Shown here one piece after another: positions 1-64,000 of a DNA stretch of 64,000 nt; position 1 is the first letter of the stretch; the number at the start of each line of letters is the position of its first letter. The notes beneath the pieces were generated by a model. The model saw nothing but the letters and a program-made list of their open reading frames with translations. It did no database searches and was not told the origin of the DNA. The DNA lies in assembly GCF_016597785.1 (NCBI RefSeq), contig NZ_JAENJG010000001.1, positions 806,001 through 870,000 on the forward strand. Direction: 5' to 3'. The position numbers and the translations under genes are program-made. This DNA is from Leucobacter sp. L43. GTDB lineage: Bacteria; Actinomycetota; Actinomycetes; Actinomycetales; Microbacteriaceae.

Positions 1-19
1 CCAGACTGAAGTGCTTCAC
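1..19 (-). CDS. potC: start of a second polyamine ABC permease (potC-like), cut by window edge
   Basis: Only the first six codons are visible. A GTG codon at 17-19 overlaps the potB stop codon in a GTGA arrangement, the same coupling seen between potD and potA. Polyamine importers of this type normally carry two permeases, PotB and PotC, so the next gene downstream is expected to be potC. The identification rests on position only, not on protein sequence. Confidence 0.4.
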
Positions 20-876
20 AGCAGATCCTCCGCCCCGCTCTTGCGCACGTACGTGGCGACGAACACCAGGATGATCACCATCAGGATGATCGAGAGCGCT
101 GCTGCCATCGGATAGTTCTGCGTTTGCAGGAAGTTCGACTCGATGACGTTGCCGATCATGGTCGTGGAGGTGCCGCCCAAGAACTCGCGCGATGCGTTGA
201 CGTAGTCGCCCGACATCGGGATGAAGCTGAGCAGCGTCCCCGAGACGATCCCCGGCATGGAGAGCGGGAGCGTGACCCGGCGGAACGTGGTGAGAGGCGA
301 CGCGTAGAGGTCGGACCCGGCTTCGAGCAGCCTGAGATCGAGCGCTTGGAGCGAGGCGTACATCGGCAGCACCATGAACGGGATGAAGTTGTACACGAGC
401 CCGAAGATGACGGAGAAATGGGTTCCCACCAGCTCGCTCGGCAGGATCGCCTTCCACGCGAGCGTGCGAAGCAGGAAGCTGATGAAGAACGGCGCGACGA
501 CGAGGATCAGCAGGATCCCCTGGAGCATCGGCCGCGAGCGCACCTTCACGCCGATCAGGTACGCGAGCGGATAGCTGATCAGGAGGCCGATGATCGTCGC
601 AGAGATCGCGTAGACGAACGATCGCGCGAGGTGCGGCCCGTACTCCTGCAGCGCGGTCCAATAATTCGAGAACTGGGCGGCAGCGACGTACTGCCCGATC
701 CCGCCGGCGTCGGCGGGAGCTTGGAGCGACGTCAGCGCGAGCTGGAAGAACGGGGCCACGAAGAAGAGCAGCATGTAGGCGACGCCCGGTGCGAGCAGCA
801 CCAGCGCGACCCAGCCGCGCTTCCGGGGGGCCTGATCGGCCTGCTTCGCGCTCGTCGAGAATGCGGTGAGAGCCAC
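16..876 (-). CDS. potB: ABC transporter permease, spermidine/putrescine type
   Basis: Inner-membrane permease subunit (about 286 residues) of a polyamine importer. It has a first membrane segment near the N terminus ending in LAPGVAYMLLFFVAPF and about five more hydrophobic segments. The usual cytoplasmic EAA loop (EAGSDLYASPLTTFRRVTLP) contacts the ATPase. I chose the GTG at 876 because it lies 11 nt after the potA stop and has an AGGGG-like ribosome site; an in-frame ATG at 966 would lie deep inside potA. It is the third gene of the minus-strand operon potD-potA-potB-(potC). Substrate is inferred from the family and from the neighbouring aminotransferase; putrescine or spermidine is most likely. 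Confidence 0.88.
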   Translation of the reverse strand: MALTAFSTSAKQADQAPRKRGWVALVLLAPGVAYMLLFFVAPFFQLALTSLQAPADAGGIGQYVAAAQFSNYWTALQEYGPHLARSFVYAISATIIGLLISYPLAYLIGVKVRSRPMLQGILLILVVAPFFISFLLRTLAWKAILPSELVGTHFSVIFGLVYNFIPFMVLPMYASLQALDLRLLEAGSDLYASPLTTFRRVTLPLSMPGIVSGTLLSFIPMSGDYVNASREFLGGTSTTMIGNVIESNFLQTQNYPMAAALSIILMVIILVFVATYVRKSGAEDLL

Positions 877-886
877 GATCGGTCCC

Positions 887-2074
887 CTACTCTGCGAGAG
901 CGGCTCGGGACGCGATGGCTCGCGTCGACAGGCCCGCATCGACGATGCCGGCGTCGAGCGGATCATCCAGCAGTCCGAACGTGTGCTCGACGCGCCAGCT
1001 CAGCCAGACCTCGTCGCCCAGCGCGGCGGTCGGGCCGGCCTGCAGATTCTGAGCGAAGACCTGCACGTCGCCGGCTCCTGGCACCGCTACGGTGTACTGG
1101 GTGCTCACGCCGATGAACGACACATCGGTGACCCTCCCCGGGCCGACTGCGTTGGTCAGCGCGTCGGGTTCGGGCTCCGCATGCGCAAGCGTCAGCTTCT
1201 CCGGCCGCACGCCGATCGTGATCCGACCGCTGTCGCGCTCGCTCCGGTTACGGGGCACCGAGAGCCTCATGCCGCGGAACTCGGCGTGCAGCACCTGGTC
1301 CGTCGTTCCTGCGACCTCCACCGGGAAGAGATTCGACTGACCGAGGAAGTTCGCGACGAAGACGGTCCGCGGCAACTCGTACAGCTCTTCCGGCGCCCCC
1401 ATCTGCTCGATTCTCCCCTGGTGCATCACCGCGACCGTATCGGCCATCGTCATGGCCTCCTCCTGATCGTGGGTGACATGCAAGAACGTCAGCCCGACCT
1501 CCTGCTGAATCTGCTTGAGCTCCTGCTGCATCTGACGCCGGAGTTTCAAGTCCAGCGCGCCGAGCGGCTCATCGAGCAGGAGGAGCGCCGGCCGGTTCAC
1601 CACCGCTCGCGCCAGCGCTACGCGCTGCTGCTGCCCGCCCGAAAGCTGGGCGGGCTTCCGATCCGCGACGTGGTCGAGTTCGACCAGGCGCAGCGCTTCG
1701 TGCGCCTTGGCGGCGGGGTCGGAGATGCGACGTCGGCGCAAGCCGAACGCGACGTTCTCGAGCACCGACATGTGCGGGAAGAGGGCGTAGGACTGGAACA
1801 CCGTGTTCACCGGTCGCCGGTGAGGGGTCAGAGCGGTCACGTCCTGTCCGCCGATGAGGATGCGCCCGGCCGTGGCCTCCTCGAGACCCGCGACGAGGCG
1901 CAGCGTCGTCGTCTTGCCGCAACCCGACGGACCGAGCAGTGCGAAGAAGGAGCCCGCCGGAATCGTCAGGTCGAGATGTTCGATCGCGGTGAATCCCGGA
2001 AAGCGCTTCTGAATGCCGACGAGTTGGAGATCCGCCCCCGACTCAGCGAATTTCCTGTGGTCCCCCACGCTCAC
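887..2074 (-). CDS. potA: ABC transporter ATP-binding protein, polyamine type
   Basis: Cytoplasmic ATPase that powers the importer (395 residues). Walker A is GPSGCGKTT at 48-56, the Q-loop glutamine is near 94, the signature LSGGQQQR is at 144-151, Walker B LLLLDEP at 164-170 and the switch histidine at 202. The C-terminal third is the TOBE-type regulatory domain usual for PotA/MalK ATPases. The GTG start overlaps the potD stop as GTGA, so the two are translationally coupled. Confidence 0.93.
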   Translation of the reverse strand: MSVGDHRKFAESGADLQLVGIQKRFPGFTAIEHLDLTIPAGSFFALLGPSGCGKTTTLRLVAGLEEATAGRILIGGQDVTALTPHRRPVNTVFQSYALFPHMSVLENVAFGLRRRRISDPAAKAHEALRLVELDHVADRKPAQLSGGQQQRVALARAVVNRPALLLLDEPLGALDLKLRRQMQQELKQIQQEVGLTFLHVTHDQEEAMTMADTVAVMHQGRIEQMGAPEELYELPRTVFVANFLGQSNLFPVEVAGTTDQVLHAEFRGMRLSVPRNRSERDSGRITIGVRPEKLTLAHAEPEPDALTNAVGPGRVTDVSFIGVSTQYTVAVPGAGDVQVFAQNLQAGPTAALGDEVWLSWRVEHTFGLLDDPLDAGIVDAGLSTRAIASRAALAE

Positions 2075-3273
2075 AGCCCCAGCACGTTCTGGAACTGGGT
2101 GGAGTACTGCTTGTCCTCCTCGGCCGTGAGCGTGCGGAACGGGCGAAGGTGCTCCCAGTCCTGCTCCGTCGGGAAGATGAGGGGATTGTCGGCGTTCTCA
2201 GGATTCACCTGCTGCATGGCTTCCTGCGTCCCCTTCACGGGCGGCACGAACGTCACATAGTCGGCGACCTGCGCCATGACTTCAGGGTCGTAGTAGTAGT
2301 CGATCATCTCCTCGACACGCGCCTTCGCCTCTGGCGTCGTGCCGTTGGGAACTGTGAAGGAGTCCGACGCGATCATGCCGCCCGACTCGGGGATCTCGAG
2401 CGTCCACTGGTTGTCGTTCTCGGCGTTCAACATGATGACGTCGCCCGACCACGCCATCGCGGCCCAGGCGTCGCCAGTGATCAGATCCTGCGTGTAGCTG
2501 TTGCCCTTCACGTTGCCGATCTGCCCGCTCTGCAGCGCATCGTCGAGCCACGCCATCGCGGCGTCGAACTCGGTGTCGCCCCAGTCGCCAGCAGGATCGT
2601 GCCCCAGACCGGCGAGGATCATGCCGACGGTGTCGCGCATCTCGCTCAGCACGACGACCTTCCCCTTCAGGTCGGGAGCGAGGAAATCGTCGAGCGTCTT
2701 GATGCCCTTCGGCACGGCCTCCGTATTCCACACCCAGCCCGATGCGGGGAGCTGCCACGGAACCGAGAACTTGCGCCCGGGATCGACGTCGAGCGCATCC
2801 CACTGCGCATCGACGAGGTTCGCCGTGACGTTCGGGAGGTTCTCGTAATCGAATTCCTGCACCTGATTCGCCGTGATGAGACGCCCGTTCATCCAGTCGG
2901 TCATCGTGATCGTGTCGTAGCCGGTGTGGTCGCCGAGCTGCAGCTGATCCTTGATCTTGCCGTAGAACGTATTGTTGTCGTCGATGTCCTCGACGTACTG
3001 GACGTCGTAGCCGGCCTGTTCGACGAAGGCGTCGAGCGTCGGATACGAGCCGGTCGCGTCGTCGAAATCGAGGTAGTACGTCCAGTTCCCCCAGATCACA
3101 CCGTCACCGCCACCACCACCGCCGCCGCCCGAGCACGCGCTCAAGCCGAGTGCCCCGAGGCCCGCCGCTCCCACCGCGACGCCCCGGAGGAGCTGACGGC
3201 GGTCGAGCTGCTTTCCTCTGATCATCCCGACGATGCTGCGGACGATCGGATCTTCTGGTTGACGAAAGACCAT
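2071..3273 (-). CDS. potD: polyamine ABC transporter substrate-binding lipoprotein
   Basis: Extracytoplasmic solute-binding protein of the PotD family, about 400 residues. The N terminus has a twin-arginine-like stretch RRQLLRG (25-31), a hydrophobic core and a lipobox LSAC with the lipid-anchored cysteine near 47. A glycine-rich linker follows before the mature domain. Start at 3273 is supported by AAAGGAG eight bases upstream; the longer in-frame start at 3315 lacks this. It is first in the operon, as expected for the most abundant subunit. Confidence 0.9.
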   Translation of the reverse strand: MVFRQPEDPIVRSIVGMIRGKQLDRRQLLRGVAVGAAGLGALGLSACSGGGGGGGGDGVIWGNWTYYLDFDDATGSYPTLDAFVEQAGYDVQYVEDIDDNNTFYGKIKDQLQLGDHTGYDTITMTDWMNGRLITANQVQEFDYENLPNVTANLVDAQWDALDVDPGRKFSVPWQLPASGWVWNTEAVPKGIKTLDDFLAPDLKGKVVVLSEMRDTVGMILAGLGHDPAGDWGDTEFDAAMAWLDDALQSGQIGNVKGNSYTQDLITGDAWAAMAWSGDVIMLNAENDNQWTLEIPESGGMIASDSFTVPNGTTPEAKARVEEMIDYYYDPEVMAQVADYVTFVPPVKGTQEAMQQVNPENADNPLIFPTEQDWEHLRPFRTLTAEEDKQYSTQFQNVLGL

Positions 3274-3574
3274 GAGATATCTCCTTTGATTCTCATAACG
3301 ACGGCACGCCACCAATCGGGCGACAGTGCCAGGGGTGCCTCGAATATGTCATAGACCCGAGTTCCCTGCCAAGGAACCGCTCCGAGTGATTCGCATTCGT
3401 CATCGAACGGTTACCGTCGCGCGACCTGGCATCGGACGCCCGCATCCACCGGGCGACCGGAGGAGCGAGCTGCCGCCGCTGCACTCATGCGAGAACGTGG
3501 AAATACGCTGAATCATGATCGGTCTTCTTCGGATTCCTTTGCGTTTTTATGGTTTGACTGCAAGAATCAGAAGC
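3274..3574. promoter_or_regulatory. divergent potD / asnC regulatory region
   Basis: About 300 bases without a convincing gene between the divergent potD operon and the AsnC-family gene. Both promoters must lie here. AsnC/Lrp regulators commonly act on the gene next to them, so it may hold the regulator's sites, but I cannot point to a clear operator. Confidence 0.5.
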
Positions 3575-4042
3575 GTGAGCAGCAAACGCAATGCGCCAGC
3601 GCTCGATTCCACGTCGAAAGCGATCATCGAGCAACTCCAGCGCGATGGCCGCCGATCGTACGCCGAGATCGGGAAGGCGGTCGGCCTCAGCGAGGCCGCC
3701 GTGCGCCAGCGCGTGCAGAAGCTCACGGATGCCGGGGTCATGCAGATCGTTGCCGTGACCGACCCGATGCGCTTGGGCTTCACTCGCCAGGCCATGCTCG
3801 GCATCCGCGTTTCCGGCGACACCAGGGTCGTCGCCGATCGCCTCGCTGAAATGTCGGAGATCAGTTACGTCGTGCTCAGCGCGGGCTCCTACGACATCCT
3901 CGCCGAGGTCGTCTGCGAGGACGACGATGGGTTGATCGAATTGCTCAACGAACAGATCCGAAAGATCGAAGGCGTTGCATCGACCGAATCCTTCGTCTAC
4001 CTCCAACTCACCAAACAGAAATACGACTGGGGAACACGATAA
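3575..4042 (+). CDS. Lrp/AsnC family transcriptional regulator
   Basis: DNA-binding regulator of about 155 residues. An N-terminal winged helix-turn-helix (STSKAIIEQLQRDGRRSYAE and the following recognition helix SEAAVRQRVQKL) is followed by the effector-binding RAM domain. The GTG at 3575 gives the usual family length; an in-frame ATG at 3515 would add 20 residues absent from typical members. It ends 2 nt before the aminotransferase, so the two are almost certainly cotranscribed. Its divergence from potD suggests it controls polyamine or amino-donor metabolism; the ligand is unknown. Confidence 0.88.
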   Translation: MSSKRNAPALDSTSKAIIEQLQRDGRRSYAEIGKAVGLSEAAVRQRVQKLTDAGVMQIVAVTDPMRLGFTRQAMLGIRVSGDTRVVADRLAEMSEISYVVLSAGSYDILAEVVCEDDDGLIELLNEQIRKIEGVASTESFVYLQLTKQKYDWGTR

Positions 4043-4044
4043 CC

Positions 4045-5439
4045 ATGTCTTACGATCCCACTGCAGCGGTAGACACTGCCGCGCTCCAGGCCTCGGCCAA
4101 GAAGCACATGTGGCCGCACTTCACCAACCGCAAGGTGCTCAATGACGGCATCCCCGTCATCACGCGCGCCGAGGGCCACCACATCTACGACTCCGCCGGC
4201 AAGCAGTACATCGACGGCCTCGCAGGGCTCTTCGTGGTCAATGCCGGCCACGGTCGCGAGCGCATCGTGCAGGCTGCGGCCAAGCAGATGCAGCAGCTCG
4301 ACTTCATGCCGATCTGGTCGTACGGCCACCCGGCAGCGATCGAGCTCTCCGAGCGTCTCTCGAGCTACGCGCCCGGCGACATGAACAAGGTCTTCTTCAC
4401 CACCGGTGGTGGCGAAGCTGTGGAGTCGGCGTTCAAGCTGGCGAAGCACTTCTGGAAGATCAAGGGCCAGCCGATGAAGCACAAGGTCATCTCGCGCTCG
4501 GTCGCCTACCACGGCACCCCGCAGGGCGCGCTGGCCATCACCGGCATCCCCGACATGAAGAAGTTCTACGAGCCGCTCACCCCCGGTGGTCACCGCGTGC
4601 CCAACACGAACTTCTACCGCGCCGACGAGATGGGCGCCCCCTCCGACGACCTCGAGGCCTTCGGCCAGTGGGCGGCGAACCGCATCGAAGAGGCGATCCT
4701 GTTCGAGGGCCCCGACACCGTCGCGGCCGTCTTCCTCGAGCCGGTGCAGAACTCGGGCGGCTGCTTCCCCCCGCCCCCCGGATACTTCAAGCGCGTGCGC
4801 GAGATCTGCGATCAGTACGACGTGCTGCTCGTCTCGGACGAGGTCATCTGCGCCTACGGCCGCATCGGTGAGTTCTTCGCCTCGACCGCTCTCGGGTACG
4901 AGCCCGACATCATCACCTCGGCGAAGGCGCTCACCTCGGGCTACGTCCCGCTCGGCGCGATGATCGTCTCCGACAAGGTGTCGGAGCCGTTCAACTCGAC
5001 CGACAACACCTTCTACCACGGCTTCACGTTCGCCGGTCACCCGGCCGCGGCGGCTGCCGCGCTCGAGAACCTCGACATCTTCGAGGAAGAGGACCTCAAC
5101 GGGCGCGTTCGCGAGAACAGCCCGCTGTTCCGCGCCGAGCTCGAGAAGCTGCTCGACATCGACATCGTCGGCGACGTGCGCGGTGAGGGCTACTTCTTCG
5201 GCATCGAGCTGGTGAAGGACAAGGCGACCAAGGAGACGTTCACCGAGGAGGAGTCGGATCGACTGCTTCGCGATTACCTCTCCCCCGCACTGTGGGAGGC
5301 CGGCCTCTACTGCCGCGCCGACGATCGTGGAGATCCCGTCATCCAGCTCGCTCCGCCGCTGACCATCGGTCCGTCGGAGTTCGCGGAGATCGGCGGCATC
5401 CTCCGCAGCGTCCTCAAGGACGCGTCTTCGAAGATCTAA
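4045..5439 (+). CDS. class III PLP-dependent aminotransferase (putative putrescine/omega-amino acid aminotransferase)
   Basis: 464 residues with the fold-type I pattern of omega-aminotransferases: the GGGEAVESAFKLA phosphate-binding region at 121-133, VSDEV with Asp265, which pairs with the PLP pyridine nitrogen, and TSAKALTSGY with Lys294 as Schiff-base lysine. Family members transfer an amino group from putrescine, beta-alanine, GABA or similar amines to pyruvate or 2-oxoglutarate. Cotranscription with an AsnC regulator beside a polyamine importer favours a SpuC-like putrescine:pyruvate role, which is inference. A long hairpin terminator follows. Confidence 0.85.
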   Translation: MSYDPTAAVDTAALQASAKKHMWPHFTNRKVLNDGIPVITRAEGHHIYDSAGKQYIDGLAGLFVVNAGHGRERIVQAAAKQMQQLDFMPIWSYGHPAAIELSERLSSYAPGDMNKVFFTTGGGEAVESAFKLAKHFWKIKGQPMKHKVISRSVAYHGTPQGALAITGIPDMKKFYEPLTPGGHRVPNTNFYRADEMGAPSDDLEAFGQWAANRIEEAILFEGPDTVAAVFLEPVQNSGGCFPPPPGYFKRVREICDQYDVLLVSDEVICAYGRIGEFFASTALGYEPDIITSAKALTSGYVPLGAMIVSDKVSEPFNSTDNTFYHGFTFAGHPAAAAAALENLDIFEEEDLNGRVRENSPLFRAELEKLLDIDIVGDVRGEGYFFGIELVKDKATKETFTEEESDRLLRDYLSPALWEAGLYCRADDRGDPVIQLAPPLTIGPSEFAEIGGILRSVLKDASSKI

Positions 5440-5447
5440 GACGCATT

Positions 5448-5505
5448 CCCCGGATACGGGTGTGGCCCTCTCGCGCAAGCGAGGGGGCCACACCCGTATC
5501 CGGGG
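5448..5505 (+). terminator. very long hairpin after the aminotransferase gene
   Basis: Inverted repeat with 27-bp arms, a GCAA tetraloop and a single mismatch, starting 8 nt after the stop codon. No T-tract follows. It would be a strong transcription end or mRNA stabiliser. Confidence 0.75.
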
Positions 5506-5822
5506 CCTCCCGCACCGCTCCAGCCCTCTGCCCGCTCCGGCCCTCCGGCCCGCCGGCCGATCGCGAGGGTTTCTGCCGAGCTCGAGCATTGCGCGTTGTC
5601 CACAAGCACTGGGAGACGGCGCTCCTGCGGGTGTGCACGCGCCCGCTGAGAGCGATCAATCGGCCCGGCCCGTCGGCGCAGGCGTTCACATCGCTCGACA
5701 TCGAGCACCCGACTCCGAGGGTGTGTGCCAAACGCGAGCGATTCTCCGGGCAATCTTCGCTCACCTTCGGCCCTCACCCTCGAGGTCGGCGAGATCGAAG
5801 CGACCGGGTTAGGCTTCACGCT
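5506..5822 (+). other. intergenic region upstream of the Pro/Gln-rich membrane protein
   Basis: About 317 bases. An open frame runs through it but has GC-rich, low-complexity coding not resembling a protein, and the downstream gene has a good promoter of its own. Apart from that promoter at 5810-5815 I see nothing firm. Confidence 0.5.
5810..5815 (+). promoter_or_regulatory. -10 box TAGGCT, leaderless start
   Basis: TAGGCT ends 7 nt before the ATG at 5823, spacing expected when transcription starts at the start codon itself. Confidence 0.55.
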
Positions 5823-6353
5823 ATGAGCAGCTTCGATCCGCACCAGCCCGCGCAGCCGGACCAGTCCGCGCAGCCGCACCAGCAATACGCGCAGCCGCAG
5901 TACGCCCAACCACAACAGCCGCAGGCGCCGCAACCGCCGCAGCCCCGACAGCAATACGCGCAGCCGCAGCCGCAGCAACCCCAATACGCTCAGTCGCCGC
6001 CGTACGCGGCGCCTCATCAGGCGCAGCGCGCGCCGGGCGGGCTGAATGCGCCGGGCATCATCGCCCTGGCGGTCCTGCTTCTGACCTCGTTGATTCCGCT
6101 GTTCACGCCGGTGATCTACAGCACCGCGTCCAGTTCGGGCTCGTTCTCGGCGGTGTCGACAGTCATTTCGATCGTGCACGTGCTGCTGCTGCTCATCGCG
6201 GGGGCGCTCGCCGTCATGGGCCTGCTCGCGAAGCATCTCTCGCGCTGGCGCTGGGCGGCCATCGGCGCGGCAGTATCGGCGGCGCTTGGCCTCGTCTCGT
6301 TCGTGCTCTCGTGGTTCGGTGGTCTGCTGCTCAGCATTCCCGGCATGTACTGA
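5823..6353 (+). CDS. Pro/Gln-rich membrane protein of unknown function
   Basis: 176 residues. The first 75 are a low-complexity proline/glutamine/tyrosine tail with repeated QYAQPQ units, likely cytoplasmic and disordered. Three or four hydrophobic segments follow. This architecture (disordered PQ-rich tail plus a small tetraspan-like domain) is common in actinobacterial DUF4190-like proteins, whose role is unknown. The start is set by the TAGGCT box 7 nt upstream; a longer frame upstream is not credible. Confidence 0.75.
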   Translation: MSSFDPHQPAQPDQSAQPHQQYAQPQYAQPQQPQAPQPPQPRQQYAQPQPQQPQYAQSPPYAAPHQAQRAPGGLNAPGIIALAVLLLTSLIPLFTPVIYSTASSSGSFSAVSTVISIVHVLLLLIAGALAVMGLLAKHLSRWRWAAIGAAVSAALGLVSFVLSWFGGLLLSIPGMY

Positions 6354-6402
6354 GAACCGCTCCCCGATCTGAGACGCCCGGCCGAGCCTTCACGGAAACG
6401 CA

Positions 6403-6436
6403 GAAGCGCCCGCCACCGTGAGGTGACGGGCGCTTC
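6403..6436 (-). terminator. terminator of rpsO
   Basis: 15-bp stem with one mismatch and a 4-nt loop, 39 nt past the rpsO stop; on the minus strand a short T-rich stretch follows the stem. Confidence 0.75.
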
Positions 6437-6475
6437 GCAGATGGTGCTTCCGGCGATCGCCGGAGGACCTGCAGA

Positions 6476-6745
6476 TTAGCGGCGCAGACCGATGCGCTCG
6501 ATGAGCGAACGGTAACGCGCGATGTCGACGTTCTGGAGGTACCCCAGAAGACGACGGCGCTGGCCGACGAGCAGCAGGAGGCCACGACGCGAGTGGTGGT
6601 CGTGCTTGTGCTCCTTGAGGTGCTCGGTCAGATCCTTGATACGACGGCTGAGCATCGCGACCTGAACCTCAGGGGAACCGGTATCGCCAGGCTTTGTCGC
6701 GTATTCTTCGATGATCGCCTTCTTGACATCTGCTTCAAGTGCCAT
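6476..6745 (-). CDS. rpsO: 30S ribosomal protein S15
   Basis: 89 residues, the normal length. It carries the S15 signature around [20 protein letters not shown] and the conserved [21 protein letters not shown]15 binds 16S rRNA early in assembly of the small-subunit platform. A GGAAGGGG ribosome site precedes the ATG. The usual partner pnp is not adjacent here; the gene is flanked by a terminator and a divergent amt. Confidence 0.97.
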
Positions 6746-7060
6746 AGGGATCCCCTTCCTCTTGCTGCGCGGCGCCTTCAGCGGGATGCTGGGGCTCTCT
6801 TTATCCGCGGCCGTTCGAACGGCAACCTGTACAGCTTAGCACCGATCCGACGCCCACGCCCGTTCGCCGGGATCGGCGCACGCGCAGCACCCGCGCACGC
6901 GCACCGCGAGCGCTCCGTCCCGGCGTCTCGGCGCCTGCGTCACCGGAACGAAACACACACGGCACGCGACCGAAATCGCAGCGAGACGGTCGCGAAACAG
7001 CCGCGGCGCACACTGGTTCCACTGTGGCGGCCACGGCCCGCTCGAGAGAAAGGCACCAGC
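6746..7060. promoter_or_regulatory. divergent rpsO / amt regulatory region
   Basis: About 315 bases with no gene. It holds a perfect 14-bp palindrome GCCGTTCGAACGGC at 6810-6823 on the rpsO side, near a GGATAA stretch that could be the rpsO -10. Promoters of rpsO and amt must both lie here; I do not recognise a nitrogen-regulator site. Confidence 0.5.
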
Positions 7061-8290
7061 ATGGAACTCACTCCTTCTGACGTGTGGACGCTTACGAGCG
7101 CAGCCCTCGTTCTGATCATGACACCGGGGCTCGCCCTGTTCTACGGCGGTCTCGTTCGCGTGCGATCGGTCGTCAACATGATGCTCTTCAGCGTCAGCGC
7201 GATGGGCGTCGTCGGGGTCCTGTGGATCCTCTTCGGTTACAGCATGAACTACTTCGCGGAGGGAGAGAGCGGATTCGCCGGGAGCCCCTTCAAAGATTTC
7301 GGCTTGATCAACACCGACCCGGCGAGCTTCATCGGCGTGGGCTTCGGCGCAGTGTTCGCGATGATCACGACCGCGCTGATCTCGGGTGCGATCGCCGACC
7401 GCGTCGGGCTCGGTTCGTGGGTGCTCTTCTCCGGCGTGTGGGCGACGTTCGTGTACTTCCCGGTCGCAGCCTGGGTGTGGGGCGGCGGCTGGATCCAGAA
7501 TCTCGGCAGTGCGCTGGGCCTGCCAGACGTCATCGATCTCGCCGGCGGCACCGTGATCCACATCAATGCCGGCGCTGCGGCGCTGGCATTGGCGCTCGTC
7601 GCGGGCAAGCGCATCGGCTTCGGGAAGGGTTCGCATCAGCCCCACAGCATCCCGCTCGTCACCATCGGCGCAGCACTGCTCTGGTTCGGCTGGATCGGCT
7701 TCAACGGCGGTCTCGCGACGGAGACCGGTGAGGCCGGCCTGATCCTGGTCAACACGCTCGCGGCTCCTGCCGCAGGTATCGTCGGTTGGATCCTCGTCGA
7801 TGTGATGCGCGGCAAGAAGCCCGGCGTGATCGGCGCGGCATCGGGTGCGGTCGGCGGTCTCGTCGCGATCACTCCGGCAGCCGCAAGCCTCTCTCCGGTG
7901 TGGGCGCTGCTGCTCGGCGTGATCGCGGGAATGGCGTGCGCTCTCGCCATCGAGTGGAAGTACCGGCTCGGATACGACGATTCGCTCGACGTCGTTGGGC
8001 TGCACCTCGTCGCGGGCGTGATCGGCTCGCTCTACCTGGGGTTCTTCGCCTTCTCCGACGGCCTCTTCACCGGAGGCGACGCCGGACTGCTGCTCGTGCA
8101 GTCGATCTCGGTAGTCTCGGTGATGGTGTACTCCTTCGTCGTCTCCCTGGTCATCGCACTCGGCGTGAAGCTCGTCACCGGGCTCCGCGTTCCGCCGCAG
8201 GTCGAGGAGGCCGGCATCGACTTCGCCGCGCACGGCGAAGAGGCGTACGCGTACGCCTCCCCCGAGGTGGTCTCAGCGCCGACGCGCTGA
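7061..8290 (+). CDS. amt: ammonium transporter
   Basis: 409-residue Amt/Mep/Rh channel of the cytoplasmic membrane that conducts ammonium. About eleven membrane segments are visible. The twin pore histidines are His167 (GGTVIHINAG) and His315 (VGLHLVAGV), with the conserved Asp near 159. The C-terminal tail is cytoplasmic and is where a PII protein would act. ATG at 7061 has an AGAAAGG ribosome site; the longer frame upstream is not coding. No glnK/glnD follows, unlike the usual amt-glnK pairing. Confidence 0.95.
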   Translation: MELTPSDVWTLTSAALVLIMTPGLALFYGGLVRVRSVVNMMLFSVSAMGVVGVLWILFGYSMNYFAEGESGFAGSPFKDFGLINTDPASFIGVGFGAVFAMITTALISGAIADRVGLGSWVLFSGVWATFVYFPVAAWVWGGGWIQNLGSALGLPDVIDLAGGTVIHINAGAAALALALVAGKRIGFGKGSHQPHSIPLVTIGAALLWFGWIGFNGGLATETGEAGLILVNTLAAPAAGIVGWILVDVMRGKKPGVIGAASGAVGGLVAITPAAASLSPVWALLLGVIAGMACALAIEWKYRLGYDDSLDVVGLHLVAGVIGSLYLGFFAFSDGLFTGGDAGLLLVQSISVVSVMVYSFVVSLVIALGVKLVTGLRVPPQVEEAGIDFAAHGEEAYAYASPEVVSAPTR

Positions 8291-8301
8291 TTCCCCCTCC
8301 C

Positions 8302-8343
8302 CAGAACGCGGGGCCCGGTCGATGACGCTCGGGCCCCGTTCTG
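8302..8343 (+). terminator. terminator of amt
   Basis: GC-rich hairpin with 13-bp arms and a 2-nt bulge, starting 12 nt after the amt stop. Confidence 0.7.
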
Positions 8344-8402
8344 CTGTCCGGATCCGGCCCCATTGCCCGGCCGGCGCTCCCCGCTGCTGCACCGGCCTCG
8401 AC

Positions 8403-8408
8403 TAGGCT
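8403..8408 (+). promoter_or_regulatory. -10 box TAGGCT, leaderless start
   Basis: TAGGCT ends 7 nt before the ATG at 8416; no ribosome site is visible, which fits leaderless transcription. Confidence 0.55.
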
Positions 8409-8415
8409 CGGGAGC

Positions 8416-9252
8416 ATGATCGACTCCCCCGCAGCTGCACCGACCGCCCACGACCCGAAGGGTCTCGCCGCGATCGCTGCGAGGATCGCCGAACGAGCTG
8501 CCGCGCGCATCCTCGAGCTTCGCGCCCAGGGCGTCGACGTGGCTGCGAGCAAGTCGAGCGCCACCGATGTGGTGACCGCCGCTGATCAGGAGTCGGAGCG
8601 GCTCATCGTCGCGGCGATCCAAGACGTACGGCCCGATGACGGCATCCTCGGCGAGGAAGGAACCGGCATTGCCGGCACGAGCGGCATCACCTGGGTCATC
8701 GATCCGATCGACGGCACGGTCAACTACCTGTACGACCTCCCGGCCTACTCGGTGAGCATCGCCGCCACCGTCGCCGATGAGACCGCATACGGAGACGGCC
8801 GCCGCGCCATTGCGGGCGCCGTGTGCAACCCGCGAACGGACGAACTCTTCGTCGCCTGGGAGGGGGGCGGAGCGACTCGCAACGGCGAGCCCATCCGCAT
8901 CACGGGCCAGGACGACCTCTCACTATCCCTCGTCGCCACCGGTTTCGGTTACACCGCGGAGCGCCGCACCGAGCAGGCGGAGATGGTGGCGCGAGTGATC
9001 CCCCGAGCCCGCGACATCCGGCGCTACGGATCGGCAGCCTACGATCTCTGCATGCTCGCCGCCGGTCGGCTCGACGCCTACTACGAACAGGGGCTACAGC
9101 CCTGGGATTATGCGGCCGGAGTCTTGATCGCGAGCGAGGCCGGTGCGACGCTGATCGGCCGCGACGCCGCGACGCCGCCGGGAGAATCGTTCATGGTCGT
9201 CGGGGCGGCCGGCCTCGTCGAGGAGCTCCGCTCGCTCGCGCTCGGCGAATAG
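8416..9252 (+). CDS. inositol monophosphatase family phosphatase
   Basis: 278 residues. It has the metal-binding motifs of the family: GEEG near 79-82, DPIDGTVNY from Asp96 with Asp99, and WDYAAG late in the chain. These enzymes hydrolyse inositol-1-phosphate, histidinol-phosphate, PAP or fructose bisphosphate in a Mg-dependent reaction; the substrate cannot be told from sequence. It stands alone, divergent in function from its neighbours, with its own promoter. Confidence 0.88.
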   Translation: MIDSPAAAPTAHDPKGLAAIAARIAERAAARILELRAQGVDVAASKSSATDVVTAADQESERLIVAAIQDVRPDDGILGEEGTGIAGTSGITWVIDPIDGTVNYLYDLPAYSVSIAATVADETAYGDGRRAIAGAVCNPRTDELFVAWEGGGATRNGEPIRITGQDDLSLSLVATGFGYTAERRTEQAEMVARVIPRARDIRRYGSAAYDLCMLAAGRLDAYYEQGLQPWDYAAGVLIASEAGATLIGRDAATPPGESFMVVGAAGLVEELRSLALGE

Positions 9253-9304
9253 CACCGTTCGGCGGCGGCTCGCGCGCCGACCCGGCGCACCGCCGGCGGC
9301 CGAG

Positions 9305-10246
9305 TCACTCCGAGTCGGTTCGGTCGGCTTTCCACGCGGCTGCGCGATCGGTGAGCTGATCGGCGAGCGACTGCAGTCGTGCCGGATCGGCCTCCCCCGA
9401 CCGACCGTACGCGACGCCCAGCAGAAACGTCGAGAGCGGTGCCGCTGGCCGGGCGACGTCATGGGCGACGTCGCGGGCGACGTCGAGCACGGTTCCGATG
9501 CGCACGGTCTCAGGATCGACATCGAGCTCGGCGGCGGCGGCGGCGAGCCAGGCGTCCAGGGCCTCCGGCGGGAGATGGTTCGACTGCGGCATGGTTCCTC
9601 CATGGGTGTTGGATGCTGATCCGGTGGGTGCGGCCGAGCCGGCTTCAGCGAGCGACCCCGGCGACGACCGCGCCCGTGCGAGGTCTGCGGGTGTGTCGAT
9701 GTCGGCGACGGTCGAGGCGTCTGCGTCCAGCCAGCGGATTTCGAGCGCGGCCGTGACGCGTCGGAGCGGCTCGTCGGCGACGGCACCGTCGAGCGCCGCG
9801 ATGGCGCGAGTCAACGCCGCTACGCGATAGCGGCCCGCGAGCCACTGCGCACGGCCGTCGGGATCCCGCAGCAGTGTCGCGTCTTCACCCCCCGCGGGCG
9901 CGTGGTCGCGCAACCGTGCGACCACGCGGTCCGGTCGCACGAGATCGCAGGCGAGCAGCAGCACCTCGTCGACCGAGCGGTCGATCGCCGCGAGGCCGGC
10001 GGCGAGCGCGGCGAGCGGCCCGGAGTACGGGGGATGCTCGCGCACTGCGACGCAACCGCGCGGCGTCGCGTCAGTCGCGCCGACCACGATGGGGCGCATC
10101 ACTCCGACACCCCGCACGGCGGCGACGACCCGATCGATCAGGCGCACTCCCCCGAGTTCGATCGCCGCTTTGTCGACTCCGCCGAGCCGGGATCCACGAC
10201 CTCCGGCGAAGACGATCGCGCCGAGGCCGCCTGAGTCGTTCACCAT
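9305..10246 (-). CDS. mobA: molybdenum cofactor guanylyltransferase fused to a DUF6457-like domain
   Basis: 313 residues in two parts. Residues 1 to about 200 are MobA-like: the nucleotide-binding loop FAGGRGSRLGGVDKA at 13-27 and the LLLACDLV motif. It would attach GMP to molybdopterin to make the bis-MGD cofactor of DMSO-reductase-family enzymes such as the one at 12487. Residues 219-313 form a separate small helical domain resembling DUF6457, found next to Mo-cofactor genes in actinobacteria. Its start overlaps the moeA stop by 7 nt, so the two are coupled. Confidence 0.85.
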   Translation of the reverse strand: MVNDSGGLGAIVFAGGRGSRLGGVDKAAIELGGVRLIDRVVAAVRGVGVMRPIVVGATDATPRGCVAVREHPPYSGPLAALAAGLAAIDRSVDEVLLLACDLVRPDRVVARLRDHAPAGGEDATLLRDPDGRAQWLAGRYRVAALTRAIAALDGAVADEPLRRVTAALEIRWLDADASTVADIDTPADLARARSSPGSLAEAGSAAPTGSASNTHGGTMPQSNHLPPEALDAWLAAAAAELDVDPETVRIGTVLDVARDVAHDVARPAAPLSTFLLGVAYGRSGEADPARLQSLADQLTDRAAAWKADRTDSE

Positions 10247-11523
10247 GCGACGATCACCGTCTCCACCGTCTCCCCCGCGCTCACGTCGCCACGACCGGGC
10301 TCGACGATCGCGTAGCCATCGGCCGCCCCGTGGCCGCCGACGGCGTGCGAGTATCCGCGCGCGTCGACGGCGGGCGAGCAGCGGAGCCCGTGCGGCGTGC
10401 TGCGGATGCGGACGGGGAGCACCTGCGTCCGTTCCGCGCTGCCCCGCCACCCGTGGTCGGCGACGGCAGGAACGCTCGGACGGTGCAGGCGTCCGGCGCC
10501 CTGCATGCGGAGGAGCGCCGGACGCACGAAGAGCTCGTAGCTGACGGCGGCGCTGACGGGGTTGCCGGGAAGCGCGAAGATCATCGCCCCGCCTCGGAGG
10601 CGCCCGAAGCACTGCGGTTGCCCGGGCTTCACGGCGACCCGCACGGCACGCACGTCGGGTTCGATCGCGAGCGCGATCCTCACGATGTCGTGCAGCCCCG
10701 GGCCGACGCCTCCCGTGGTGATCACCGCGTCGACTTCTCCCGCGAGTTCGGCGAGTCTCGCGGCGAACCCCTCGGCATCGTCGTCGCACACGGAGACCGA
10801 CACCGGCCCGATTCCTTCCTCCGCGAGGAGCCCGGCGATGAGCACGGAGTTCGACTCGGGGATCTGACCGCGCTCGAACGGCCCGCTTCCGGTGTGCAGC
10901 TCGGCTCCGGTCGCGATCACCGCGACGCGCGGTCGGCGTCGCACGCTCACCTCTGAGACCCCCGCGGCGGCGAGCGCCGCGATTCGGCGCGCGCCGAGCC
11001 GTTCGCCGGAGTGCGCGAGGAGACTTCCGACCGCTGCGTCCTCGCCGCGGCGGCGCACGTGGGCTCCCGGCACGACCTCCCGCTGCACCAGCACACGGTG
11101 TTCGGCCCACGCAGCTCCGACGACGTCGGCAACCGTCTGCTCGACGGGAATCACAGCATCGGCCGAGCTCGGCACGGGCGCACCCGTCATGATGCGCACC
11201 GCGGTGCCGCGCTCCAGTCGCGGATCGACGCCGTCGCCGGCCGCGACTTCTCCGATGATGCGCAGCTCCACGGCCGAGCCGGGCGCAGCCCCAGCCGTGT
11301 CAGCCGCTCGCACCGCGTAACCGTCCATCGCCGAGTTGTGCCAGAGCGGAAGGGCGACGGCAGCGGCCACGTCGTCGGCGAGGTACAGGCCCGTCGCCTT
11401 CCGGAGCGGCACGGCCATGACGGGAAGCTCGGACGCGGCGCCGAGCACGGCGCGTCGGTGCTCGTCCACCGGGACCGGTGTGCTCGCAGGCGCTGCGACG
11501 GTGCTCCGGCTTGCCGCACCCAT
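10240..11523 (-). CDS. moeA: molybdopterin molybdenumtransferase (copy 1)
   Basis: 427 residues. MoeA inserts molybdate into adenylylated molybdopterin. The conserved NSAMDGYAVR is at 63-72, PESNS and TTGGVGPGLHD lie in the MoCF-like domain, and LPGNPVSA is the usual substrate loop; a C-terminal beta domain follows. It faces fdhD across 76 nt and is translationally coupled to mobA. A second MoeA is encoded at 22577. Confidence 0.92.
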   Translation of the reverse strand: MGAASRSTVAAPASTPVPVDEHRRAVLGAASELPVMAVPLRKATGLYLADDVAAAVALPLWHNSAMDGYAVRAADTAGAAPGSAVELRIIGEVAAGDGVDPRLERGTAVRIMTGAPVPSSADAVIPVEQTVADVVGAAWAEHRVLVQREVVPGAHVRRRGEDAAVGSLLAHSGERLGARRIAALAAAGVSEVSVRRRPRVAVIATGAELHTGSGPFERGQIPESNSVLIAGLLAEEGIGPVSVSVCDDDAEGFAARLAELAGEVDAVITTGGVGPGLHDIVRIALAIEPDVRAVRVAVKPGQPQCFGRLRGGAMIFALPGNPVSAAVSYELFVRPALLRMQGAGRLHRPSVPAVADHGWRGSAERTQVLPVRIRSTPHGLRCSPAVDARGYSHAVGGHGAADGYAIVEPGRGDVSAGETVETVIVAW

Positions 11524-11599
11524 GCCACCACGCTCCCGAATTCGGTGTGCGCCGGTACGGCGCCTTGCTCCCGATCACCTTCGATGATATCCAAGAGGT

Positions 11600-12490
11600 G
11601 TGTCACGTATCGCAGCGCGTCGAAGAGTGACCCGCCTCACCGTGGGCGGATCCCGAGTCCGACGAGCCGATTTCCTCGCCGTCGAAGAACCGCTCGAGAT
11701 CCGCGTCGGTGGAACGCCACTCGCGGTGACCATGCGCACCCCTGGACACGATGTCGAGCTGGCCGCTGGGTTCCTCGTCTCCGAGGGTGTGATCCACCAG
11801 CAGCACGACTTCTCCGCGGCGATTCACTGCGCGAGTGACGGAGAGCCGAACACGTACAACGTGCTCGACGTCGCCCTCGGGCCGGGAGTCGCACCGCCCG
11901 ATCCGAGTCTCCAGCGGAATTTCACCACGACGAGTTCGTGCGGTCTGTGCGGCAAGGCGACGATCGACGCCGTGCACACGCGCTCCCGCTTCGACGTCGC
12001 AGAGGATCCGCTCCGCATCGACGCCGCCATGATCATCACGTTCCCCGATCAGCTGCGCGCCCAGCAGGCCGTCTTCGAGCGAACGGGCGGCCTCCACGCC
12101 GCCGCCCTCTTCGACGGGCGGACGGGCGAGATGCTCGTGCTGCGCGAAGACGTCGGTCGCCACAACGCGGTCGACAAGGTCATCGGCTGGGCCCTCCTGC
12201 AGGGGCTGCTGCCCCTGCGATCCGTGGTGCTGATGGTCTCGGCTCGCGCGAGCTTCGAGCTCACGCAGAAGGCTCTCATGGCGGGGGTTCCCATGCTGAC
12301 CGCCGTCTCGGCACCCTCGTCGCTCGCGGTCGAGCTCGCCGAGTCGTCGGGAATCACCCTCGTCGGCTTTCTGCGCGGGGAATCAATGGTCGTCTACAAC
12401 CGCGACGACCGCATCACCGACGTCGCGCACGAATCACCAGATCCAGCCGGCAGTGCCGTCGGCACCCTCGAGAAAGCAGTGCACCCATGA
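11600..12490 (+). CDS. fdhD: formate dehydrogenase accessory sulfurtransferase FdhD
   Basis: 296 residues. FdhD passes sulfur to the bis-MGD cofactor of formate-dehydrogenase-like enzymes. The catalytic motif SSCGLCGKA holds Cys114 and Cys117; EEPLEIRV (29-36) and [13 protein letters not shown] are family hallmarks. GTG start at 11600. Its stop overlaps the next gene's start as ATGA, so FdhD is made together with the oxidoreductase it presumably matures. Confidence 0.93.
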
Positions 12491-14811
12491 GCCCCAAGGC
12501 CCCCCGCGACGACTTCTCCGACGCCGACATCGAAGTCACCGAGCCGAAGGACTATGCCGCGGGGCTCGGCGGCGTCTTCCACTCGATGGAGCCGGCGGTC
12601 AAAACACTGGGCCTCGCGAAAACCGCGAAGCTCATGACGAAGATCAACCACAAAGACGGCTTCGACTGCATGAGCTGCGCCTGGCCCGACCCCGAGCACC
12701 GCAAGATCGCGGAGTTCTGCGAGAACGGCGGCAAGGCGGTGACCTGGGAGGCGACGCCCGTGACCGTCCCCCGCTCGTTCTGGAAGGAGCACTCGCTCAC
12801 GTCGCTCGAGGACAAGACCGAGTACTGGCTGGGCATGCAGGGGCGGATCACCGAGCCGGTCTACAAGCCGGCGGGCTCCGATCATTACGAGCCGGTCAGC
12901 TGGGACCGGGCCTTCGACATCGCCGCGGGGCACCTGAACGCGCTGGATCACGCGGATGAGGCGTCGTTCTACACGAGCGGCCGCGCGTCGAACGAGGCGG
13001 CGTTCATCTACCAGCTGTTCGCTCGCGTCCTCGGCACGAACAACCTGCCCGACTGCTCCAACATGTGCCACGAGTCGACGGGCACCGCGATGACGTACAC
13101 GGTCGGCATCGGCAAGTCCACGATCGCCTACAACGACTTCCTTAAATCCGACCTGATCATCATCATGGGTCAGAACCCGGGCACGAATCATCCCCGCATG
13201 CTCACCGCTCTCGAGGAGGCGAAGGAGAACGGGGCGAGCGTCGTCGCGGTGAACCCGCTGCCCGAGGCCGGCCTGCTCGGGTACAAGGACCCGCAGAAGG
13301 TGCGGGGGTACGTCGGAAAACCGCTGCAGATCGCCGACCAGTTCCTCAAGATCCGCTCCGGCGGCGACGCCGCACTGCTGCAGGCCGTGTCCAAGCGCGT
13401 CATGGAGGCCGAGCGACGCGCCCCCGGCACCGTGCTCGACCACGAGTTCATCTCCGGGTACTGCGACGGCTTCGAGGAGTTCGCGGAGCACATCGTGCAC
13501 GTGGACGACGCGGCGGTGGAGCGCGCGACCGGGCTCTCCTCGGCGGAGATCGACGAATTCGCCGAGCGGTACGTGCGCGCCGGTCGCGTGATCATCTGCT
13601 GGGCGATGGGCATCACGCAGCACCGTCGGAGCGTCGACACCATCAAGGAGATCATCAATCTGCTGCTGCTCCGCGGCAACATCGGCAGGCCGGGAGCCGG
13701 CGCGTCTCCCATCCGCGGCCACTCGAACGTGCAGGGCGACCGCACGATGGGCGTCTGGGAGCAGATGCCCGATTCCTTCCTCGATGCGCTCGGCGCGGAG
13801 TTCTCCTTCGAGCCTCCGCGCGCGCACGGGGTGGACGCCGTGCAGGGGATCCGAGCGCTCGACGAGGGCAAGATCAAAGTGTGGTTCGGACTCGGCGGCA
13901 ATCTGCTCGGCGCGATCTCCGACACGAATCTCGCCGAATCGGCGATGCGTCGCACGCGGCTCAGCGTGCAGCTCTCGACCAAGCTCAACCGCTCGCATGT
14001 GATCACCGGCGAAGAGGCGCTGATTCTGCCGGTCCTCGGGCGCACCGAGGTCGACGTGCAGCTCAGCGGGCCCCAATACGTCACCGTCGAGGACACGGTG
14101 TGCGCGGTGCACGCCTCGCACGGGCAGGTGCCGCCGATCTCCGAGCAGGTGCGCTCGGAGATCGCGATCGTCGCCGGGATCGCGCACGCGACGCTGGGCA
14201 CTCGTCACGGGATCGACTGGCTCGCCATGATCGACGATTACGACGTGATTCGCGATCACATCTCCCGCGTCGTCCCCGGGTGCGCGGATTACAACGCGAA
14301 GACGCGACGGAAGGACGGCTTCCTGCTGCCGAACGGACCCCGCGACGAGCGCCGGTTCGATACCGCAACCGGCAAGGCGCGCATCACGGTGAATGAGCTC
14401 GAGCACGTGGAGTGCCCGCCCGGACGCCTGATCCTGCAGACCATTCGTTCGCACGACCAGTTCAACACGACGATCTACAGCCTGAACGACCGCTACCGCG
14501 GCATCAAGAAGGGGCGCTCGGTCATCTTCGTGCACCCCGACGATCTCGCTGAGCTCGGGTTGGCCGACGGGCAGACCGTCGACATCTTCAGTGAGTGGAA
14601 GGATCAGCCGGACCGCGTGCTCCGCGGGTTCCGCACGGTCGCGTTCCCCACGGCACGCGGGTGCGCGGCAGCGTACTTCCCGGAGGCCAATGTGCTCGTG
14701 CCGCTCGACAGCACCGCACTCGAGAGCAACACACCGGTGTCGAAGGCGGTCGTCGTCCGGCTCGAACCCTCGAACACCCCGGTGGGCGTCGGGCGCCCGG
14801 TCACCGTGTGA
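12487..14811 (+). CDS. YdeP/FdhF-family molybdopterin oxidoreductase
   Basis: 774 residues, DMSO-reductase superfamily. The N terminus has [10 protein letters not shown] with Cys61 and Cys64, a reduced cysteine set typical of the YdeP branch rather than the four-cysteine Fe4S4 motif of true formate dehydrogenases. [13 protein letters not shown] places Cys194 where FdhF carries its selenocysteine/cysteine Mo ligand. The C-terminal molydopterin-dinucleotide domain is present. No signal peptide, so it is cytoplasmic. YdeP relatives are linked to acid resistance, and true substrate is unknown. ATGA overlap with fdhD fixes the start. Confidence 0.87.
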
Positions 14812-14816
14812 CACGC

Positions 14817-14862
14817 GGCCAGCGCCCGCTTCCGCCTCGTGAGACGGGAGCGGGCGCTGGCC
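14817..14862. terminator. bidirectional terminator between oxidoreductase and amidase genes
   Basis: 14-bp perfect stem (14817-14830 with 14849-14862) between convergent genes, 5 nt after the oxidoreductase stop and 8 nt beyond the amidase stop. Confidence 0.75.
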
Positions 14863-14870
14863 CGGCCGGG

Positions 14871-16124
14871 TCAGGCTGCGGCGCGCGGCGCACCGATTCC
14901 CGGGTCGATCTGCGTGGGCCCCGCCTGCGACGGGCGCGGGTCGAAGTCGAAGATCTCGGTCGGCAGGTACACGGTGGAGCAGGAGTTCGGAATGTCGACG
15001 ACTCCTGAGAGGCGCCCCTCGATCGGAGCGGCTCCGAGCAGCAGATAGGCCTGCTCCGGGCTGTAGCCGAACTTCATGAGGTAGTCGATGGCGTGCAGAC
15101 AGGCTCGCTGGTACGAAAGGTGCGAGTCGAGATAGCGCTGCTCGCCGTCGAGAGTCACCGACGTGCCAGAGAACGCCAGCCAGTGGCTGTACTGCGGTTC
15201 GACGTTGCCCGGCATGAAGATCGCGTTCTCGTGCACGCCGTAGGTCTCCATGCCGCCCTTGATGAGATCGACGCGCAGATCGATGAACCCGCCCATCTCG
15301 ATCGCACCGCAGAAGGTGATCTCCCCGTCACCCTGCGAGAAGTGCAGGTCGCCGACCGAGAGGTTGGCGCCGTCGACGAACACGGGGTAGAACACGCGAG
15401 AGCCCTTGGTGAAGTTCTTGATGTCCTGGTTGCCCCCGTTCTCGCGCGGCGGCGCGGTTCTCGCCGCTTCGCCTGCGACGCGCGTCCAGTCCTCACTCCC
15501 CAAGCCCCCCAGCACCGCGTGATCGGCCTCCGGCGGAAGCGCGAGCGGCGGAACGCGATCCGGGTCGGTGGCGATGAGCGCCGCCTCGCGGGCGTTCCAT
15601 TTCGAGAGCAGCCCGGCCGATGGCGCCGTGCCCATCAACCCGGGATGAATGATGCCGGTGAACGAGACGCCCGGGATGTGCCGGGATGTGGCCGTCTGCC
15701 CCGAGAAATCCCACACCGCCTTGTACGCATCCGGGAACTGATCCGTCAGAAAACTGCCGCCGTTGCGCTTCGCGAAGATGCCGGTGTACCCCCAGCCCTG
15801 GCCGGCGAGCGGCCCCGAATCCTCTTGCGGGATCGGGCCGACGTCGAGGATGTCGACGATGAGCAGGTCGCCCGGCTGAGCCCCTTCGACGCGGAACGGC
15901 CCGCTCAGGGTGTGGACGGTCAGGAGCGGTGCATCGAGGATGTCTTGCGCGGAGTCATCGTTGACGATCGCGCCGTCGAACCACTCCCGGCAGTCGACGC
16001 GGAACGCATCTCCGGGCTTCACGGTGGCGACCGGAGGGATCTCAGGGTGCCAGCGGTTGTGGCCGACCTTTTCCTGCTCGGTGAACTTCTTCGACGAATC
16101 CAGTTGGAATACATGTTCGGGCAT
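14871..16124 (-). CDS. fmdA: acetamidase/formamidase (FmdA family)
   Basis: 417 residues, the normal length for the family that hydrolyses formamide or acetamide to ammonia and the acid. Conserved blocks GDLLIVDILDVGP, GLMGTAPS, GDLHFSQGDGEITFCGAIEMGG and the YLLLGAAP region are present. The start at 16124 has AGAGGA eight bases upstream; a longer open frame runs into fmdB but is spurious. It is the last gene of the minus-strand operon amiS-fmdB-fmdA. Confidence 0.9.
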   Translation of the reverse strand: MPEHVFQLDSSKKFTEQEKVGHNRWHPEIPPVATVKPGDAFRVDCREWFDGAIVNDDSAQDILDAPLLTVHTLSGPFRVEGAQPGDLLIVDILDVGPIPQEDSGPLAGQGWGYTGIFAKRNGGSFLTDQFPDAYKAVWDFSGQTATSRHIPGVSFTGIIHPGLMGTAPSAGLLSKWNAREAALIATDPDRVPPLALPPEADHAVLGGLGSEDWTRVAGEAARTAPPRENGGNQDIKNFTKGSRVFYPVFVDGANLSVGDLHFSQGDGEITFCGAIEMGGFIDLRVDLIKGGMETYGVHENAIFMPGNVEPQYSHWLAFSGTSVTLDGEQRYLDSHLSYQRACLHAIDYLMKFGYSPEQAYLLLGAAPIEGRLSGVVDIPNSCSTVYLPTEIFDFDPRPSQAGPTQIDPGIGAPRAAA

Positions 16125-16168
16125 CAGCTCGTCCTCTTTTCCTGTAGCGGGTGGTACGGATCTCTCAG

Positions 16169-16456
16169 CTATGGCTTCGGAAGTTTTGCGTGGAGCGGGT
16201 TTCGGGTGACCGGCTGCCGCGACGCAGCGCCGCGAGCGGGGAGACGATCCACCGTCTGCGGATCGTGCGCGCTGCGAGAGCTTCGTTCGAGCAGGCCGTA
16301 GGCGCTGCTGCCCGCAGCCGAAAGGTGCGGTGCGGTGATCGCACGAGTGGCGGTCGCACCGCACTTCGTGCACGCCGTCTGCCGAGGCACCTCGCTCATC
16401 GAGTACATCGCGTCGAAGGCGCACCCCTCGACGCAGCGAAAGCTATAGTTCGGCAT
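16169..16456 (-). CDS. fmdB: FmdB-type zinc-ribbon protein
   Basis: 95 residues. The N-terminal 40 form the small FmdB/CxxC ribbon with Cys8, Cys12, Cys29 and Cys32; the rest is basic and probably disordered. FmdB is described as a regulator in the formamidase operon of Methylophilus. GGAGG lies 8 nt before the ATG and the gene overlaps amiS by 14 nt. Confidence 0.85.
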   Translation of the reverse strand: MPNYSFRCVEGCAFDAMYSMSEVPRQTACTKCGATATRAITAPHLSAAGSSAYGLLERSSRSAHDPQTVDRLPARGAASRQPVTRNPLHAKLPKP

Positions 16457-17093
16457 CGGTTCGACCTCCGGTCATGGTGCCGGCCGCGACACGGCCGGAT
16501 CTCTGCTGGCGGGGGCGACCGAGCACCCACGCCGCGGCGAAGCACGCTGCGAACACCGCGGCCGCTACGAGCGCCGGAGCTGCGCCCGTGACGTAGGTTC
16601 CGGTCAGGAGCATGAGGGCGGGCACGGCGCCCGTGCCGATGCCGAGCAGCAGGGTGAACCACCCCGTGACGCGCGTCAGCCGATCGCGTCCGCGGGCGAG
16701 CACGAGGAAGAAGAGCAGCCAGAGCACCGCCCAGGACCACCAGATCACGCCGAAGACGGGGTCGCCCAGGTGCGTGAACTGCACGATGCCGTAGACGACG
16801 GCGCAGGCCGCGACGAAGATGGAGAACCAGCCGAGCCCCTCTCCGCTCGCGCCGGTCAACGTGTTCCACGCGACGTAGAGGTAGGTGAACCCGAAGAGAT
16901 ACAGGCCCGATGCACCGAGAATCACCGATGCGTCACCATCGGCCTGCGCGATGATGATCGTCGGGAACACCACCTGCATGCCCCCGACGAACAGGTTCAT
17001 GGCCGCTGCCGCACGTGCGGGAACGACGTCGAGCAGCATCAGACCGTTGATGAACAGCACGGCTCCGACGTAGAGCAATCCGACACTGCTCAT
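16443..17093 (-). CDS. amiS: AmiS/UreI family amide or urea channel
   Basis: 216 residues with about six hydrophobic segments (YVGAVLFINGLMLLDVV first, then GASGLYLFGFTYLYVAWN). The family passes short-chain amides or urea through the membrane. ATG at 17093 has GAGGAG 7 nt upstream. First gene of the amide operon, so uptake, regulation and hydrolysis are made together. Confidence 0.88.
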   Translation of the reverse strand: MSSVGLLYVGAVLFINGLMLLDVVPARAAAAMNLFVGGMQVVFPTIIIAQADGDASVILGASGLYLFGFTYLYVAWNTLTGASGEGLGWFSIFVAACAVVYGIVQFTHLGDPVFGVIWWSWAVLWLLFFLVLARGRDRLTRVTGWFTLLLGIGTGAVPALMLLTGTYVTGAAPALVAAAVFAACFAAAWVLGRPRQQRSGRVAAGTMTGGRTDAEL

Positions 17094-17322
17094 TGCGTTC
17101 TCCTCTCGCTGCACTGCGTGAAGAGCGACCGGGAACGTACCTCGGTCAGGCTCGGCGGCTGCGCACGAATGTGGACGACCGCTCTGCTCCAGAAGCTAGT
17201 GCGAGTTCCAAAACAAGTCAACAGCGCACGGAGTCCACCGGCGCCGGAAGCCGCGGTCGCCGACGGCACATGCGGAGGTCAGGGCTGACCCTTCCCGCAC
17301 CTGCGGGGATAGACTCTCAGCC
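17094..17322. promoter_or_regulatory. divergent amiS / TOBE-regulator intergenic region
   Basis: About 230 bases with no gene; it holds the amide-operon promoter and, at 17310-17315, a TAGACT -10 box ending 7 nt before the ATG of the TOBE protein. Confidence 0.5.
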
Positions 17323-17721
17323 ATGACGCATTTCAGGATCAGTGAAGCGGCGGTGCTGCTGGGTGTCAGCGACGACACGGTCCGCAGGTGGAGCGCGGAG
17401 GGCCTCCTCGAAGCCGGCGTCGATGCAGCGGGTCGGCGCACCGTCAGCGGCGCCTCGCTCGCCCGACGCGCCCTCGATCTCGCGCCGGGCTCCGCCGCAC
17501 CGGGCACGACCCGGCAGAGCGCACGCAATCGCTTCACCGGAATCGTCACCGGCGTGCAGTGCGAGGGTCTGGTGGCGCAAGTCGAGTTGCAGTGCGGTCC
17601 GAATCGCATCGTGTCGCTCATGACCGCCGAGGCGCTCGACGATCTCGACATCGAGGTGGGGTCGAGAGCGACCGCCATCGTCAAAGCCACGACCGTCATG
17701 ATCGAAACCGAGCGCTGCTGA
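17323..17721 (+). CDS. HTH-TOBE molybdate-responsive protein
   Basis: 132 residues. Residues 1-45 are a MerR/excisionase-type helix-turn-helix (RISEAAVLLGVSDDTVRRWS); residues 67-130 are a single TOBE (Mop) domain beginning SARNRFTGIVTGV, the fold that binds molybdate. Proteins of this shape are simple molybdate sensors standing in for ModE. It lies 28 nt upstream of modA, so it probably regulates or buffers molybdate for the mod genes. Tight operon spacing supports this; direct DNA targets are unknown. Confidence 0.85.
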   Translation: MTHFRISEAAVLLGVSDDTVRRWSAEGLLEAGVDAAGRRTVSGASLARRALDLAPGSAAPGTTRQSARNRFTGIVTGVQCEGLVAQVELQCGPNRIVSLMTAEALDDLDIEVGSRATAIVKATTVMIETERC

Positions 17722-17749
17722 CGCAGCGCCCCTGATTCGAGGAATCTCC

Positions 17750-18604
17750 GTGCCCCGCCGCATCTCCCCCACGCGCCAGCAGGCGCGCGCCAGAACGACC
17801 GCAGCCGTCGCCGTCTGCACCGTGATCCTCGCCCTCGCCGGCTGCGGCGCCCCCGGCGCGCCCGGGAATGCACCGGCAGCTGATGCCGACGACCCTGGGC
17901 TCTCCGGCCGGCTCACCGTCGCCGCAGCGGCTTCGCTGCAAGATGTCATCACCGAGGCCGCAGAAGCCTTCACCGCCGACCATCCAGATGTCGCCTTCGA
18001 CGCGCTGACCTTCGACGGTTCCTCGGTGCTCGCCACGCAGATCATCGGCGGCGCCCCCGTCGACGTCTTCGCATCTGCCGACGAGCGCACCATGTCGAGT
18101 GTCGGCGATGCCGGGTTGCTCGCCGCCGAACCCGTGCGGTTCGCGACCAGTGTTCTCGAGATCGCGGTGGCTCCGGGAAACCCCCTCGCGATCGACTCAC
18201 TCGAAGACCTCGCCCGGAGCGGAGCCGACGAGCGAAGGCCGACGGTCGTGGTGTGCGCCGCTGAGGTTCCCTGCGGCGCTGCCGCTCAGCAGTTGCTCGA
18301 GCGCGACGGAGTATCGCTGCAGCCCGCGAGCGAGGAGCAGAACGTCACGGCGGTCATGACCAAAGTGGCTTCCGGGGAGGCCGACGCCGGGTTGGTCTAT
18401 CGCTCCGATGTGCTGCGCTCAGCGGGCAGGGTCGAGGGCGTCGAGATCCCGGGTGCGGGCGACGCCGCTGGGAGCTATCTCATCGCCCCGATCGCCGGGT
18501 CGCGTTCCGAGGCGGCTGCGCGTGCGTTCGCCGACTCCCTCCTCGCCGCCGGCGTCCAGTCCCGGCTGGCCGAACTCAGTTTCGGCACGGTGGACTCCCC
18601 GTGA
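17750..18604 (+). CDS. modA: molybdate ABC transporter substrate-binding lipoprotein
   Basis: 284 residues. Signal peptide with lipobox LAGC (Cys32), then the ModA fold starting LTVAAAASLQDVI, with the ligand-contact motif DVFASAD. GTG start. It binds molybdate or tungstate outside the membrane. Its stop overlaps the modB start as GTGA. Confidence 0.92.
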   Translation: MPRRISPTRQQARARTTAAVAVCTVILALAGCGAPGAPGNAPAADADDPGLSGRLTVAAAASLQDVITEAAEAFTADHPDVAFDALTFDGSSVLATQIIGGAPVDVFASADERTMSSVGDAGLLAAEPVRFATSVLEIAVAPGNPLAIDSLEDLARSGADERRPTVVVCAAEVPCGAAAQQLLERDGVSLQPASEEQNVTAVMTKVASGEADAGLVYRSDVLRSAGRVEGVEIPGAGDAAGSYLIAPIAGSRSEAAARAFADSLLAAGVQSRLAELSFGTVDSP

Positions 18605-19443
18605 ACGGCGGATCGCGCACGCGACACGCGCCCGCCCGCGCATCGCAGCGACGCCGCCGGGAGGTTCCCGGCGTGGTGATCGCCCCCGCGCTCCTCGGCG
18701 GCGCGCTCCTCGTGCTGCCGCTCGTCGCACTGCTCGTCCGTATGAACTGGTCGGCTCTCCCCGCGACGCTCGCCGATCCGGCGACCGGCAGTGCACTGGC
18801 GCTCTCACTCATCACCGCGGCCTCCGCCACGCTCTGCTGCATCGCGCTCGGCGTGCCACTCGCCGTGGTCCTCTCCCGAGCGAGCGGCTGGTGGTCCGTC
18901 GCCCTGCGCGGCATCGTCACGCTCCCGCTCGTACTGCCACCGCTCGTGGGCGGTCTGGCACTCCTCTCACTGCTCGGCCGCGGCGGAGCGCTCGGCGATG
19001 TGCTCGCGGAGGCGGGAATCCGCATCCCGTTCACCACAGGCGCCGTCGTCATCGCGCAGACGTTCGTGTCGCTCCCGTTCCTCGTCATCTCCGTTGAGGG
19101 GGCGCTGCGCGCGCTCACCCCGGCGTTCGGCGACGCCGCGGCCACACTCGGCGCCACGCCCGCGACAGCGCTCTTCCGCGTCACACTGCCCATCATCCGC
19201 CCCGGCCTGACCGCCGGGATCATTCTCTGCTTCACCCGTGCGCTCGGGGAGTTCGGCGCTACAGCTCTCTTCGCCGGGAACGCCGGCGGTACGACTCGGA
19301 CGGTGCCCCTCGCGATCTACACGGCGTTCAACGGTGCCGGCGTCACGCAGGACACGGCGCTGACGCTGTCGCTGATCCTCATCGCGATCGCGCTCGTCTC
19401 ACTCGCGCTCGTGCAGGGGCGAACGGCCGCACGCGCGATGTAG
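18601..19443 (+). CDS. modB: molybdate ABC transporter permease
   Basis: 280 residues with about six membrane segments. The cytoplasmic coupling loop (PAFGDAAATLGATPATALFR) and the conserved CFTRALGEFGAT are clear ModB features. GTG start overlapping modA. The usual third gene modC (ATPase) is missing: a terminator follows directly and then moaA. Confidence 0.92.
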   Translation: MNGGSRTRHAPARASQRRRREVPGVVIAPALLGGALLVLPLVALLVRMNWSALPATLADPATGSALALSLITAASATLCCIALGVPLAVVLSRASGWWSVALRGIVTLPLVLPPLVGGLALLSLLGRGGALGDVLAEAGIRIPFTTGAVVIAQTFVSLPFLVISVEGALRALTPAFGDAAATLGATPATALFRVTLPIIRPGLTAGIILCFTRALGEFGATALFAGNAGGTTRTVPLAIYTAFNGAGVTQDTALTLSLILIAIALVSLALVQGRTAARAM

Positions 19444-19444
19444 G

Positions 19445-19468
19445 GCTCCCCGGCGGGGGCCGGGGAGC
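19445..19468 (+). terminator. terminator of the mod operon
   Basis: Perfect 10-bp GC stem with a 4-nt loop beginning 2 nt after modB. It shows that the operon ends after modB. Confidence 0.75.
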
Positions 19469-19500
19469 AGCTGCTAGGGTGGCGCGCAGGAGGTGCCGCG

Positions 19501-20586
19501 ATGCTGAAGCTGAGGCCCGTTTCGCGGGCCACCGGGCGTGCGCAGCGATTGCCCTCCGTCGGTCTCCCCGACGCTCGGGGGCGCGCGCTCCGCGACCTGC
19601 GCATCTCGATCACGGATCGCTGCAATTTCCGCTGCGTGTACTGCATGCCGAAGGAGCTCTTCGGCAGCGACCACCAATTCATGGAGCGCGACGAACTGCT
19701 GAGTTTCGATGAGATCGTGCGCGTCGCAGGCAGCGCCGTCGACCTCGGCGTCGACAAGCTGCGCCTCACCGGCGGCGAGCCGCTGCTGCGGCGGGGCATC
19801 GAGGAGCTCATCTCCAGACTCGCAGCGCTGCGCACCCCAGACGGAAGAAAGCCGGATCTGGCGCTCACGACGAACGGCTCCGCGCTGCGCGTCAAAGCCG
19901 CCGCCCTGCGCGAGGCCGGACTCGACCGGGTGACGGTCTCAGTCGACTCGCTCGATGAGACGCGATTCCAAGCGATCAACGACGTGCGGTTCCCGCTCGC
20001 CAGAGTCTTCGACGGCATCGCCGCGGCCAACGCGGCCGGGCTCGGCCCCGTGAAGGTGAACGCCGTCGTCAAGCGCGGCGTGAACGATGACGAGATCGTT
20101 CCGCTCGCGGAGCATTTCCGGGCGGAGGGCCAGATCCTGCGCTTCATCGAGTACATGGACGTCGGCGCGAGCAACGGCTGGGTGCTCGACGACGTCGTGC
20201 CGTCGGCGGAGATCATCGAGCGCATCGATGCGGTGCACCCCCTCGTACCGGTCGCGGAGACCCGACCGGGCGAGACCGCCAAGCGCTGGCGATACCTCGA
20301 CGGGTCAGGAGAGATCGGCGTCATCTCGAGTGTCACGGGCGCCTTCTGCGGAACCTGCACCCGTGCGCGCGTGTCGGCCGACGGCAAGCTCTACACCTGC
20401 CTGTTCGCGTCGCGCGGCTTCGATCTGCGCGAGTTGCTGCGCTCAGGGGCCGACGACGACCAGCTGCGAGGTGCCCTCGCAGACGTGTGGTCGGTGCGAG
20501 ACGATCGATACTCGGAGCAGCGCGCGCAGCTGGGCGATGCGGCTGCGGATCGCGAGCGGATCGAGATGTCGTATATCGGAGGGTGA
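19501..20586 (+). CDS. moaA: GTP 3',8-cyclase
   Basis: 361 residues, radical-SAM enzyme for the first step from GTP to cyclic pyranopterin. The SAM-cluster motif CNFRCVYC holds Cys41, Cys45 and Cys48; a second cluster motif FCGTCTRARVSADGKLYTC lies late in the chain; the C terminus ends in Gly-Gly as required for activation. AGGAGG precedes the ATG, and a TAGGGT box lies just upstream. It converges on moaE with 5 nt between stops. Confidence 0.96.
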   Translation: MLKLRPVSRATGRAQRLPSVGLPDARGRALRDLRISITDRCNFRCVYCMPKELFGSDHQFMERDELLSFDEIVRVAGSAVDLGVDKLRLTGGEPLLRRGIEELISRLAALRTPDGRKPDLALTTNGSALRVKAAALREAGLDRVTVSVDSLDETRFQAINDVRFPLARVFDGIAAANAAGLGPVKVNAVVKRGVNDDEIVPLAEHFRAEGQILRFIEYMDVGASNGWVLDDVVPSAEIIERIDAVHPLVPVAETRPGETAKRWRYLDGSGEIGVISSVTGAFCGTCTRARVSADGKLYTCLFASRGFDLRELLRSGADDDQLRGALADVWSVRDDRYSEQRAQLGDAAADRERIEMSYIGG

Positions 20587-20591
20587 TCGAG

Positions 20592-21005
20592 CTAGAGCCC
20601 GACCCACTCGCTGATCCCGTCGGCGAAGTGCTGGCGCTTCCAGATCGGCACCTCGTGCTTGACGCGCTCGACGAGTCGCTCGATGGCCGCGAAGGCTTCG
20701 GCCCGGTGCGGCGCAGAGGCCGCTGCGACGAGCGCGGCGTCACCGATGCTCAGTTCACCGACGCGGTGCACGGCGGCCAGTCGCAGCCCCGAGCGCTCCT
20801 GCTCCGACGCGACGCACGCGGCGATGAAGCGCTCGGCCTCCGGGTGCGCCCGATAGTCGAGCGCCGCCACATCTCGGCCCCCATCGTGATCGCGCACGAT
20901 CCCGTGGAAGGTCACCAGCGCGCCGCACGTCGGATCGTCGACCGCGGCGACCACCTGCTCGGCGTCGATCGACGTGTCGGTGATACGGGCGAATATCTCA
21001 GTCAT
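20592..21005 (-). CDS. moaE: molybdopterin synthase catalytic subunit
   Basis: 137 residues. MoaE holds the pterin and takes sulfur from MoaD thiocarboxylate. The catalytic lysine motif KHEVPIWKRQ is present, as is GALVTFHGIVRDH. Overlaps the upstream gene as ATGA. Its partner moaD is on the opposite strand at 22332. Confidence 0.94.
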   Translation of the reverse strand: MTEIFARITDTSIDAEQVVAAVDDPTCGALVTFHGIVRDHDGGRDVAALDYRAHPEAERFIAACVASEQERSGLRLAAVHRVGELSIGDAALVAAASAPHRAEAFAAIERLVERVKHEVPIWKRQHFADGISEWVGL

Positions 21006-22270
21006 GCGTCCTCCTCGGCCCGCGCGTCGGATGCACGCGCGCCTGCTTCCCCTCTGACGATCAGATCGGGTGCGGCGCTCGCGAGTCGCGAGATCCCGCC
21101 GCGCACGAAGCGAACCTCGTCGATCCCCTGCGACACGAGCGCTGCTGCCGCGCGAACGGAACGGGGATCGCGCTCGCAGTACACCCAGATGGGCCCATCG
21201 GCACCGTTCTCGAGCATGCCCTCCAGGCTCTGGATATCACCAGTCTCGATATCGTCCACCGAGAGCCGAACCGCGCCGCGCACGCGACGTTCAGCGAACT
21301 CCTCGGCGGACCTCACATCGAGCACGCGCGACGGCTCACCCATGCGCAGCGTCTCCGCGAAGGCTTCGGCACTGACCCCCCGTGACTCCGGCAGCATCGA
21401 TGACGGAGTCGTTCCGCAGAACATCTCGTAGTCCACCAGACCGGTGATCGGCGCCGCGAGCGGATCCCGGTTCACCGCGATCTCACGCGTACGGGCCGCG
21501 AGTGCGTCGTAGAGCAGCACCCGCCCGATCAGCGGCTCCCCGATGCCCGCGATGAGCTTCAGCGCCTCGGTCGCCATGAGCGTGCCGATGGTGCCGCAGA
21601 GGCCCGGAAGCACTCCCCCGACCGCGCAGTTCAGCACGCTCTCCGGCGCCGGCGGGGCGGGGAACAGATCGCGGTACCCGGGACCGAAGCGGTGCCAAGC
21701 GACGCCCACCTGCCCGGAGAACTGCAGAATCGCTCCCCACACGAGCGGAGTTCCGGTGAGCTCCGCCGCGTCGTTCGTGAGATAGCGGGTGGGAAAGTTG
21801 TCGCTGCCGTCGAGCACGAGATCGTACGCCTCGAACAGGTCGAGCGCGTTCGTCGCGCTCAGCCGCACACGATGGCGATCCACCGTGATACTCGGATCCA
21901 GGGCGAGCACGGTCTCCGCGAGCGCATCGACCTTCGCGCGCCCGATGTCGGAGGTACGATGCGTGGTCTGCCGGTGGAGGTTCGACATCTCGACGACGTC
22001 GTCATCGAGCAGCCCGATGCGGCCCACGCCGGCTCCGGCGAGAAACGGGACGCTCGCGCACCCCAAGCCGCCCGCGCCGATGACGAGCACCTTCGCATTC
22101 GCGAGTCGCCGCTGCGCTTCGTCGCCGAACCCCGGCAGCACGATCTGCCGCTGCGCGCGAATCGCGGCTTCTGCGGGGAGCGCCTCGACCGGAGCCACGA
22201 GCGGCGGGCGCCGGCCAGCGCCGCGTTCCGGTTCCGGTCGCGTCGCACGAGAATCACCGACCCCAGGCAT
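21002..22270 (-). CDS. moeZ: MoeZ-type adenylyltransferase/sulfurtransferase (ThiF plus rhodanese)
   Basis: About 422 residues. The N-terminal ThiF/MoeB fold has the nucleotide loop GAGGLGCASVPFLAGAG and the NCAVGG catalytic cysteine; the zinc-binding cysteine pairs of E. coli MoeB are not seen. The C-terminal rhodanese domain has an active-site loop YCERDPRS. It would adenylate the MoaD C-terminal glycine and load sulfur on it. I chose the ATG at 22270 because TAGAAT (22278-22283, minus strand) lies 7 nt upstream; starts at 22279 and 22291 are alternatives. Confidence 0.88.
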   Translation of the reverse strand: MPGVGDSRATRPEPERGAGRRPPLVAPVEALPAEAAIRAQRQIVLPGFGDEAQRRLANAKVLVIGAGGLGCASVPFLAGAGVGRIGLLDDDVVEMSNLHRQTTHRTSDIGRAKVDALAETVLALDPSITVDRHRVRLSATNALDLFEAYDLVLDGSDNFPTRYLTNDAAELTGTPLVWGAILQFSGQVGVAWHRFGPGYRDLFPAPPAPESVLNCAVGGVLPGLCGTIGTLMATEALKLIAGIGEPLIGRVLLYDALAARTREIAVNRDPLAAPITGLVDYEMFCGTTPSSMLPESRGVSAEAFAETLRMGEPSRVLDVRSAEEFAERRVRGAVRLSVDDIETGDIQSLEGMLENGADGPIWVYCERDPRSVRAAAALVSQGIDEVRFVRGGISRLASAAPDLIVRGEAGARASDARAEEDA

Positions 22271-22319
22271 GGCACTCATTCTACGAGCCATGCACGCCGG
22301 CGCACGCACGAGGGTTCGC

Positions 22320-22325
22320 TAGCAT
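22320..22325 (+). promoter_or_regulatory. -10 box TAGCAT, leaderless start of moaD operon
   Basis: TAGCAT ends 6 nt before the moaD ATG. The divergent moeZ has its own TAGAAT box 7 nt before its start, so two back-to-back leaderless promoters share 60 nt. Confidence 0.55.
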
Positions 22326-22331
22326 GGCGGT

Positions 22332-22580
22332 ATGCCTCGCATCACTCTGAGATACTTCGCAGCCGCGGCGGAAGCCACGGGCCGCGAGGAAGAGCTGTGG
22401 GAGACGACGGGTGATGCGACGCTCGCCGCACTTCGCACCGAGTTGGTCGAGCGCTACGGCGACGACATGCAACGGGTGATCCGCTCGGGTTCCTTCCTCG
22501 TGGACGGCACGGTGCGATGCGATGACGGGAAGATCGTCGGCGACGTCGTCGACGTGCTCCCCGCCTTCGCGGGAGGATGA
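22332..22580 (+). CDS. moaD: molybdopterin synthase sulfur carrier subunit
   Basis: 82 residues, ubiquitin-like fold, ending in the functional Gly-Gly (LPAFAGG) that becomes a thiocarboxylate. ATGA overlap with the following moeA copy. Leads the plus-strand operon moaD-moeA2-moaC-mog. Confidence 0.93.
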   Translation: MPRITLRYFAAAAEATGREEELWETTGDATLAALRTELVERYGDDMQRVIRSGSFLVDGTVRCDDGKIVGDVVDVLPAFAGG

Positions 22581-23872
22581 CGATGCGCAGCCACGCCGAG
22601 CACGCAGCGGTCGTCGCCGAGCTCATGCTTCCGCTGCTCGAAGATCTGGCGCTGCGCGCGCCCGAGCTGATTCCCATCGACGACGGTGCGCTCTCGGGCC
22701 GAGTGGCCGCCCACGACATCGCCGCCGCTCTCGCGCTGCCGCCCTTCGACAACTCGCAGATGGACGGCTATGCGGTGCGCACCGCAGATTTCACCGGTGC
22801 TCCGCCGTTCGTGCTGACCGTCGGCCCCACAGCCGCGGCGGGCGACCCGCCGTTCATGTGCCCGCCGGGCGCCGCCTGTCCCGTCATGACGGGTGCCGCT
22901 GTTCCGTTCGGAGCCGACGCCGTGATCCCGATCGAGCAGGCGGATCCGCCGCAATTCGGGCGGTTGCACCGCCCGACCGGCACGCCGCTGCCTCTCGCGC
23001 CGCCCGAGGAGACCGTCGCCTTCGCCGGGGCTCCGTCCGCCGGCGCGTTCGTGCGGGAGCAGGGATCCGATCACCGGCCCGGCGCACCACTGCTGCGCGC
23101 CGGGACCCGGCTGCGCCCGACATCGATCGGTCTCCTCGCGAGCGCAGGGGTCTCGACGGTCCCAGTGCGTCTGCGTCCGCGCGTCCTGCTGCTCTCGACG
23201 GGCGACGAGGTCACCGCCCCGGGTGAGCCGCTCGGGCCCGGGCGCATCTACGACGCGAACGCGCCGATGCTGGCGGCTGCCCTGCGCGAGGCGGGAGCCG
23301 ACGTCACCACGCGACGGGTCGCCGATCACCCCGAAGCGCTTCGCGCATGCATCGAAGCCGCGGGGACCCACGATCTGCTGGTCACCTCTGGCGGCATCAG
23401 CGCCGGGGCCTTCGAGGTGGTGCGGGATGCCTTCGGCGGCGATTCCGATGCTGCGCGCTCGACGGGCGATATCAGCTTCACCGGGATCGCGATGCAGCCA
23501 GGAGGTCCGCAAGGCGCCGGTTCCATCGTCGTCGACGGGCGGCGACTCGTCACCCTCTGCTTCCCCGGAAACCCTGTGAGCTCCGCCATCTCCGCAGAGC
23601 TCTTCCTCCTGCCGCTGCTTCGCGCGTACGCCGGAGCGCCGGCGCACGGCGAGCGCTCGACGGCCGTGCTCGCGCACGACGCGGATTCGCCCGAGCACAA
23701 GCATCAAGTGCGTCGCGGTCGCTTCCTCGACGATGGCACGGTAGCCCTGACGCCGCCGAGCTCGCACCTGCTTGCGGACCTCGCCCGCGCCGAGCTGCTC
23801 GCCCACATCCCCATCGGAGTCGCCCATCTCGAGGCCGGCTCCCCGATCGAGATACAGAGGTTCGATGTCTGA
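22577..23872 (+). CDS. moeA: molybdopterin molybdenumtransferase (copy 2)
   Basis: 431 residues. [11 protein letters not shown] lies at 58-68 and [13 protein letters not shown] and FPGNPVSSA in the later domain. It is clearly paralogous to the copy at 10240 but diverged. Paired MoeA proteins are common in actinobacteria and may serve different Mo enzymes or metals. Overlaps moaC by 8 nt. Confidence 0.92.
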
Positions 23873-24371
23873 GAACGCTCCCCGACCGACCGCTGCAGAT
23901 GCAGGAGAGCTCACTCACCTGCGCCCGGACGGCAGCGCGCACATGGTCGACGTCAGCGATAAGGCCGTGACGAAGCGCACAGCGACCGCGGAGGCGTACC
24001 TCGAGACGCGCGCCGATGTGGTGGAGCGTCTCGCGACGGGTGACCTGCCGAAGGGAGAGGCACTCGGTACGGCGCGCATCGCCGGCATCATGGCGGCCAA
24101 GCGCACCCCCGACCTCATCCCGCTCTGCCACCCGCTGCCGCTCTCGAAGGTCGCGATCGACTTCGAGTGCGAGTCCGATCGGGTCCGCATCACCGCCGCT
24201 GTGACGACGCGCGGTGTGACGGGCGTCGAGATGGAGGCGCTGACCGCGGTGAGCGTCGCCGCCCTGACCCTCTACGACATGATCAAGGCGGTCGACCACC
24301 ACGCGGTCATCACGAGCACTCGTGTGCTGGCCAAAGCTGGCGGCAAGAGCGGCGACTGGGAGATCTCGTGA
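23865..24371 (+). CDS. moaC: cyclic pyranopterin monophosphate synthase
   Basis: 168 residues. MoaC completes ring formation after MoaA. The conserved [15 protein letters not shown] and [20 protein letters not shown] are present with the catalytic lysine in the latter. ATG at 23865 overlaps moeA; GTGA overlap with mog downstream. Confidence 0.95.
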
Positions 24372-24877
24372 GCGAAGCTCCGCGTGCGGCGCGCGTGATC
24401 GTCGCGTCGACGAGTGCGGCCGCCGGGAAAGCATCGGACACCACCGGTCCCCTCATCGCCGAATGGCTGCGCGAACACGGCTTCACCACCGGTGACCCCT
24501 CCGTCGTCGCCGACGGTGACGACGTGGCGCGCGCCGTGCGATCCGCGCTGGCCGAAGCGCCAGCGGTGATCGTGACGACCGGCGGCACCGGGGTGTCCCC
24601 CAGCGATCGCACCCCGGAGGCCGTCGAGCCGTTGCTCGAGGTGCAGGTGCCCGGGCTCATCGAGGAGCTGCGGAGACGAGGAGTCGCGACGCTCCCCGCC
24701 GCGGTGCTCACCCGGGGTGTGGCAGGGTTCGCCGGATCCTCGTTCATCATCACACTCCCCGGCTCGGCCGGCGGCGTGCGCGACGGTCTCGCCGTGCTCG
24801 AGACGACCCTCGAGCACGTGCTCGCGCAGCGCTCCGGCGGAACGCGATCCCACGACGGGCACGCGCCGCGACGCTGA
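24368..24877 (+). CDS. mog: molybdopterin adenylyltransferase (Mog/MoaB family)
   Basis: 169 residues. The MoCF-fold motif [16 protein letters not shown] is complete, followed by LPGSAGGV. It would adenylate molybdopterin before MoeA inserts molybdenum. GTG start coupled to moaC. Converges on the purine permease with 27 nt between. Confidence 0.92.
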
Positions 24878-24904
24878 CCGCCGCATTCCGCGCCCGAGCG
24901 AGGA

Positions 24905-26356
24905 CTAGACGCCGAGCGCCGCCTCGATCGGCCCGCGGGCGAAGAACAGCACGAAGCCGGCCCCGACGACCCACAGCAGCCAGTGCACCTGCTTCGCGCG
25001 CCCGGAGAAGGCGTGCACCAGCACCCAGGCCACGAAGCCGGCGCCGATGCCATTCGCGATCGAGTAGGTCATCGGCATGACGGCGACCGTCAGGAATACC
25101 GGGAGCAGCACGCGGAAGTCGGTGAGGTCGATGTGCTTGATCTGCGCCATCATCAGCGCGCCCACGATCACCAGCGCTGCTGCGGCCACCTCGGTCGGCA
25201 CGATCTGCGTGAGCGGGGTGAAGAACATCGCGAGCAGGAACATGAGGCCCGTGACGATGTTCGCGAACCCGGTGCGCGCCCCTTCGCCGATGCCGGCCCC
25301 CGACTCGATGAAGACCGTGTTCGACGATGACGACGTCAAACCGCCCGCGATGGCGCCGACGCCCTCGACGACGAGCGCCGACTTCAGACGCGGGAAGTTG
25401 CCCTGCGCATCGGCGAGTCCCGCCTCGCGCGACAGGCCCGTCATCGTGCCCATGGCATCGAAGAAGTTCGTGAAGAGCAGCGTGAAGACGAGCATCACGA
25501 TGGTGACGATGCCGACGCGCCCCAGATCGAAGCTGACCGCTCCGACGAGCCCGAGGTCCGGGATGCCGAACGGCGCTCCGTCGAGCGCCGGCACTGTGAG
25601 CCCCCAGCCGCCCGGGTTCTCCGTTGCGGCACCGAGATTCCAGATGGCTTCCACGACGACCGCGATGACCGTGCCGGAGACGAGACCGATCAGCAGGCCG
25701 CCCTTGACCTTCGCCGCGACCAGCACTCCGGTCAGGATCAGCGTGACCACGAAGATCAGCGTCGGGACGGTGACGACCGAGCCCCCGATGCCGAGCCCGA
25801 CGGGCGGAGACGCGCTTCCCGTCGCCGTGACGAACCCGGAGTTGACGAAGCCGATGAAGGCGATGAAGAGACCGATGCCGACCGTGATGGCGAGCTTCAG
25901 CTCGACCGGCACGGCATCGAAGATCATGCGGCGGAGGCCCGTCGCGGCGAGCAGAACGATGAGCACGCCGTTGATGACGACGAGCGCCATCGCCTCCGGC
26001 CAGGTGACCTGGCCGACGACGGAGAAGGCGAGGAACGCGTTGATGCCCAACCCCGCTGCGAAGCCGAACGGAAGCCGCGAGACGATGCCGAACAGGATCG
26101 TCATGACCCCGGCCGTCAGAGCGGTGACGGCACTGACCGCCGGGAACGAGAGCGTGTTCCCCTCGACGTCAACGCCGCTCGTCAGGATGATCGGGTTCAA
26201 GATGACGATGTAGGCCATCGTCACGAAGGTGACGAGCCCGCCGCGTATCTCGGTTCCGAAGGATGAGCCGCGCTCGGTGATCTTGAAATAGCGGTCGACA
26301 CCTCCCCACGCACCGGTGGGTTTCCGCTCGTCCGTCACCTGCTGCGCCTCCGTCAC
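24905..26356 (-). CDS. NCS2 family purine (guanine/hypoxanthine-type) permease
   Basis: 483 residues with about 12-14 membrane segments. It resembles the AzgA branch: start KITERGSSFGTEIRGGLVTF, GLGINAFLAF, TNFFDAMGTMTGL and SSNTVFIESGAGIGEGARTG are conserved. The family imports adenine, guanine or hypoxanthine with protons. GTG at 26356 is chosen over 26410 because AGGAG lies 7 nt upstream. Confidence 0.88.
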   Translation of the reverse strand: MTEAQQVTDERKPTGAWGGVDRYFKITERGSSFGTEIRGGLVTFVTMAYIVILNPIILTSGVDVEGNTLSFPAVSAVTALTAGVMTILFGIVSRLPFGFAAGLGINAFLAFSVVGQVTWPEAMALVVINGVLIVLLAATGLRRMIFDAVPVELKLAITVGIGLFIAFIGFVNSGFVTATGSASPPVGLGIGGSVVTVPTLIFVVTLILTGVLVAAKVKGGLLIGLVSGTVIAVVVEAIWNLGAATENPGGWGLTVPALDGAPFGIPDLGLVGAVSFDLGRVGIVTIVMLVFTLLFTNFFDAMGTMTGLSREAGLADAQGNFPRLKSALVVEGVGAIAGGLTSSSSNTVFIESGAGIGEGARTGFANIVTGLMFLLAMFFTPLTQIVPTEVAAAALVIVGALMMAQIKHIDLTDFRVLLPVFLTVAVMPMTYSIANGIGAGFVAWVLVHAFSGRAKQVHWLLWVVGAGFVLFFARGPIEAALGV

Positions 26357-26442
26357 GGGCAGCTCCTCTCCGTCACACTGGGTGTTCGCTGAACACGGAA
26401 ACGCTACCACCGCATGCGCGCCAGGTCGTCCCGAAACGACAA

Positions 26443-26482
26443 CGACCGAGGATCGCTCGCGAGAAGGAGCGATCCTCGGTCG
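26443..26482 (-). terminator. terminator after the FKBP gene
   Basis: Perfect 16-bp stem with an 8-nt loop, 64 nt past the FKBP stop and upstream of the permease. A short direct repeat CAGCTGCTCAG lies between it and the gene. Confidence 0.7.
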
Positions 26483-26545
26483 AAGGATCGGCGTGCTGTC
26501 AGCTGCTCAGTTCTTCAGCTGCTCAGCCGACGGTGCGTCGAACGA

Positions 26546-26917
26546 TCAGCTCACACCGAGCAGATCGATCACGAAGATCAGGGTCTTGCCCGACAGGGGA
26601 TGCCCGCCCGACGTGCCGTACGCCTGAGCGGCGGGAACGATGAGCTTGCGACGCCCGCCCACCTTCATGCCCGGGATCCCGACCTGCCACCCCTGGATGA
26701 GCGCGCGCAGCGGGAAGTTGATCGATTCACCTCGGCCCCACGACGAATCGAATTCCTCACCCGAGTCGTACTCGACGCCGAGGTAGTGCACGTCGACGGT
26801 CGAGCTCGCGAAGGCCTCCTCGCCGGTGCCCTCCACGATGTCGACGATCTGCAGTTCAGTCGGCGCCGGTCCCTCGGGGAACTCGATCTCGGGCTTCGTC
26901 TGCGGTGTTTCAGTCAT
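26546..26917 (-). CDS. FKBP-type peptidyl-prolyl isomerase
   Basis: 123 residues, a single FKBP domain without signal peptide: VDVHYLGVEYDSGEEFDSSW, INFPL, VIPGW-equivalent LIQGWQVGIPGMKVGGRRKL and the late GGHPLSGKTLIF. It catalyses cis-trans proline isomerisation in the cytoplasm. ATG at 26917 gives the normal compact domain. Confidence 0.92.
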   Translation of the reverse strand: MTETPQTKPEIEFPEGPAPTELQIVDIVEGTGEEAFASSTVDVHYLGVEYDSGEEFDSSWGRGESINFPLRALIQGWQVGIPGMKVGGRRKLIVPAAQAYGTSGGHPLSGKTLIFVIDLLGVS

Positions 26918-27026
26918 GCCCTCATTCTCGCGGATTCTCCGCCGCCGCCGCCTCCGAGTTCGCCCACAGGGGAACTGCGTGCGGTCGTCGAATATGGACG
27001 ACGCGAACAACGGGCCAGGCTTCCGG

Positions 27027-27032
27027 TAACCT
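27027..27032 (+). promoter_or_regulatory. -10 box TAACCT, leaderless start
   Basis: TAACCT ends 6 nt before the GTG at 27039. Confidence 0.5.
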
Positions 27033-27038
27033 TTCACT

Positions 27039-27905
27039 GTGAGATTCGCACACTTGATCCCTGCTCCGGCCGCTGCCCCAGAGCTGGTCGTCGTCGACGA
27101 CAGCCGCTACCTCTCGCTGCGCGCAATCGGCCAGCCGTACCAGACGCTGCAGCAGCTGATCGAGGGCGGCGACGATGCCCTCGCCCAGGTGCAGAGCGCC
27201 GTCGCAGCGGCCGACGACGACGCCTGGGCGCGACTCGAGGGGGCCACGTACGCTCCGGCCGTCATCGGCGCTCCGATCGTTCTCGCGGTCGGCCTGAACT
27301 ACGACGAGCACGCGAGCGAGCTCAGCCTCGACAACGACTCCGGCCCCGTGCTCTTCTCCCTCTTCCCGAACTCGCTCGGTGCGCACCTCGGTCAGGTGCC
27401 GCTGTCGAGCGACGTGAGCACCGAGGTCGATTACGAGGGCGAGCTCGGGGTGATCATCGGCAAGGCGGCGAAGAACGTCTCGCCGGAAGACGCTCTGGAG
27501 CACGTGTTCGGCTATACGGCGATCAACGACGTAACGGCGCGCGATATCCAGTTCCAGGAACCGCAGTGGTCGCGCTGCAAGTCATTCGACGGCTTCACAC
27601 CGATCGGCCCGGTCGTCGTAACCGCGGACCAGATCCCCGACCCCCAGGCGCTGCATCTGACGACCGATGTCGATGGACTGCGCGTGCAGGACTCCACGAC
27701 CGGCTTCATGATCCGCACCGTTGCGCAGCTCATCTCCTCGATCTCTCAGGAGTCGACGCTGCTGCCCGGCACCGTCATCTCGACCGGTTCCCCGGGTGGT
27801 GCCGGTCGCTCGCGCAAGCCGCCGCTCTACCTGCGCCCCGGCACGGAAGTCACCGTGACGATCGAGGGCATCGGTTCGCTGACGTCGCACTGCGTCGAGG
27901 CGTAA
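27039..27905 (+). CDS. fumarylacetoacetate hydrolase family protein
   Basis: 288 residues. GLNYDEH (85-91) and the metal ligands Glu133 and Glu135 in DYEGELGVIIGK, plus Asp164 in NDVTARD, define the FAH fold. Members hydrolyse acylpyruvates or decarboxylate oxaloacetate and homoprotocatechuate products; the substrate is not evident from context. GTG start matches the -10 spacing. Confidence 0.87.
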   Translation: MRFAHLIPAPAAAPELVVVDDSRYLSLRAIGQPYQTLQQLIEGGDDALAQVQSAVAAADDDAWARLEGATYAPAVIGAPIVLAVGLNYDEHASELSLDNDSGPVLFSLFPNSLGAHLGQVPLSSDVSTEVDYEGELGVIIGKAAKNVSPEDALEHVFGYTAINDVTARDIQFQEPQWSRCKSFDGFTPIGPVVVTADQIPDPQALHLTTDVDGLRVQDSTTGFMIRTVAQLISSISQESTLLPGTVISTGSPGGAGRSRKPPLYLRPGTEVTVTIEGIGSLTSHCVEA

Positions 27906-27975
27906 GCGCTCGGTCGGCGCGCAGGCGTTCAGGGCTCTCTTCGGCGAGCACCGCGACGGACCGCCTGGGTGACAC

Positions 27976-28023
27976 ACGCAGAACGGCCGGTGGAATCCGA
28001 GGATCCCACCGGCCGTTCTGCGT
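27976..28023. terminator. bidirectional terminator
   Basis: Perfect 18-bp stem with a 12-nt loop between the convergent FAH and aspartase genes. Confidence 0.85.
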
Positions 28024-28030
28024 CTCCCGT

Positions 28031-29542
28031 CTACTTCGCGGGCTTCTTCGACATCTGGGTGCCCTCGCCGTCCTCGATCTTCTCCGGTGCGGGGATCGCC
28101 GCATCGCTGATCACATCGATCACGTCGGTCTCGGGCGCGAGCCCCGCGAGCTTCGACGGCTGCAGAATCTCGTCGAGCTGCGCCTGATCGAGCAGACCGC
28201 GCGACGTGACGAGCTCCGATACCTTCTCGTTCGTCGCGAGCGCCTCCTTCGCGAGCTTCGCGGCGGCAGCGTATCCGATGACCGGCGCAAGCGCGGTGAT
28301 AACGGTCACCGAGCGCGACACCATGTCTTCGAGGCGCTCCTCGTTCGCCGTGATGCCGTCGACGCAGTTGACGCGCAGCGTCTGACAGGCGCGCTCGAGC
28401 CACGTGATCGACTGGAAGAGAGAGTGCGCGATGACCGGCTCGAATGCGTTCAACTGCAGCTGCCCGGCCTCGACCGCCATCGAAACGGTGACGTCGGCGC
28501 CGGCGACGGAGTAGGCGACCTGCGTGACCGCTTCGGGGATCACCGGGTTCACCTTGCCCGGCATGATCGACGAACCGGCCTGGCGGGCGGGAAGGTTGAT
28601 CTCACCGAACCCGGCCTGCGGACCGGAGGAGAGCAGTCGGAGATCGTTCGAGATCTTCGAGAGCTTCAGAGCGCTGCGCTTGAGTGCTCCGGAGAAGGTC
28701 ACGAACACGCCCGTATCGCTCGTGGACTCCACGAGATCGCCCGCGGTCTCCAGCTCGAGCTCGGTGATGTCGCGGAGGTGTTTGATCACCGTCTCCTTGT
28801 ACCCCTTCGGCGCATTGATGCCCGTGCCGATGGCGGTCGCGCCCATGTTGACCTCGCGCAGCAGCGCCACGGCCTCGCGCAGCCGATCGATGTCCTCCCG
28901 AAGCGTCACGGCGAAGGCGTTGAACTCCTGGCCGAGCGTCATCGGCACCGCGTCCTGCAGCTGCGTACGGCCGACCTTGATGATGTGCGAGAACTCACGG
29001 CCCTTCGCGGCGAACGACTCCGCGAGCAGGCCCAGCTCGTCGAGCAGGCTCCCGAGCGAGAACGCGAGCGCGATCTTGATCGCGGTCGGGTAGGTGTCGT
29101 TCGTCGACTGGCTGTGGTTCGTGTGGTCGTTCGGGTTGATGAACCCGTAGTCGCCCTTGGCGTGGCCCGCGAGCTCGAGCGCTCGGTTCGTGATCACCTC
29201 GTTGGCATTCATGTTCGTCGACGTGCCTGCGCCGCCCTGGATCACGCCGACCACGAACTGATCGTGCAGCATGCCCGTCTTGATCTCTTCGCAGGCGCGA
29301 TCGATGAGGGTGGCGCGCTGCTCGTCGAGCGCCCCGATCTCGAGGTTCGCGCGCGCCGCCGCCTGCTTGACGCACGCGAACGCGCGGATGAAATCGGGGT
29401 AGACCGATACCGGGCGGCGCGCGATCGGGAAGTTCTCGTGGGCTCGTGCCGTGTGCACCCCCCAGTAGGCAGACGCGGGAATCTCGACACTGCCGAGAGA
29501 GTCCGTTTCAGTGCGTGTCTGTGCTGACAAGAAGTCGCTCAC
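28031..29542 (-). CDS. aspA: aspartate ammonia-lyase
   Basis: 503 residues. The fumarase/aspartase signature GSSIMPGKVNP is at 323-333 and TSTNMNANEV at 107-116. Aspartase releases ammonia from aspartate to give fumarate. Features that favour aspartase over fumarase are the SSIMPGKVNPV sequence and the GTSTNMNANEV block; fumarase C activity cannot be fully excluded. A 25-residue charged C-terminal tail is longer than usual. GTG start without a clear ribosome site. Confidence 0.87.
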   Translation of the reverse strand: MSDFLSAQTRTETDSLGSVEIPASAYWGVHTARAHENFPIARRPVSVYPDFIRAFACVKQAAARANLEIGALDEQRATLIDRACEEIKTGMLHDQFVVGVIQGGAGTSTNMNANEVITNRALELAGHAKGDYGFINPNDHTNHSQSTNDTYPTAIKIALAFSLGSLLDELGLLAESFAAKGREFSHIIKVGRTQLQDAVPMTLGQEFNAFAVTLREDIDRLREAVALLREVNMGATAIGTGINAPKGYKETVIKHLRDITELELETAGDLVESTSDTGVFVTFSGALKRSALKLSKISNDLRLLSSGPQAGFGEINLPARQAGSSIMPGKVNPVIPEAVTQVAYSVAGADVTVSMAVEAGQLQLNAFEPVIAHSLFQSITWLERACQTLRVNCVDGITANEERLEDMVSRSVTVITALAPVIGYAAAAKLAKEALATNEKVSELVTSRGLLDQAQLDEILQPSKLAGLAPETDVIDVISDAAIPAPEKIEDGEGTQMSKKPAK

Positions 29543-29693
29543 CGGGAATCATGGCTCCATACTCGTGGAAAGGCGGGCCTGCCGCCAGGACGGTCTCAGC
29601 CTACCGCTCAAACGTGCACGGCGACGAAGGATCGCGTGGCCGCCGAACAATCATCGATGACCGCCCGCTCTGCTCTGCGCGACCGTGAACCGG

Positions 29694-29699
29694 TAGCGT
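29694..29699 (+). promoter_or_regulatory. -10 box TAGCGT, leaderless start
   Basis: TAGCGT ends 6 nt before the glycerate kinase ATG. Confidence 0.55.
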
Positions 29700-29705
29700 G
29701 AGTGT

Positions 29706-30857
29706 ATGCGAATCGTCGTGGCTCCGGATAAGTTCAAGGACGCTCTTGACGCCCGGAGCGTGGGCGATGCCCTGGCCGACGGCATCCGCTCCGTGGAAGC
29801 GGATGCCGACATCAGTGTGGTGCCCATGGCGGATGGCGGCGAGGGCACCCTCGACGCGGCCATCGCCGCAGGGTTCGCCGTGTCGAGGGTGACCGTGACC
29901 GGACCGCTCGGCGCTCCGGTCGACGCCGAGTTCGCCCAGCACGCCACGATGGCGGTCATCGAGCTCGCCCGGGCGTCGGGCCTGTCCCTCGTAGCGCCCG
30001 GGCATCGCGATGCGCTCGGAGCGTCGTCGCGCGGCACCGGCGAGCTGATCGCTGCGGCGCTCGCGCACGGTGCGACCTCGATCATTCTCGCAGTCGGCGG
30101 GAGCGCATCGAGCGACGGCGGAGCCGGCATGCTCGCGGCGCTCGGCGCACGGCTGCTCGACGCTCAGGGCGAGCCGCTGCCCGACGGCGGCGGCGCGCTG
30201 CGCGACCTCGAGCGCATCGAGCTCGACACCCTCGACCCGCGTCTCGCCGATACCCGGTTCGTCCTCGCGAGCGATGTCGATCATGTGCTCCTCGGACCCC
30301 AGGGTGCCGCGAGCGTCTTCGCGCCGCAGAAGGGGGCGAGCGTCGCGCACGTCGCACAGCTCGAGCTCGGTTTGACCCGTTTCGCCCGCATCCTCCGCGC
30401 CGAGCTCGAACGCCGCGCTCCCCGCGACCGGGTCAAGGACTTCGCGCAGCACGCCGGCGCAGGAGCCGCCGGGGGTGTCGGTTTCGCCGCCCTCGCCGTG
30501 CTCCGCGCATTGCAGCGGCCCGGGGTCGATGTGGTGTGCGAGCTCACGCGACTCCGCGCGCATCTCGCGGGAGCCGACCTCGTCATCACCGGAGAGGGCT
30601 CGTTGGACGCCCAGAGCCTCGGTGGCAAAACACCCGTCGGAGTGCTTCACGCCGCCGCATCGCTCGGCATCCCGACGGTCGCCGTCTGCGGGCAGTCGTC
30701 GCTCGAAGAGTCCGAGTGGCGCGCGGCCGGCTTCAGTGCGTGCTACGCCACGATCGATCGCGCGCCGGATCGCGCGACGAGCATCCGGAACGCAGGCGTG
30801 TATCTCACTGAGATCGGTGCTGAGATCGCCGCAGCGGTAGCCGCGCGACGCGACTGA
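29706..30857 (+). CDS. glycerate kinase
   Basis: 383 residues of the GlxK/GarK family. The N terminus MRIVVAPDKFKDAL and VVPMADGGEGTLDA are diagnostic; GGSASSDGGAGMLAALGA and TGEGSLDAQSLGGKTPVGV follow. It phosphorylates D-glycerate to 2-phosphoglycerate, feeding enolase. Its stop codon abuts the stop of the convergent MFS gene with no gap. Confidence 0.93.
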   Translation: MRIVVAPDKFKDALDARSVGDALADGIRSVEADADISVVPMADGGEGTLDAAIAAGFAVSRVTVTGPLGAPVDAEFAQHATMAVIELARASGLSLVAPGHRDALGASSRGTGELIAAALAHGATSIILAVGGSASSDGGAGMLAALGARLLDAQGEPLPDGGGALRDLERIELDTLDPRLADTRFVLASDVDHVLLGPQGAASVFAPQKGASVAHVAQLELGLTRFARILRAELERRAPRDRVKDFAQHAGAGAAGGVGFAALAVLRALQRPGVDVVCELTRLRAHLAGADLVITGEGSLDAQSLGGKTPVGVLHAAASLGIPTVAVCGQSSLEESEWRAAGFSACYATIDRAPDRATSIRNAGVYLTEIGAEIAAAVAARRD

Positions 30858-32375
30858 TCAGACGCTCGGTCGCCGGCCAGAAGCCCGGCCGTTACCGTCT
30901 GCGTCGTCCTCCGGCGAGTTCCGCCCGCGCGGCGTCGGTCCGTCTCCGCCCTCGGAGTCCTCGGTCAGATCGTTGATCGAGATCGCTCCCGTCGCCGACG
31001 TGCTCGACCCCTCCTGAGGCGCCGACTCCCCCGCCCCCATCACGGGCGTCGAGCTGCGTCGCAACACCGAGATCGGCGCGGTGAGGGTTTCGAGCTGCGC
31101 ACCGGGATCGTCGTCGAGGCCCGGTCGACCGCGGTGCGTCACCCGGAGCTGCAGCCCGTCGCGGTGGAAGCGCAAGCGGCGTTCGGAGAACAGCCAGGTG
31201 AGCCCGACCGCGAACGCGAGCAGACCGGCTGCGGCGCTGATGAAGAGGGTCGACCGCGGTCCGAGCACGTCGGCTGCCGCTCCGACCAGCGGTGCACCGA
31301 TCGGCGTCCCGCCCATCAGGATCGCCATGTACAGCGCGAGCACTCGCCCTCTCACCGCAGGTTCCGCGGTCGTCTGCACGAACCCGTTCGCGGTCGTGAG
31401 CATCGTCGAGATCGCGAACCCGAAGAAGACGAGGGTGACCGCGAAGCTCCAGAACGTCGGCATGACCGCAGCGATCAGGCTCATGACGCCGATGCCCCCG
31501 ACGGAGGCGATCACGATGCGCATGCGCGCCGATGGTCGGCGAGCCGAGAGCAGGGCCCCGGCCAACGACCCGATGGCGAGCACCGATGACAGCAGGCCGT
31601 AGTCGCTCGCCCCACGGCCGAACTCGAGCGACATGGTCGACGAGATCACCGGGAAGTTCATGCTGAAGGCGCCGACGAGGAACACCATGACGAAGATGAC
31701 CAGCAGGTCGTGTCTGCCGCGCACGTAACGGAACCCCGCGGAGAGCTGTCTCCACTGCGACTCCCGCGCGGACTCCGGGGGTGCGCTTCGACGCGTGCGA
31801 ATCATCAGCAGGGCCCCGAGCACCGCAACGAACGACACCGCGTTGATGATGAACACCCAGCCGGAGCCGATCACCGCGATGAGTACGCCCGCCACAGCCG
31901 GCCCGATGAGACGCGCCGAGTTGAAGGAGGCCGAGTTCAGAGCCACGGCGTTCGAGGTCTGTCCGAGGCCGACGAGATCGGAGACGAAGGCCTGCCGTGC
32001 GGTCGTATCGAACGCGTTGACCACTCCGAGCGCCAGAGCGAAGCCATAGAGATGCCACAGTTCCGCCTGCCCGGTGATGAGCAGCACGCCGAGCCCCGCG
32101 GCGAGGAGCATGAGCAGTGACTGGGTGACGAGGAGCACCCGGCGCCGGTCGAAGCGATCCGCCACCGCGCCGCTGAACGGCACGAGCAGCAGCTGCGGAC
32201 CGAATTGCAGCGCCATGGTCGTTCCCACCGCGGCGGCGTTCGTCTCGGTGAGCTCCGTGAGCACCACCCAGCTCTGCGTGGTCGCCTGCATCCACGCACC
32301 GATGTTCGATACCAGCGCCCCGAAGAACCAGATGCGGTAGTCACGAACGGAGAGCGAGCGGAACGTATTGGACAC
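30858..32375 (-). CDS. MFS transporter (EntS-like exporter)
   Basis: 505 residues with about 12 membrane segments. GAVADRFDRRRVLL is the loop 2-3 motif A of the superfamily. Its set of features matches the MFS_3 branch (EntS-like exporters). The last 90 or so residues are a hydrophilic Gly/Ser/Pro-rich tail. GTG start with AAGGAGG about 11 nt upstream. Substrate unknown. Confidence 0.83.
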   Translation of the reverse strand: MSNTFRSLSVRDYRIWFFGALVSNIGAWMQATTQSWVVLTELTETNAAAVGTTMALQFGPQLLLVPFSGAVADRFDRRRVLLVTQSLLMLLAAGLGVLLITGQAELWHLYGFALALGVVNAFDTTARQAFVSDLVGLGQTSNAVALNSASFNSARLIGPAVAGVLIAVIGSGWVFIINAVSFVAVLGALLMIRTRRSAPPESARESQWRQLSAGFRYVRGRHDLLVIFVMVFLVGAFSMNFPVISSTMSLEFGRGASDYGLLSSVLAIGSLAGALLSARRPSARMRIVIASVGGIGVMSLIAAVMPTFWSFAVTLVFFGFAISTMLTTANGFVQTTAEPAVRGRVLALYMAILMGGTPIGAPLVGAAADVLGPRSTLFISAAAGLLAFAVGLTWLFSERRLRFHRDGLQLRVTHRGRPGLDDDPGAQLETLTAPISVLRRSSTPVMGAGESAPQEGSSTSATGAISINDLTEDSEGGDGPTPRGRNSPEDDADGNGRASGRRPSV

Positions 32376-32482
32376 GGTTGGGGCGACCTCCTTGGCTACC
32401 CTCTTACCCTACGCCTCTGCGCGCCCGTCATGCGCGGACCGGAGCGGTGCCGACGCCCCGGACGCCTCCCAGCGGCCCTCAG

Positions 32483-33355
32483 CTAGAACTTGCCGCCCAT
32501 GTCGAGGAGACGACGGATGCGCTCCGGGATCGGCGGATGGGTCGCGAAGAGTCGCTGCACCACTCCCGGCTTCAGCGGATCCGCGATCCAGAGGTGCGCC
32601 ATGCTCGACTGCTGCCGCTGCAGCGGCTGGCCGTGGGTGGACAGCTTGTGCAGCGCACTCGCCAGCGCCTCCGGATGACGCGTGGTGAGCGCACCCGTGG
32701 CGTCGGCGAGGTACTCCCGCTGGCGGGACACCGCGAGCTGCACGACACTCGCGACGAGCGGAGCGATGAGCATTGCGACGAGCCCGAACACGAGAACGAT
32801 CGGGTTTCCGTTGTTGTTGCTCCTCCCGAAGAAGGCCATGCGCACGAGCACATCCGCGATCATCCCGACCGCGACGACGAGACCGTACACGATCATGGAG
32901 ACGCGGATGTCGTAGTTGCGCACGTGGCCGAGCTCGTGCGCCATGACCCCTTCGAGCTCGGGATCGGTCATGAGGTCGAGCAGCCCGGTCGTGGCCGCGA
33001 CCATGGCGTGCTCGGGATCGCGGCCCGTCGCGAAGGCGTTCGGCGCTGGATCGTCGATGATGTACACCTCTGGCATCGGCGTACCCGTCGTGATGGCGAG
33101 GTTCTCGACGATGCGGTACAACCGCGGATGATCGGCCTGAGTGATGCGGCGCGCGCCACTCATCGAGATCGCCTGGCGCCCGGCCATGAAGTACTGGATC
33201 ACCGCGTAGATCGCCGCCACCGCGACCACCGTGATGACGATGCCGGGAGAGCGGTAGATGTAGGCGGCCAGGTAGCCGAGGCCTCCAACGATGCCGAGAA
33301 ACAGCAGGATGATGAAGAAGCTGTTGACCTTGTTGCGGCGAATTGCCCGGTACAC
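32483..33355 (-). CDS. htpX: M48 family membrane metalloprotease HtpX-like
   Basis: 290 residues. Two N-terminal membrane segments are followed by the zinc-protease motif HELGH at 140-144, with Glu141 catalytic, and two more hydrophobic segments. SRQREYLADATGA gives the third zinc ligand. HtpX degrades damaged membrane proteins. GTG start 12 nt after lemA; LemA-HtpX pairs are common. Confidence 0.92.
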   Translation of the reverse strand: MYRAIRRNKVNSFFIILLFLGIVGGLGYLAAYIYRSPGIVITVVAVAAIYAVIQYFMAGRQAISMSGARRITQADHPRLYRIVENLAITTGTPMPEVYIIDDPAPNAFATGRDPEHAMVAATTGLLDLMTDPELEGVMAHELGHVRNYDIRVSMIVYGLVVAVGMIADVLVRMAFFGRSNNNGNPIVLVFGLVAMLIAPLVASVVQLAVSRQREYLADATGALTTRHPEALASALHKLSTHGQPLQRQQSSMAHLWIADPLKPGVVQRLFATHPPIPERIRRLLDMGGKF

Positions 33356-33367
33356 GGCCCTCCCCGG

Positions 33368-33937
33368 TTAGAACTGGATGCGCGGCGGCTCCGAGATCGA
33401 CGCGATGTCCTCGACCTCGAAGAAGACGCGCTCGGTGAAGCCCATGGGGCGAGCGAAGAGGGTGTTCGGGAACACCTGGATCTTCGTGTTGTACTCGCGC
33501 ACTCCCCCGTTGTAGAACCGGCGCGACGCCTGAATCTTGTTCTCGGTGTCGACGAGCTCGCTCTGCAACTGCAAGAAGTTCTGACTCGCCTGCAGCTGCG
33601 GGTAGGCCTCCGCCACAGCGAAGATGCTCTTCAACGCCTGCTGCATGTGGTTCTCAGCCTCAGACGCCTCGACCGGACCCTCGGCGGAGATCGTTTCAGC
33701 GCGCGCCCGCGTCACGTCTTCGAAGACGCTCTTCTCATGTGCCGCGTACCCCTTCACGGTGTCGACGATCGTGGGGATCAGGTCGGCCCGTCGCTTGAGC
33801 TGGACGGTGATGTCGCTCCACGCCTCATCGACGCGCACGCGCAGCGTGACGAGCGAGTTGTACGTCACCCACACGTAGCCGATCAGCAGGACGAGCACTC
33901 CGACCACGACGAGCGCGGCAATCAATCCACCAGACAT
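33368..33937 (-). CDS. lemA: LemA family protein
   Basis: 189 residues: one N-terminal membrane anchor, then the long-helix LemA domain (YNSLVTLRVRVDEAWSDI, KRRADLIPTIVDTVKGYA, YNTKIQVFPNTLFARPMGF). Role not firmly known; it is often paired with HtpX. The start at 33937 is preceded by TAGGAT with 7-nt spacing, so it is preferred over the ATG at 33946 that overlaps that box. Confidence 0.9.
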   Translation of the reverse strand: MSGGLIAALVVVGVLVLLIGYVWVTYNSLVTLRVRVDEAWSDITVQLKRRADLIPTIVDTVKGYAAHEKSVFEDVTRARAETISAEGPVEASEAENHMQQALKSIFAVAEAYPQLQASQNFLQLQSELVDTENKIQASRRFYNGGVREYNTKIQVFPNTLFARPMGFTERVFFEVEDIASISEPPRIQF

Positions 33938-33944
33938 GCTCTGC

Positions 33945-33950
33945 ATCCTA
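33945..33950 (-). promoter_or_regulatory. -10 box TAGGAT, leaderless start of lemA
   Basis: TAGGAT on the minus strand ends 7 nt before the ATG at 33937. Confidence 0.5.
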
Positions 33951-33967
33951 GCGTCGGAGACACGGAA

Positions 33968-34165
33968 TCAGCTGGGATCGCGCCGTTTGTCGGCCGATGC
34001 TGGGAGGGCGGCAGCGCCGTCGAACCGCGCCACCCGAGCGGATGCGGCTCTGCGCGCAGCACGCGCTCGCTCCCGGCGCAACCGAGCAGCTCGCAACCGC
34101 ATGAGTACCGCCAGCACGATCACGACGAGGATCGTCATCACGAGCACGAATTTGGCGAAGACCAC
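33968..34165 (-). CDS. small single-span membrane protein
   Basis: 65 residues: a hydrophobic segment at 2-23, then an Arg/Ala-rich basic helix. GTG start; TACAGT (34172-34177 on the minus strand) lies 6 nt upstream, matching the leaderless pattern. I do not recognise a family. The separate promoter and its position 18 nt upstream of the lemA -10 box argue that it is real. Confidence 0.6.
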   Translation of the reverse strand: MVFAKFVLVMTILVVIVLAVLMRLRAARLRRERARAARRAASARVARFDGAAALPASADKRRDPS

Positions 34166-34224
34166 GGCACCACTGTAACCGCTCCGAGTTCGCCGGCATC
34201 AGGTCGAGCCAGGTCTCCGCGCGT

Positions 34225-34230
34225 TACGCT
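34225..34230 (+). promoter_or_regulatory. -10 box TACGCT, leaderless start
   Basis: TACGCT ends 6 nt before the ATG of the hydrolase at 34237. Confidence 0.5.
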
Positions 34231-34236
34231 GAGCCC

Positions 34237-35232
34237 ATGCCCTTCGCCGACCGACAACGCTCACAACTCAACTGGGTGGTTCGGAAGGTGCTGAGCTACT
34301 TCGCCGCGCCCCGACTCAACATGCGCGAGGACTACGAGAAGGTGCGCCGCCGGCAGCGCCAGCTCGCCGTGCTGCCCCACCCGAGCTATCACGCGCTCGA
34401 TGTGGAGATCATGTCGGCCGACGGCGACCACCCGATCCCGGTCCGCGTGTTCCACCCGCGAGAGCGCCAGCGCGATGAGGTCCTGCTCTTCTTCCACGGA
34501 GGCGGCTGGGTGACCGGGGATATCGAGAGCTACACGCCGGCGTGCGCGACCATGGCGGATCTCACCGGGTGCGTCGTCGCATCGGTCGACTACCGGCTCG
34601 CCCCCGAGCACCCGTTCCCGGCCGGCCTTGAAGACTGCCTGCGCGTCGCCCAACTCTTCCTCGCCGACCCGACGCGCGCCGGAGCCGAACCCGACGACGA
34701 GGTGATTCTGATCGGAGACTCGGCCGGGGGCAATCTGACCGCCGCCGTCTCGCTCGCGCTGCGCGAGCGAGGAGAGCCGGGGGCCAAACGGCAGATCATG
34801 CTCTACCCCGTCACCCACTGGGATCACGATCCGAGCACCTCGCCATTCGCGTCCGTGCGCAACCACGGCGACGACTACCGCCTCACCAACACGGAGGTGC
34901 AGGACTACTTCGACCTGTACGTCCCGGATCGAGCCGAACGCGCGCAGCCGCTCGTCGCTCCGCTCATGGCGGAGGATCTGTCGGGGCAGCCGGACACATT
35001 GATCATCACCGCGGAGCTCGACCTGCTGTGCGACGAGGGCGAGGCCTACGGCAACGCGCTCGAAGCGGCGGGCAACGTCGTGCGCGTGCACCGCGTGAGC
35101 GGCGCGCTCCACGGTTTCATCGCGCTCCCCCGGTTCTCGCGGTCGCTGCGCGAGGCGTACGAGCACATCAATGCGTTCCTCGACGGACGCGAGGAGCATG
35201 CGGCGAGCGCGACGGCGGCGGAGACGACGTGA
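34237..35232 (+). CDS. alpha/beta hydrolase, hormone-sensitive lipase family
   Basis: 331 residues. HGGGW (87-91) forms the oxyanion hole, DYRLAPEHPFPA (118-129) is the family hallmark and GDSAGGN (160-166) holds nucleophile Ser162; ELDLLCDEG and ALHGF supply the acid and histidine. An esterase of short acyl chains. First of three coupled genes; it shares one base with the next gene (TGATG). Confidence 0.87.
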   Translation: MPFADRQRSQLNWVVRKVLSYFAAPRLNMREDYEKVRRRQRQLAVLPHPSYHALDVEIMSADGDHPIPVRVFHPRERQRDEVLLFFHGGGWVTGDIESYTPACATMADLTGCVVASVDYRLAPEHPFPAGLEDCLRVAQLFLADPTRAGAEPDDEVILIGDSAGGNLTAAVSLALRERGEPGAKRQIMLYPVTHWDHDPSTSPFASVRNHGDDYRLTNTEVQDYFDLYVPDRAERAQPLVAPLMAEDLSGQPDTLIITAELDLLCDEGEAYGNALEAAGNVVRVHRVSGALHGFIALPRFSRSLREAYEHINAFLDGREEHAASATAAETT

Positions 35233-36647
35233 TGCCGGCGTCGTGGGTGCGACTCGACAACGCCTCGAACATCTTCCTCGCTGCGAGAAGCGACGCGGAT
35301 CCCAAAGTGTTCCGCATCAGCGCCGAGGTCGACCACGCCGTGGAGCCGCGCCTGCTGCAGCAGGCGCTCGAGGCGACGTACGAGCGGTACCGCCTCTATC
35401 ATGCAGTGCTGCGGGGCGGCATGTTCTGGTACTACCTGCAGACGAGCGACCTACGTCCCACCGTCTCCCCCGAGCACCTTCCGACGTGCGCCCCGATCTA
35501 TCGGGAGGATCGCAGAAACCTGCTCTTCCGCGTCGCGTATCGGCGGCAACGGATCATCCTCGAGATCTTCCACGCGCTCTCCGACGGCACGGGCGCGCTC
35601 TGGTTCCTCACGGACCTCGTCACGGCATACCTCCGAGCGCAGGGTGCCGGTGCCGCCGGAGCGGACGGCGGTGATACGGCGCTGCCGGCCGATCCTGCAT
35701 CGCAACCGGTCGAAGACGAACCGCACCCCGCCCACGAACTGATCGCCGACAGCTTCTCCCACTACTTCCACCGCACCCGGGAACCCTTCGCCCCGGCCGA
35801 TGCTGAATCGGAAGCACCCCGCACCGCGCCGCTGCGCACTGCTGCGACGGCTGCGCTGCGGATCCCTCGGTGGCTCCGAGCGCCCCGCACCCGGGTCCAC
35901 CGAATTCGCGGCACCCGCACCCCGGACAACCGCACGCGCGTCGTCGAACTCACCATGCCAGCCCCGGCCGTACTCGCGCTCGCACGCGCGCAGCAGACGT
36001 CGCTGACCATCTACCTGACGGCGCTCTTCTTCCGAGCGCTGCGCGAATCGATCGGGCCGCTCGGGCATGCCAACACGCTCGCGGCGTCCATCCCCATCAA
36101 CCTCAGACAGTTCTTCCCATCAACCTCGGCGCGCAACTTCTTCGCCACGGTGCGCGTGGAGCACGCGTTCGACGCCGACGGCGCCGGCGACGACCTCGGA
36201 TCGATCTGCCGCGAGCTCGAAGCCCAGTTCAAGCCGAAGGCGACACCGCAGGCGCTCGAGCGGAAGCTCCGGCGACTGATCCGCTTCGAACGCACACCGC
36301 TCCTGCGCATCCTGCCCAGAGTACTGAAGGACGCGATCCTCCGCCTGATCAACTGGGGCAACAACCGCGGGCTCAGCGTCGCAGTGTCCAACCTCGGTCG
36401 CGTCGTACTCCCAGAGCCGGCGGGGTCGCGGGTGGGCCGCATGCTGTTCCACGTCTCCGCGGTGCGACCGCAGTTCTGCGCGATGTCGCACGCAGGACTC
36501 CTGACGATCAGCTTCACCTCCCCCTTCGTCGAAACCAATCACGTGCGCGCATTCGTGCGAATGCTCACCGACAGCGGCGTCGACGTCTCAGTGGCAGCGG
36601 CCCGCGTGACGGAGGACGAACTCGCACCGCAGGAGCCCGGCGCATGA
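35232..36647 (+). CDS. condensation/acetyltransferase-fold protein
   Basis: 471 residues. FHALSDGTG (113-121) is the HxxxDG active site of the chloramphenicol-acetyltransferase-like superfamily, which includes alcohol acetyltransferases, PapA proteins and NRPS condensation domains. SIPINLRQFFP and a late VSNLGRVVLPE support two CAT-like lobes. It could transfer an acyl group to an alcohol or amine. Start ATG 35232, or GTG 35229. It lies between an esterase and a zinc-ribbon membrane protein; the product is unknown. Confidence 0.75.
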   Translation: MPASWVRLDNASNIFLAARSDADPKVFRISAEVDHAVEPRLLQQALEATYERYRLYHAVLRGGMFWYYLQTSDLRPTVSPEHLPTCAPIYREDRRNLLFRVAYRRQRIILEIFHALSDGTGALWFLTDLVTAYLRAQGAGAAGADGGDTALPADPASQPVEDEPHPAHELIADSFSHYFHRTREPFAPADAESEAPRTAPLRTAATAALRIPRWLRAPRTRVHRIRGTRTPDNRTRVVELTMPAPAVLALARAQQTSLTIYLTALFFRALRESIGPLGHANTLAASIPINLRQFFPSTSARNFFATVRVEHAFDADGAGDDLGSICRELEAQFKPKATPQALERKLRRLIRFERTPLLRILPRVLKDAILRLINWGNNRGLSVAVSNLGRVVLPEPAGSRVGRMLFHVSAVRPQFCAMSHAGLLTISFTSPFVETNHVRAFVRMLTDSGVDVSVAAARVTEDELAPQEPGA

Positions 36648-37309
36648 GACGCTGCGAGGAGTGCGCGGTCACCATCGAGGGCACCTGGGCCACGTGCCCG
36701 CTCTGCCGGACCGCGCTCATCGGCGACGCCTCCCCCGATCCGCTGCCCAGCGTTCCCCTCACCTTCTCGAAGCGGCGCATCCTGAAGGCGCTCTTCTTCG
36801 CGTCGCTCGCGGTGATCCTCGTCTCATTCGTCGTGCAGCTCTTCTTCGCCCGCGACCTCGACGGCATCGGCGTCTGGCGATCCATCTGGCTCGGCGTCAC
36901 CGCCATGTGGCTCGTCGTGCTCATGGCGGTGCGCAAACGCCGCAACGTGGCGAAAGGCACCGTCTACCTGGTGGCGCTCATCGGACTCGTCTGCGTCTAC
37001 TGGGACTACCTCGGGGGCTGGCAGCGCTGGTCGCTCACCTACGCCGTTCCGATCGTCTGCGCGTCGGCCATCATCGCCCTGCTGATCACCGTGCAGCTCC
37101 TCCGCATCGACGTCGCCGAGCACCTCGTCTACAGCGGACTCACCGTGCTCCTCGGCCTCGCGCCGTTCGTCTTCCTGGTCTTCGGCTGGGTGAACAATCC
37201 CTGGGCGTCGTGGAGCTGCATCGTCGTCAGCCTCGTCGCGCTGGGCGACGTGCAGATTCTGCGCGGGCGCGAAATGCGCCTCGAACTCGCGAAGCGCTTT
37301 CACCTGTAG
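36644..37309 (+). CDS. zinc-ribbon membrane protein (DUF6320-like)
   Basis: 221 residues. An N-terminal zinc ribbon with Cys4, Cys7, Cys18 and Cys21 is followed by about six membrane segments. ATGA overlap with the acyltransferase. The trio hydrolase / acyltransferase / zinc-ribbon membrane protein is known to me as a recurring gene set without assigned function. Confidence 0.75.
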   Translation: MRRCEECAVTIEGTWATCPLCRTALIGDASPDPLPSVPLTFSKRRILKALFFASLAVILVSFVVQLFFARDLDGIGVWRSIWLGVTAMWLVVLMAVRKRRNVAKGTVYLVALIGLVCVYWDYLGGWQRWSLTYAVPIVCASAIIALLITVQLLRIDVAEHLVYSGLTVLLGLAPFVFLVFGWVNNPWASWSCIVVSLVALGDVQILRGREMRLELAKRFHL

Positions 37310-37409
37310 GTGGGCGGCGGGTGCCGCAAGGGAACGCTCGCGACTCTGGCGCGGTGTCATCCGTCGTGGGTAGAGTGCTGGCAATATCCCCGTTGAAAGG
37401 AACTGCGCG

Positions 37410-37688
37410 ATGACTGATTACGCGAACGCTTGGGATTTGCTCGCCGACGCAATCGGTGCAGCGAAGAACGAGTCATCAGGGACCATTGCAGACGTCGCAC
37501 ATCTCACGATCGACCAGAGAATTGAGGTCGCGAAGGTCGCCGCGCTGCTCTCGATCTCGCAGGAATTGAGCGGCCTCCGTCAGGGTGAGGGCGCGGGGCC
37601 GGAGAAGATCGAGGCCCATCTGAGCCGGATCGCGATGCATCTGAGCGGGGAGACGCCGCCCGTGGAGTTTCGAAGCTTCGATCTCTAA
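37410..37688 (+). CDS. small acidic protein of unknown function
   Basis: 92 residues, helical, no membrane segment. AAAGGA ribosome site 8-12 nt before the ATG and a GTAGAGT box further upstream support it. No family recognised. It is the last chromosomal gene before the element's left end, 22 nt away. Confidence 0.7.
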   Translation: MTDYANAWDLLADAIGAAKNESSGTIADVAHLTIDQRIEVAKVAALLSISQELSGLRQGEGAGPEKIEAHLSRIAMHLSGETPPVEFRSFDL

Positions 37689-37710
37689 CCCGAGGTCCCG
37701 GGATGTGATG

Positions 37711-37731
37711 GTCCCCCCACAGGGATTCGAA
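37711..37731. repeat. attL, copy of the tRNA 3' end
   Basis: 21 bp identical to 54791-54811, covering half of the T arm and the 3' acceptor strand. Read on the minus strand the flanking chromosomal bases continue the discriminator A with CCA, showing that the original tRNA gene encoded its CCA end. Confidence 0.88.
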
Positions 37732-37913
37732 ACCGGTGCATTACCTAGCGGATGCGGTCCTTGCCTTCTAGACCATTGTTTTTACGCGGTTTTTCGAAGC
37801 GCTACGATCACCCAGACTGCCTTTGGTTTTTACAAGTTGTTGCGGGAAAGTTGCGGACTGCTCGGCACTCCGGACCCATCGGCCCATTTCACATCTCGCT
37901 CGGACGTGACTGC

Positions 37914-37932
37914 TTACCCGTATTACGGGTAA
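37914..37932. repeat. palindrome with TTACCCG arms
   Basis: TTACCCGTATTACGGGTAA: 9-bp arms around one base. The same TTACCC core recurs in the hairpin 40 bp downstream and, inverted, at about 38048. Confidence 0.6.
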
Positions 37933-37972
37933 CGGGGATCAGTCACTACGCAACTGGCGAAAACTCGAGCCG

Positions 37973-38008
37973 ATGCCCGCTTACCCCCGATTCGGGGTAA
38001 GCGGGCAT
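37973..38008 (+). terminator. hairpin near attL
   Basis: Perfect 15-bp stem with a 6-nt loop, followed on the plus strand by TTTTG. Works as a terminator for plus-strand transcription leaving the left flank, or as a binding site. Confidence 0.6.
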
Positions 38009-38130
38009 TTTGTCGGAGTTTCGCCCATACACCACTGGCATTAGAGGGTTACCGCGTCCCGCGTTCCGTGACACCAGCGACAAACGACCGCGTTTCAAAC
38101 GCGAGATGAGAGTGCAAGCACCGCGCCCCC

Positions 38131-38319
38131 TTACGGGCGCACCTCGATTCGCGATGCTTCGATGATCGCGTCGATCTCTTCACGCTTATAGAGCGGTGCT
38201 CGTGAACCGTTGAGTCGGTAGAAAGGGAACCTGCGGTACTCGGAGCGGAGGTTCGCGAGGCTCTTCTCCGACAGCCCGGTCAGTTCCGAGAGCTTTTCAG
38301 GTGTCATCCATTCAGTCAT
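38131..38319 (-). CDS. excisionase-like helix-turn-helix protein
   Basis: 62 residues, a single MerR/AlpA-type HTH (MTPEKLSELTGLSEKSLANL). Small winged-helix proteins of this shape direct the integrase to excise or act as operon regulators. Its place near attL, at the opposite end from the integrase, fits a recombination directionality factor. No strong ribosome site; an internal ATG at residue 5 is an alternative start. Confidence 0.7.
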   Translation of the reverse strand: MTEWMTPEKLSELTGLSEKSLANLRSEYRRFPFYRLNGSRAPLYKREEIDAIIEASRIEVRP

Positions 38320-38395
38320 CAGTCCAGTATCGAGTTCCTTGACACTGAACTAAAGAACGGTAGCGCCCCCGATCCCGCGAGCTCTAGTGCTTCAC

Positions 38396-38854
38396 TTAGC
38401 TGCCGCTCGGACTGAACAAGTGGGTCTTGCCGAATACGTTGATGGGCACCTTCGGAAGTTCCATCTCGGGCTCGCCGATCAACCTGGTTTCCAGCTGCGC
38501 GACTGCTTTAACAATTGCCCCAACCACGTCCTCGACACTCGCTTCCCCATCCCCGTTTTCGGCGCTCATGGTCCCACCTAGAGCGTTAAGAAGTTCACGC
38601 GTCACAACCATGCGCGGATCGAGTGCTTCATCCAGGTAACGGAGCTTCTCTTCCAAGGACACGTCCTTCGTGTCTCCCGCGAAGAACGCGCGAGCATCGT
38701 TCGCCTGATCCTCGTTCAATTCCCATCGTTCGTTCTTGACGTGCTCGGGGTAACGCGCGCGAAGGAAGGCTCGCACGCGCCTACCTGGACGAGACTCACC
38801 CCCATGCCCAAGTTCTTGCGCGAGCTCGACGGGGGTCATTGGGTAAGTAGTCAT
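38396..38854 (-). CDS. element-borne protein with N-terminal DNA-binding-like region
   Basis: 152 residues. The first 60 (TPVELAQELGHGGESRPGRR and then an RAFLRARYPEH helix) look like the small DNA-binding region seen in several actinophage proteins; the rest is acidic and helical. No function assigned. Confidence 0.6.
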   Translation of the reverse strand: MTTYPMTPVELAQELGHGGESRPGRRVRAFLRARYPEHVKNERWELNEDQANDARAFFAGDTKDVSLEEKLRYLDEALDPRMVVTRELLNALGGTMSAENGDGEASVEDVVGAIVKAVAQLETRLIGEPEMELPKVPINVFGKTHLFSPSGS

Positions 38855-38916
38855 GCGATCAGAATAAACTCAATCCCGCGCTATCCTATTCGAACATACT
38901 TTCGAATGGAGGAGCG

Positions 38917-39201
38917 ATGGGAAGGCCGGCACCGATACGCCTGGACGCCGATACTTGGGCGGTCATGCGGGAAGCGACGGAGCATCCCACTGCGATCATT
39001 CACCGCGTTACCGACATGCACGGCACCGCACGGTTCCTGGTGATGAAGTGGCATCTGAACCCCGCCAACCAGAGAATGACCGGCATCTACCCCACACTCG
39101 AGCAAGCCGACAACTCAGTGCTCTACGACCTCTCGAAAGTAAACGCGGCCGTTGCGAAGAACTCCGGACCGCCAAACGGAGGCGGGCGCATCCACGTGTA
39201 A
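38917..39201 (+). CDS. small conserved-looking protein of unknown function
   Basis: 94 residues. GGAGGAG lies directly upstream of the ATG. The stretch ARFLVMKWHLNPANQRMTGI and then YPTLEQAD resembles small proteins frequent in Microbacteriaceae, with no known role. An inverted TTCGAA pair lies in its upstream region at 38889-38906. Confidence 0.6.
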   Translation: MGRPAPIRLDADTWAVMREATEHPTAIIHRVTDMHGTARFLVMKWHLNPANQRMTGIYPTLEQADNSVLYDLSKVNAAVAKNSGPPNGGGRIHV

Positions 39202-39314
39202 ATAGCTGAGTCCTTGGGGCGAGGTCAAGCCCCTTCGTGGACCGTATCCAGTGTTTCAAAATATTGATGTCGTCTCGGCTCTCCGTGTACCCCATACCTT
39301 TGACTGGGAACGAC

Positions 39315-39353
39315 AGAACCGCCCCTCCTGAGACTTCAGGGAGGGGCGGTTCT
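39315..39353. terminator. bidirectional terminator
   Basis: Perfect 14-bp stem with an 11-nt loop between the plus-strand small gene and the minus-strand gene ending at 39362. Confidence 0.75.
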
Positions 39354-39361
39354 CTTTCGGC

Positions 39362-39691
39362 TCAGGCTATGTCGGGATTGTTCTTGACGTACCGTTCAGC
39401 CTCGTCCTCGCTGATCGCAATGAGCCCACGCGGTGTGTGTGCGAGCGCGTTCAATGCGCGCACCCACGCCTTGCTCATTTCCGGCTCTCGACTTCCGGAG
39501 AAATGAAACGCCAGGGCCGCGAATGGCGATAGCCAGACGGACATGCGTCCGTCTCCTTGATCATGCGACTTCTGCCAACTGAGAAAGAAGCTCTCCTTCT
39601 TCTTTAGCTTCTGCCCGATTACGAACTGCAGGTGTGCGAGCAGTCGATCCTCGAACTCGTAGTGCCGACCACCGTGTATTAAGTTCCCCAT
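39362..39691 (-). CDS. DUF7882-like small protein (copy 1)
   Basis: 109 residues: a start MGNLIHGGRHYEFEDRLLAHLQFVIG, a Trp-containing middle with SVWLSP and a FHFSGSREPEMSKAWV block. It shares this plan with the next gene. Such proteins occur in many copies in Microbacteriaceae and are often mislabelled as ATP-dependent DNA ligase; no ligase motif is visible here. Function unknown. Confidence 0.65.
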   Translation of the reverse strand: MGNLIHGGRHYEFEDRLLAHLQFVIGQKLKKKESFFLSWQKSHDQGDGRMSVWLSPFAALAFHFSGSREPEMSKAWVRALNALAHTPRGLIAISEDEAERYVKNNPDIA

Positions 39692-39782
39692 CTGCGCAGT
39701 CTGTCAGCTACACCGGTTCACCGCGCGGGGTTGCCATATCTGGTGAAGTGTGGGGTCCGGATGCAATAGGGGTAGTCAGATC

Positions 39783-40133
39783 TCAGTTCGGCCTGAGATT
39801 ACCGGGATAGTGGGGGCCAGTCGCTTCGGCCACAGCCAGGTCGCCGTCTTCCGTCGTGACAATGAGTCCCGTTGTGGAGTTGGCCGACTCTCCGAGTCGC
39901 TGCAACCACTCCTTATTGATCGCCGGCACTCGGCTCCCCAGGAACTTGAACGTGATCGTGGTTTGCGGAGAAATCCAGATCGATGTCCGCCCGTCACCGA
40001 CGCTCACGCTGTCCTTCCACGACATCAAGAACGCTTCCTCGCGCATGAGCTTTTGCACGATGATGATCTGGAGATGCGAGAGCAGGCGATCCTCGAAGCG
40101 CGTGATCAGGCCGTCATACTGAATCGATCCCAT
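39783..40133 (-). CDS. DUF7882-like small protein (copy 2)
   Basis: 116 residues from the ATG at 40133. It has the same order of motifs as copy 1 (FEDRLLSHLQIIIVQKL, DGRTSIWISP, FKFLGSRVPAINKEWLQRLG), so the two are a diverged tandem pair. Function unknown. Confidence 0.65.
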   Translation of the reverse strand: MGSIQYDGLITRFEDRLLSHLQIIIVQKLMREEAFLMSWKDSVSVGDGRTSIWISPQTTITFKFLGSRVPAINKEWLQRLGESANSTTGLIVTTEDGDLAVAEATGPHYPGNLRPN

Positions 40134-40303
40134 TGGGTCACTGTCCTGTTCTACTTGCACGGCCACGGACGTTCCTCGACCACTCGTCCATCAAGTACAT
40201 GGAGCTTTGGTTCACCCAACAAGCCCTTGACAGCGGCGGCGGCGCATCCGAAACGACGAAAAGCCCCCTGCGGCATCCCGAAGGACACCACAGGGGGCGA
40301 AAC

Positions 40304-41185
40304 TCATATCAGTGGCGACGACATCTTCTGGTCAATCACGACCCCAGCACCGTCCTCGACGATTACCCACGAGATACCAAGTTCGTCGACCGTTTCCTGC
40401 GTGAGGAGTGTCGAGAGCGCCTGCGCAGCTCGTTGCCCCAGATCCTTACCTTCAGGGGTACTCCGGTCAACCTGCAACGTGAAGTACGCATCAGAGCCTT
40501 CTACACGGACGCCGACGAGATAGCCGCCCCACAGTGACGGATCGACAGCCAACAGCTCCTGATAACTGCTCTCCACGAACAGCGCGTATTTCAAGTCTTC
40601 ATCGAGCATTGCTGACTTCTCGTCGTCAGTAAGCCCAGGCTGGATCTCTGCCTCCTTCGTGGGCTCCGGCGTCTGAGTTTTTTCAGGCTTCTCCGCTTCC
40701 TCTGGCTCCTCAGAAACTCTCGGCGATTCCTTGGGCTCAGGTGTCGTCGTCGGCTTCGCAGCAGGTGTCTCCTCCGGCTTATCCGGGACGGACACCGATT
40801 CCGAAGTGATGGGCTTGATACCTGTTATGAGCGAAGAAGTCGTGCTGATTGAAGCAATTGTCGCCAACCCGGCAAGCACAAGGCCAGTCACGGCTAATCC
40901 CTTTGGCGCACGCTTCAGCAGAGCGAACCCGGCAACTGCCGCGGCACCAAGTCCAAGCAGAATCCCCAACACTGGAACCAAGCCCAGCAGGAAGGCGACA
41001 ATGCCGGCAACTAGCGCGGCTATGCCGAGACCCTTCAAAGAGTTGACGATCGGCGCGGTTTTCGGAGCGGCCGGAGCGCCGGGGGCAGCCTGCGGTGCCG
41101 CGTAAGCATCCGTCCAAGCATTTCCGTCCCACCATCGCTGACGACCAGAACCATCGTCGTACCAACCTGCAGGAGCGTTTGACAT
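40304..41185 (-). CDS. DUF2510 membrane protein
   Basis: 293 residues. The first 25 (AGWYDDGSGRQRWWDGNAWT) are the DUF2510 motif common in actinobacterial membrane proteins. Two or three hydrophobic segments follow, then a Pro/Glu/Lys/Thr-rich linker, and a soluble outer domain ending ISWVIVEDGAGVVIDQ. Probably membrane-anchored with the last domain outside. The start at 41185 is preferred because DUF2510 sits at the N terminus in relatives. Confidence 0.7.
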   Translation of the reverse strand: MSNAPAGWYDDGSGRQRWWDGNAWTDAYAAPQAAPGAPAAPKTAPIVNSLKGLGIAALVAGIVAFLLGLVPVLGILLGLGAAAVAGFALLKRAPKGLAVTGLVLAGLATIASISTTSSLITGIKPITSESVSVPDKPEETPAAKPTTTPEPKESPRVSEEPEEAEKPEKTQTPEPTKEAEIQPGLTDDEKSAMLDEDLKYALFVESSYQELLAVDPSLWGGYLVGVRVEGSDAYFTLQVDRSTPEGKDLGQRAAQALSTLLTQETVDELGISWVIVEDGAGVVIDQKMSSPLI

Positions 41186-41330
41186 CTGAATTCCCGATCT
41201 CACGAACAGTGCGGAGCTGCACCAAACTAAATAAGACTGCCACACGATTTACATGCCCCATCAGGTTCACCCGTGTTTTCACCCTTGGCATCACCTGTTT
41301 AGTTTCCCCAAGGACTGCGATGATTCTCGT

Positions 41331-41960
41331 GTGAAGAAACTTGCCGTCAGCGCCGCCGTGCTCCTCCTTGCTCTCACTGGTTGCACCGCTCAAGCGGAGA
41401 CATCGTCAGAAGCCGCACAGAACTCGGAGAATTCGGCCGAACCTACCATCGACCCCGGCCCTATCGAGCTCACGAAAGAAGAAGCAGGAGAACGGTATCT
41501 CCAGCTCGTGTGCCAAGGCAACACAGCGAGTGACGCGGTTATCAACGCTTTCAACGCCCACCTTGACGAGTTCAATGCAGGTGGCACACCGGAAGTTGAG
41601 ACGGTGAAAGCTGCTGCTGCGGAACTGGTCCGGGTGAACCGCATGCAGATCGAAACCATCGACGATGACTACTACGTATGGCCGGAAATCGTCGGTGATC
41701 AACTTCTCCACATTCGGGCAGAAACGATGACAGACCTTGCGGCGGATCAGGCTGTGATGAATGCTCAGACTTATGAAGAGGCGCTGCGCGTCACTTATAA
41801 CGAGGCCACCGCTGAACAGCAAGCAGCACCGCAGGAGATCAGATATCAGCTGGGCATCGACGCCGACACCACAAGCTCATGTGTGGGATATGAGACTGCC
41901 CTCGACGAGATTCATGCAGAGATGCTGGAGCGAAACGAGCAGCTCGCCGCGCAAGAGTAA
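41331..41960 (+). CDS. putative lipoprotein
   Basis: 209 residues. Signal peptide with lipobox LTGC (Cys18), then an acidic helical domain. GTG start; an alternative longer frame lacks the signal. Unknown function. A lipoprotein on a prophage-like element could alter the cell surface, for example by blocking phage adsorption, but nothing in the sequence proves that. Confidence 0.7.
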   Translation: MKKLAVSAAVLLLALTGCTAQAETSSEAAQNSENSAEPTIDPGPIELTKEEAGERYLQLVCQGNTASDAVINAFNAHLDEFNAGGTPEVETVKAAAAELVRVNRMQIETIDDDYYVWPEIVGDQLLHIRAETMTDLAADQAVMNAQTYEEALRVTYNEATAEQQAAPQEIRYQLGIDADTTSSCVGYETALDEIHAEMLERNEQLAAQE

Positions 41961-41983
41961 GAATAGCCTCCTGAAACACGAAT

Positions 41984-42019
41984 AGTGCCCCTCCCCGGCC
42001 GTAGCCAGAGAGGGGCACT
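41984..42019. terminator. bidirectional terminator
   Basis: 10-bp perfect stem between the lipoprotein gene (plus) and the tape-measure gene (minus). Confidence 0.7.
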
Positions 42020-42024
42020 CATCG

Positions 42025-44694
42025 TTAGAAACCGGCTCGTCGCCGTTCCCTTGCCATCTGGTTCGAGTATTCGTCGATCTCCCGATTCGCTACTACTTGC
42101 ATCGTGCCGATCAGGGCACCCTTGGTGTCAACAAGGGTGAGCTCCGTCGGCGTCTCCGTATGGACGCGCTCGATGACTGTCGTCTGAGCGGCGATCGAAG
42201 GCGCGAAGCTGCCTCGTGTCATTCCCTCAGAGAACTGCCCCGCATTGATCTGCTTCAACAGCGCACGATGCTTCGACGCTTCGGAAGCGCGAATCACTTC
42301 CTCACCCTTCGACAGGCGCACCAGCACCGAATCAGAAGTCGTCGTCCCCTGGCCAAACACCGTCCCTGAGGCGATGCCACCACCGATACCGGGCACCATG
42401 CCGCCCGCAGCGAGCCCGATCGTACCGCCAACCGCGTAGCCAGACGCATACCCGACCGTGCCCCCGGACGCGTACTTCTCCTCGATACCTTGCGGGCTGA
42501 GAATCAGTGCATCACGAGTACGGATATCGACCGACACCGGCGACGGGATAGACCGCAACTTCGCAATGAAGTTATCGATCTGCGCCGAAGCCGCATCCGC
42601 ATTCGTCGAAACGTTTGCGTTCGTGTTCCCCGGGATGGCCTCAGCTGATGCCTTCACATTGTCGAGACCTTGCTGCACCTGAGCCGCAGTCGGAACACGG
42701 CGAGCGGCCCATGCCTCAGCATCAGCAGCATTCTCACCGAGCGCGATCCGCTGATCGATCAGTCCCTGCCGCGCAGAGTCCAAGATCGCATTCGCCTCAG
42801 ACTGCGCCCCACCAGCGTTCATAATCGACGCTGCTTGTTCACGGGCGCCATCCGCGATATCGAGCATCGCTGACTGCGTCTTACTTCCCGCTTCGGTGTA
42901 GATATCCAGTGAGGCAGTACCGCTCGCGAAGATATCGTTGAGCGCACGGATCTTGTCCTGCAAGTCGATCGCAGCACGGTCAGCATCGATCTGTGCCGAC
43001 CCGAAGTTGCGAATCTCATCAGCTACCTTCGAGATGCCCTCCGTCACCGTCGCCGCGACACCAGCAAGCTCTTCAAGGGTTTGGGTCGCCCCAGTGGTCG
43101 AACCCGCCGCCGCATCCTGCGACGATGCGACACCAGACAGTGCAAGATCGAGAAGCGTCGCGTTATCACTTGACTTCCCCATCTCTGTGGCCTGCGACAC
43201 CAGCTGATCCTTGAACGCTGGCATCATGTCGAGCATCTGCGACATGCGCTCATCCGTCAGCTGATACTCATCACGCAACATCGCAAGCGACGCGGCAGCG
43301 TCCGCGGCGTTCATCGAGCTCAGCGCGTCGCCCATCTTCGCAAACCGATCACGTGCCTTATCCGCCTGCGGGTCGAGCGCCAACAGATATGTACCGAGTG
43401 AGCCCATCCAACGCATGTCCGGTGCCCCCGAAACCTGATCGATGAAGTCCCCGAACTTCTCCGTCGCCTTCTCCGTGTTGATGTCGAAGCCATCGAAGAT
43501 GTTGTCAGTGCCCTTGAAGGCCTCCGCGACGATGTCCTTCGCTTTGCCCGACGTGACGAGAGCATTCTGAAGCTCTGTCGTGGTCAGGGTCGCATCCTCC
43601 ACGCTCTGCCGGAACTGATCAAGTGCGGCAGACGCAGCGAGCACGACCCCACCGATCGCGATTCCTTTACCGATGCCGCGCATAACCGCATCGAGTCGGC
43701 TCCCGGAATATCCGACATCGACGAGTGCGCTCTTAAACTCGAGCCACTTGGGAAGGGCCAGCATTGCAGCGCCAGCCCCCAGGGATGCAGCGCCGCCCAG
43801 CCCTGTTAGAACCGAGACGGTCGTTTTTACCGGGCCGGGGAGATCCTCGAATGCGCGCATCGCGTCCGCCGCCCAATTGAGAAGCTCTACGAGAGCGCCG
43901 CCACCGTTCGGGTCAACGAGCGGTGTAGCCAACTCTGCGGAGAAGTCACGCCAGGCCGCTTTCACGCGGTCCATCGATCCCTCGAAGGTGTTCTTGACGT
44001 TCTCCGCGGCACCCGCGTAAGTGTCGCTCATGCCTGCCGCCAGGGCATCGAGCGCCTGGCCTGCGTCGATGGTGCCCTTCGTGATGTCCTCTCGAATCTG
44101 TGCACCTGTCTTACCCATCTGGGAGCCGATTAGCTCAGCAGCATTCACGCCACGCCCACCGAACTCATTCAGATCCTCAGCCGTGATCTTTGCCGACGAC
44201 TGGATCTTCGACATCGTTGCGACGATGCCCTCAATGTCAGCGTTCCTGCCACCAGCAGCAGCCACCGCGTTCTGCACCGCATCGAGATACGGCACAACCT
44301 TCTTCGCCTCAATCCCGAACGCCAACATCTGCTGCTGCGCGTTGATAAATGTCGCCTTCGAGAAGGGACTATTCCTGGCGAAAGCGTCCAGCTTGTCCAT
44401 CTGCGCATTCGCAGCCGATGCCGACCCCAACAGCGTCGACAACGCAGCGCGAGTCGTCTGCTGAAGGGTGTTGTACTGAATCCCTGTGCTCAGAGCAGCA
44501 GCACCAATTCCAGTGACGGCAACACCGACTGCCGTTAGCCCGCTGCCCACCGTCGACCATGCCTCACGGGACGATTTCGCCGAATCCACGACCCGCGCCT
44601 TCGTCTCCCCGATCGCATCACGCGCACGGCCCATCCCCTGAACCAGGCCAGTCGCATCGGCTTGGAGCTTGATACTCACTACCCGATCAGCCAT
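42025..44694 (-). CDS. phage tail tape-measure protein
   Basis: 889 residues. The N-terminal 350 match the tape-measure core: repeated aligned helices, LNEFGGRGVNAAELIGSQMG and GEAFxGTxxAxxEN-like AAENVKNTFEGSMDRVKAAW. Hydrophobic segments and a Gly-rich stretch (YASGGTVGYASGYAVGG) lie further on. Such proteins set tail length and form part of the DNA exit path. At 889 residues it would specify a tail well over 100 nm by the usual rule of about 0.15 nm per residue. GGGGGAGG precedes the ATG. It overlaps the upstream gene by 8 nt. No other tail gene is present. Confidence 0.85.
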   Translation of the reverse strand: MADRVVSIKLQADATGLVQGMGRARDAIGETKARVVDSAKSSREAWSTVGSGLTAVGVAVTGIGAAALSTGIQYNTLQQTTRAALSTLLGSASAANAQMDKLDAFARNSPFSKATFINAQQQMLAFGIEAKKVVPYLDAVQNAVAAAGGRNADIEGIVATMSKIQSSAKITAEDLNEFGGRGVNAAELIGSQMGKTGAQIREDITKGTIDAGQALDALAAGMSDTYAGAAENVKNTFEGSMDRVKAAWRDFSAELATPLVDPNGGGALVELLNWAADAMRAFEDLPGPVKTTVSVLTGLGGAASLGAGAAMLALPKWLEFKSALVDVGYSGSRLDAVMRGIGKGIAIGGVVLAASAALDQFRQSVEDATLTTTELQNALVTSGKAKDIVAEAFKGTDNIFDGFDINTEKATEKFGDFIDQVSGAPDMRWMGSLGTYLLALDPQADKARDRFAKMGDALSSMNAADAAASLAMLRDEYQLTDERMSQMLDMMPAFKDQLVSQATEMGKSSDNATLLDLALSGVASSQDAAAGSTTGATQTLEELAGVAATVTEGISKVADEIRNFGSAQIDADRAAIDLQDKIRALNDIFASGTASLDIYTEAGSKTQSAMLDIADGAREQAASIMNAGGAQSEANAILDSARQGLIDQRIALGENAADAEAWAARRVPTAAQVQQGLDNVKASAEAIPGNTNANVSTNADAASAQIDNFIAKLRSIPSPVSVDIRTRDALILSPQGIEEKYASGGTVGYASGYAVGGTIGLAAGGMVPGIGGGIASGTVFGQGTTTSDSVLVRLSKGEEVIRASEASKHRALLKQINAGQFSEGMTRGSFAPSIAAQTTVIERVHTETPTELTLVDTKGALIGTMQVVANREIDEYSNQMARERRRAGF

Positions 44695-45106
44695 TGCGCA
44701 CCTCCCCCTCATAGAAGAACTCCCCCGAATACTCAGGCGCACCGTCCAGGAGCCCGCGATAAATCAGCACGAACGGCACAACATGGACCAGCGCTAACGG
44801 AAGACCCGCATCCGGGCAACGCTCCAGCAGCCAATCCTTGAAGCTCTGATACGCCGTAGACAGCACCACGCGTCGAGCGAGTGGCGGCAATCCCGCAACA
44901 GGCCCCAGAACCCCCTTCAGATCGGCCCCAGGATCGCGCAGCGCATCCGCGATCGCGTTCGTATGCTCCATGAAGTTCAAGCGCGAGATCCGCACTTGCT
45001 CACCGCCCACACCCACAAGCACCATGAACCCGTCAGGGGCAGTCGCCCCAAGGCCCTTCAACTCGGGGACCGCATCCACGATCCGATCGAACTCTTCTTG
45101 AGCCAT
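44687..45106 (-). CDS. protein preceding the tape measure, possible tail assembly chaperone
   Basis: 139 residues, GAGAGGAG ribosome site before the ATG at 45106. Its position immediately upstream of the tape measure is where siphophages encode tail assembly chaperones, and the overlap indicates coupling. No frameshift signal is obvious, and sequence alone does not identify it. Confidence 0.6.
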   Translation of the reverse strand: MAQEEFDRIVDAVPELKGLGATAPDGFMVLVGVGGEQVRISRLNFMEHTNAIADALRDPGADLKGVLGPVAGLPPLARRVVLSTAYQSFKDWLLERCPDAGLPLALVHVVPFVLIYRGLLDGAPEYSGEFFYEGEVRNG

Positions 45107-45133
45107 GTCGGCTCCTCTCTGTTTTGGGTACAA

Positions 45134-45161
45134 AAAGGGAGCCTCGAATGAGACTCCCTTT
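45134..45161 (-). terminator. terminator after the primase gene
   Basis: 12-bp stem with one mismatch followed on the minus strand by five T residues, 37 nt past the primase-polymerase stop. A true intrinsic terminator; it separates replication from tail genes. Confidence 0.75.
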
Positions 45162-45198
45162 GGGATATTGCGCGGGCTCGCGACGCTAGATATTTAGG

Positions 45199-45837
45199 TC
45201 AGCGCGGAACGACGAGCGGCCGCAGAACAGGCGAGGCGTCAGGCATCGGAGTACCCAGAGCGATATACCGGCCAGCCGAGTAAACCTCGATACTGCGACC
45301 GTCACGGATCACACGCCCCGGCTGCTCATCCAGGTAACCCCAGATGTGTACACCGTTGCCCGACTGGGACACCTCGACGAACGTTCCCCGGTTCGCGTCG
45401 ATGATCTCCTGTGCCCACGGCAACACGGCACCGTCTACGATTGCGTCATCGAGGTCGACGCAGCCGATACCGTCTCCCAGAACGAAACCGATACCTGCAC
45501 CATGCTTCGAAGCGGTGACCTCTTCGAGGGTGTTCCACGTCGACGGATCAGTGGACGACGCATACCGGCCATCAGCCGTCAGCGGCACTTTCGTCATGCG
45601 AACGTTTCCGTTGCCGCTCGTCCGTCGCACGAACTTCCACCGCACGAACCGAGTTCCACTTGTCAGTTCGACCGGGAAACCACTCGATTTGATAGCCGAA
45701 ACGGCCTGTTTCAATGCCATTTGAGCACGTTTCTGCGCCCTATGAACCCTCGATCGGCACCGATTCGAGCACGTCCGAGAGTGCGAGCGCTGCAAATTGA
45801 TGGGTGCCCCACACCCCTCACACATGCGCCGTTCCAT
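45199..45837 (-). CDS. primase-polymerase (AEP) domain protein
   Basis: 212 residues. Cys6, Cys9, Cys23 and Cys27 make a small N-terminal zinc finger. The archaeo-eukaryotic primase core follows: CVDLDDAI with Asp128 and Asp130, SQSGNGVHIWG with His164, and IEVYSAGRYIALG. In phages and plasmids this domain normally heads a long primase-helicase; here it ends right after the core, with no helicase. Likely primes replication of the element. Confidence 0.78.
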   Translation of the reverse strand: MERRMCEGCGAPINLQRSHSRTCSNRCRSRVHRAQKRAQMALKQAVSAIKSSGFPVELTSGTRFVRWKFVRRTSGNGNVRMTKVPLTADGRYASSTDPSTWNTLEEVTASKHGAGIGFVLGDGIGCVDLDDAIVDGAVLPWAQEIIDANRGTFVEVSQSGNGVHIWGYLDEQPGRVIRDGRSIEVYSAGRYIALGTPMPDASPVLRPLVVPR

Positions 45838-46065
45838 ACCCCAATTCTACCACCTGCAACACTTTCTCCGCATGATTACGCGGAAGTTAGACGCATAAGA
45901 GGCGGCGCTGGCCTGCAACATCCACGCCCTTGTAGAAGGCAGACAAGAAGAGCGCAAGAAAGACGCTCCTGGTTGTTGAAAAACACCAAAGAAGCGCTCG
46001 CTCGACAAGAGTTGCTATCCGGCGGTTTGAGCTGGATCGCCGTGGGGAGGCACCCCCACCCCCTA

Positions 46066-46088
46066 TTTGTACCAGGGTTTGTACCAGG
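46066..46088 (+). repeat. two tandem copies of TTTGTACCAGG
   Basis: Two 11-bp direct repeats 12 bp apart, 25-45 bp upstream of the -10 box at 46112. Position fits a regulator binding site. Confidence 0.6.
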
Positions 46089-46111
46089 TCGGGAGGGTGC
46101 CTTGGGCTGAG

Positions 46112-46117
46112 TATGGT
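46112..46117 (+). promoter_or_regulatory. -10 box TATGGT, leaderless start
   Basis: TATGGT ends 6 nt before the ATG at 46124. Confidence 0.5.
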
Positions 46118-46123
46118 TGGGGC

Positions 46124-46783
46124 ATGTGTGACCCGAGCGTGTGGCCTCTTGTTGCTGATGTCGTTGTGCCAGCGTCAGCGGTGCTCGTGTCGTCTCTTGT
46201 GGCGATTGTACTCGCGCGTCTTGAGCGGAAGTCCGCGGCTCGTGATCGTGATGATGAGCGTGCGCGAGCTGAGCTTGAGCGTGAGCAGGAACGTGCGCGT
46301 GTCGAGAAGGAACGTGTGCGCCTGAAGACGGAGGCGACGTTCGAGAAGATCGTTGGCACGCTCGCATGGTTCATCTCTGCTCATCCAGGGTGGGAGGAGT
46401 GGCAACCGCAGATGCGTCTTCTGCGTGGTCAGGCGAAGGTGGCGCAGGCAGTGCCGGCGTCGGAGGCTCAGGACTTCGCTGTCTGGTTCGCTGATGAGGT
46501 ACACCGTGGACTGAAGCAAGCGGCCTGGGCAATGGAGCAGTATGGCAGTGCACATGAGAATCTTCATCCCGACGATATGGATGCTGCTGTGGAGCAGATC
46601 ATGCACCCGTTCCGAAGTTGGGTGAACTTCACGATGAATCTCGTCGTGATCTGGTTGCGTGGGGATACTTCGCTCTCGGACATTAAGAAGATGGCCGATG
46701 GTGCGGCGAAGCTCGAGTGGGACGCCGGCCGCATCGAAGATCAAGCGAGGCGGAATGGCTGGATGGGAGAAAGCCAGTCCTAG
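46124..46783 (+). CDS. membrane-anchored coiled-coil protein, cargo gene
   Basis: 219 residues. A hydrophobic segment at about 8-27 is followed by a strongly charged coiled coil (residues 30-66, Arg/Glu-rich) and a helical domain rich in Trp. Start fixed by the TATGGT box. Transcribed against the main operon from its own promoter, as lysogen-expressed cargo usually is. No family recognised; superinfection exclusion or defence is a possibility only. Confidence 0.65.
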   Translation: MCDPSVWPLVADVVVPASAVLVSSLVAIVLARLERKSAARDRDDERARAELEREQERARVEKERVRLKTEATFEKIVGTLAWFISAHPGWEEWQPQMRLLRGQAKVAQAVPASEAQDFAVWFADEVHRGLKQAAWAMEQYGSAHENLHPDDMDAAVEQIMHPFRSWVNFTMNLVVIWLRGDTSLSDIKKMADGAAKLEWDAGRIEDQARRNGWMGESQS

Positions 46784-46866
46784 TTGTCCCGCCTCCACCT
46801 TGGCACCGTAGTTACTGGTGAGAAGCGCTATTGCCATCTGGAGCGATTTCTAAGTAAGTTCCTCAC

Positions 46867-47391
46867 ATGGACTTCGCCGGACTTGCCGCGCTTCTTACCG
46901 CTGTCACCGCTGTCACCGCGCTCGTTGCAAACCTGCTTACCTCACGTGCTCGGGCTCGTCGCCTGAAGGATGCTCTAGAAATGGGGAAAGAGCTGGGCGC
47001 GAACGATCCTGTGCAAGTTCTCCTGAGCGATGTCGCTCTCGAGCACGCGGCCAGAATCTATGCAGTGCAGAAGTACGGTAGCTATGTGCTGCCAGCGACA
47101 CTGAGTGGCGTCCTGAGTCTCGTGTCGATAGTTCTAAGCGTGTCGACACCCACCGCAACCCAGTGGTTTGTAGATATTGGATGGGATAGATGGACCGGGA
47201 ACGACATGATTATCCTTGGCGCGATGTTGACGGGAATTCTAGGAATTCTGCTCGGTGCTCTTGCTGTTTTCCAGGTCATATACCTCGCGATTAAGACAGA
47301 CAAAGCCGCGAAAGATGCGAGGCTCAGAGCCAAGACCGCACGACCGGACGTGCTACCGGTGCGTCGTCGTTCCTTGCTCGGACGCCGCTAA
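46867..47391 (+). CDS. three-span membrane protein, cargo gene
   Basis: 174 residues with hydrophobic segments near 4-25, 75-93 and 112-140, and a basic C-terminal tail. Follows the previous gene by 83 nt on the same strand and shares its transcription. No family recognised. Confidence 0.65.
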   Translation: MDFAGLAALLTAVTAVTALVANLLTSRARARRLKDALEMGKELGANDPVQVLLSDVALEHAARIYAVQKYGSYVLPATLSGVLSLVSIVLSVSTPTATQWFVDIGWDRWTGNDMIILGAMLTGILGILLGALAVFQVIYLAIKTDKAAKDARLRAKTARPDVLPVRRRSLLGRR

Positions 47392-47398
47392 GCAAGGG

Positions 47399-47430
47399 GT
47401 GGAGGGGTGAGCGGTGACCCACCCCTCCAC
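47399..47430. terminator. bidirectional terminator
   Basis: Perfect 11-bp stem with a 10-nt loop between the plus-strand membrane genes and the convergent minus-strand gene. Confidence 0.75.
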
Positions 47431-47437
47431 TGTCAGG

Positions 47438-48094
47438 TCACGCCTGGATGGCGTACCCACCATCGATCATGCGTTCGGCTTGTGATGGGGTGAGGCGCGC
47501 GGTGTCGTCTTTGCGATGTCCGCCTACGTCCTTGAGGAAGGTGACGGTGACGCTGTTGTCGACGTGCTTCCGGTCGGAGGGCTTGTAGCCATCAGCTAGG
47601 GTCAGCTCCTTGCTGGGGTAGTCGCTGCGTCGTTTGGCTGCCCGTGTAATGTGCGCGTTCAAGTCGACCAGGCCGACGATGCGGTCTCCGGCGATGATGC
47701 CGCTCACGTTCGCGTCGAGTCCTTCGATTGTGGCTCCCTGTTTTGCGAGGTCGCGGATGCGGGTGCTGTAGGCCGCGACGCGGGTGTCGTGCCCGTTGGC
47801 GAGCTTCACGGCTTCCGCGATGAGGCTGTCGATCTTCAGAAGCTTCTTGCTGAGATCGTCGGAGATGTTCGGCAGGTCGTTCTCAACGGCTTTGCGGATC
47901 TCTGTGAGCTCGTCGAGCTTGGCTTGGTGCTCTGCTTCGGCCTCTCTACGTTCGCGTCCTTCGGTCTGGAGTTCTGCGATCTGTACCGCACTCTCAGCCT
48001 GTTGCAACTCTGCCGCGGTAACGGTGGCGTCGCCGTCTGCGATGCGCTTTCGGAGGTCTGCGAGGGCCTGTTCGGGTGTGGTCGTCGTGGTCAT
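47438..48094 (-). CDS. coiled-coil protein with phage-type C-terminal motif
   Basis: 218 residues from the ATG at 48094 (AAAGGGG upstream). The first 90 residues are a Glu/Lys-rich coiled coil. The end, FLKDVGGHRKDDTARLTPSQ and then AERMIDGGYA, resembles a short motif (GHxxGDxxxL...AExLIxxGxA) found in phage structural or connector proteins. May be a small virion or scaffold component; unsure. Confidence 0.6.
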   Translation of the reverse strand: MTTTTTPEQALADLRKRIADGDATVTAAELQQAESAVQIAELQTEGRERREAEAEHQAKLDELTEIRKAVENDLPNISDDLSKKLLKIDSLIAEAVKLANGHDTRVAAYSTRIRDLAKQGATIEGLDANVSGIIAGDRIVGLVDLNAHITRAAKRRSDYPSKELTLADGYKPSDRKHVDNSVTVTFLKDVGGHRKDDTARLTPSQAERMIDGGYAIQA

Positions 48095-48119
48095 GCGTTT
48101 CCCCTTTCTGGGATGAGAA

Positions 48120-48147
48120 AAGCCCCGGCAGTGTTTGCCTGGGGCTT
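48120..48147 (-). terminator. terminator of the leftward operon
   Basis: Stem AAGCCCC/GGGGCTT with an inner GGCA/TGCC pairing; on the minus strand TTTTC follows. It lies 21 nt past the stop at 48169. Confidence 0.7.
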
Positions 48148-48168
48148 GGGTTGTGACGCTAGGTGGCG

Positions 48169-48360
48169 TCAGGTCTTGTCGCGTTGTTGCGCCTCGTATG
48201 CGTCGCAGAGGTCGTGGACCTGGTCGACGATGTTTCGAGCGTCGCGGTAGTGGAGCAGCAGGAACACGGGGCCGCTGTAGAGCCGGATCATGGGCGTTGT
48301 ACCGTCGTCTTCGACCCATTCGACGTGGCGCACGGAGGGCTTGCCGAATCTGTTGGTCAT
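48169..48360 (-). CDS. small protein of unknown function
   Basis: 63 residues. ATGA overlap with the upstream gene supports it. Contains PVFLLLHYRDARNIVDQVHD. No family recognised. Last gene of the leftward operon. Confidence 0.6.
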   Translation of the reverse strand: MTNRFGKPSVRHVEWVEDDGTTPMIRLYSGPVFLLLHYRDARNIVDQVHDLCDAYEAQQRDKT

Positions 48361-48587
48361 GCGCGCGTTCCGTCCTTCTCAGCCGCTTCAATCCGGTGGA
48401 AGTTATTGATGCTGGTGGCGAAGTCGACGAGTCCGTTCCTATCCACGTCCATTGCTCGCACGTCCCCGTTCGCGAGCAGCGCCCATGCGACTACTGGGCT
48501 TGAGAAAGTGCCACCTTCCTTGTTCGAGTAGAAGACGTTCCATGCGCCTCCTGGGATGATCTGCACGATGTGTTCCGGGTCATTCAC
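48357..48587 (-). CDS. small protein of unknown function
   Basis: 76 residues, starting MNDPEHIVQIIPGGAWNVFY. Overlaps genes on both sides (4 nt and 8 nt), typical of a compact phage operon. The pattern of paired strands suggests a small beta-rich fold. No function known. Confidence 0.6.
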   Translation of the reverse strand: MNDPEHIVQIIPGGAWNVFYSNKEGGTFSSPVVAWALLANGDVRAMDVDRNGLVDFATSINNFHRIEAAEKDGTRA

Positions 48588-48771
48588 CGGTCGCCTCCTC
48601 TGTGGCTGGATGGTCGTATGCGAGTTGTGCGAGTTCCGAGATGAGTCGTGGAAGGTCGCTGTAGGCGATCGCGAGGCTGCTCTTGCCTGCGCTGATGCGG
48701 ACGATGGGCACCGGTTCTTGCTCTCCGCTAACCCACTGGGATGCTCTTGTGGTTACTGGCGCGAACTTCAT
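48580..48771 (-). CDS. small protein of unknown function
   Basis: 63 residues, MKFAPVTTRASQWVSGEQEP. Three nt separate it from the ATPase gene. Ends in an acidic tail. No family recognised. Confidence 0.6.
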   Translation of the reverse strand: MKFAPVTTRASQWVSGEQEPVPIVRISAGKSSLAIAYSDLPRLISELAQLAYDHPATEEATGE

Positions 48772-48774
48772 CGA

Positions 48775-50469
48775 CTAGCTCCCCTCTCGAGCTGTGCCGC
48801 CGCAGCTTGAGCAGCGGGATCCGATAGTGGTTCCGTGTTCGCAGTAACCGGGGTCGTCCCAGCCGACGAACAGATCGCTTTCGTCCTGAGGTTGCCCGTT
48901 TTTGTTCCACGCGTTCCCCGCTTCCCCGCCGTATTGGGGCTTTGGCGGGTTAGGCGGGTATGGCGGGGTGTCGTTGCGGGCAATCTCAGGACGAGCAAGC
49001 TTCCAGATCGTCACCTTTTCCTTGTTCGCTGAGCCGAGGTCTTCGGCTACCCACCCCGACTTGCGGAGAGCTGGAGCGTTGCGCTTCAGAATCCCGGTGA
49101 TTGCTCGAGCGTTCTTGGGCCAGTCCCGGGGTGGGCGCCATCCGTCCTGCATGTCACTGAGCACGGTGTCGAGAAGTTCGGCGGCGCTTCCCTCGAACTC
49201 GTTCACGCTGCTCATGAGCGCCACGATGAACGGATCACTCGCAAGCGAATCACCAGCTAGGGTCGCGGCCTGCGACATGTAGCGGCTCAGGCCATCGGTC
49301 GCGTTGAGCTTGTCCAGAGCAGCGAGAATGTGCGCGAAGTCAGCCATGCGAGGTGCACTGTCAAGACGGACATATGAAAGCTGCCCCGCCATACCCGCCA
49401 CCTGATCCAGAAGGACACCGACGAGCCGCGGATACACCCGCTCCCAGCGCTCGGATAGTTCCCGCTCACTGATTCGCTGATGCTCGGGAATCGTCGCGAG
49501 AGACACGGTGACGAGGCGCTCAGCAAGGTCGCCGCGCATTCCTGCGAGGTCGATACCATTCAGCAGAATCGCTCGTCGGAACGAGAAGACGCTCAAGCCG
49601 GAGTCGGTGTACAACTGACGGCGAACATCTCCGTCACCCGTCACAGCTCGGCAAAGTGTGTCGCTAAGCCAGTCAGGTACAGTGCTCAAATTGTCGAGCC
49701 CTACGACCCACGATCCCGACGCTGCTGTAACCCATCCGTCTGCATCACGAGGCGGTTTGCGAAGCGGCACTGGTGATGGGTCGGCAAGCGTCACAAGAGC
49801 TTTCGACGCAGACGACTTACCCGTTCCCTGCTCACCGAAAAGCGCCATGACCGGGTGCGGGATAGCAGGGGCACCCAGAGCGGCAACAAGCCATGCCAAC
49901 ACCAGCGGCCGATCAACGGCGGCAACGTTCAAGACTGACCAGAGATCGTCCAAGCTCCCGCCACGCTCAGGTGTCGGCATCGGGCCAGTGAGTGCGGTTC
50001 GCCGGAACAGGACGGGTACGTCACGGCCGACAATCGCCCACCCCGTCGCGTCGATCCGGATGGCCTCTTCGGCCACCGTTCCCAGATCGATCCAGATAAC
50101 ACCCTTGCTTTCAGCAACCCGCAGATGTACCTCTTGCGGGTCACTCTCTTGAGCTTCGCCCTCGAGTACGAGCATGGCGTCCGCGAGAGCTTGTTGCGGG
50201 GCGATCCTTCCCGTCTTCTTCCGGTAGGTGGAGCTGAGTTCAGCACGCAGTGAAGCTCGGCCTCCTCGCAGCATCCGAACCACATGCCCGCCTGGTCTTG
50301 GAATAGCGAACGCTTCTCCTTCAGGAGTGCTTGCAAAGTCGTACCGTTCCATAGCGAGGTCCACGAGGATCGCCGCCGCGGACTTCTTCTCCGCTTCCTC
50401 GACACTGATTAGGTTCGGATCGGTTCGTTCATGCGGCTCGCTCTCCACCGCTTTCAACATTGCTGTCAC
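48775..50469 (-). CDS. P-loop ATPase, probable replicative helicase of the element
   Basis: 564 residues. Walker A is GEQGTGKSS at 212-220 and a Walker B-like SWVVGLDNLS lies about 40 residues later; the arrangement matches phage DUF927/SF3-like ATPases used in replication. The C terminus carries a four-cysteine zinc knuckle (CEHGTTIGSRCSSCGG). GGAGG precedes the GTG start. With the stand-alone primase-polymerase domain it probably forms a split primase-helicase. Confidence 0.78.
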   Translation of the reverse strand: MTAMLKAVESEPHERTDPNLISVEEAEKKSAAAILVDLAMERYDFASTPEGEAFAIPRPGGHVVRMLRGGRASLRAELSSTYRKKTGRIAPQQALADAMLVLEGEAQESDPQEVHLRVAESKGVIWIDLGTVAEEAIRIDATGWAIVGRDVPVLFRRTALTGPMPTPERGGSLDDLWSVLNVAAVDRPLVLAWLVAALGAPAIPHPVMALFGEQGTGKSSASKALVTLADPSPVPLRKPPRDADGWVTAASGSWVVGLDNLSTVPDWLSDTLCRAVTGDGDVRRQLYTDSGLSVFSFRRAILLNGIDLAGMRGDLAERLVTVSLATIPEHQRISERELSERWERVYPRLVGVLLDQVAGMAGQLSYVRLDSAPRMADFAHILAALDKLNATDGLSRYMSQAATLAGDSLASDPFIVALMSSVNEFEGSAAELLDTVLSDMQDGWRPPRDWPKNARAITGILKRNAPALRKSGWVAEDLGSANKEKVTIWKLARPEIARNDTPPYPPNPPKPQYGGEAGNAWNKNGQPQDESDLFVGWDDPGYCEHGTTIGSRCSSCGGTAREGS

Positions 50470-50893
50470 GTGATGTTCCTCCAGACGCCGACGTATTGTC
50501 GGCCACGAGTAAGTGCTTGGTATTCAGTTGTCGATCGGAGAGGGCTGCGTAGAGCTCTGCTTCGATCCGGTCCCACGTCGCCGCATCGGCTTGCTGTAGA
50601 CCCGCGTCGAGGCGCTTCAGAATGCGCTCTCGCCGTTGGTCCTTCGTGAGGTGAGCTTCTGCCCAGTACACGTCCACAAGGCGCGTCAGGCGGTCGATTT
50701 CGCCTTGATGGGACGTCTGTCTTATTTCGTCGATCTCGTGCTGCCGAGACTCGCGCCCCTCGAAGTAGCCGAAGTAGTAGAAGTCGACTACAGATGGCGG
50801 AAGGGCCCCTGCTTGGATCTCTCCAGACACGAGCCCTTCCAGCCATCGAGTTAGGTGCTTCTCGGCGACTTCGCTAATTTTCAGTCGGGGCAT
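50429..50893 (-). CDS. helical protein of unknown function
   Basis: 154 residues. Overlaps the ATPase start by 41 nt and the upstream HTH gene by 20 nt. Charged, helical, with a short aromatic stretch VVDFYYFGYFEGRESRQHEI. No family recognised. Confidence 0.6.
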   Translation of the reverse strand: MPRLKISEVAEKHLTRWLEGLVSGEIQAGALPPSVVDFYYFGYFEGRESRQHEIDEIRQTSHQGEIDRLTRLVDVYWAEAHLTKDQRRERILKRLDAGLQQADAATWDRIEAELYAALSDRQLNTKHLLVADNTSASGGTSRDSNVESGGERAA

Positions 50894-51080
50894 GCGACCC
50901 CCGGTGTTCAGCGATCGCTTTACTCACGCGGTACATGTAGCTCGGGGCGCTGTGTTTCCCGGATTCGAGCAACTCAATGAATGCGGCCGGGAGTCCGGTG
51001 AGCTCTGCCACCTCCTGAATATCAAGGTCGGCAATCTCGCGCTGCTCGCGGAGATTCGTGCTAAATGTCGTGATCGTCAT
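50874..51080 (-). CDS. small XRE-like helix-turn-helix protein
   Basis: 68 residues. LREQREIADLDIQEVAELTG followed by LPAAFIELLESGKHS is a Cro/C1-type HTH. GGAGG precedes the ATG. May be a second regulator in the lytic operon. Confidence 0.65.
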   Translation of the reverse strand: MTITTFSTNLREQREIADLDIQEVAELTGLPAAFIELLESGKHSAPSYMYRVSKAIAEHRGSHAPTEN

Positions 51081-51331
51081 GCGAATGCCTCCTCTCGTTC
51101 CCGCACGGGTTCTGGGATCTGCTCGGACTTGTCTCTCCGAAGCGAGTCGAAGATGTTCTCGCAGACGGGGCACGTCTTGAGCTCGCGATGTGCGACCTCG
51201 TGGCCCGGGATCGCCTGCGCCCCCTGGTGATCAGGTACCACCATCTCTCCGCAGAGCGCCTTCGCCGGGGAACCGTCGACGACGCCGCGCAAGATGTCCG
51301 TCTTCCGGATGTAGTGGTTCAGGTCAGGCAT
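51077..51331 (-). CDS. DUF3039-like zinc protein
   Basis: 84 residues. ALCGE and CPVC spaced as a small zinc-binding site, with HYIRKTDILRGVVDGSPAKA before it; this matches DUF3039-like proteins of actinophages and actinobacteria. ATGA overlap with the next gene. Function unknown. Confidence 0.6.
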   Translation of the reverse strand: MPDLNHYIRKTDILRGVVDGSPAKALCGEMVVPDHQGAQAIPGHEVAHRELKTCPVCENIFDSLRRDKSEQIPEPVREREEAFA

Positions 51332-51893
51332 GATCGGTGACCTCCCCCGCTACACGAGACTTGAAGGCTTCGAACTTTGCTTCGGCGGTGTCGATCGCAG
51401 CGCGAAGGGTTCGGAAGAACTCACGCGATTCCTCAGCTTCTACCTGCCAGGAGAACGATTCGGTGATATCGAGAAGTACTTTGCCATCGAAGATCACGTG
51501 GTCAGTCCGAAGACGACCCGGCGCGCTACCTGCCACGCCTTCCTCCTGATGAAACCCGTCCTCGACATGGCTTGGACCGTCGTCTACCGTGCACCAGTCG
51601 TAGGCCGGGCAACGTTGCGGCGCACGCTCCGTAGTGTCGCAAACCGCCGTGGCTGCGTCGACTCCACCGCACAGTTCGAAAACCTGCACCTCAAGCACGT
51701 CGCAGATCATCGAGAGCTCGTCGATCGTGAATGCGCTGTTGCCGGCCAATTTCCGTCGCAAGGTGTCGACGTTCATGTTGCTCATCACGGCAAGCGTTCC
51801 AAGCTCGTGTCCCCACGCTTTGATTGCTTCCTGAAGCCCCTGTACGAGGTGTTCCGAGCTCAGCTTCACAGCGAGATCGATCGCGTTAGTCAT
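51324..51893 (-). CDS. XRE HTH fused to a DUF6907-like domain
   Basis: 189 residues. The first 80 hold an XRE-type HTH (VMSNMNVDTLRRKLAGNSAF and IDELSMICDVLEVQVFEL). The second half begins CPAYDWCTVDDG and ends in a helix EESREFFRTLRAAIDTAEA, resembling the DUF6907 module. Start at 51893 overlaps the upstream gene as ATGA. Confidence 0.65.
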   Translation of the reverse strand: MTNAIDLAVKLSSEHLVQGLQEAIKAWGHELGTLAVMSNMNVDTLRRKLAGNSAFTIDELSMICDVLEVQVFELCGGVDAATAVCDTTERAPQRCPAYDWCTVDDGPSHVEDGFHQEEGVAGSAPGRLRTDHVIFDGKVLLDITESFSWQVEAEESREFFRTLRAAIDTAEAKFEAFKSRVAGEVTDHA

Positions 51894-52186
51894 GCCGCGA
51901 CCGCCTTCGAGCTGACGATCTCGCACCAGGAGGTGACCATGATGATGGCCTCCGCGAACGCTCGCGCCTCATCAAGGGTGAGGTCACGGCGGTGAGTTGA
52001 GACGGTGTCGATCTCCCATCGACCGTCCGCCTCGTCGAGCATTGCGGTCACGGACCAGGTGTCGGTGTACTTCGTGACCCCCTGGTGAAGCGTTGGCGCT
52101 GCCTCGTCATGCTTATCGAGCTGACAGCCTGCGATCGCGCAGGTTCCGGAGTTGTATACTGCTGGTATTGCTGACAAAATAGACAC
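51890..52186 (-). CDS. DUF6907-like protein
   Basis: 98 residues from the GTG at 52186, with AAGGGGA 7 nt upstream. CAIAGCQLDKHDE and the late EARAFAEAIIMVTSWCE mirror the second half of the neighbouring HTH fusion, so the two look like a duplicated domain. Function unknown. Confidence 0.6.
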   Translation of the reverse strand: MSILSAIPAVYNSGTCAIAGCQLDKHDEAAPTLHQGVTKYTDTWSVTAMLDEADGRWEIDTVSTHRRDLTLDEARAFAEAIIMVTSWCEIVSSKAVAA

Positions 52187-52208
52187 AACGATTCCCCTTC
52201 CAAGGGAT

Positions 52209-52613
52209 TCAGGAACCCTCACTGCGCGACTGTTTGGCGACATACGCAGTGGGGTTCTTTTCTTCTTGTGTGAACACTCGCCATCCCTGACGACTCTTCG
52301 TGGGCCTGATCACGCCGCTTCTTGCGAGGTGGTTGATCAGTTCTGAAGCAGCGTCTGCGGTGAAGAACACTGTCGTGTTGACGTTGTCTTCATCGGTGCT
52401 GACGATCTTTAGCTTCTTAATTCCTCGCATCATGCGACGGAGGACTTCTTCTTGTGTGGGGTCGCGATAAGTCTGAGTCGAGGGAAGCTGACCTTTCTCG
52501 GCGACGTGTCGTCGTCGAAGACGGTCGACAAGTTCTGCTTCTTGCTCACTACCCTCCCGGTGCTGCACCAGGTTCTGGGTAAAATCGCGATGCCCGTGAG
52601 GGGCATCATTCAC
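52209..52613 (-). CDS. element regulator-like protein of unknown function
   Basis: 134 residues from the GTG at 52613, which shares a base with the stop of the upstream HTH gene (TAGTG). The second half (VFFTADAASELINHLARSGV and IRPTKSRQGWRVFT) looks like a winged-helix fold. No family recognised. Confidence 0.6.
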   Translation of the reverse strand: MNDAPHGHRDFTQNLVQHREGSEQEAELVDRLRRRHVAEKGQLPSTQTYRDPTQEEVLRRMMRGIKKLKIVSTDEDNVNTTVFFTADAASELINHLARSGVIRPTKSRQGWRVFTQEEKNPTAYVAKQSRSEGS

Positions 52614-52843
52614 TAGGCCACCTTCACCGTGCTGTCGCGCTTCTTCGATTCGAGCCACGCAACGACATCAGCCCATTCGTAGATAACGACCTTGGCGCTC
52701 GGCTTCATGTACCTGGGGCCTTCGCCCTTGAAGCGAAGCTGCGCAAGATTTCCCGTTGTCATTCCAGGAATCTTCGCGGCGACTTCTTTCGGGCTGAGGT
52801 AGGCAGCAGCCTGCAATTCGATCAGCTCTGTTCGTTGAGACAT
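52613..52843 (-). CDS. excisionase-type HTH, first gene of the leftward operon
   Basis: 76 residues: a MerR/AlpA-like HTH (YLSPKEVAAKIPGMTTGNLA, then GPRYMKPSAKVVIY and EWADVVAWLE), the usual form of HTH_17 excisionases. GGAGGAG precedes the ATG. It is the first gene behind the operators, where a Cro-like or Xis protein is expected. Confidence 0.75.
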   Translation of the reverse strand: MSQRTELIELQAAAYLSPKEVAAKIPGMTTGNLAQLRFKGEGPRYMKPSAKVVIYEWADVVAWLESKKRDSTVKVA

Positions 52844-52926
52844 CTTCTCCTCCGTCCTGTTCCTTGAGGGAACAATATAACCGTAGCACACTGTTCCCTG
52901 AAGGAACAGCGCGTAGAGTGGTGTCT
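52844..52926. promoter_or_regulatory. divergent immunity-switch region
   Basis: 83 bp between the repressor and the excisionase-like gene. Two 17-bp operators, TGTTCCTTGAGGGAACA at 52858-52874 and TGTTCCCTGAAGGAACA at 52892-52908, share the same 6-bp arms with centres 34 bp apart. TAGAGT at 52914-52919 ends 7 nt before the repressor ATG (leaderless). On the minus strand TATATT abuts the first operator. Binding of the repressor at both would block the leftward operon and control its own gene. Confidence 0.8.
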
Positions 52927-53643
52927 ATGGCCAAGCAAATCGAAGACAGCTCGTGGGGCAATAAGATCTCGTTGCGCATTGCGCAGCGACTCAGGGCACT
53001 GCGTGAGAACGAAGGGATGTCCGCGCAGGATCTTGCAAACGCCACGGAAGCTTTGGGACACCCCATTTCCAGGCAGGTGATTGCAAACATCGAGAGTGGC
53101 CGCAAAGCCTCGATCGGCGTAGCCGAGTTGTTCATATTGGCCCATTGCTTCGGGGTCAATCCGATGTATTTACTCTTCGACATGCACGAGCAGGACGAAC
53201 CTTATGAAATCGTTCCTGATCTCGAGGTGCCGCAATGGGAGGCATACAAATGGGCGGCGCTGCGAACCAACATTATTAATAGCTACCTATCTACTTCTGA
53301 CTTTGACGAATACCGAACAGCCATTAACATGCGCGACAGCTACGAACGCAGTCAGCGGTCGGCGAAGAAGTTGATCGCCGACATTTCGGCGCTGCGAGAG
53401 ACGGGCAAGCTTTGGATGGACAAACTGGATCGGGGAAAGAAACGACTTCCCGACGAAGAGGTTGAAGCGCTAATCGCCGAGTTCTCCGCTCAGCTTGAGT
53501 CGGTGCAAAAGGATGTGGATGCCAGCGAAAAGATGCTCGACTCCCTGGAAGTTTCGTACGACGACTCGTGGTTCGATCCCGGTCCGGTGTTCCAGAAGTA
53601 CCTGGATGAGCGCTGGTACCGGATGAGTGACCCCCATGGGTAG
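52927..53643 (+). CDS. XRE-family repressor of the element
   Basis: 238 residues. Residues 18-60 are a Cro/C1-type HTH (IAQRLRALRENEGMSAQDLA then SRQVIANIESGRKASI). The rest is a long helical region without a LexA-like peptidase, so induction is not by RecA-driven self-cleavage. It likely binds the two operators upstream. The integrase start lies 17 nt inside its 3' end. Confidence 0.83.
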   Translation: MAKQIEDSSWGNKISLRIAQRLRALRENEGMSAQDLANATEALGHPISRQVIANIESGRKASIGVAELFILAHCFGVNPMYLLFDMHEQDEPYEIVPDLEVPQWEAYKWAALRTNIINSYLSTSDFDEYRTAINMRDSYERSQRSAKKLIADISALRETGKLWMDKLDRGKKRLPDEEVEALIAEFSAQLESVQKDVDASEKMLDSLEVSYDDSWFDPGPVFQKYLDERWYRMSDPHG

Positions 53644-54754
53644 CGTCTATCCCTACAACGTAAAGGGACGAGCAAAGCCTCTTTACCGCATCGTTTACCG
53701 ACGCCCTGACCACAAGCAAACCTCGGAGTCTGGCTTCACGCGCAAGGGTGACGCAGAACGGCGTCTCGCTGAAGTCGAGGTATCGAAACATCGTGGGGAG
53801 TACATCGCGCCGGCAGACGGCAAAGCAACGATCGGCGAGCTTGGCCGGAAGTGGCTTTCGGGCAAAGAGTCGAGTCTGAAGGCGTCGAGCTATGCTCCGC
53901 TGGAAACCGCGTGGCGCTTATACGTCGAGCCCGTCTGGGGCGACTACCCAGTGTCGAGCATTCGGCATTCAGATGTGCAGGCCTGGGTGTCTGGCATCAA
54001 GAAGAGCCCGACAGTCGTCATTCGCGCGCATGGCGTTCTGGCTGGCATTCTCGATGTCGCCGGTCGTGATCGGCGCGTCAGCGCGAACGCGGCTCGAGGC
54101 GTTGACCTTCCCCGCAAGCAGTCGAGCAGAGAACGTCGATACTTGACCCACTCTCAGTTGTGGGCGGTGGCGAACAACGCTGGCCGTCGTCGTGTGCTCG
54201 TGCTCGTGCTGGGTTACTGCGGTCTCCGCTGGGGAGAGGCCATTGGGCTCCGCGTCTCTGATCTTGACTTCAACCGTCGACGCATCAGCATCACGCGCAA
54301 CGCGGTCGAAGTAGGCGGGACGATTCACGAGGGAACACCGAAGACACACGAGGCAAGGCACGTGTACGTCCCCGCGACGATCTCTGAGCTGCTTGAGTCG
54401 CATTGTGAGGGGAAGGCCAAAGACGCGCTCGTGTTCCCGAATTTGTATGGCAATTTCGAGCGCAAGACGTACTTCGATTCGAAGAAATCTACATGGTGGG
54501 CGAACGCGCTGAATCGAGCGGGTGCCGAGAAGATGACAATTCATGATCTCCGCCACACCGCAGCGTCGTTGGCCGTGTCTGCTGGTGCGAACGTGAAAGC
54601 GTTGCAGCGGATGCTGGGGCACGCGAGTGCGGCGATGACGCTCGATGTGTACGCGGATCTGTTCGACAGTGACCTTGAGGACGTTGCGGGAGACCTAGAT
54701 CAGGCCATTAGTTCGCAAGTTGTTGCGGGAATGTTGCGACCAAAGGCTGATTAA
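53627..54754 (+). CDS. int: tyrosine integrase
   Basis: 375 residues. An N-terminal arm-binding region, a SAM-like core-binding domain (70-160), and the catalytic domain with Arg201 (GLRWGEA), Lys239, His306 and Arg309 (HDLRH), His332 (LGHASAAMT) and nucleophile Tyr342. All catalytic residues are intact. It ends 36 bp from attR and reads in the repressor transcript, so it is made in the lysogen. GTG at 53627 or ATG at 53636 may be the start. Confidence 0.94.
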   Translation: MTPMGSVYPYNVKGRAKPLYRIVYRRPDHKQTSESGFTRKGDAERRLAEVEVSKHRGEYIAPADGKATIGELGRKWLSGKESSLKASSYAPLETAWRLYVEPVWGDYPVSSIRHSDVQAWVSGIKKSPTVVIRAHGVLAGILDVAGRDRRVSANAARGVDLPRKQSSRERRYLTHSQLWAVANNAGRRRVLVLVLGYCGLRWGEAIGLRVSDLDFNRRRISITRNAVEVGGTIHEGTPKTHEARHVYVPATISELLESHCEGKAKDALVFPNLYGNFERKTYFDSKKSTWWANALNRAGAEKMTIHDLRHTAASLAVSAGANVKALQRMLGHASAAMTLDVYADLFDSDLEDVAGDLDQAISSQVVAGMLRPKAD

Positions 54755-54790
54755 CCGCGGTAGTCGTTGAAATGACGCCGATTATGTACA

Positions 54791-54811
54791 GTCCCCCCAC
54801 AGGGATTCGAA
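54791..54811. repeat. attR, tRNA 3' end
   Basis: Second copy of the 21-bp core, forming the 3' end of the intact tRNA. Beyond it the element continues with CTG instead of CCA. Confidence 0.88.
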
Positions 54812-54865
54812 CCCTGACTGTGCCGATTTTAAGTCGGCTGCCTCTGCCAGTTGGGCTATAGGGGG
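54792..54865 (-). tRNA. tRNA with UAA anticodon (tRNA-Leu by anticodon)
   Basis: 74 nt. Acceptor stem CCCCCTA/TGGGGGG, D arm with GCC/GGC pairing, anticodon stem GCCGA/TCGGC with loop CTTAAAA giving anticodon UAA, a 5-nt variable loop, T arm CAGGG-TTCGAAT-CCCTG and discriminator A73. No CCA is encoded. The short variable loop and C1-G72 pair differ from the long-arm form usual for bacterial tRNA-Leu, so leucine identity rests on the anticodon and A73. Confidence 0.85.
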
Positions 54866-54993
54866 CCGTTCAATTCTCCCAGATCGCGGGCGTGTGGTGA
54901 GCCAGGCTGTCACTGAGCGCTTGACGCGCAGCGATGGCCGCGCAGGGCGACGAGCACACGAACACGAACTCGAACACGAACAGAAAAGAGTAA

Positions 54994-55021
54994 GCCCCGC
55001 CATTGGGCAGAACGGCGGGGC
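54994..55021 (-). terminator. terminator of pckG
   Basis: 8-bp GC stem with a 12-nt loop; on the minus strand TTACTCTTTTCTG follows. It begins 42 nt past the pckG stop. Confidence 0.75.
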
Positions 55022-55062
55022 CTACGGTCTATGGGGCGTCAGCGGTCACCGACGCGGCGCGA

Positions 55063-56913
55063 TCACGCGGCGCCGAGGCGCTGGCGCAAACCTTCGAGCT
55101 GTCCGCTCAGCGCAGCCGGCAGACGATCGCCGAACCGAGCGAAGAACTCCTCCGTCAGATCGGCTTCCGCGAGCCACGATGCCGGATCGATCGAGAACAG
55201 TTCGGCGAGATCGTTCTCGGGCACCTCGATGCCGTCGAGGTTGAGCTCACCGTCGGCGGGAATGGTGCCGACCGCGGTCTCGCGCCCTTCGACGGAGCCT
55301 TCGACACTGCGGATGATCCAGTCGATCACGCGCGAGTTCTCTCCGAAGCCGGGCCACAGGAACCGACCGTCGGCGCCCTTGCGGAACCAGTTGACCTGGA
55401 AGATCTTGGGCGCCTGGTCACCGAGGGTGCGGCCCATGTCGAGCCAGTGTCCCCAGTAGTCAGCCATGTTGTATCCGCAGAACGGCAGCATCGCGAAGGG
55501 ATCGCGTCGCAGTTCGCCGACCGTTCCCTCCTGGGCTGCGGTCTTCTCGGACGAGATCGTGGCCCCGACGAAGACGCCGTGCTCCCAGGAGAGCGACCGA
55601 GCCACGAGGGGCACGTTCGTCGCGCGACGCCCGCCGAAGAGGATCGCGTCGAGAGGAACGCCGTTCTGCTCGTACCATTCCTGAGCCAGCGTCGGGGTCT
55701 GCTGGATCGGCACGGTGAAGCGCGAGTTCGGGTGCGCTGCAACGCGACCGCTCTCGGGGGTCCACTCGTTGCCCTGCCAGTCGATCAGGTGAGCGGGAAC
55801 CTCGTCCGTCTTGCCCTCCCACCAGACGTCGCCGTCGTCGGTGAGCGCGACGTTCGTGAAGATCGTGTTTCCCCACAGGGTCTCGACCGCGACCGGGTTC
55901 GTCGATTCCCCCGTGCCCGGGGCGACACCGAAGAAGCCGGCTTCCGGGTTGATGGCGTAGAGGCGCCCGTCGGTGCCGGGGCGCAGCCAGGCGATGTCGT
56001 CGCCGATGGTCTCGACCTTCCACCCCGGAATGGTCGGCTGGAGCATCGCGAGGTTCGTCTTGCCGCAGGCCGAGGGGAACGCTGCGGAGAGGTGGTACGA
56101 CTTGCCGCTCTCGGTGTTCGTGAGCTTCAGCAGGAGCATGTGCTCGGCCAGCCAGCCCTCGTTGCGACCCATCACGCTGGCGATGCGCAGGGCGAAGCAC
56201 TTCTTGGAGAGCAGGGCGTTTCCGCCGTATCCCGACCCGTACGACCAGACCTCGAGGGTCTCGGGGAAGTGGGTGATGTACTTGGTCTCGTTGCAGGGCC
56301 AAGCATCATCGCTCTGGCCGGGCTCGAGCGGAGCACCAACGGAGTGCACCGTGCGCACCCATTCGCTCCCGGGCAGAATGCCGTCGAGAGCCGACTGCCC
56401 CATGCGGGTCATGATCCGCATGTTTAGCACCGCGTACGGCGAATCGGTGATCTCGATGCCGAGCTGCGTGATGGCGCCGCCCACCGGACCCATCGAGAAC
56501 GGAACGACGTACATGGTACGGCCCCGCATGGATCCCTTGAAGCGGGGCATGAGCTCGGCCTTCATCTCATCCGGAGCCATCCAGTTGTTCGTCGGCCCGG
56601 CGTCCGCTTCGTCGACGGAGCAGATGAAGGTGCGGTCTTCCACACGGGCGACGTCATCGGGGTGCGAACGGGCGAGGAAGCTCCCGGGCCGCAGATTCTT
56701 GTTGAGCGGGATCAGCGTTCCGGCTTCCACCATTTCAGTGGTGATGCGGTTCCACTCGGCCTGCGAACCATCGCACCAGACGACCTCGTCGGGTTCCGTG
56801 AGCTCAGCGACCTCGGTCACCCATGCGAGCACTTCTTCATTGCTCGTGGTCGCGCCGTCGCGAACGATCTCAGCGAAGGTCAGCTCGGTCTCAATGGTCT
56901 GCGTGAGTGCCAT
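55063..56913 (-). CDS. pckG: phosphoenolpyruvate carboxykinase (GTP)
   Basis: 616 residues, the GTP-dependent class typical of actinobacteria. [10 protein letters not shown] (279-288) is the kinase P-loop with the reactive Cys283; [20 protein letters not shown] binds metal and GTP. It makes PEP from oxaloacetate for gluconeogenesis. ATG at 56913 has GAGGAG upstream. It faces a RamB-like regulator. Confidence 0.95.
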
Positions 56914-57040
56914 GTCGTTCTCCTCGGAGTTCCCGCCGCCGGGTGAAGAAGCGGCGACATCTCCATTGTGAATGGGGTGTTCACGTCGCATTCACTCTTT
57001 CAGCTGGAAAATTTGGCCATTTTTGACGTATAGTCAAGAG
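56914..57040. promoter_or_regulatory. divergent pckG / regulator promoter region
   Basis: A palindrome TTGACGTATAGTCAA at 57023-57037 overlaps the TATAGT -10 box (57029-57034), which ends 6 nt before the regulator ATG. The layout suggests autoregulation by the RamB-like protein together with control of pckG; this is inference. Confidence 0.65.
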
Positions 57041-58519
57041 ATGAACGCTGAGCCAGTCCCAGTGACCGCCGGATTCGACGAGGCCGAACTCGATCGCCTG
57101 ATTCTTGGAAAGCGGATCAGACACTTCCGCACCCAGGCGGGCCTCACTCTCGAGCAGCTCGGTGAGCGCGTGGGCGTCGTCGCGAGCCAGCTCTCCCTCA
57201 TCGAGAACGGCCGGCGGGAACCCCGGCTCGGGCTCTTGCAGAGCGTCTCCCGCGAACTGGGCATCGAAGTTGCAGAGCTCCTCAAACGCGAGGCTCCGGA
57301 TCGCCGCAGCACGTGGGAGGTCGAGCTCGAACGCGCGCAGGCCGCTCCCACGTATACCCGCCTCGGGCTCCCCCACGTGCGCACACCCCGCGCCTTGCCG
57401 GACGACACGTTGGAGGCCCTTGTCGGACTGCACCGCGAACTGGCCCGGCGATCCCGAGCGGCTGCGACCACGTCAGAGGAGGCCCGGCGCGCGAACACTG
57501 CGATCCGCATGCAGATGCAGGCGCGCGACAATTACATTCAGGACATCGAGCTCGTGGCGTCCGATCTGATGCGACGCATCGGTCATTCGCTCGGCGCCGT
57601 CACGCACCGCGAGGTCGCCATGCTCGCCGAGCTGCTGGGCTTCGACCTCATCTTCGTCGATGACCTGCCCTCGAACACTCGCAGCATCACCGACCTCGAG
57701 AACGGGCGCATCTATCTGCCGCCGGCCTCGATTCCGGGCGGTCACGGCCTGAGGTCGCTGGCACTGCAGGCGATGGCGCACCGCGTGCTCGGCCACTCCG
57801 AACCGGCGAGCTACGCGGAGTTTCTCGAGCAACGGCTCCAGATCAACTACTTCGCGGCGGCCTGCCTGATCCCCGAGGCCGGGGCAGTGGAGTTTCTGCA
57901 GCAGGCCAAGCGCAATCGCAACCTTGCGATCGAAGATTTCAGAGACGCATTCGGCGTCACGCACGAGGCCGCTTCGCACCGATTCACCAACCTTGCCACG
58001 CAGCATCTCGGCCTGCGAGCGCACCACTATCGTGCGGATGGAGCCGGGGCGATTGTGCGGGGCTACCAGAACGATGGTCTGCCGTACCCAGCGGACGACA
58101 CCGGGTCGATCGAGGGCGAAGTGCTCTGTCACAAGTGGGGTGGCCGCACGTCGTTCAATCGCACGAACCGTACGAGCGAGTTCTACCAGTACACCGACAC
58201 GCCTGCCGGCACGTTCTGGTCGAGCGTGCAGACCGGGGATGCCGAGCAGGGCCCGTTCGCGATCGCGTGTGGAGTCGCCTTCGATGATGCGAAGTGGTTC
58301 CGTGGGCGGGATACGACGGAGCGCCAGGTGTCGACGTGTCCGGATCCGGCGTGCTGCCGCACGCCGAAACCCGAGCTGTTGGCGCGCTGGGAGGGCAAGG
58401 CGTGGCCGAGCGCCCGCATGCACGCTCACGTGCTGTCTCCGCTGCCGACGGGAACGTTCCCGGGCGTCGACGACACGGAGATGTACCAGTTCCTGGCGAA
58501 GCATGCGCCGGAGAATTAG
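57041..58519 (+). CDS. RamB-like transcriptional regulator (XRE plus ScfR-type domain)
   Basis: 492 residues. Residues 24-80 form an XRE HTH (IRHFRTQAGLTLEQLGERVG); the middle has an ImmA/IrrE-like region including SLALQAMAHRVLGH, degenerate as a protease; the C-terminal part with CPDPACCR matches the short-chain fatty acid regulator family (RamB in Corynebacterium, which controls acetate and glyoxylate genes). Facing pckG, it probably governs acetate/gluconeogenic metabolism. Its last residues and stop codon lie in the first 58-bp repeat. Confidence 0.85.
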   Translation: MNAEPVPVTAGFDEAELDRLILGKRIRHFRTQAGLTLEQLGERVGVVASQLSLIENGRREPRLGLLQSVSRELGIEVAELLKREAPDRRSTWEVELERAQAAPTYTRLGLPHVRTPRALPDDTLEALVGLHRELARRSRAAATTSEEARRANTAIRMQMQARDNYIQDIELVASDLMRRIGHSLGAVTHREVAMLAELLGFDLIFVDDLPSNTRSITDLENGRIYLPPASIPGGHGLRSLALQAMAHRVLGHSEPASYAEFLEQRLQINYFAAACLIPEAGAVEFLQQAKRNRNLAIEDFRDAFGVTHEAASHRFTNLATQHLGLRAHHYRADGAGAIVRGYQNDGLPYPADDTGSIEGEVLCHKWGGRTSFNRTNRTSEFYQYTDTPAGTFWSSVQTGDAEQGPFAIACGVAFDDAKWFRGRDTTERQVSTCPDPACCRTPKPELLARWEGKAWPSARMHAHVLSPLPTGTFPGVDDTEMYQFLAKHAPEN

Positions 58520-58797
58520 GACGAAAGCTGAGCTTTCGTCTTCTCCGGCGCGGGCCCTACAGGGCCCGGAGAATTAGGACGAAAGCTGAGCTTTCGTCTT
58601 CTCCGGCGCGGGCCCTACAGGGCCCGGAGGCTTGAGGCGAAAGCGACGCTTTCGCTGCCTCCGGCGCGGGCCCTACAGGGACCGGAGAATTAAGACGAAA
58701 GCTGAGCTTTCGTCTTCTCCGGCGCGGGCCCTACAGGGCCCGGAGAGTTAAGACGAAAGCTGAGCTTTCGTCCTCTCCGGCGCGGGCACGACGGGGC
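58508..58797 (+). repeat. five tandem 58-bp units with hairpins
   Basis: Units begin CCGGAG at 58508, 58566, 58624, 58682 and 58740, exactly 58 bp apart, with a sixth start at 58798. Each has a long interrupted palindrome (outer CCGGAGAA/TTCTCCGG, inner GACGAAAGCT/AGCTTTCGTC) and a second GGGCCCT/AGGGCCC palindrome. Units 3 and 5 carry paired changes on both arms that keep the stem. The first unit contains the end of the regulator gene. Confidence 0.92.
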
Positions 58798-58990
58798 CCG
58801 GAGGTTTGATGAACCTCCCATTCAGTGCAGTTATCGCCTCGTAAGCGCACTTTTTTGGCGGTTCGTCCGGTTCGTCCGGTTCTCCGGTTCTCCGGTACTC
58901 CCGTCCCGCGCGGGCGCACAGCGCCTGGCCCTCGGAACGCGAGAACCCCCGCAGCGCGTGCTGCAGGGGTTCTCCTTGTGGAGCGCTCGA
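58798..58990. other. intergenic region with short repeats and ndh terminator
   Basis: Five tandem 8-9 bp units CCGGTTCGT, CCGGTTCT, CCGGTACT occur at 58867-58902 region; the rest has no gene. A hairpin with 15-bp arms and one mismatch at 58941-58974 is the likely terminator of ndh on the minus strand. Confidence 0.6.
58941..58974 (-). terminator. terminator of ndh
   Basis: 15-bp arms with one mismatch and a 4-nt loop, 16 nt beyond the ndh stop. Confidence 0.7.
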
Positions 58991-60322
58991 TCAGGCCTTG
59001 GGTCGCGAGGCGAACTCTTCGAAGACCGCCCGCGGCTGCTGCACGGCCTCGATGTTGACCGTGTCGCGTCCGAGGAAGAAATGGCCGACCCATCCGCCGA
59101 ACACGCGCCACTTGCGCTCCCACGAGGGGATCGCGAGGCCGTGGTAGAAGCGGTGAGCGAGCCACGCGAAGTAGCCCTTCATCGCGAACTTGCCCGACTG
59201 GAACACGCCGGTGTTGACGCCGAGGCCGGCGACGGCTCCCATGTTCTTGTGGTTGTACTCTGCGATGCCCTCGCCACGGAGGTCGGCGACGATGTTCTTC
59301 GCGAGCAGCTTGCCCTGGCGAACGGCGTGCTGCGCGTTGGGCACGCAGAAGCCGCCGGGGCCGGGAGTCGCTGAGATGTCGGGGGTCTGCGACGTGTCGC
59401 CAGCGGTCCAGGCGCCTTCGAGCGCGACGCCGTCTTCCGTGGTGATGCGCAGCGAGGGGCTGCCGATGACGTGCCCGCGGGGGCCGATCGGCAGATCCGT
59501 TCCGCGCAGGAACGGGCGAGGCATGACGCCGGCGGTCCAGACGATGAGGTCGGACTCGTAGTTCTCACCGGTCGACAGCTCGATCTTGCCGTCCAGAGCT
59601 GAGGCGAGCTGCGTATCGAGGTGGATCTGCACCCCGCGACGCGTCTGATCCTTGACGACCCAGTCGGCGGTCTCCTGCGACACCTCAGGCATGATCCGCC
59701 CCATGGCCTCGACCAGGTGGAACACCGTCTCGTCGAACGAGATCTCGGGGTAGCGGCGCAGCAATGCGGTCGCGAACGAACGGAGCTCGGAGATCGTCTC
59801 GATGCCCGCGAATCCGCCGCCGACGACGGTGACCGTCAGCAGACGAGCACGCTCGGGGGAACCCTTCGGCAGGGTCGCGGCGCGCTCGAAGTTGCCCACG
59901 AGACGATCGCGCACGGCGACCGCTTCTTCGATGGTCTTCATGCCGATCGCGTTGTCGGCGATGCCGGCGATCGGGAAGGTGCGCGAAACCGAACCGGTCG
60001 TTACGACGATGTGGTCGTAGGCGAACTCGAACGGCACGCCCACGTTCGGCGTGATGGTCACGCTCTTCGTCGCGTGCGAGATCGCGGTCACCTTACCGGC
60101 GATGTTCGCGGTGCTCTCCAGGTGGCGACGGCGCGCCACGACCGCGTGACGCGGCTCGATCGATCCCGAGGCGACCTCGGGAAGGAACGGCAGGTACGCC
60201 ATGTACGGCAGCGGATCGACGATCGTGACCTCGGCCTCGCCCGCACGAAGCAGCTTCTCGAGCTTCCATGCGGTGTAGAAGCCGGCATAGCCGCCACCAA
60301 CGATCAGAATCTTCTTCGCCAC
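58991..60322 (-). CDS. ndh: type II NADH dehydrogenase
   Basis: 443 residues. First dinucleotide fold ILIVGGGYAGFYTA and second VTVVGGGFAGIE bind FAD and NADH; the C-terminal membrane-binding region has LAHRFYHGLAIPSWERKWR. It passes electrons from NADH to menaquinone without pumping. GTG at 60322 has AAGGAG 8 nt upstream. Confidence 0.93.
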   Translation of the reverse strand: MAKKILIVGGGYAGFYTAWKLEKLLRAGEAEVTIVDPLPYMAYLPFLPEVASGSIEPRHAVVARRRHLESTANIAGKVTAISHATKSVTITPNVGVPFEFAYDHIVVTTGSVSRTFPIAGIADNAIGMKTIEEAVAVRDRLVGNFERAATLPKGSPERARLLTVTVVGGGFAGIETISELRSFATALLRRYPEISFDETVFHLVEAMGRIMPEVSQETADWVVKDQTRRGVQIHLDTQLASALDGKIELSTGENYESDLIVWTAGVMPRPFLRGTDLPIGPRGHVIGSPSLRITTEDGVALEGAWTAGDTSQTPDISATPGPGGFCVPNAQHAVRQGKLLAKNIVADLRGEGIAEYNHKNMGAVAGLGVNTGVFQSGKFAMKGYFAWLAHRFYHGLAIPSWERKWRVFGGWVGHFFLGRDTVNIEAVQQPRAVFEEFASRPKA

Positions 60323-60445
60323 GAAGCGATCTCCTTGCAGCAATCAGGGTCGGACCCGCACCGCGGGCACAGAAAATAGCGGGCGAAACACCCGCATCGA
60401 AAGCTTACCGCGTTTTCTCAGCTCCCGAGAACGCCGATGTGCTCG

Positions 60446-60928
60446 TCAGCCTGTCCATCCGCTGCGCTCGAGCGCGAGGTCACCGATGGGATTGACCCCC
60501 GGCCCGGCAGCGAGGGCGTGGCCCATGAGCGCGTGCAGGCACTTCACCCGTGTCGGCATGCCGCCGGAGCTCACGCCCGCGACTTCCGGTACCTCTCCGA
60601 CGCTGTCGCGATCCGCGATGAACTGCTCGTGCGCGCGCTGATACTGCTCGCGCACCGCCTCGTCGCTGGCCAGCAGCTCGTTGAACTCGTTCATCACCCC
60701 CGCCGCTTCCAGGCGGGATGCGGCCGCGACCGCTTCCGGGTGGCACAGGTAGTAGAAGGTCGGGAACGGAGACCCGTCGGGAAGCCGGGGCGCGGTGGCG
60801 ACGACCGCCGGGCTGCCGTCCGACGCGCGCGCCGCAATGCCCACGACTCCGCGCGCTTCGCGCCCGAGTTGCTCGGTGACTGCGGCGATGTCTGCTGCGG
60901 TCGGTTCAGGATAGGGCGGGCGGGTCAT
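60446..60928 (-). CDS. DUF501 family protein
   Basis: 160 residues. The DUF501 features GVVGIAARASDGSPAVVATA, PTFYYLCHPEAVAAASRLEA and the late GMPTRVKCLHALMGHALAAG with Cys and His are present. The family always follows the DivIC-like gene and eno in actinobacteria; function unknown. ATGA overlap with the upstream gene. Confidence 0.9.
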   Translation of the reverse strand: MTRPPYPEPTAADIAAVTEQLGREARGVVGIAARASDGSPAVVATAPRLPDGSPFPTFYYLCHPEAVAAASRLEAAGVMNEFNELLASDEAVREQYQRAHEQFIADRDSVGEVPEVAGVSSGGMPTRVKCLHALMGHALAAGPGVNPIGDLALERSGWTG

Positions 60929-61464
60929 TGCGGTGTCTCCTCGGCAGGGGATTCGGGCGATGCGGGATCGACGGATTCAGTCGTCGAGTCGGCGCCGTCG
61001 GGTTTGGGTTCGTTCTGGGCGTCAGCGGGCGCTTCCACTGGAGGAGCATCCGTCGTGCCAGCGCTCAAGAACGATGCTGACAGGCTCCGGGCCCAGTTGC
61101 TCGGCATGCGGGACAGCTCGGGATCCGGCTCTTCGTCCGACTCGATGGGCATCACGATGTCATCGATGACGTTCAGCTGGGTCTCCCCCGGCATGACGTA
61201 GAACAAGCGGTCTCGCGCTTGAGATCGGACGTAGACCGGGTCTTTCCACTTCGCGCGCTCGGCGTCGATCTCGTTGACCGCCTCCTGGCTCTGCCGCACG
61301 CTCTCGCGGAGTTCGGCGATCTCGCGCCGCTGCTGAACGAACGTGGAGAGGCTCGGGCTCACGATGACGATTCCGGCGAGCACGAGCACGACGACGACCA
61401 CGGTGAAGCCGCTGAACCGCAGGCTCGAGGCCCACGTTCCGACATCATCGATCCAGCGCTTCAC
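60925..61464 (-). CDS. FtsB/DivIC-like septum protein
   Basis: 179 residues: one membrane segment at about 19-38, then a coiled coil (QQRREIAELRESVRQSQEAV) and the conserved DPVYVRSQARDRLFYVMPGE. It belongs to the septum formation initiator family (FtsB/DivIC), part of the FtsQLB complex. The last 60 residues are Pro/Glu-rich. GTG start 29 nt after eno. Confidence 0.88.
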   Translation of the reverse strand: MKRWIDDVGTWASSLRFSGFTVVVVVLVLAGIVIVSPSLSTFVQQRREIAELRESVRQSQEAVNEIDAERAKWKDPVYVRSQARDRLFYVMPGETQLNVIDDIVMPIESDEEPDPELSRMPSNWARSLSASFLSAGTTDAPPVEAPADAQNEPKPDGADSTTESVDPASPESPAEETPQ

Positions 61465-61493
61465 CGTGTCGTCGTCTTTCAGTGGTGGTCGGG

Positions 61494-63079
<1,586 letters not shown>

Positions 63080-64000
63080 TCAGTCGGCGAGCTGCCTGAA
63101 CTCCAGTTCGCCGAGATCCGACATCCCTGGCCGCACGTTGGCGACGCGGCTGAAGCCGTCTTCAGCGATCCGCGCGAGCAGCGTCTTCATGTTCTTCTGG
63201 CGCTTCTCGAGGCGCACCCGGTGCCCGCGCTCGACGAGCGCGCGCTTCAACGCCAGGAGATCCGCCGGGACCACGTCGACATCGGCGATGAGCGCCACGG
63301 CGTCGGGTCCGGTCGGCTCCGGCAGTGCGAGCAGGTCGACGACGCGTTCGAACCCGATGGAGAATCCGACGGCCGGCACGTCCTGCCCCAGGAAACGGCC
63401 GACCATGCCGTCGTACCGTCCCCCGCCGCCGACCGAGCTGCCCGACCCGGGGTGCGCCACCTCGAAGATGGTCCCCGTGTAGTACCCCATGCCTCGCACG
63501 AGCGTCGGGTCGAAGCGCACGGCGACGCCCTCCGGCAGCCCGCCCTCGAGCGCCTCCCCCAGCGCGGCGAGGCTCGCGACACCGTCCTCAGCAGCCCCAT
63601 CGGGCAGCACGCCTGCGATGGCTTCACGCGTGAGCGGGATGCCGAAGCCCGCTCCATCCGCGTTCAGTGCCGGCTCGACGCCCGCGAGCACCGCACCGAT
63701 GCGGTCGGCCGCATCCGGATCGATCTCGCGCAGTTCCTCGACGACGCCACTCGCACCGATCTTGTCGAGCTTGTCGATGGTGATCAGCGCCCGGTCGTGC
63801 GTCTCGGCAGCGAAGCCGCAGTGCGCGAGCAGACCGAAGAGGATCCGCCGGTCGTTCACGCGGATGACGCAGTCGGCGAGGCCGAGTGCTGCGAGCGCCT
63901 GCGAGGTCGCCGTGATGAGCTCGATCTCCGCGAGCAGCCCGGATTCGCCGATGATGTCGATATCGGCCTGCACGAACTGACGGTAGCGCCCTTTCTGCGG
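63080..64000 (-). CDS. hisS: histidyl-tRNA synthetase, C-terminal part, cut by window edge
   Basis: The last 307 codons (306 residues plus stop) are visible; the start lies outside. The KGRYRQFVQAD motif at the right edge, LVRGMGYYTGTIFEV, GGGGRYDGMVGRFLG and VGFSIGFERV are diagnostic. The anticodon-binding domain follows. It charges tRNA-His. Confidence 0.95.
   Translation of the reverse strand, partial: PQKGRYRQFVQADIDIIGESGLLAEIELITATSQALAALGLADCVIRVNDRRILFGLLAHCGFAAETHDRALITIDKLDKIGASGVVEELREIDPDAADRIGAVLAGVEPALNADGAGFGIPLTREAIAGVLPDGAAEDGVASLAALGEALEGGLPEGVAVRFDPTLVRGMGYYTGTIFEVAHPGSGSSVGGGGRYDGMVGRFLGQDVPAVGFSIGFERVVDLLALPEPTGPDAVALIADVDVVPADLLALKRALVERGHRVRLEKRQKNMKTLLARIAEDGFSRVANVRPGMSDLGELEFRQLAD

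Follow-up and report, generated by a model that had tools for sequence, protein, structure and literature searches.

What might a small integrated element do with the gene for a tape measure protein (TMP), the ruler of a phage tail, when it carries no other recognised tail gene? The question is raised by a 17.1-kb island in Leucobacter sp. L43, bounded by direct att copies that are visible in the sequence alone and contained in the window, the 64-kb stretch of DNA analysed here. The reading judged fairly likely from gene content and comparative genomics is that the island is a phage satellite that would supply its own TMP to the tails of a helper siphophage.

Boundaries and gene content of the island

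The att copies start at 37711 and 54791, a spacing of 17,080, and the tRNA-Leu gene at the right end is the sole tRNA found in the window. GC content is about 0.56–0.61 within the island and 0.62–0.74 beyond it, with mixed values at the borders. The exact ends described in the original prediction, with 21-bp repeats, a paired tRNA and an intact integrase, were all recovered (Table 1). Its description of intact frames also holds, as the TMP has no internal stop, the integrase is open and the island genes overlap in an operon arrangement.

Profile searches with both Pfam and PHROGs covered eighteen island proteins, and a further four were run against only one of these databases. The TMP is the only tail-family match among the scanned proteins, and none matches a terminase, portal, capsid, baseplate or lysis family. 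This agrees with the gene set first proposed, save for one weak scaffold-like match at 47438–48100, rated weak because it is of a low-complexity type. The island has the general features of a phage satellite: a length within the 7–20 kb range given for such elements (PMC13376191), att repeats, its own integrase, regulation and replication genes and, by Pfam and PHROGs, an incomplete set of head, tail, packaging and lysis genes.

Table 1. Features of the island, in window coordinates, with the matches on which each assignment is based
Feature	Position	Strand	Evidence
Left att repeat	37711..37731	.	GTCCCCCCACAGGGATTCGAA, 21 bp exact; 24 bp with one mismatch
Gene near left end, no assigned function	38396..38854	-	Pfam/PHROGs scans
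DUF7882 protein, cargo	39362..39691	-	PF25355 1.7e-32; 84% identical to gene beside G405 prophage
DUF7882 protein, cargo	39783..40166	-	PF25355 3.9e-32
DUF2510 protein, cargo	40304..41245	-	PF10708 2.9e-7
Very acidic lipoprotein-like gene, 209 aa, candidate superinfection-exclusion gene	41331..41960	+	Lipobox-like start by eye, net charge -27; no family in profile scans
Tape measure protein (TMP), 889 aa, intact	42025..44694	-	TMP_3 2.3e-23; phrog_12798 4.6e-23
Partner gene (family A), 139 aa, tail assembly chaperone position	44687..45106	-	8-bp overlap with TMP start
Primase-polymerase N-terminal type protein	45199..45837	-	phrog_8643 1.6e-50
Cargo gene without family	46067..46783	+	Profile scans
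Cargo gene without family	46867..47391	+	PHROGs, PADLOC scans
Coiled-coil-like protein, weakly head-scaffold-like	47438..48100	-	phrog_206 9.1e-4 alone
Small gene, no assigned function	48357..48587	-	phrog_8653 1.6e-7
Primase/helicase-type replication protein	48775..50469	-	31% to Microbacterium phage Zeta1847 helicase, 3e-33; weak phrog_2249 0.0024
Small marker gene adjoining replication gene	50429..50893	-	Alignment; present in 12/54 Leucobacter genomes
Small HTH regulator	50874..51083	-	PF13413 4.8e-6
DUF3039 protein	51077..51331	-	PF11238 5.7e-10
HTH regulator	51324..51893	-	phrog_4583 1.1e-5; relatives in several other elements
Operon gene, no assigned function	51890..52243	-	79% identical in G405 element
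Operon gene, no assigned function	52209..52658	-	47% identical in G404 element
Small gene, excisionase-like by size and position	52613..52846	-	phrog_2528 1.3e-5 (function-unknown family); 82% identical in G405 element
HTH repressor, start uncertain	52864..53643	+	PF01381 3e-8; phrog_3 1.7e-11
Tyrosine integrase, 375 aa	53627..54754	+	PF00589 3.1e-22; phrog_1 9.1e-65; 97% identical in G405 element
Right att repeat = tRNA 3' end	54791..54811	.	GTCCCCCCACAGGGATTCGAA, 21 bp exact; 24 bp with one mismatch
tRNA-Leu (TAA), integration target	54791..54865	-	tRNA search

Related elements in Leucobacter and comparison with prophages

Small integrated elements with a TMP as the only recognised tail gene occur in 7 of 54 Leucobacter genomes, the window's included. 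The window's element is termed E1 and its sisters E2–E7, and relatives' genomes carry G-numbers; genes in the relatives come from a GC-frame caller, which can pick antisense reading frames, and many identities were judged by eye. Relatives at the same tRNA, proposed at the outset as a check, do exist: another species (G405) has an element with the related integrase at the same tRNA-Leu and between the same flanking genes. In a third species (G406) the matching flank stretches lie 3.8 kb apart. Both observations speak against a chance arrangement. The presence of similar elements in related species suggests a repeated strategy and not decay.

Within the stretches chosen for the repeat search, att repeats delimit five of the seven elements (E1, E3, E4, E5 and E6; 15.3–18.8 kb); E2 runs up to the end of its contig and E7 is divided between two contigs. 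The sisters differ in what accompanies the TMP. A terminase small subunit is found in E2, E6 and E7 (phrog_1496; 7.5e-16, 3.5e-13 and 1.3e-13), and a scaffold-like protein in E3 and E4 (phrog_233; 8.4e-10 and 4e-8). No terminase small subunit was recognised in E1 by Pfam or PHROGs, and neither gene was recognised in E5 by PHROGs. The marker gene beside the replication gene pointed to further elements and has 13 matches in the genus, those in G432 and G423 having no element assignment. The integrase of E3 contains an in-frame stop, so not every sister element is active. Outside the genus, Rhodococcus sp. 1163 (L146) was considered as a further lone-TMP case and rejected, since a minor head protein is also present.

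The elements were compared by blastp at 1e-5 with 13 Leucobacter prophage regions, a set that leaves out the prophages of G398, G417, G430, G432 and G433. The TMP is the only structural gene in common. At greater distance, E3 and E4 have scaffold-like genes from the same PHROG as that of the G376 prophage, and the TMP is thus not the sole distant link to phages. In the window's own genome, phrog_9 recovered no terminase, phrog_2 gave one weak match (6.8e-4) and no second TMP relative was seen; with neither a firm terminase nor a second TMP, no resident helper was detected there. E6, by comparison, has a prophage in the same genome, and the two TMPs are 59% identical.

The tape measure protein and its partner gene

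Along its full length the window TMP has 50% identity with its counterpart in the G376 prophage. In both sequence and length, every one of the six whole satellite TMPs is similar to TMPs of prophages, with satellite lengths of 889 or 814 residues against 845 in the best prophage match, 939 or 925 against 910, 988 against 947 and 1029 against 947. In an 18-row tree (drawn without the TMPs of G398b, G432, G422 and G437:C3), satellite and prophage TMPs interleave, and well-supported branches force at least three changes of label. These changes need not equal three captures, and the direction may be either way, but the interleaving indicates that TMP genes have moved between satellites and phages. 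Comparison of the E4 and E7 TMPs indicates purifying selection (dN/dS of 0.25 over 771 codons and 0.05 over 125). Among phages, 18 of 50,697 records matched the window TMP, none covering 80% of the query, and no relatives were confirmed in the IMG/VR or genome contigs searches.

These lengths bear on the proposed function. The original prediction suggested that the TMP could reprogramme the tail length of a helper, an idea not supported here because satellite TMPs are near-equal in length to their best prophage matches. Replacement of the helper TMP by a satellite TMP of about the same length would fit better.

Each of the seven elements has a small gene adjoining the TMP start, and the one in the window (44687–45106) had been absent from the original account. 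These genes fall into two families, A in E1, E2 and E3 only and B in E4–E7 only among the 54 Leucobacter genomes, save two borderline family A matches near 1e-3 inside long frames. A search of 398 Microbacteriaceae, with the best 10 candidates per genome scored, returned E1 and E2 only, plus four matches of 7.8e-4 to 9.7e-4 within longer frames. The families were built from genes adjacent to TMPs, so adjacency is given by construction and only the absence elsewhere is a test. The partner is also under purifying selection (dN/dS of 0.11, E4 against E7). The window protein has no PHROG or Pfam match and no match among phages; its predicted fold (pLDDT 53) has no PDB match at E 0.001, and a PDB sequence search gave two matches only, both with E above 1 and neither a relative. 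From its position, the partner probably acts as an assembly chaperone for the TMP.

Alternative explanations and comparison with known satellites

One alternative is a temperate phage that lost its morphogenesis block, the TMP being a leftover. Cryptic, decaying prophage elements were reported to be numerous in a survey of actinobacteria (PMC10023795), which also allows that small elements could be satellites. Decay is visible in Leucobacter as well: in addition to the broken E3 integrase, TMP matches outside the elements (G437:C3 left out) are either prophages with tail modules or C-terminal fragments, one in G415 and a weaker one in G420. Against this, seven elements retain the single tail gene together with its partner, their TMPs come from several lineages, the comparison of E4 and E7 indicates purifying selection, and TMP frames are open. 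A full prophage holding the same genes, of which the island would be a simple deletion form, was not found among the 13 regions compared, and that origin is rejected for those regions. A remnant is unlikely, and the same evidence supports the satellite proposed at the outset.

Two other readings give the TMP or its neighbours a role in conflict between phages. The TMP could be made during infection as a decoy that poisons or misdirects tail assembly of the infecting phage. Satellite and prophage defences that target tail assembly have been described (Tai, PMC11364771; Rta, PMC12987554), and the element TMP is of full length and similar to those of phages. Full length or completeness is not required of a decoy, however, and the terminase and scaffold-like genes of the sister elements point toward particle making. 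PADLOC gave two weak matches only (8.5e-4 and 3.6e-3) for nine window proteins and one E2 protein, the TMP left out. A decoy role seems quite improbable. In the other reading, the acidic lipoprotein would keep out phages whose TMPs are of certain types and spare the element's own type, much as streptococcal phages prevent superinfection with Ltp-type lipoproteins that act through the TMP (PMC3952083). Lipoprotein-like genes do lie near the TMP in E1, E2 and the G376 prophage (L031 12429–12833), but in the window TMP the last 40 residues sum to a net charge of 0, as opposed to the positively charged site of phage P008, and such a module is very unlikely as the explanation. It would be compatible with a TMP-supplying satellite.

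For the favoured satellite, the integrated element would excise and replicate by its own genes. A helper siphophage would provide heads, tails, lysis and probably packaging. The satellite TMP, with its dedicated partner as probable chaperone, would take the place of the helper TMP in tails of about equal length, giving chimeric tails. The likeliest benefit would be an entry channel matched to the DNA of the satellite; alternatively, the swap may evade factors acting on the helper TMP, i.e., superinfection exclusion or tail inhibitors.

The closest parallel, with an experimental precedent for the proposed mechanism, comes from the PLE satellites of Vibrio cholerae, which use a serine recombinase whereas the window integrase is a tyrosine recombinase. 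Both have a satellite TMP of a length not far from its phage counterpart, a small gene at the tail-chaperone position and few other structural parts. PLEs encode a TMP and TAC, with BhuB in PLE11, and form chimeric tails with phage ICP1; the PLE11 TMP, which differs from the helper's by 95 aa and gives tails 10 nm shorter, is incorporated into satellite particles, and satellite TMPs were first shown there in 2026 (PMC12987554). Deleting tmp in PLEs strongly reduces transfer. The PLE11 TMP is 20% identical to that of ICP1 (PMC12987554), unlike the Leucobacter satellite TMPs, whose identity to prophage TMPs is 48–59% in cases with a full-length match. Leucobacter also belongs to a different phylum, no BhuB was found and the helpers are presumed to be siphophages.

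Other satellites share less. Like the capsid-forming cf-PICIs, which use helper tails and some of which carry putative tmp genes (PMC12987554, Extended Data Fig. 10 legend), the window element is an integrated island, but capsid, portal and terminase large subunit were undetected in it by Pfam and PHROGs. SaPI and PICI elements are similar in size, integrase, divergent regulator and replication genes, and the terminase small subunit and scaffold-like genes of the sisters extend the likeness; unlike in those elements, the TMP is the main virion gene, and none of the window element's genes is firmly recognised as one for packaging or capsid redirection. The Streptomyces satellites MulchRoom and MiniFlayer are likewise actinobacterial, but they carry genes for capsid and packaging, and the phages they exploit are virulent; the main text describing them never uses the words "tape measure" (PMC10690885).

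A broader proposal, taken as a whole, is possible but somewhat short of an even chance. The Leucobacter elements may represent a widespread, undescribed actinobacterial satellite class, independent of PLEs, whose share of the virion is the tail ruler and a satellite-specific partner. The class could belong to a pool of integrase–regulator–replication cores, each with one interchangeable virion module (a TMP with partner, a capsid protein or a terminase), and the TMP swap would give satellite particles their own DNA-entry channel.

Hijacking of capsids and packaging by satellites is already known. If the actinobacterial case is true, tail substitution would be a general strategy: a single genus supplies seven examples, and Nocardia and Rhodococcus offer leads. 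The E6 element and the matched prophage in the same genome would offer a comparative system for asking why a parasite swaps the ruler at near-equal length.

Gene content of E1 and its sister elements

The predicted ends of E1, the island in the window, were confirmed as exact, with 21-bp repeats, the right copy forming the 3' end of tRNA-Leu(TAA). GC content is ~0.56-0.61 in E1 and 0.62-0.74 outside. Inward from the tRNA lie genes for a tyrosine integrase, an HTH repressor and an excisionase-like protein, then a minus-strand operon of tightly overlapping small genes. Next come genes for a primase/helicase-type protein and a coiled-coil-like protein, two cargo genes on the plus strand, and genes for a primase-polymerase, a 139-aa protein and an 889-aa tape measure protein (TMP). 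Past TMP lie a lipoprotein-like gene and cargo genes of DUF families. TMP was the sole tail match when 18 E1 proteins were scanned against both Pfam and PHROGs and four others against just one of these databases; one weak scaffold-like match occurs besides. The very acidic lipoprotein-like gene (209 aa, window 41331-41960) is convergent with the TMP gene; lipoprotein-like genes also occur near TMP in E2 and the G376 prophage. DUF7882 and DUF2510-like cargo genes are found together in E1 (window 39362-41245), in E3 and beside a G405 prophage (L072; L159).

Of 54 Leucobacter genomes, 20 (that of the window among them) have TMP matches, and seven hold lone-TMP elements (E1-E7). Except at the G437:C3 match, genes at the TMP loci were listed by a purpose-written gene caller and read by eye; att repeats of E1 and E3-E6 were located by script. 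The other loci, as read, are prophages with tail modules, apart from fragments in G415 and G420. These are a C-terminal TMP remnant (L073/L074, G415:C4:125917-126633) and a weaker C-terminal fragment (L087, G420:C10 near 202260), both near a transporter-type gene region like the E5 insertion site. E3 shares the tRNA and flanking genes of E1 and has a 97% identical integrase, but much of its other content differs. In G406, matched flank stretches of the E1 site lie 3.8 kb apart.

Lone-TMP elements and other islands in Leucobacter (G, genome; C, contig; L, locus), with each whole TMP and its prophage relative
Element	Location	Description	TMP (aa)	Prophage TMP (aa)	Match
E1	window:37711-54811	17.1 kb, exact repeats at both ends	889	G376 (845)	50%
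E2	G208	lone-TMP element	814	G376 (845)	57%
E3	G405	att-bounded, 15.5 kb	939	G437:C4 (910)	48%
E4	G403	att-bounded, 15.3 kb	1029	G417 (947)	77%, N-terminal 464 only
E5	G400	att-bounded, 17.6 kb	988	G417 (947)	52%
E6	G437:C2	att-bounded, 18.8 kb	925	G437:C4 (910)	59%
E7	G404	lone-TMP element, split by contig end			
L113	G405:C2:91069-100553	9.5 kb, 78-bp att repeats, at tRNA-Phe; terminase large subunit			
L114	G422:C63:22216-30310	8.1 kb, att-bounded; major head protein, replication genes			
L115	G418:C9:4226-12322	8.1 kb, att-bounded; major head protein, replication genes			
	G428	9.2 kb, att-bounded			

Relationship to prophages

The elements could instead be deletion forms of prophages. When E1-E7 proteins were compared with 13 prophage regions (blastp, 1e-5), TMP was the sole structural gene in common, and the deletion reading was rejected on this ground; no full prophage with the same genes, which the original prediction named as refuting a satellite, emerged among the 13. 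Non-structural matches (an excisionase-like gene, part of the primase, DUF7882, small proteins and one ParB-like by look) are spread across different prophages. A further link exists at profile level, where the E3 and E4 scaffold-like genes and the G376 prophage scaffold all match phrog_233. Among the matches listed for 67 further E2-E7 proteins (25 of 32 families), head, tail and lysis families are absent. The G376 prophage is called complete from major head, scaffold, protease, minor tail and endolysin matches plus a terminase. The G437:C4 prophage has a terminase; completeness of the others was judged by terminase match or by eye, and regions G415C9, G437C3 and G376C9 were taken in without gene-by-gene reading.

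All six whole satellite TMPs have a prophage relative of similar length, so the proposed change of helper tail length through TMP is not supported. E6 shares one genome with the prophage carrying its best-matching TMP. Satellite and prophage TMPs are interleaved in an 18-row TMP tree, whose well-supported branches force at least three label changes, of either possible direction; three changes would also fit a single gain with two losses. Between E4 and E7, dN/dS is 0.25 (771 codons) and 0.05 (125 codons) for TMP. Together, these sequence comparisons indicate that satellites and phages have passed the TMP gene between them and that selection maintains it.

A partner gene beside TMP

Directly upstream of TMP in all seven elements is a small gene, which overlaps or abuts TMP in six by coordinates and is separated by ~100 bp in E6. 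The E1-E3 genes form family A (127-139 aa) and those of E4-E7 family B (about 70-81 aa), for which dN/dS between E4 and E7 is 0.11. Across the 54 Leucobacter genomes, family A had only two borderline matches outside E1-E3 (9.3e-4 and 9.9e-4, inside long frames) and family B none outside E4-E7. In 398 Microbacteriaceae, with no more than 10 candidates per genome scored for it, family A was found in E1 and E2 and had one further match (7.8e-4), in a stop-containing frame; family B had three matches near 1e-3 inside longer frames. Since both models derive from TMP-adjacent genes, what carries information is that the families are missing elsewhere, also from prophages with close TMPs. By position, the partner is a putative tail assembly chaperone; its fold is poorly predicted and no matches were found.

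Satellite hallmarks and a proposed tail substitution

A terminase small subunit (phrog_1496) is present in E2, E6 and E7 and a scaffold-like protein (phrog_233) in E3 and E4; neither was recognised in E5. A marker gene beside the replication gene (alignment A2) occurs in 12 of 54 Leucobacter genomes and pointed to other att-bounded islands in G405, G422, G418 and G428. By eye, no further virion genes were seen in L113, no tail genes in L114 or L115, and no obvious virion gene in the G428 island. These differing virion genes suggest a modular pool of satellites.

A wider scan, using the replication protein of E2-E5 and two relatives as query, returned 34 loci, all of them in actinobacterial genera by name. 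PHROGs identifies large downstream genes as TMP in Nocardia arizonensis, N. acidivorans, Rhodococcus (L135) and Phytohabitans maris. At the first three loci, none of 23 other proteins matches a head or tail family. A clear repeat was seen only for the N. arizonensis island (23 bp, 14.0 kb). The four loci are leads; L134, L142, L135 and L145, in these three genera, are likely lone-TMP islands with a related RecA-like replication gene. At another Rhodococcus locus with TMP, a minor head protein has a C-terminal match of ADP-ribosyltransferase type (L146:10589-12418).

A survey of actinobacterial prophages raises the possibility that small elements are satellites (PMC10023795). No description of TMP-carrying actinobacterial satellites was found in the open-licence literature, among the matches listed, and the text of PMC12987554, on the PLE satellites of Vibrio, contains no word beginning with "actinobacter". 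According to that paper, PLEs use their own TMP and chaperone genes to form chimeric tails, and tmp deletion lowers transfer by 96-99.9% (PMC12987554). As originally proposed, E1 is likely a satellite; the tail-length role is not supported, and TMP substitution is the favoured mechanism. The Leucobacter elements would work like PLE tail substitution, a likeness in mode that does not imply kinship.
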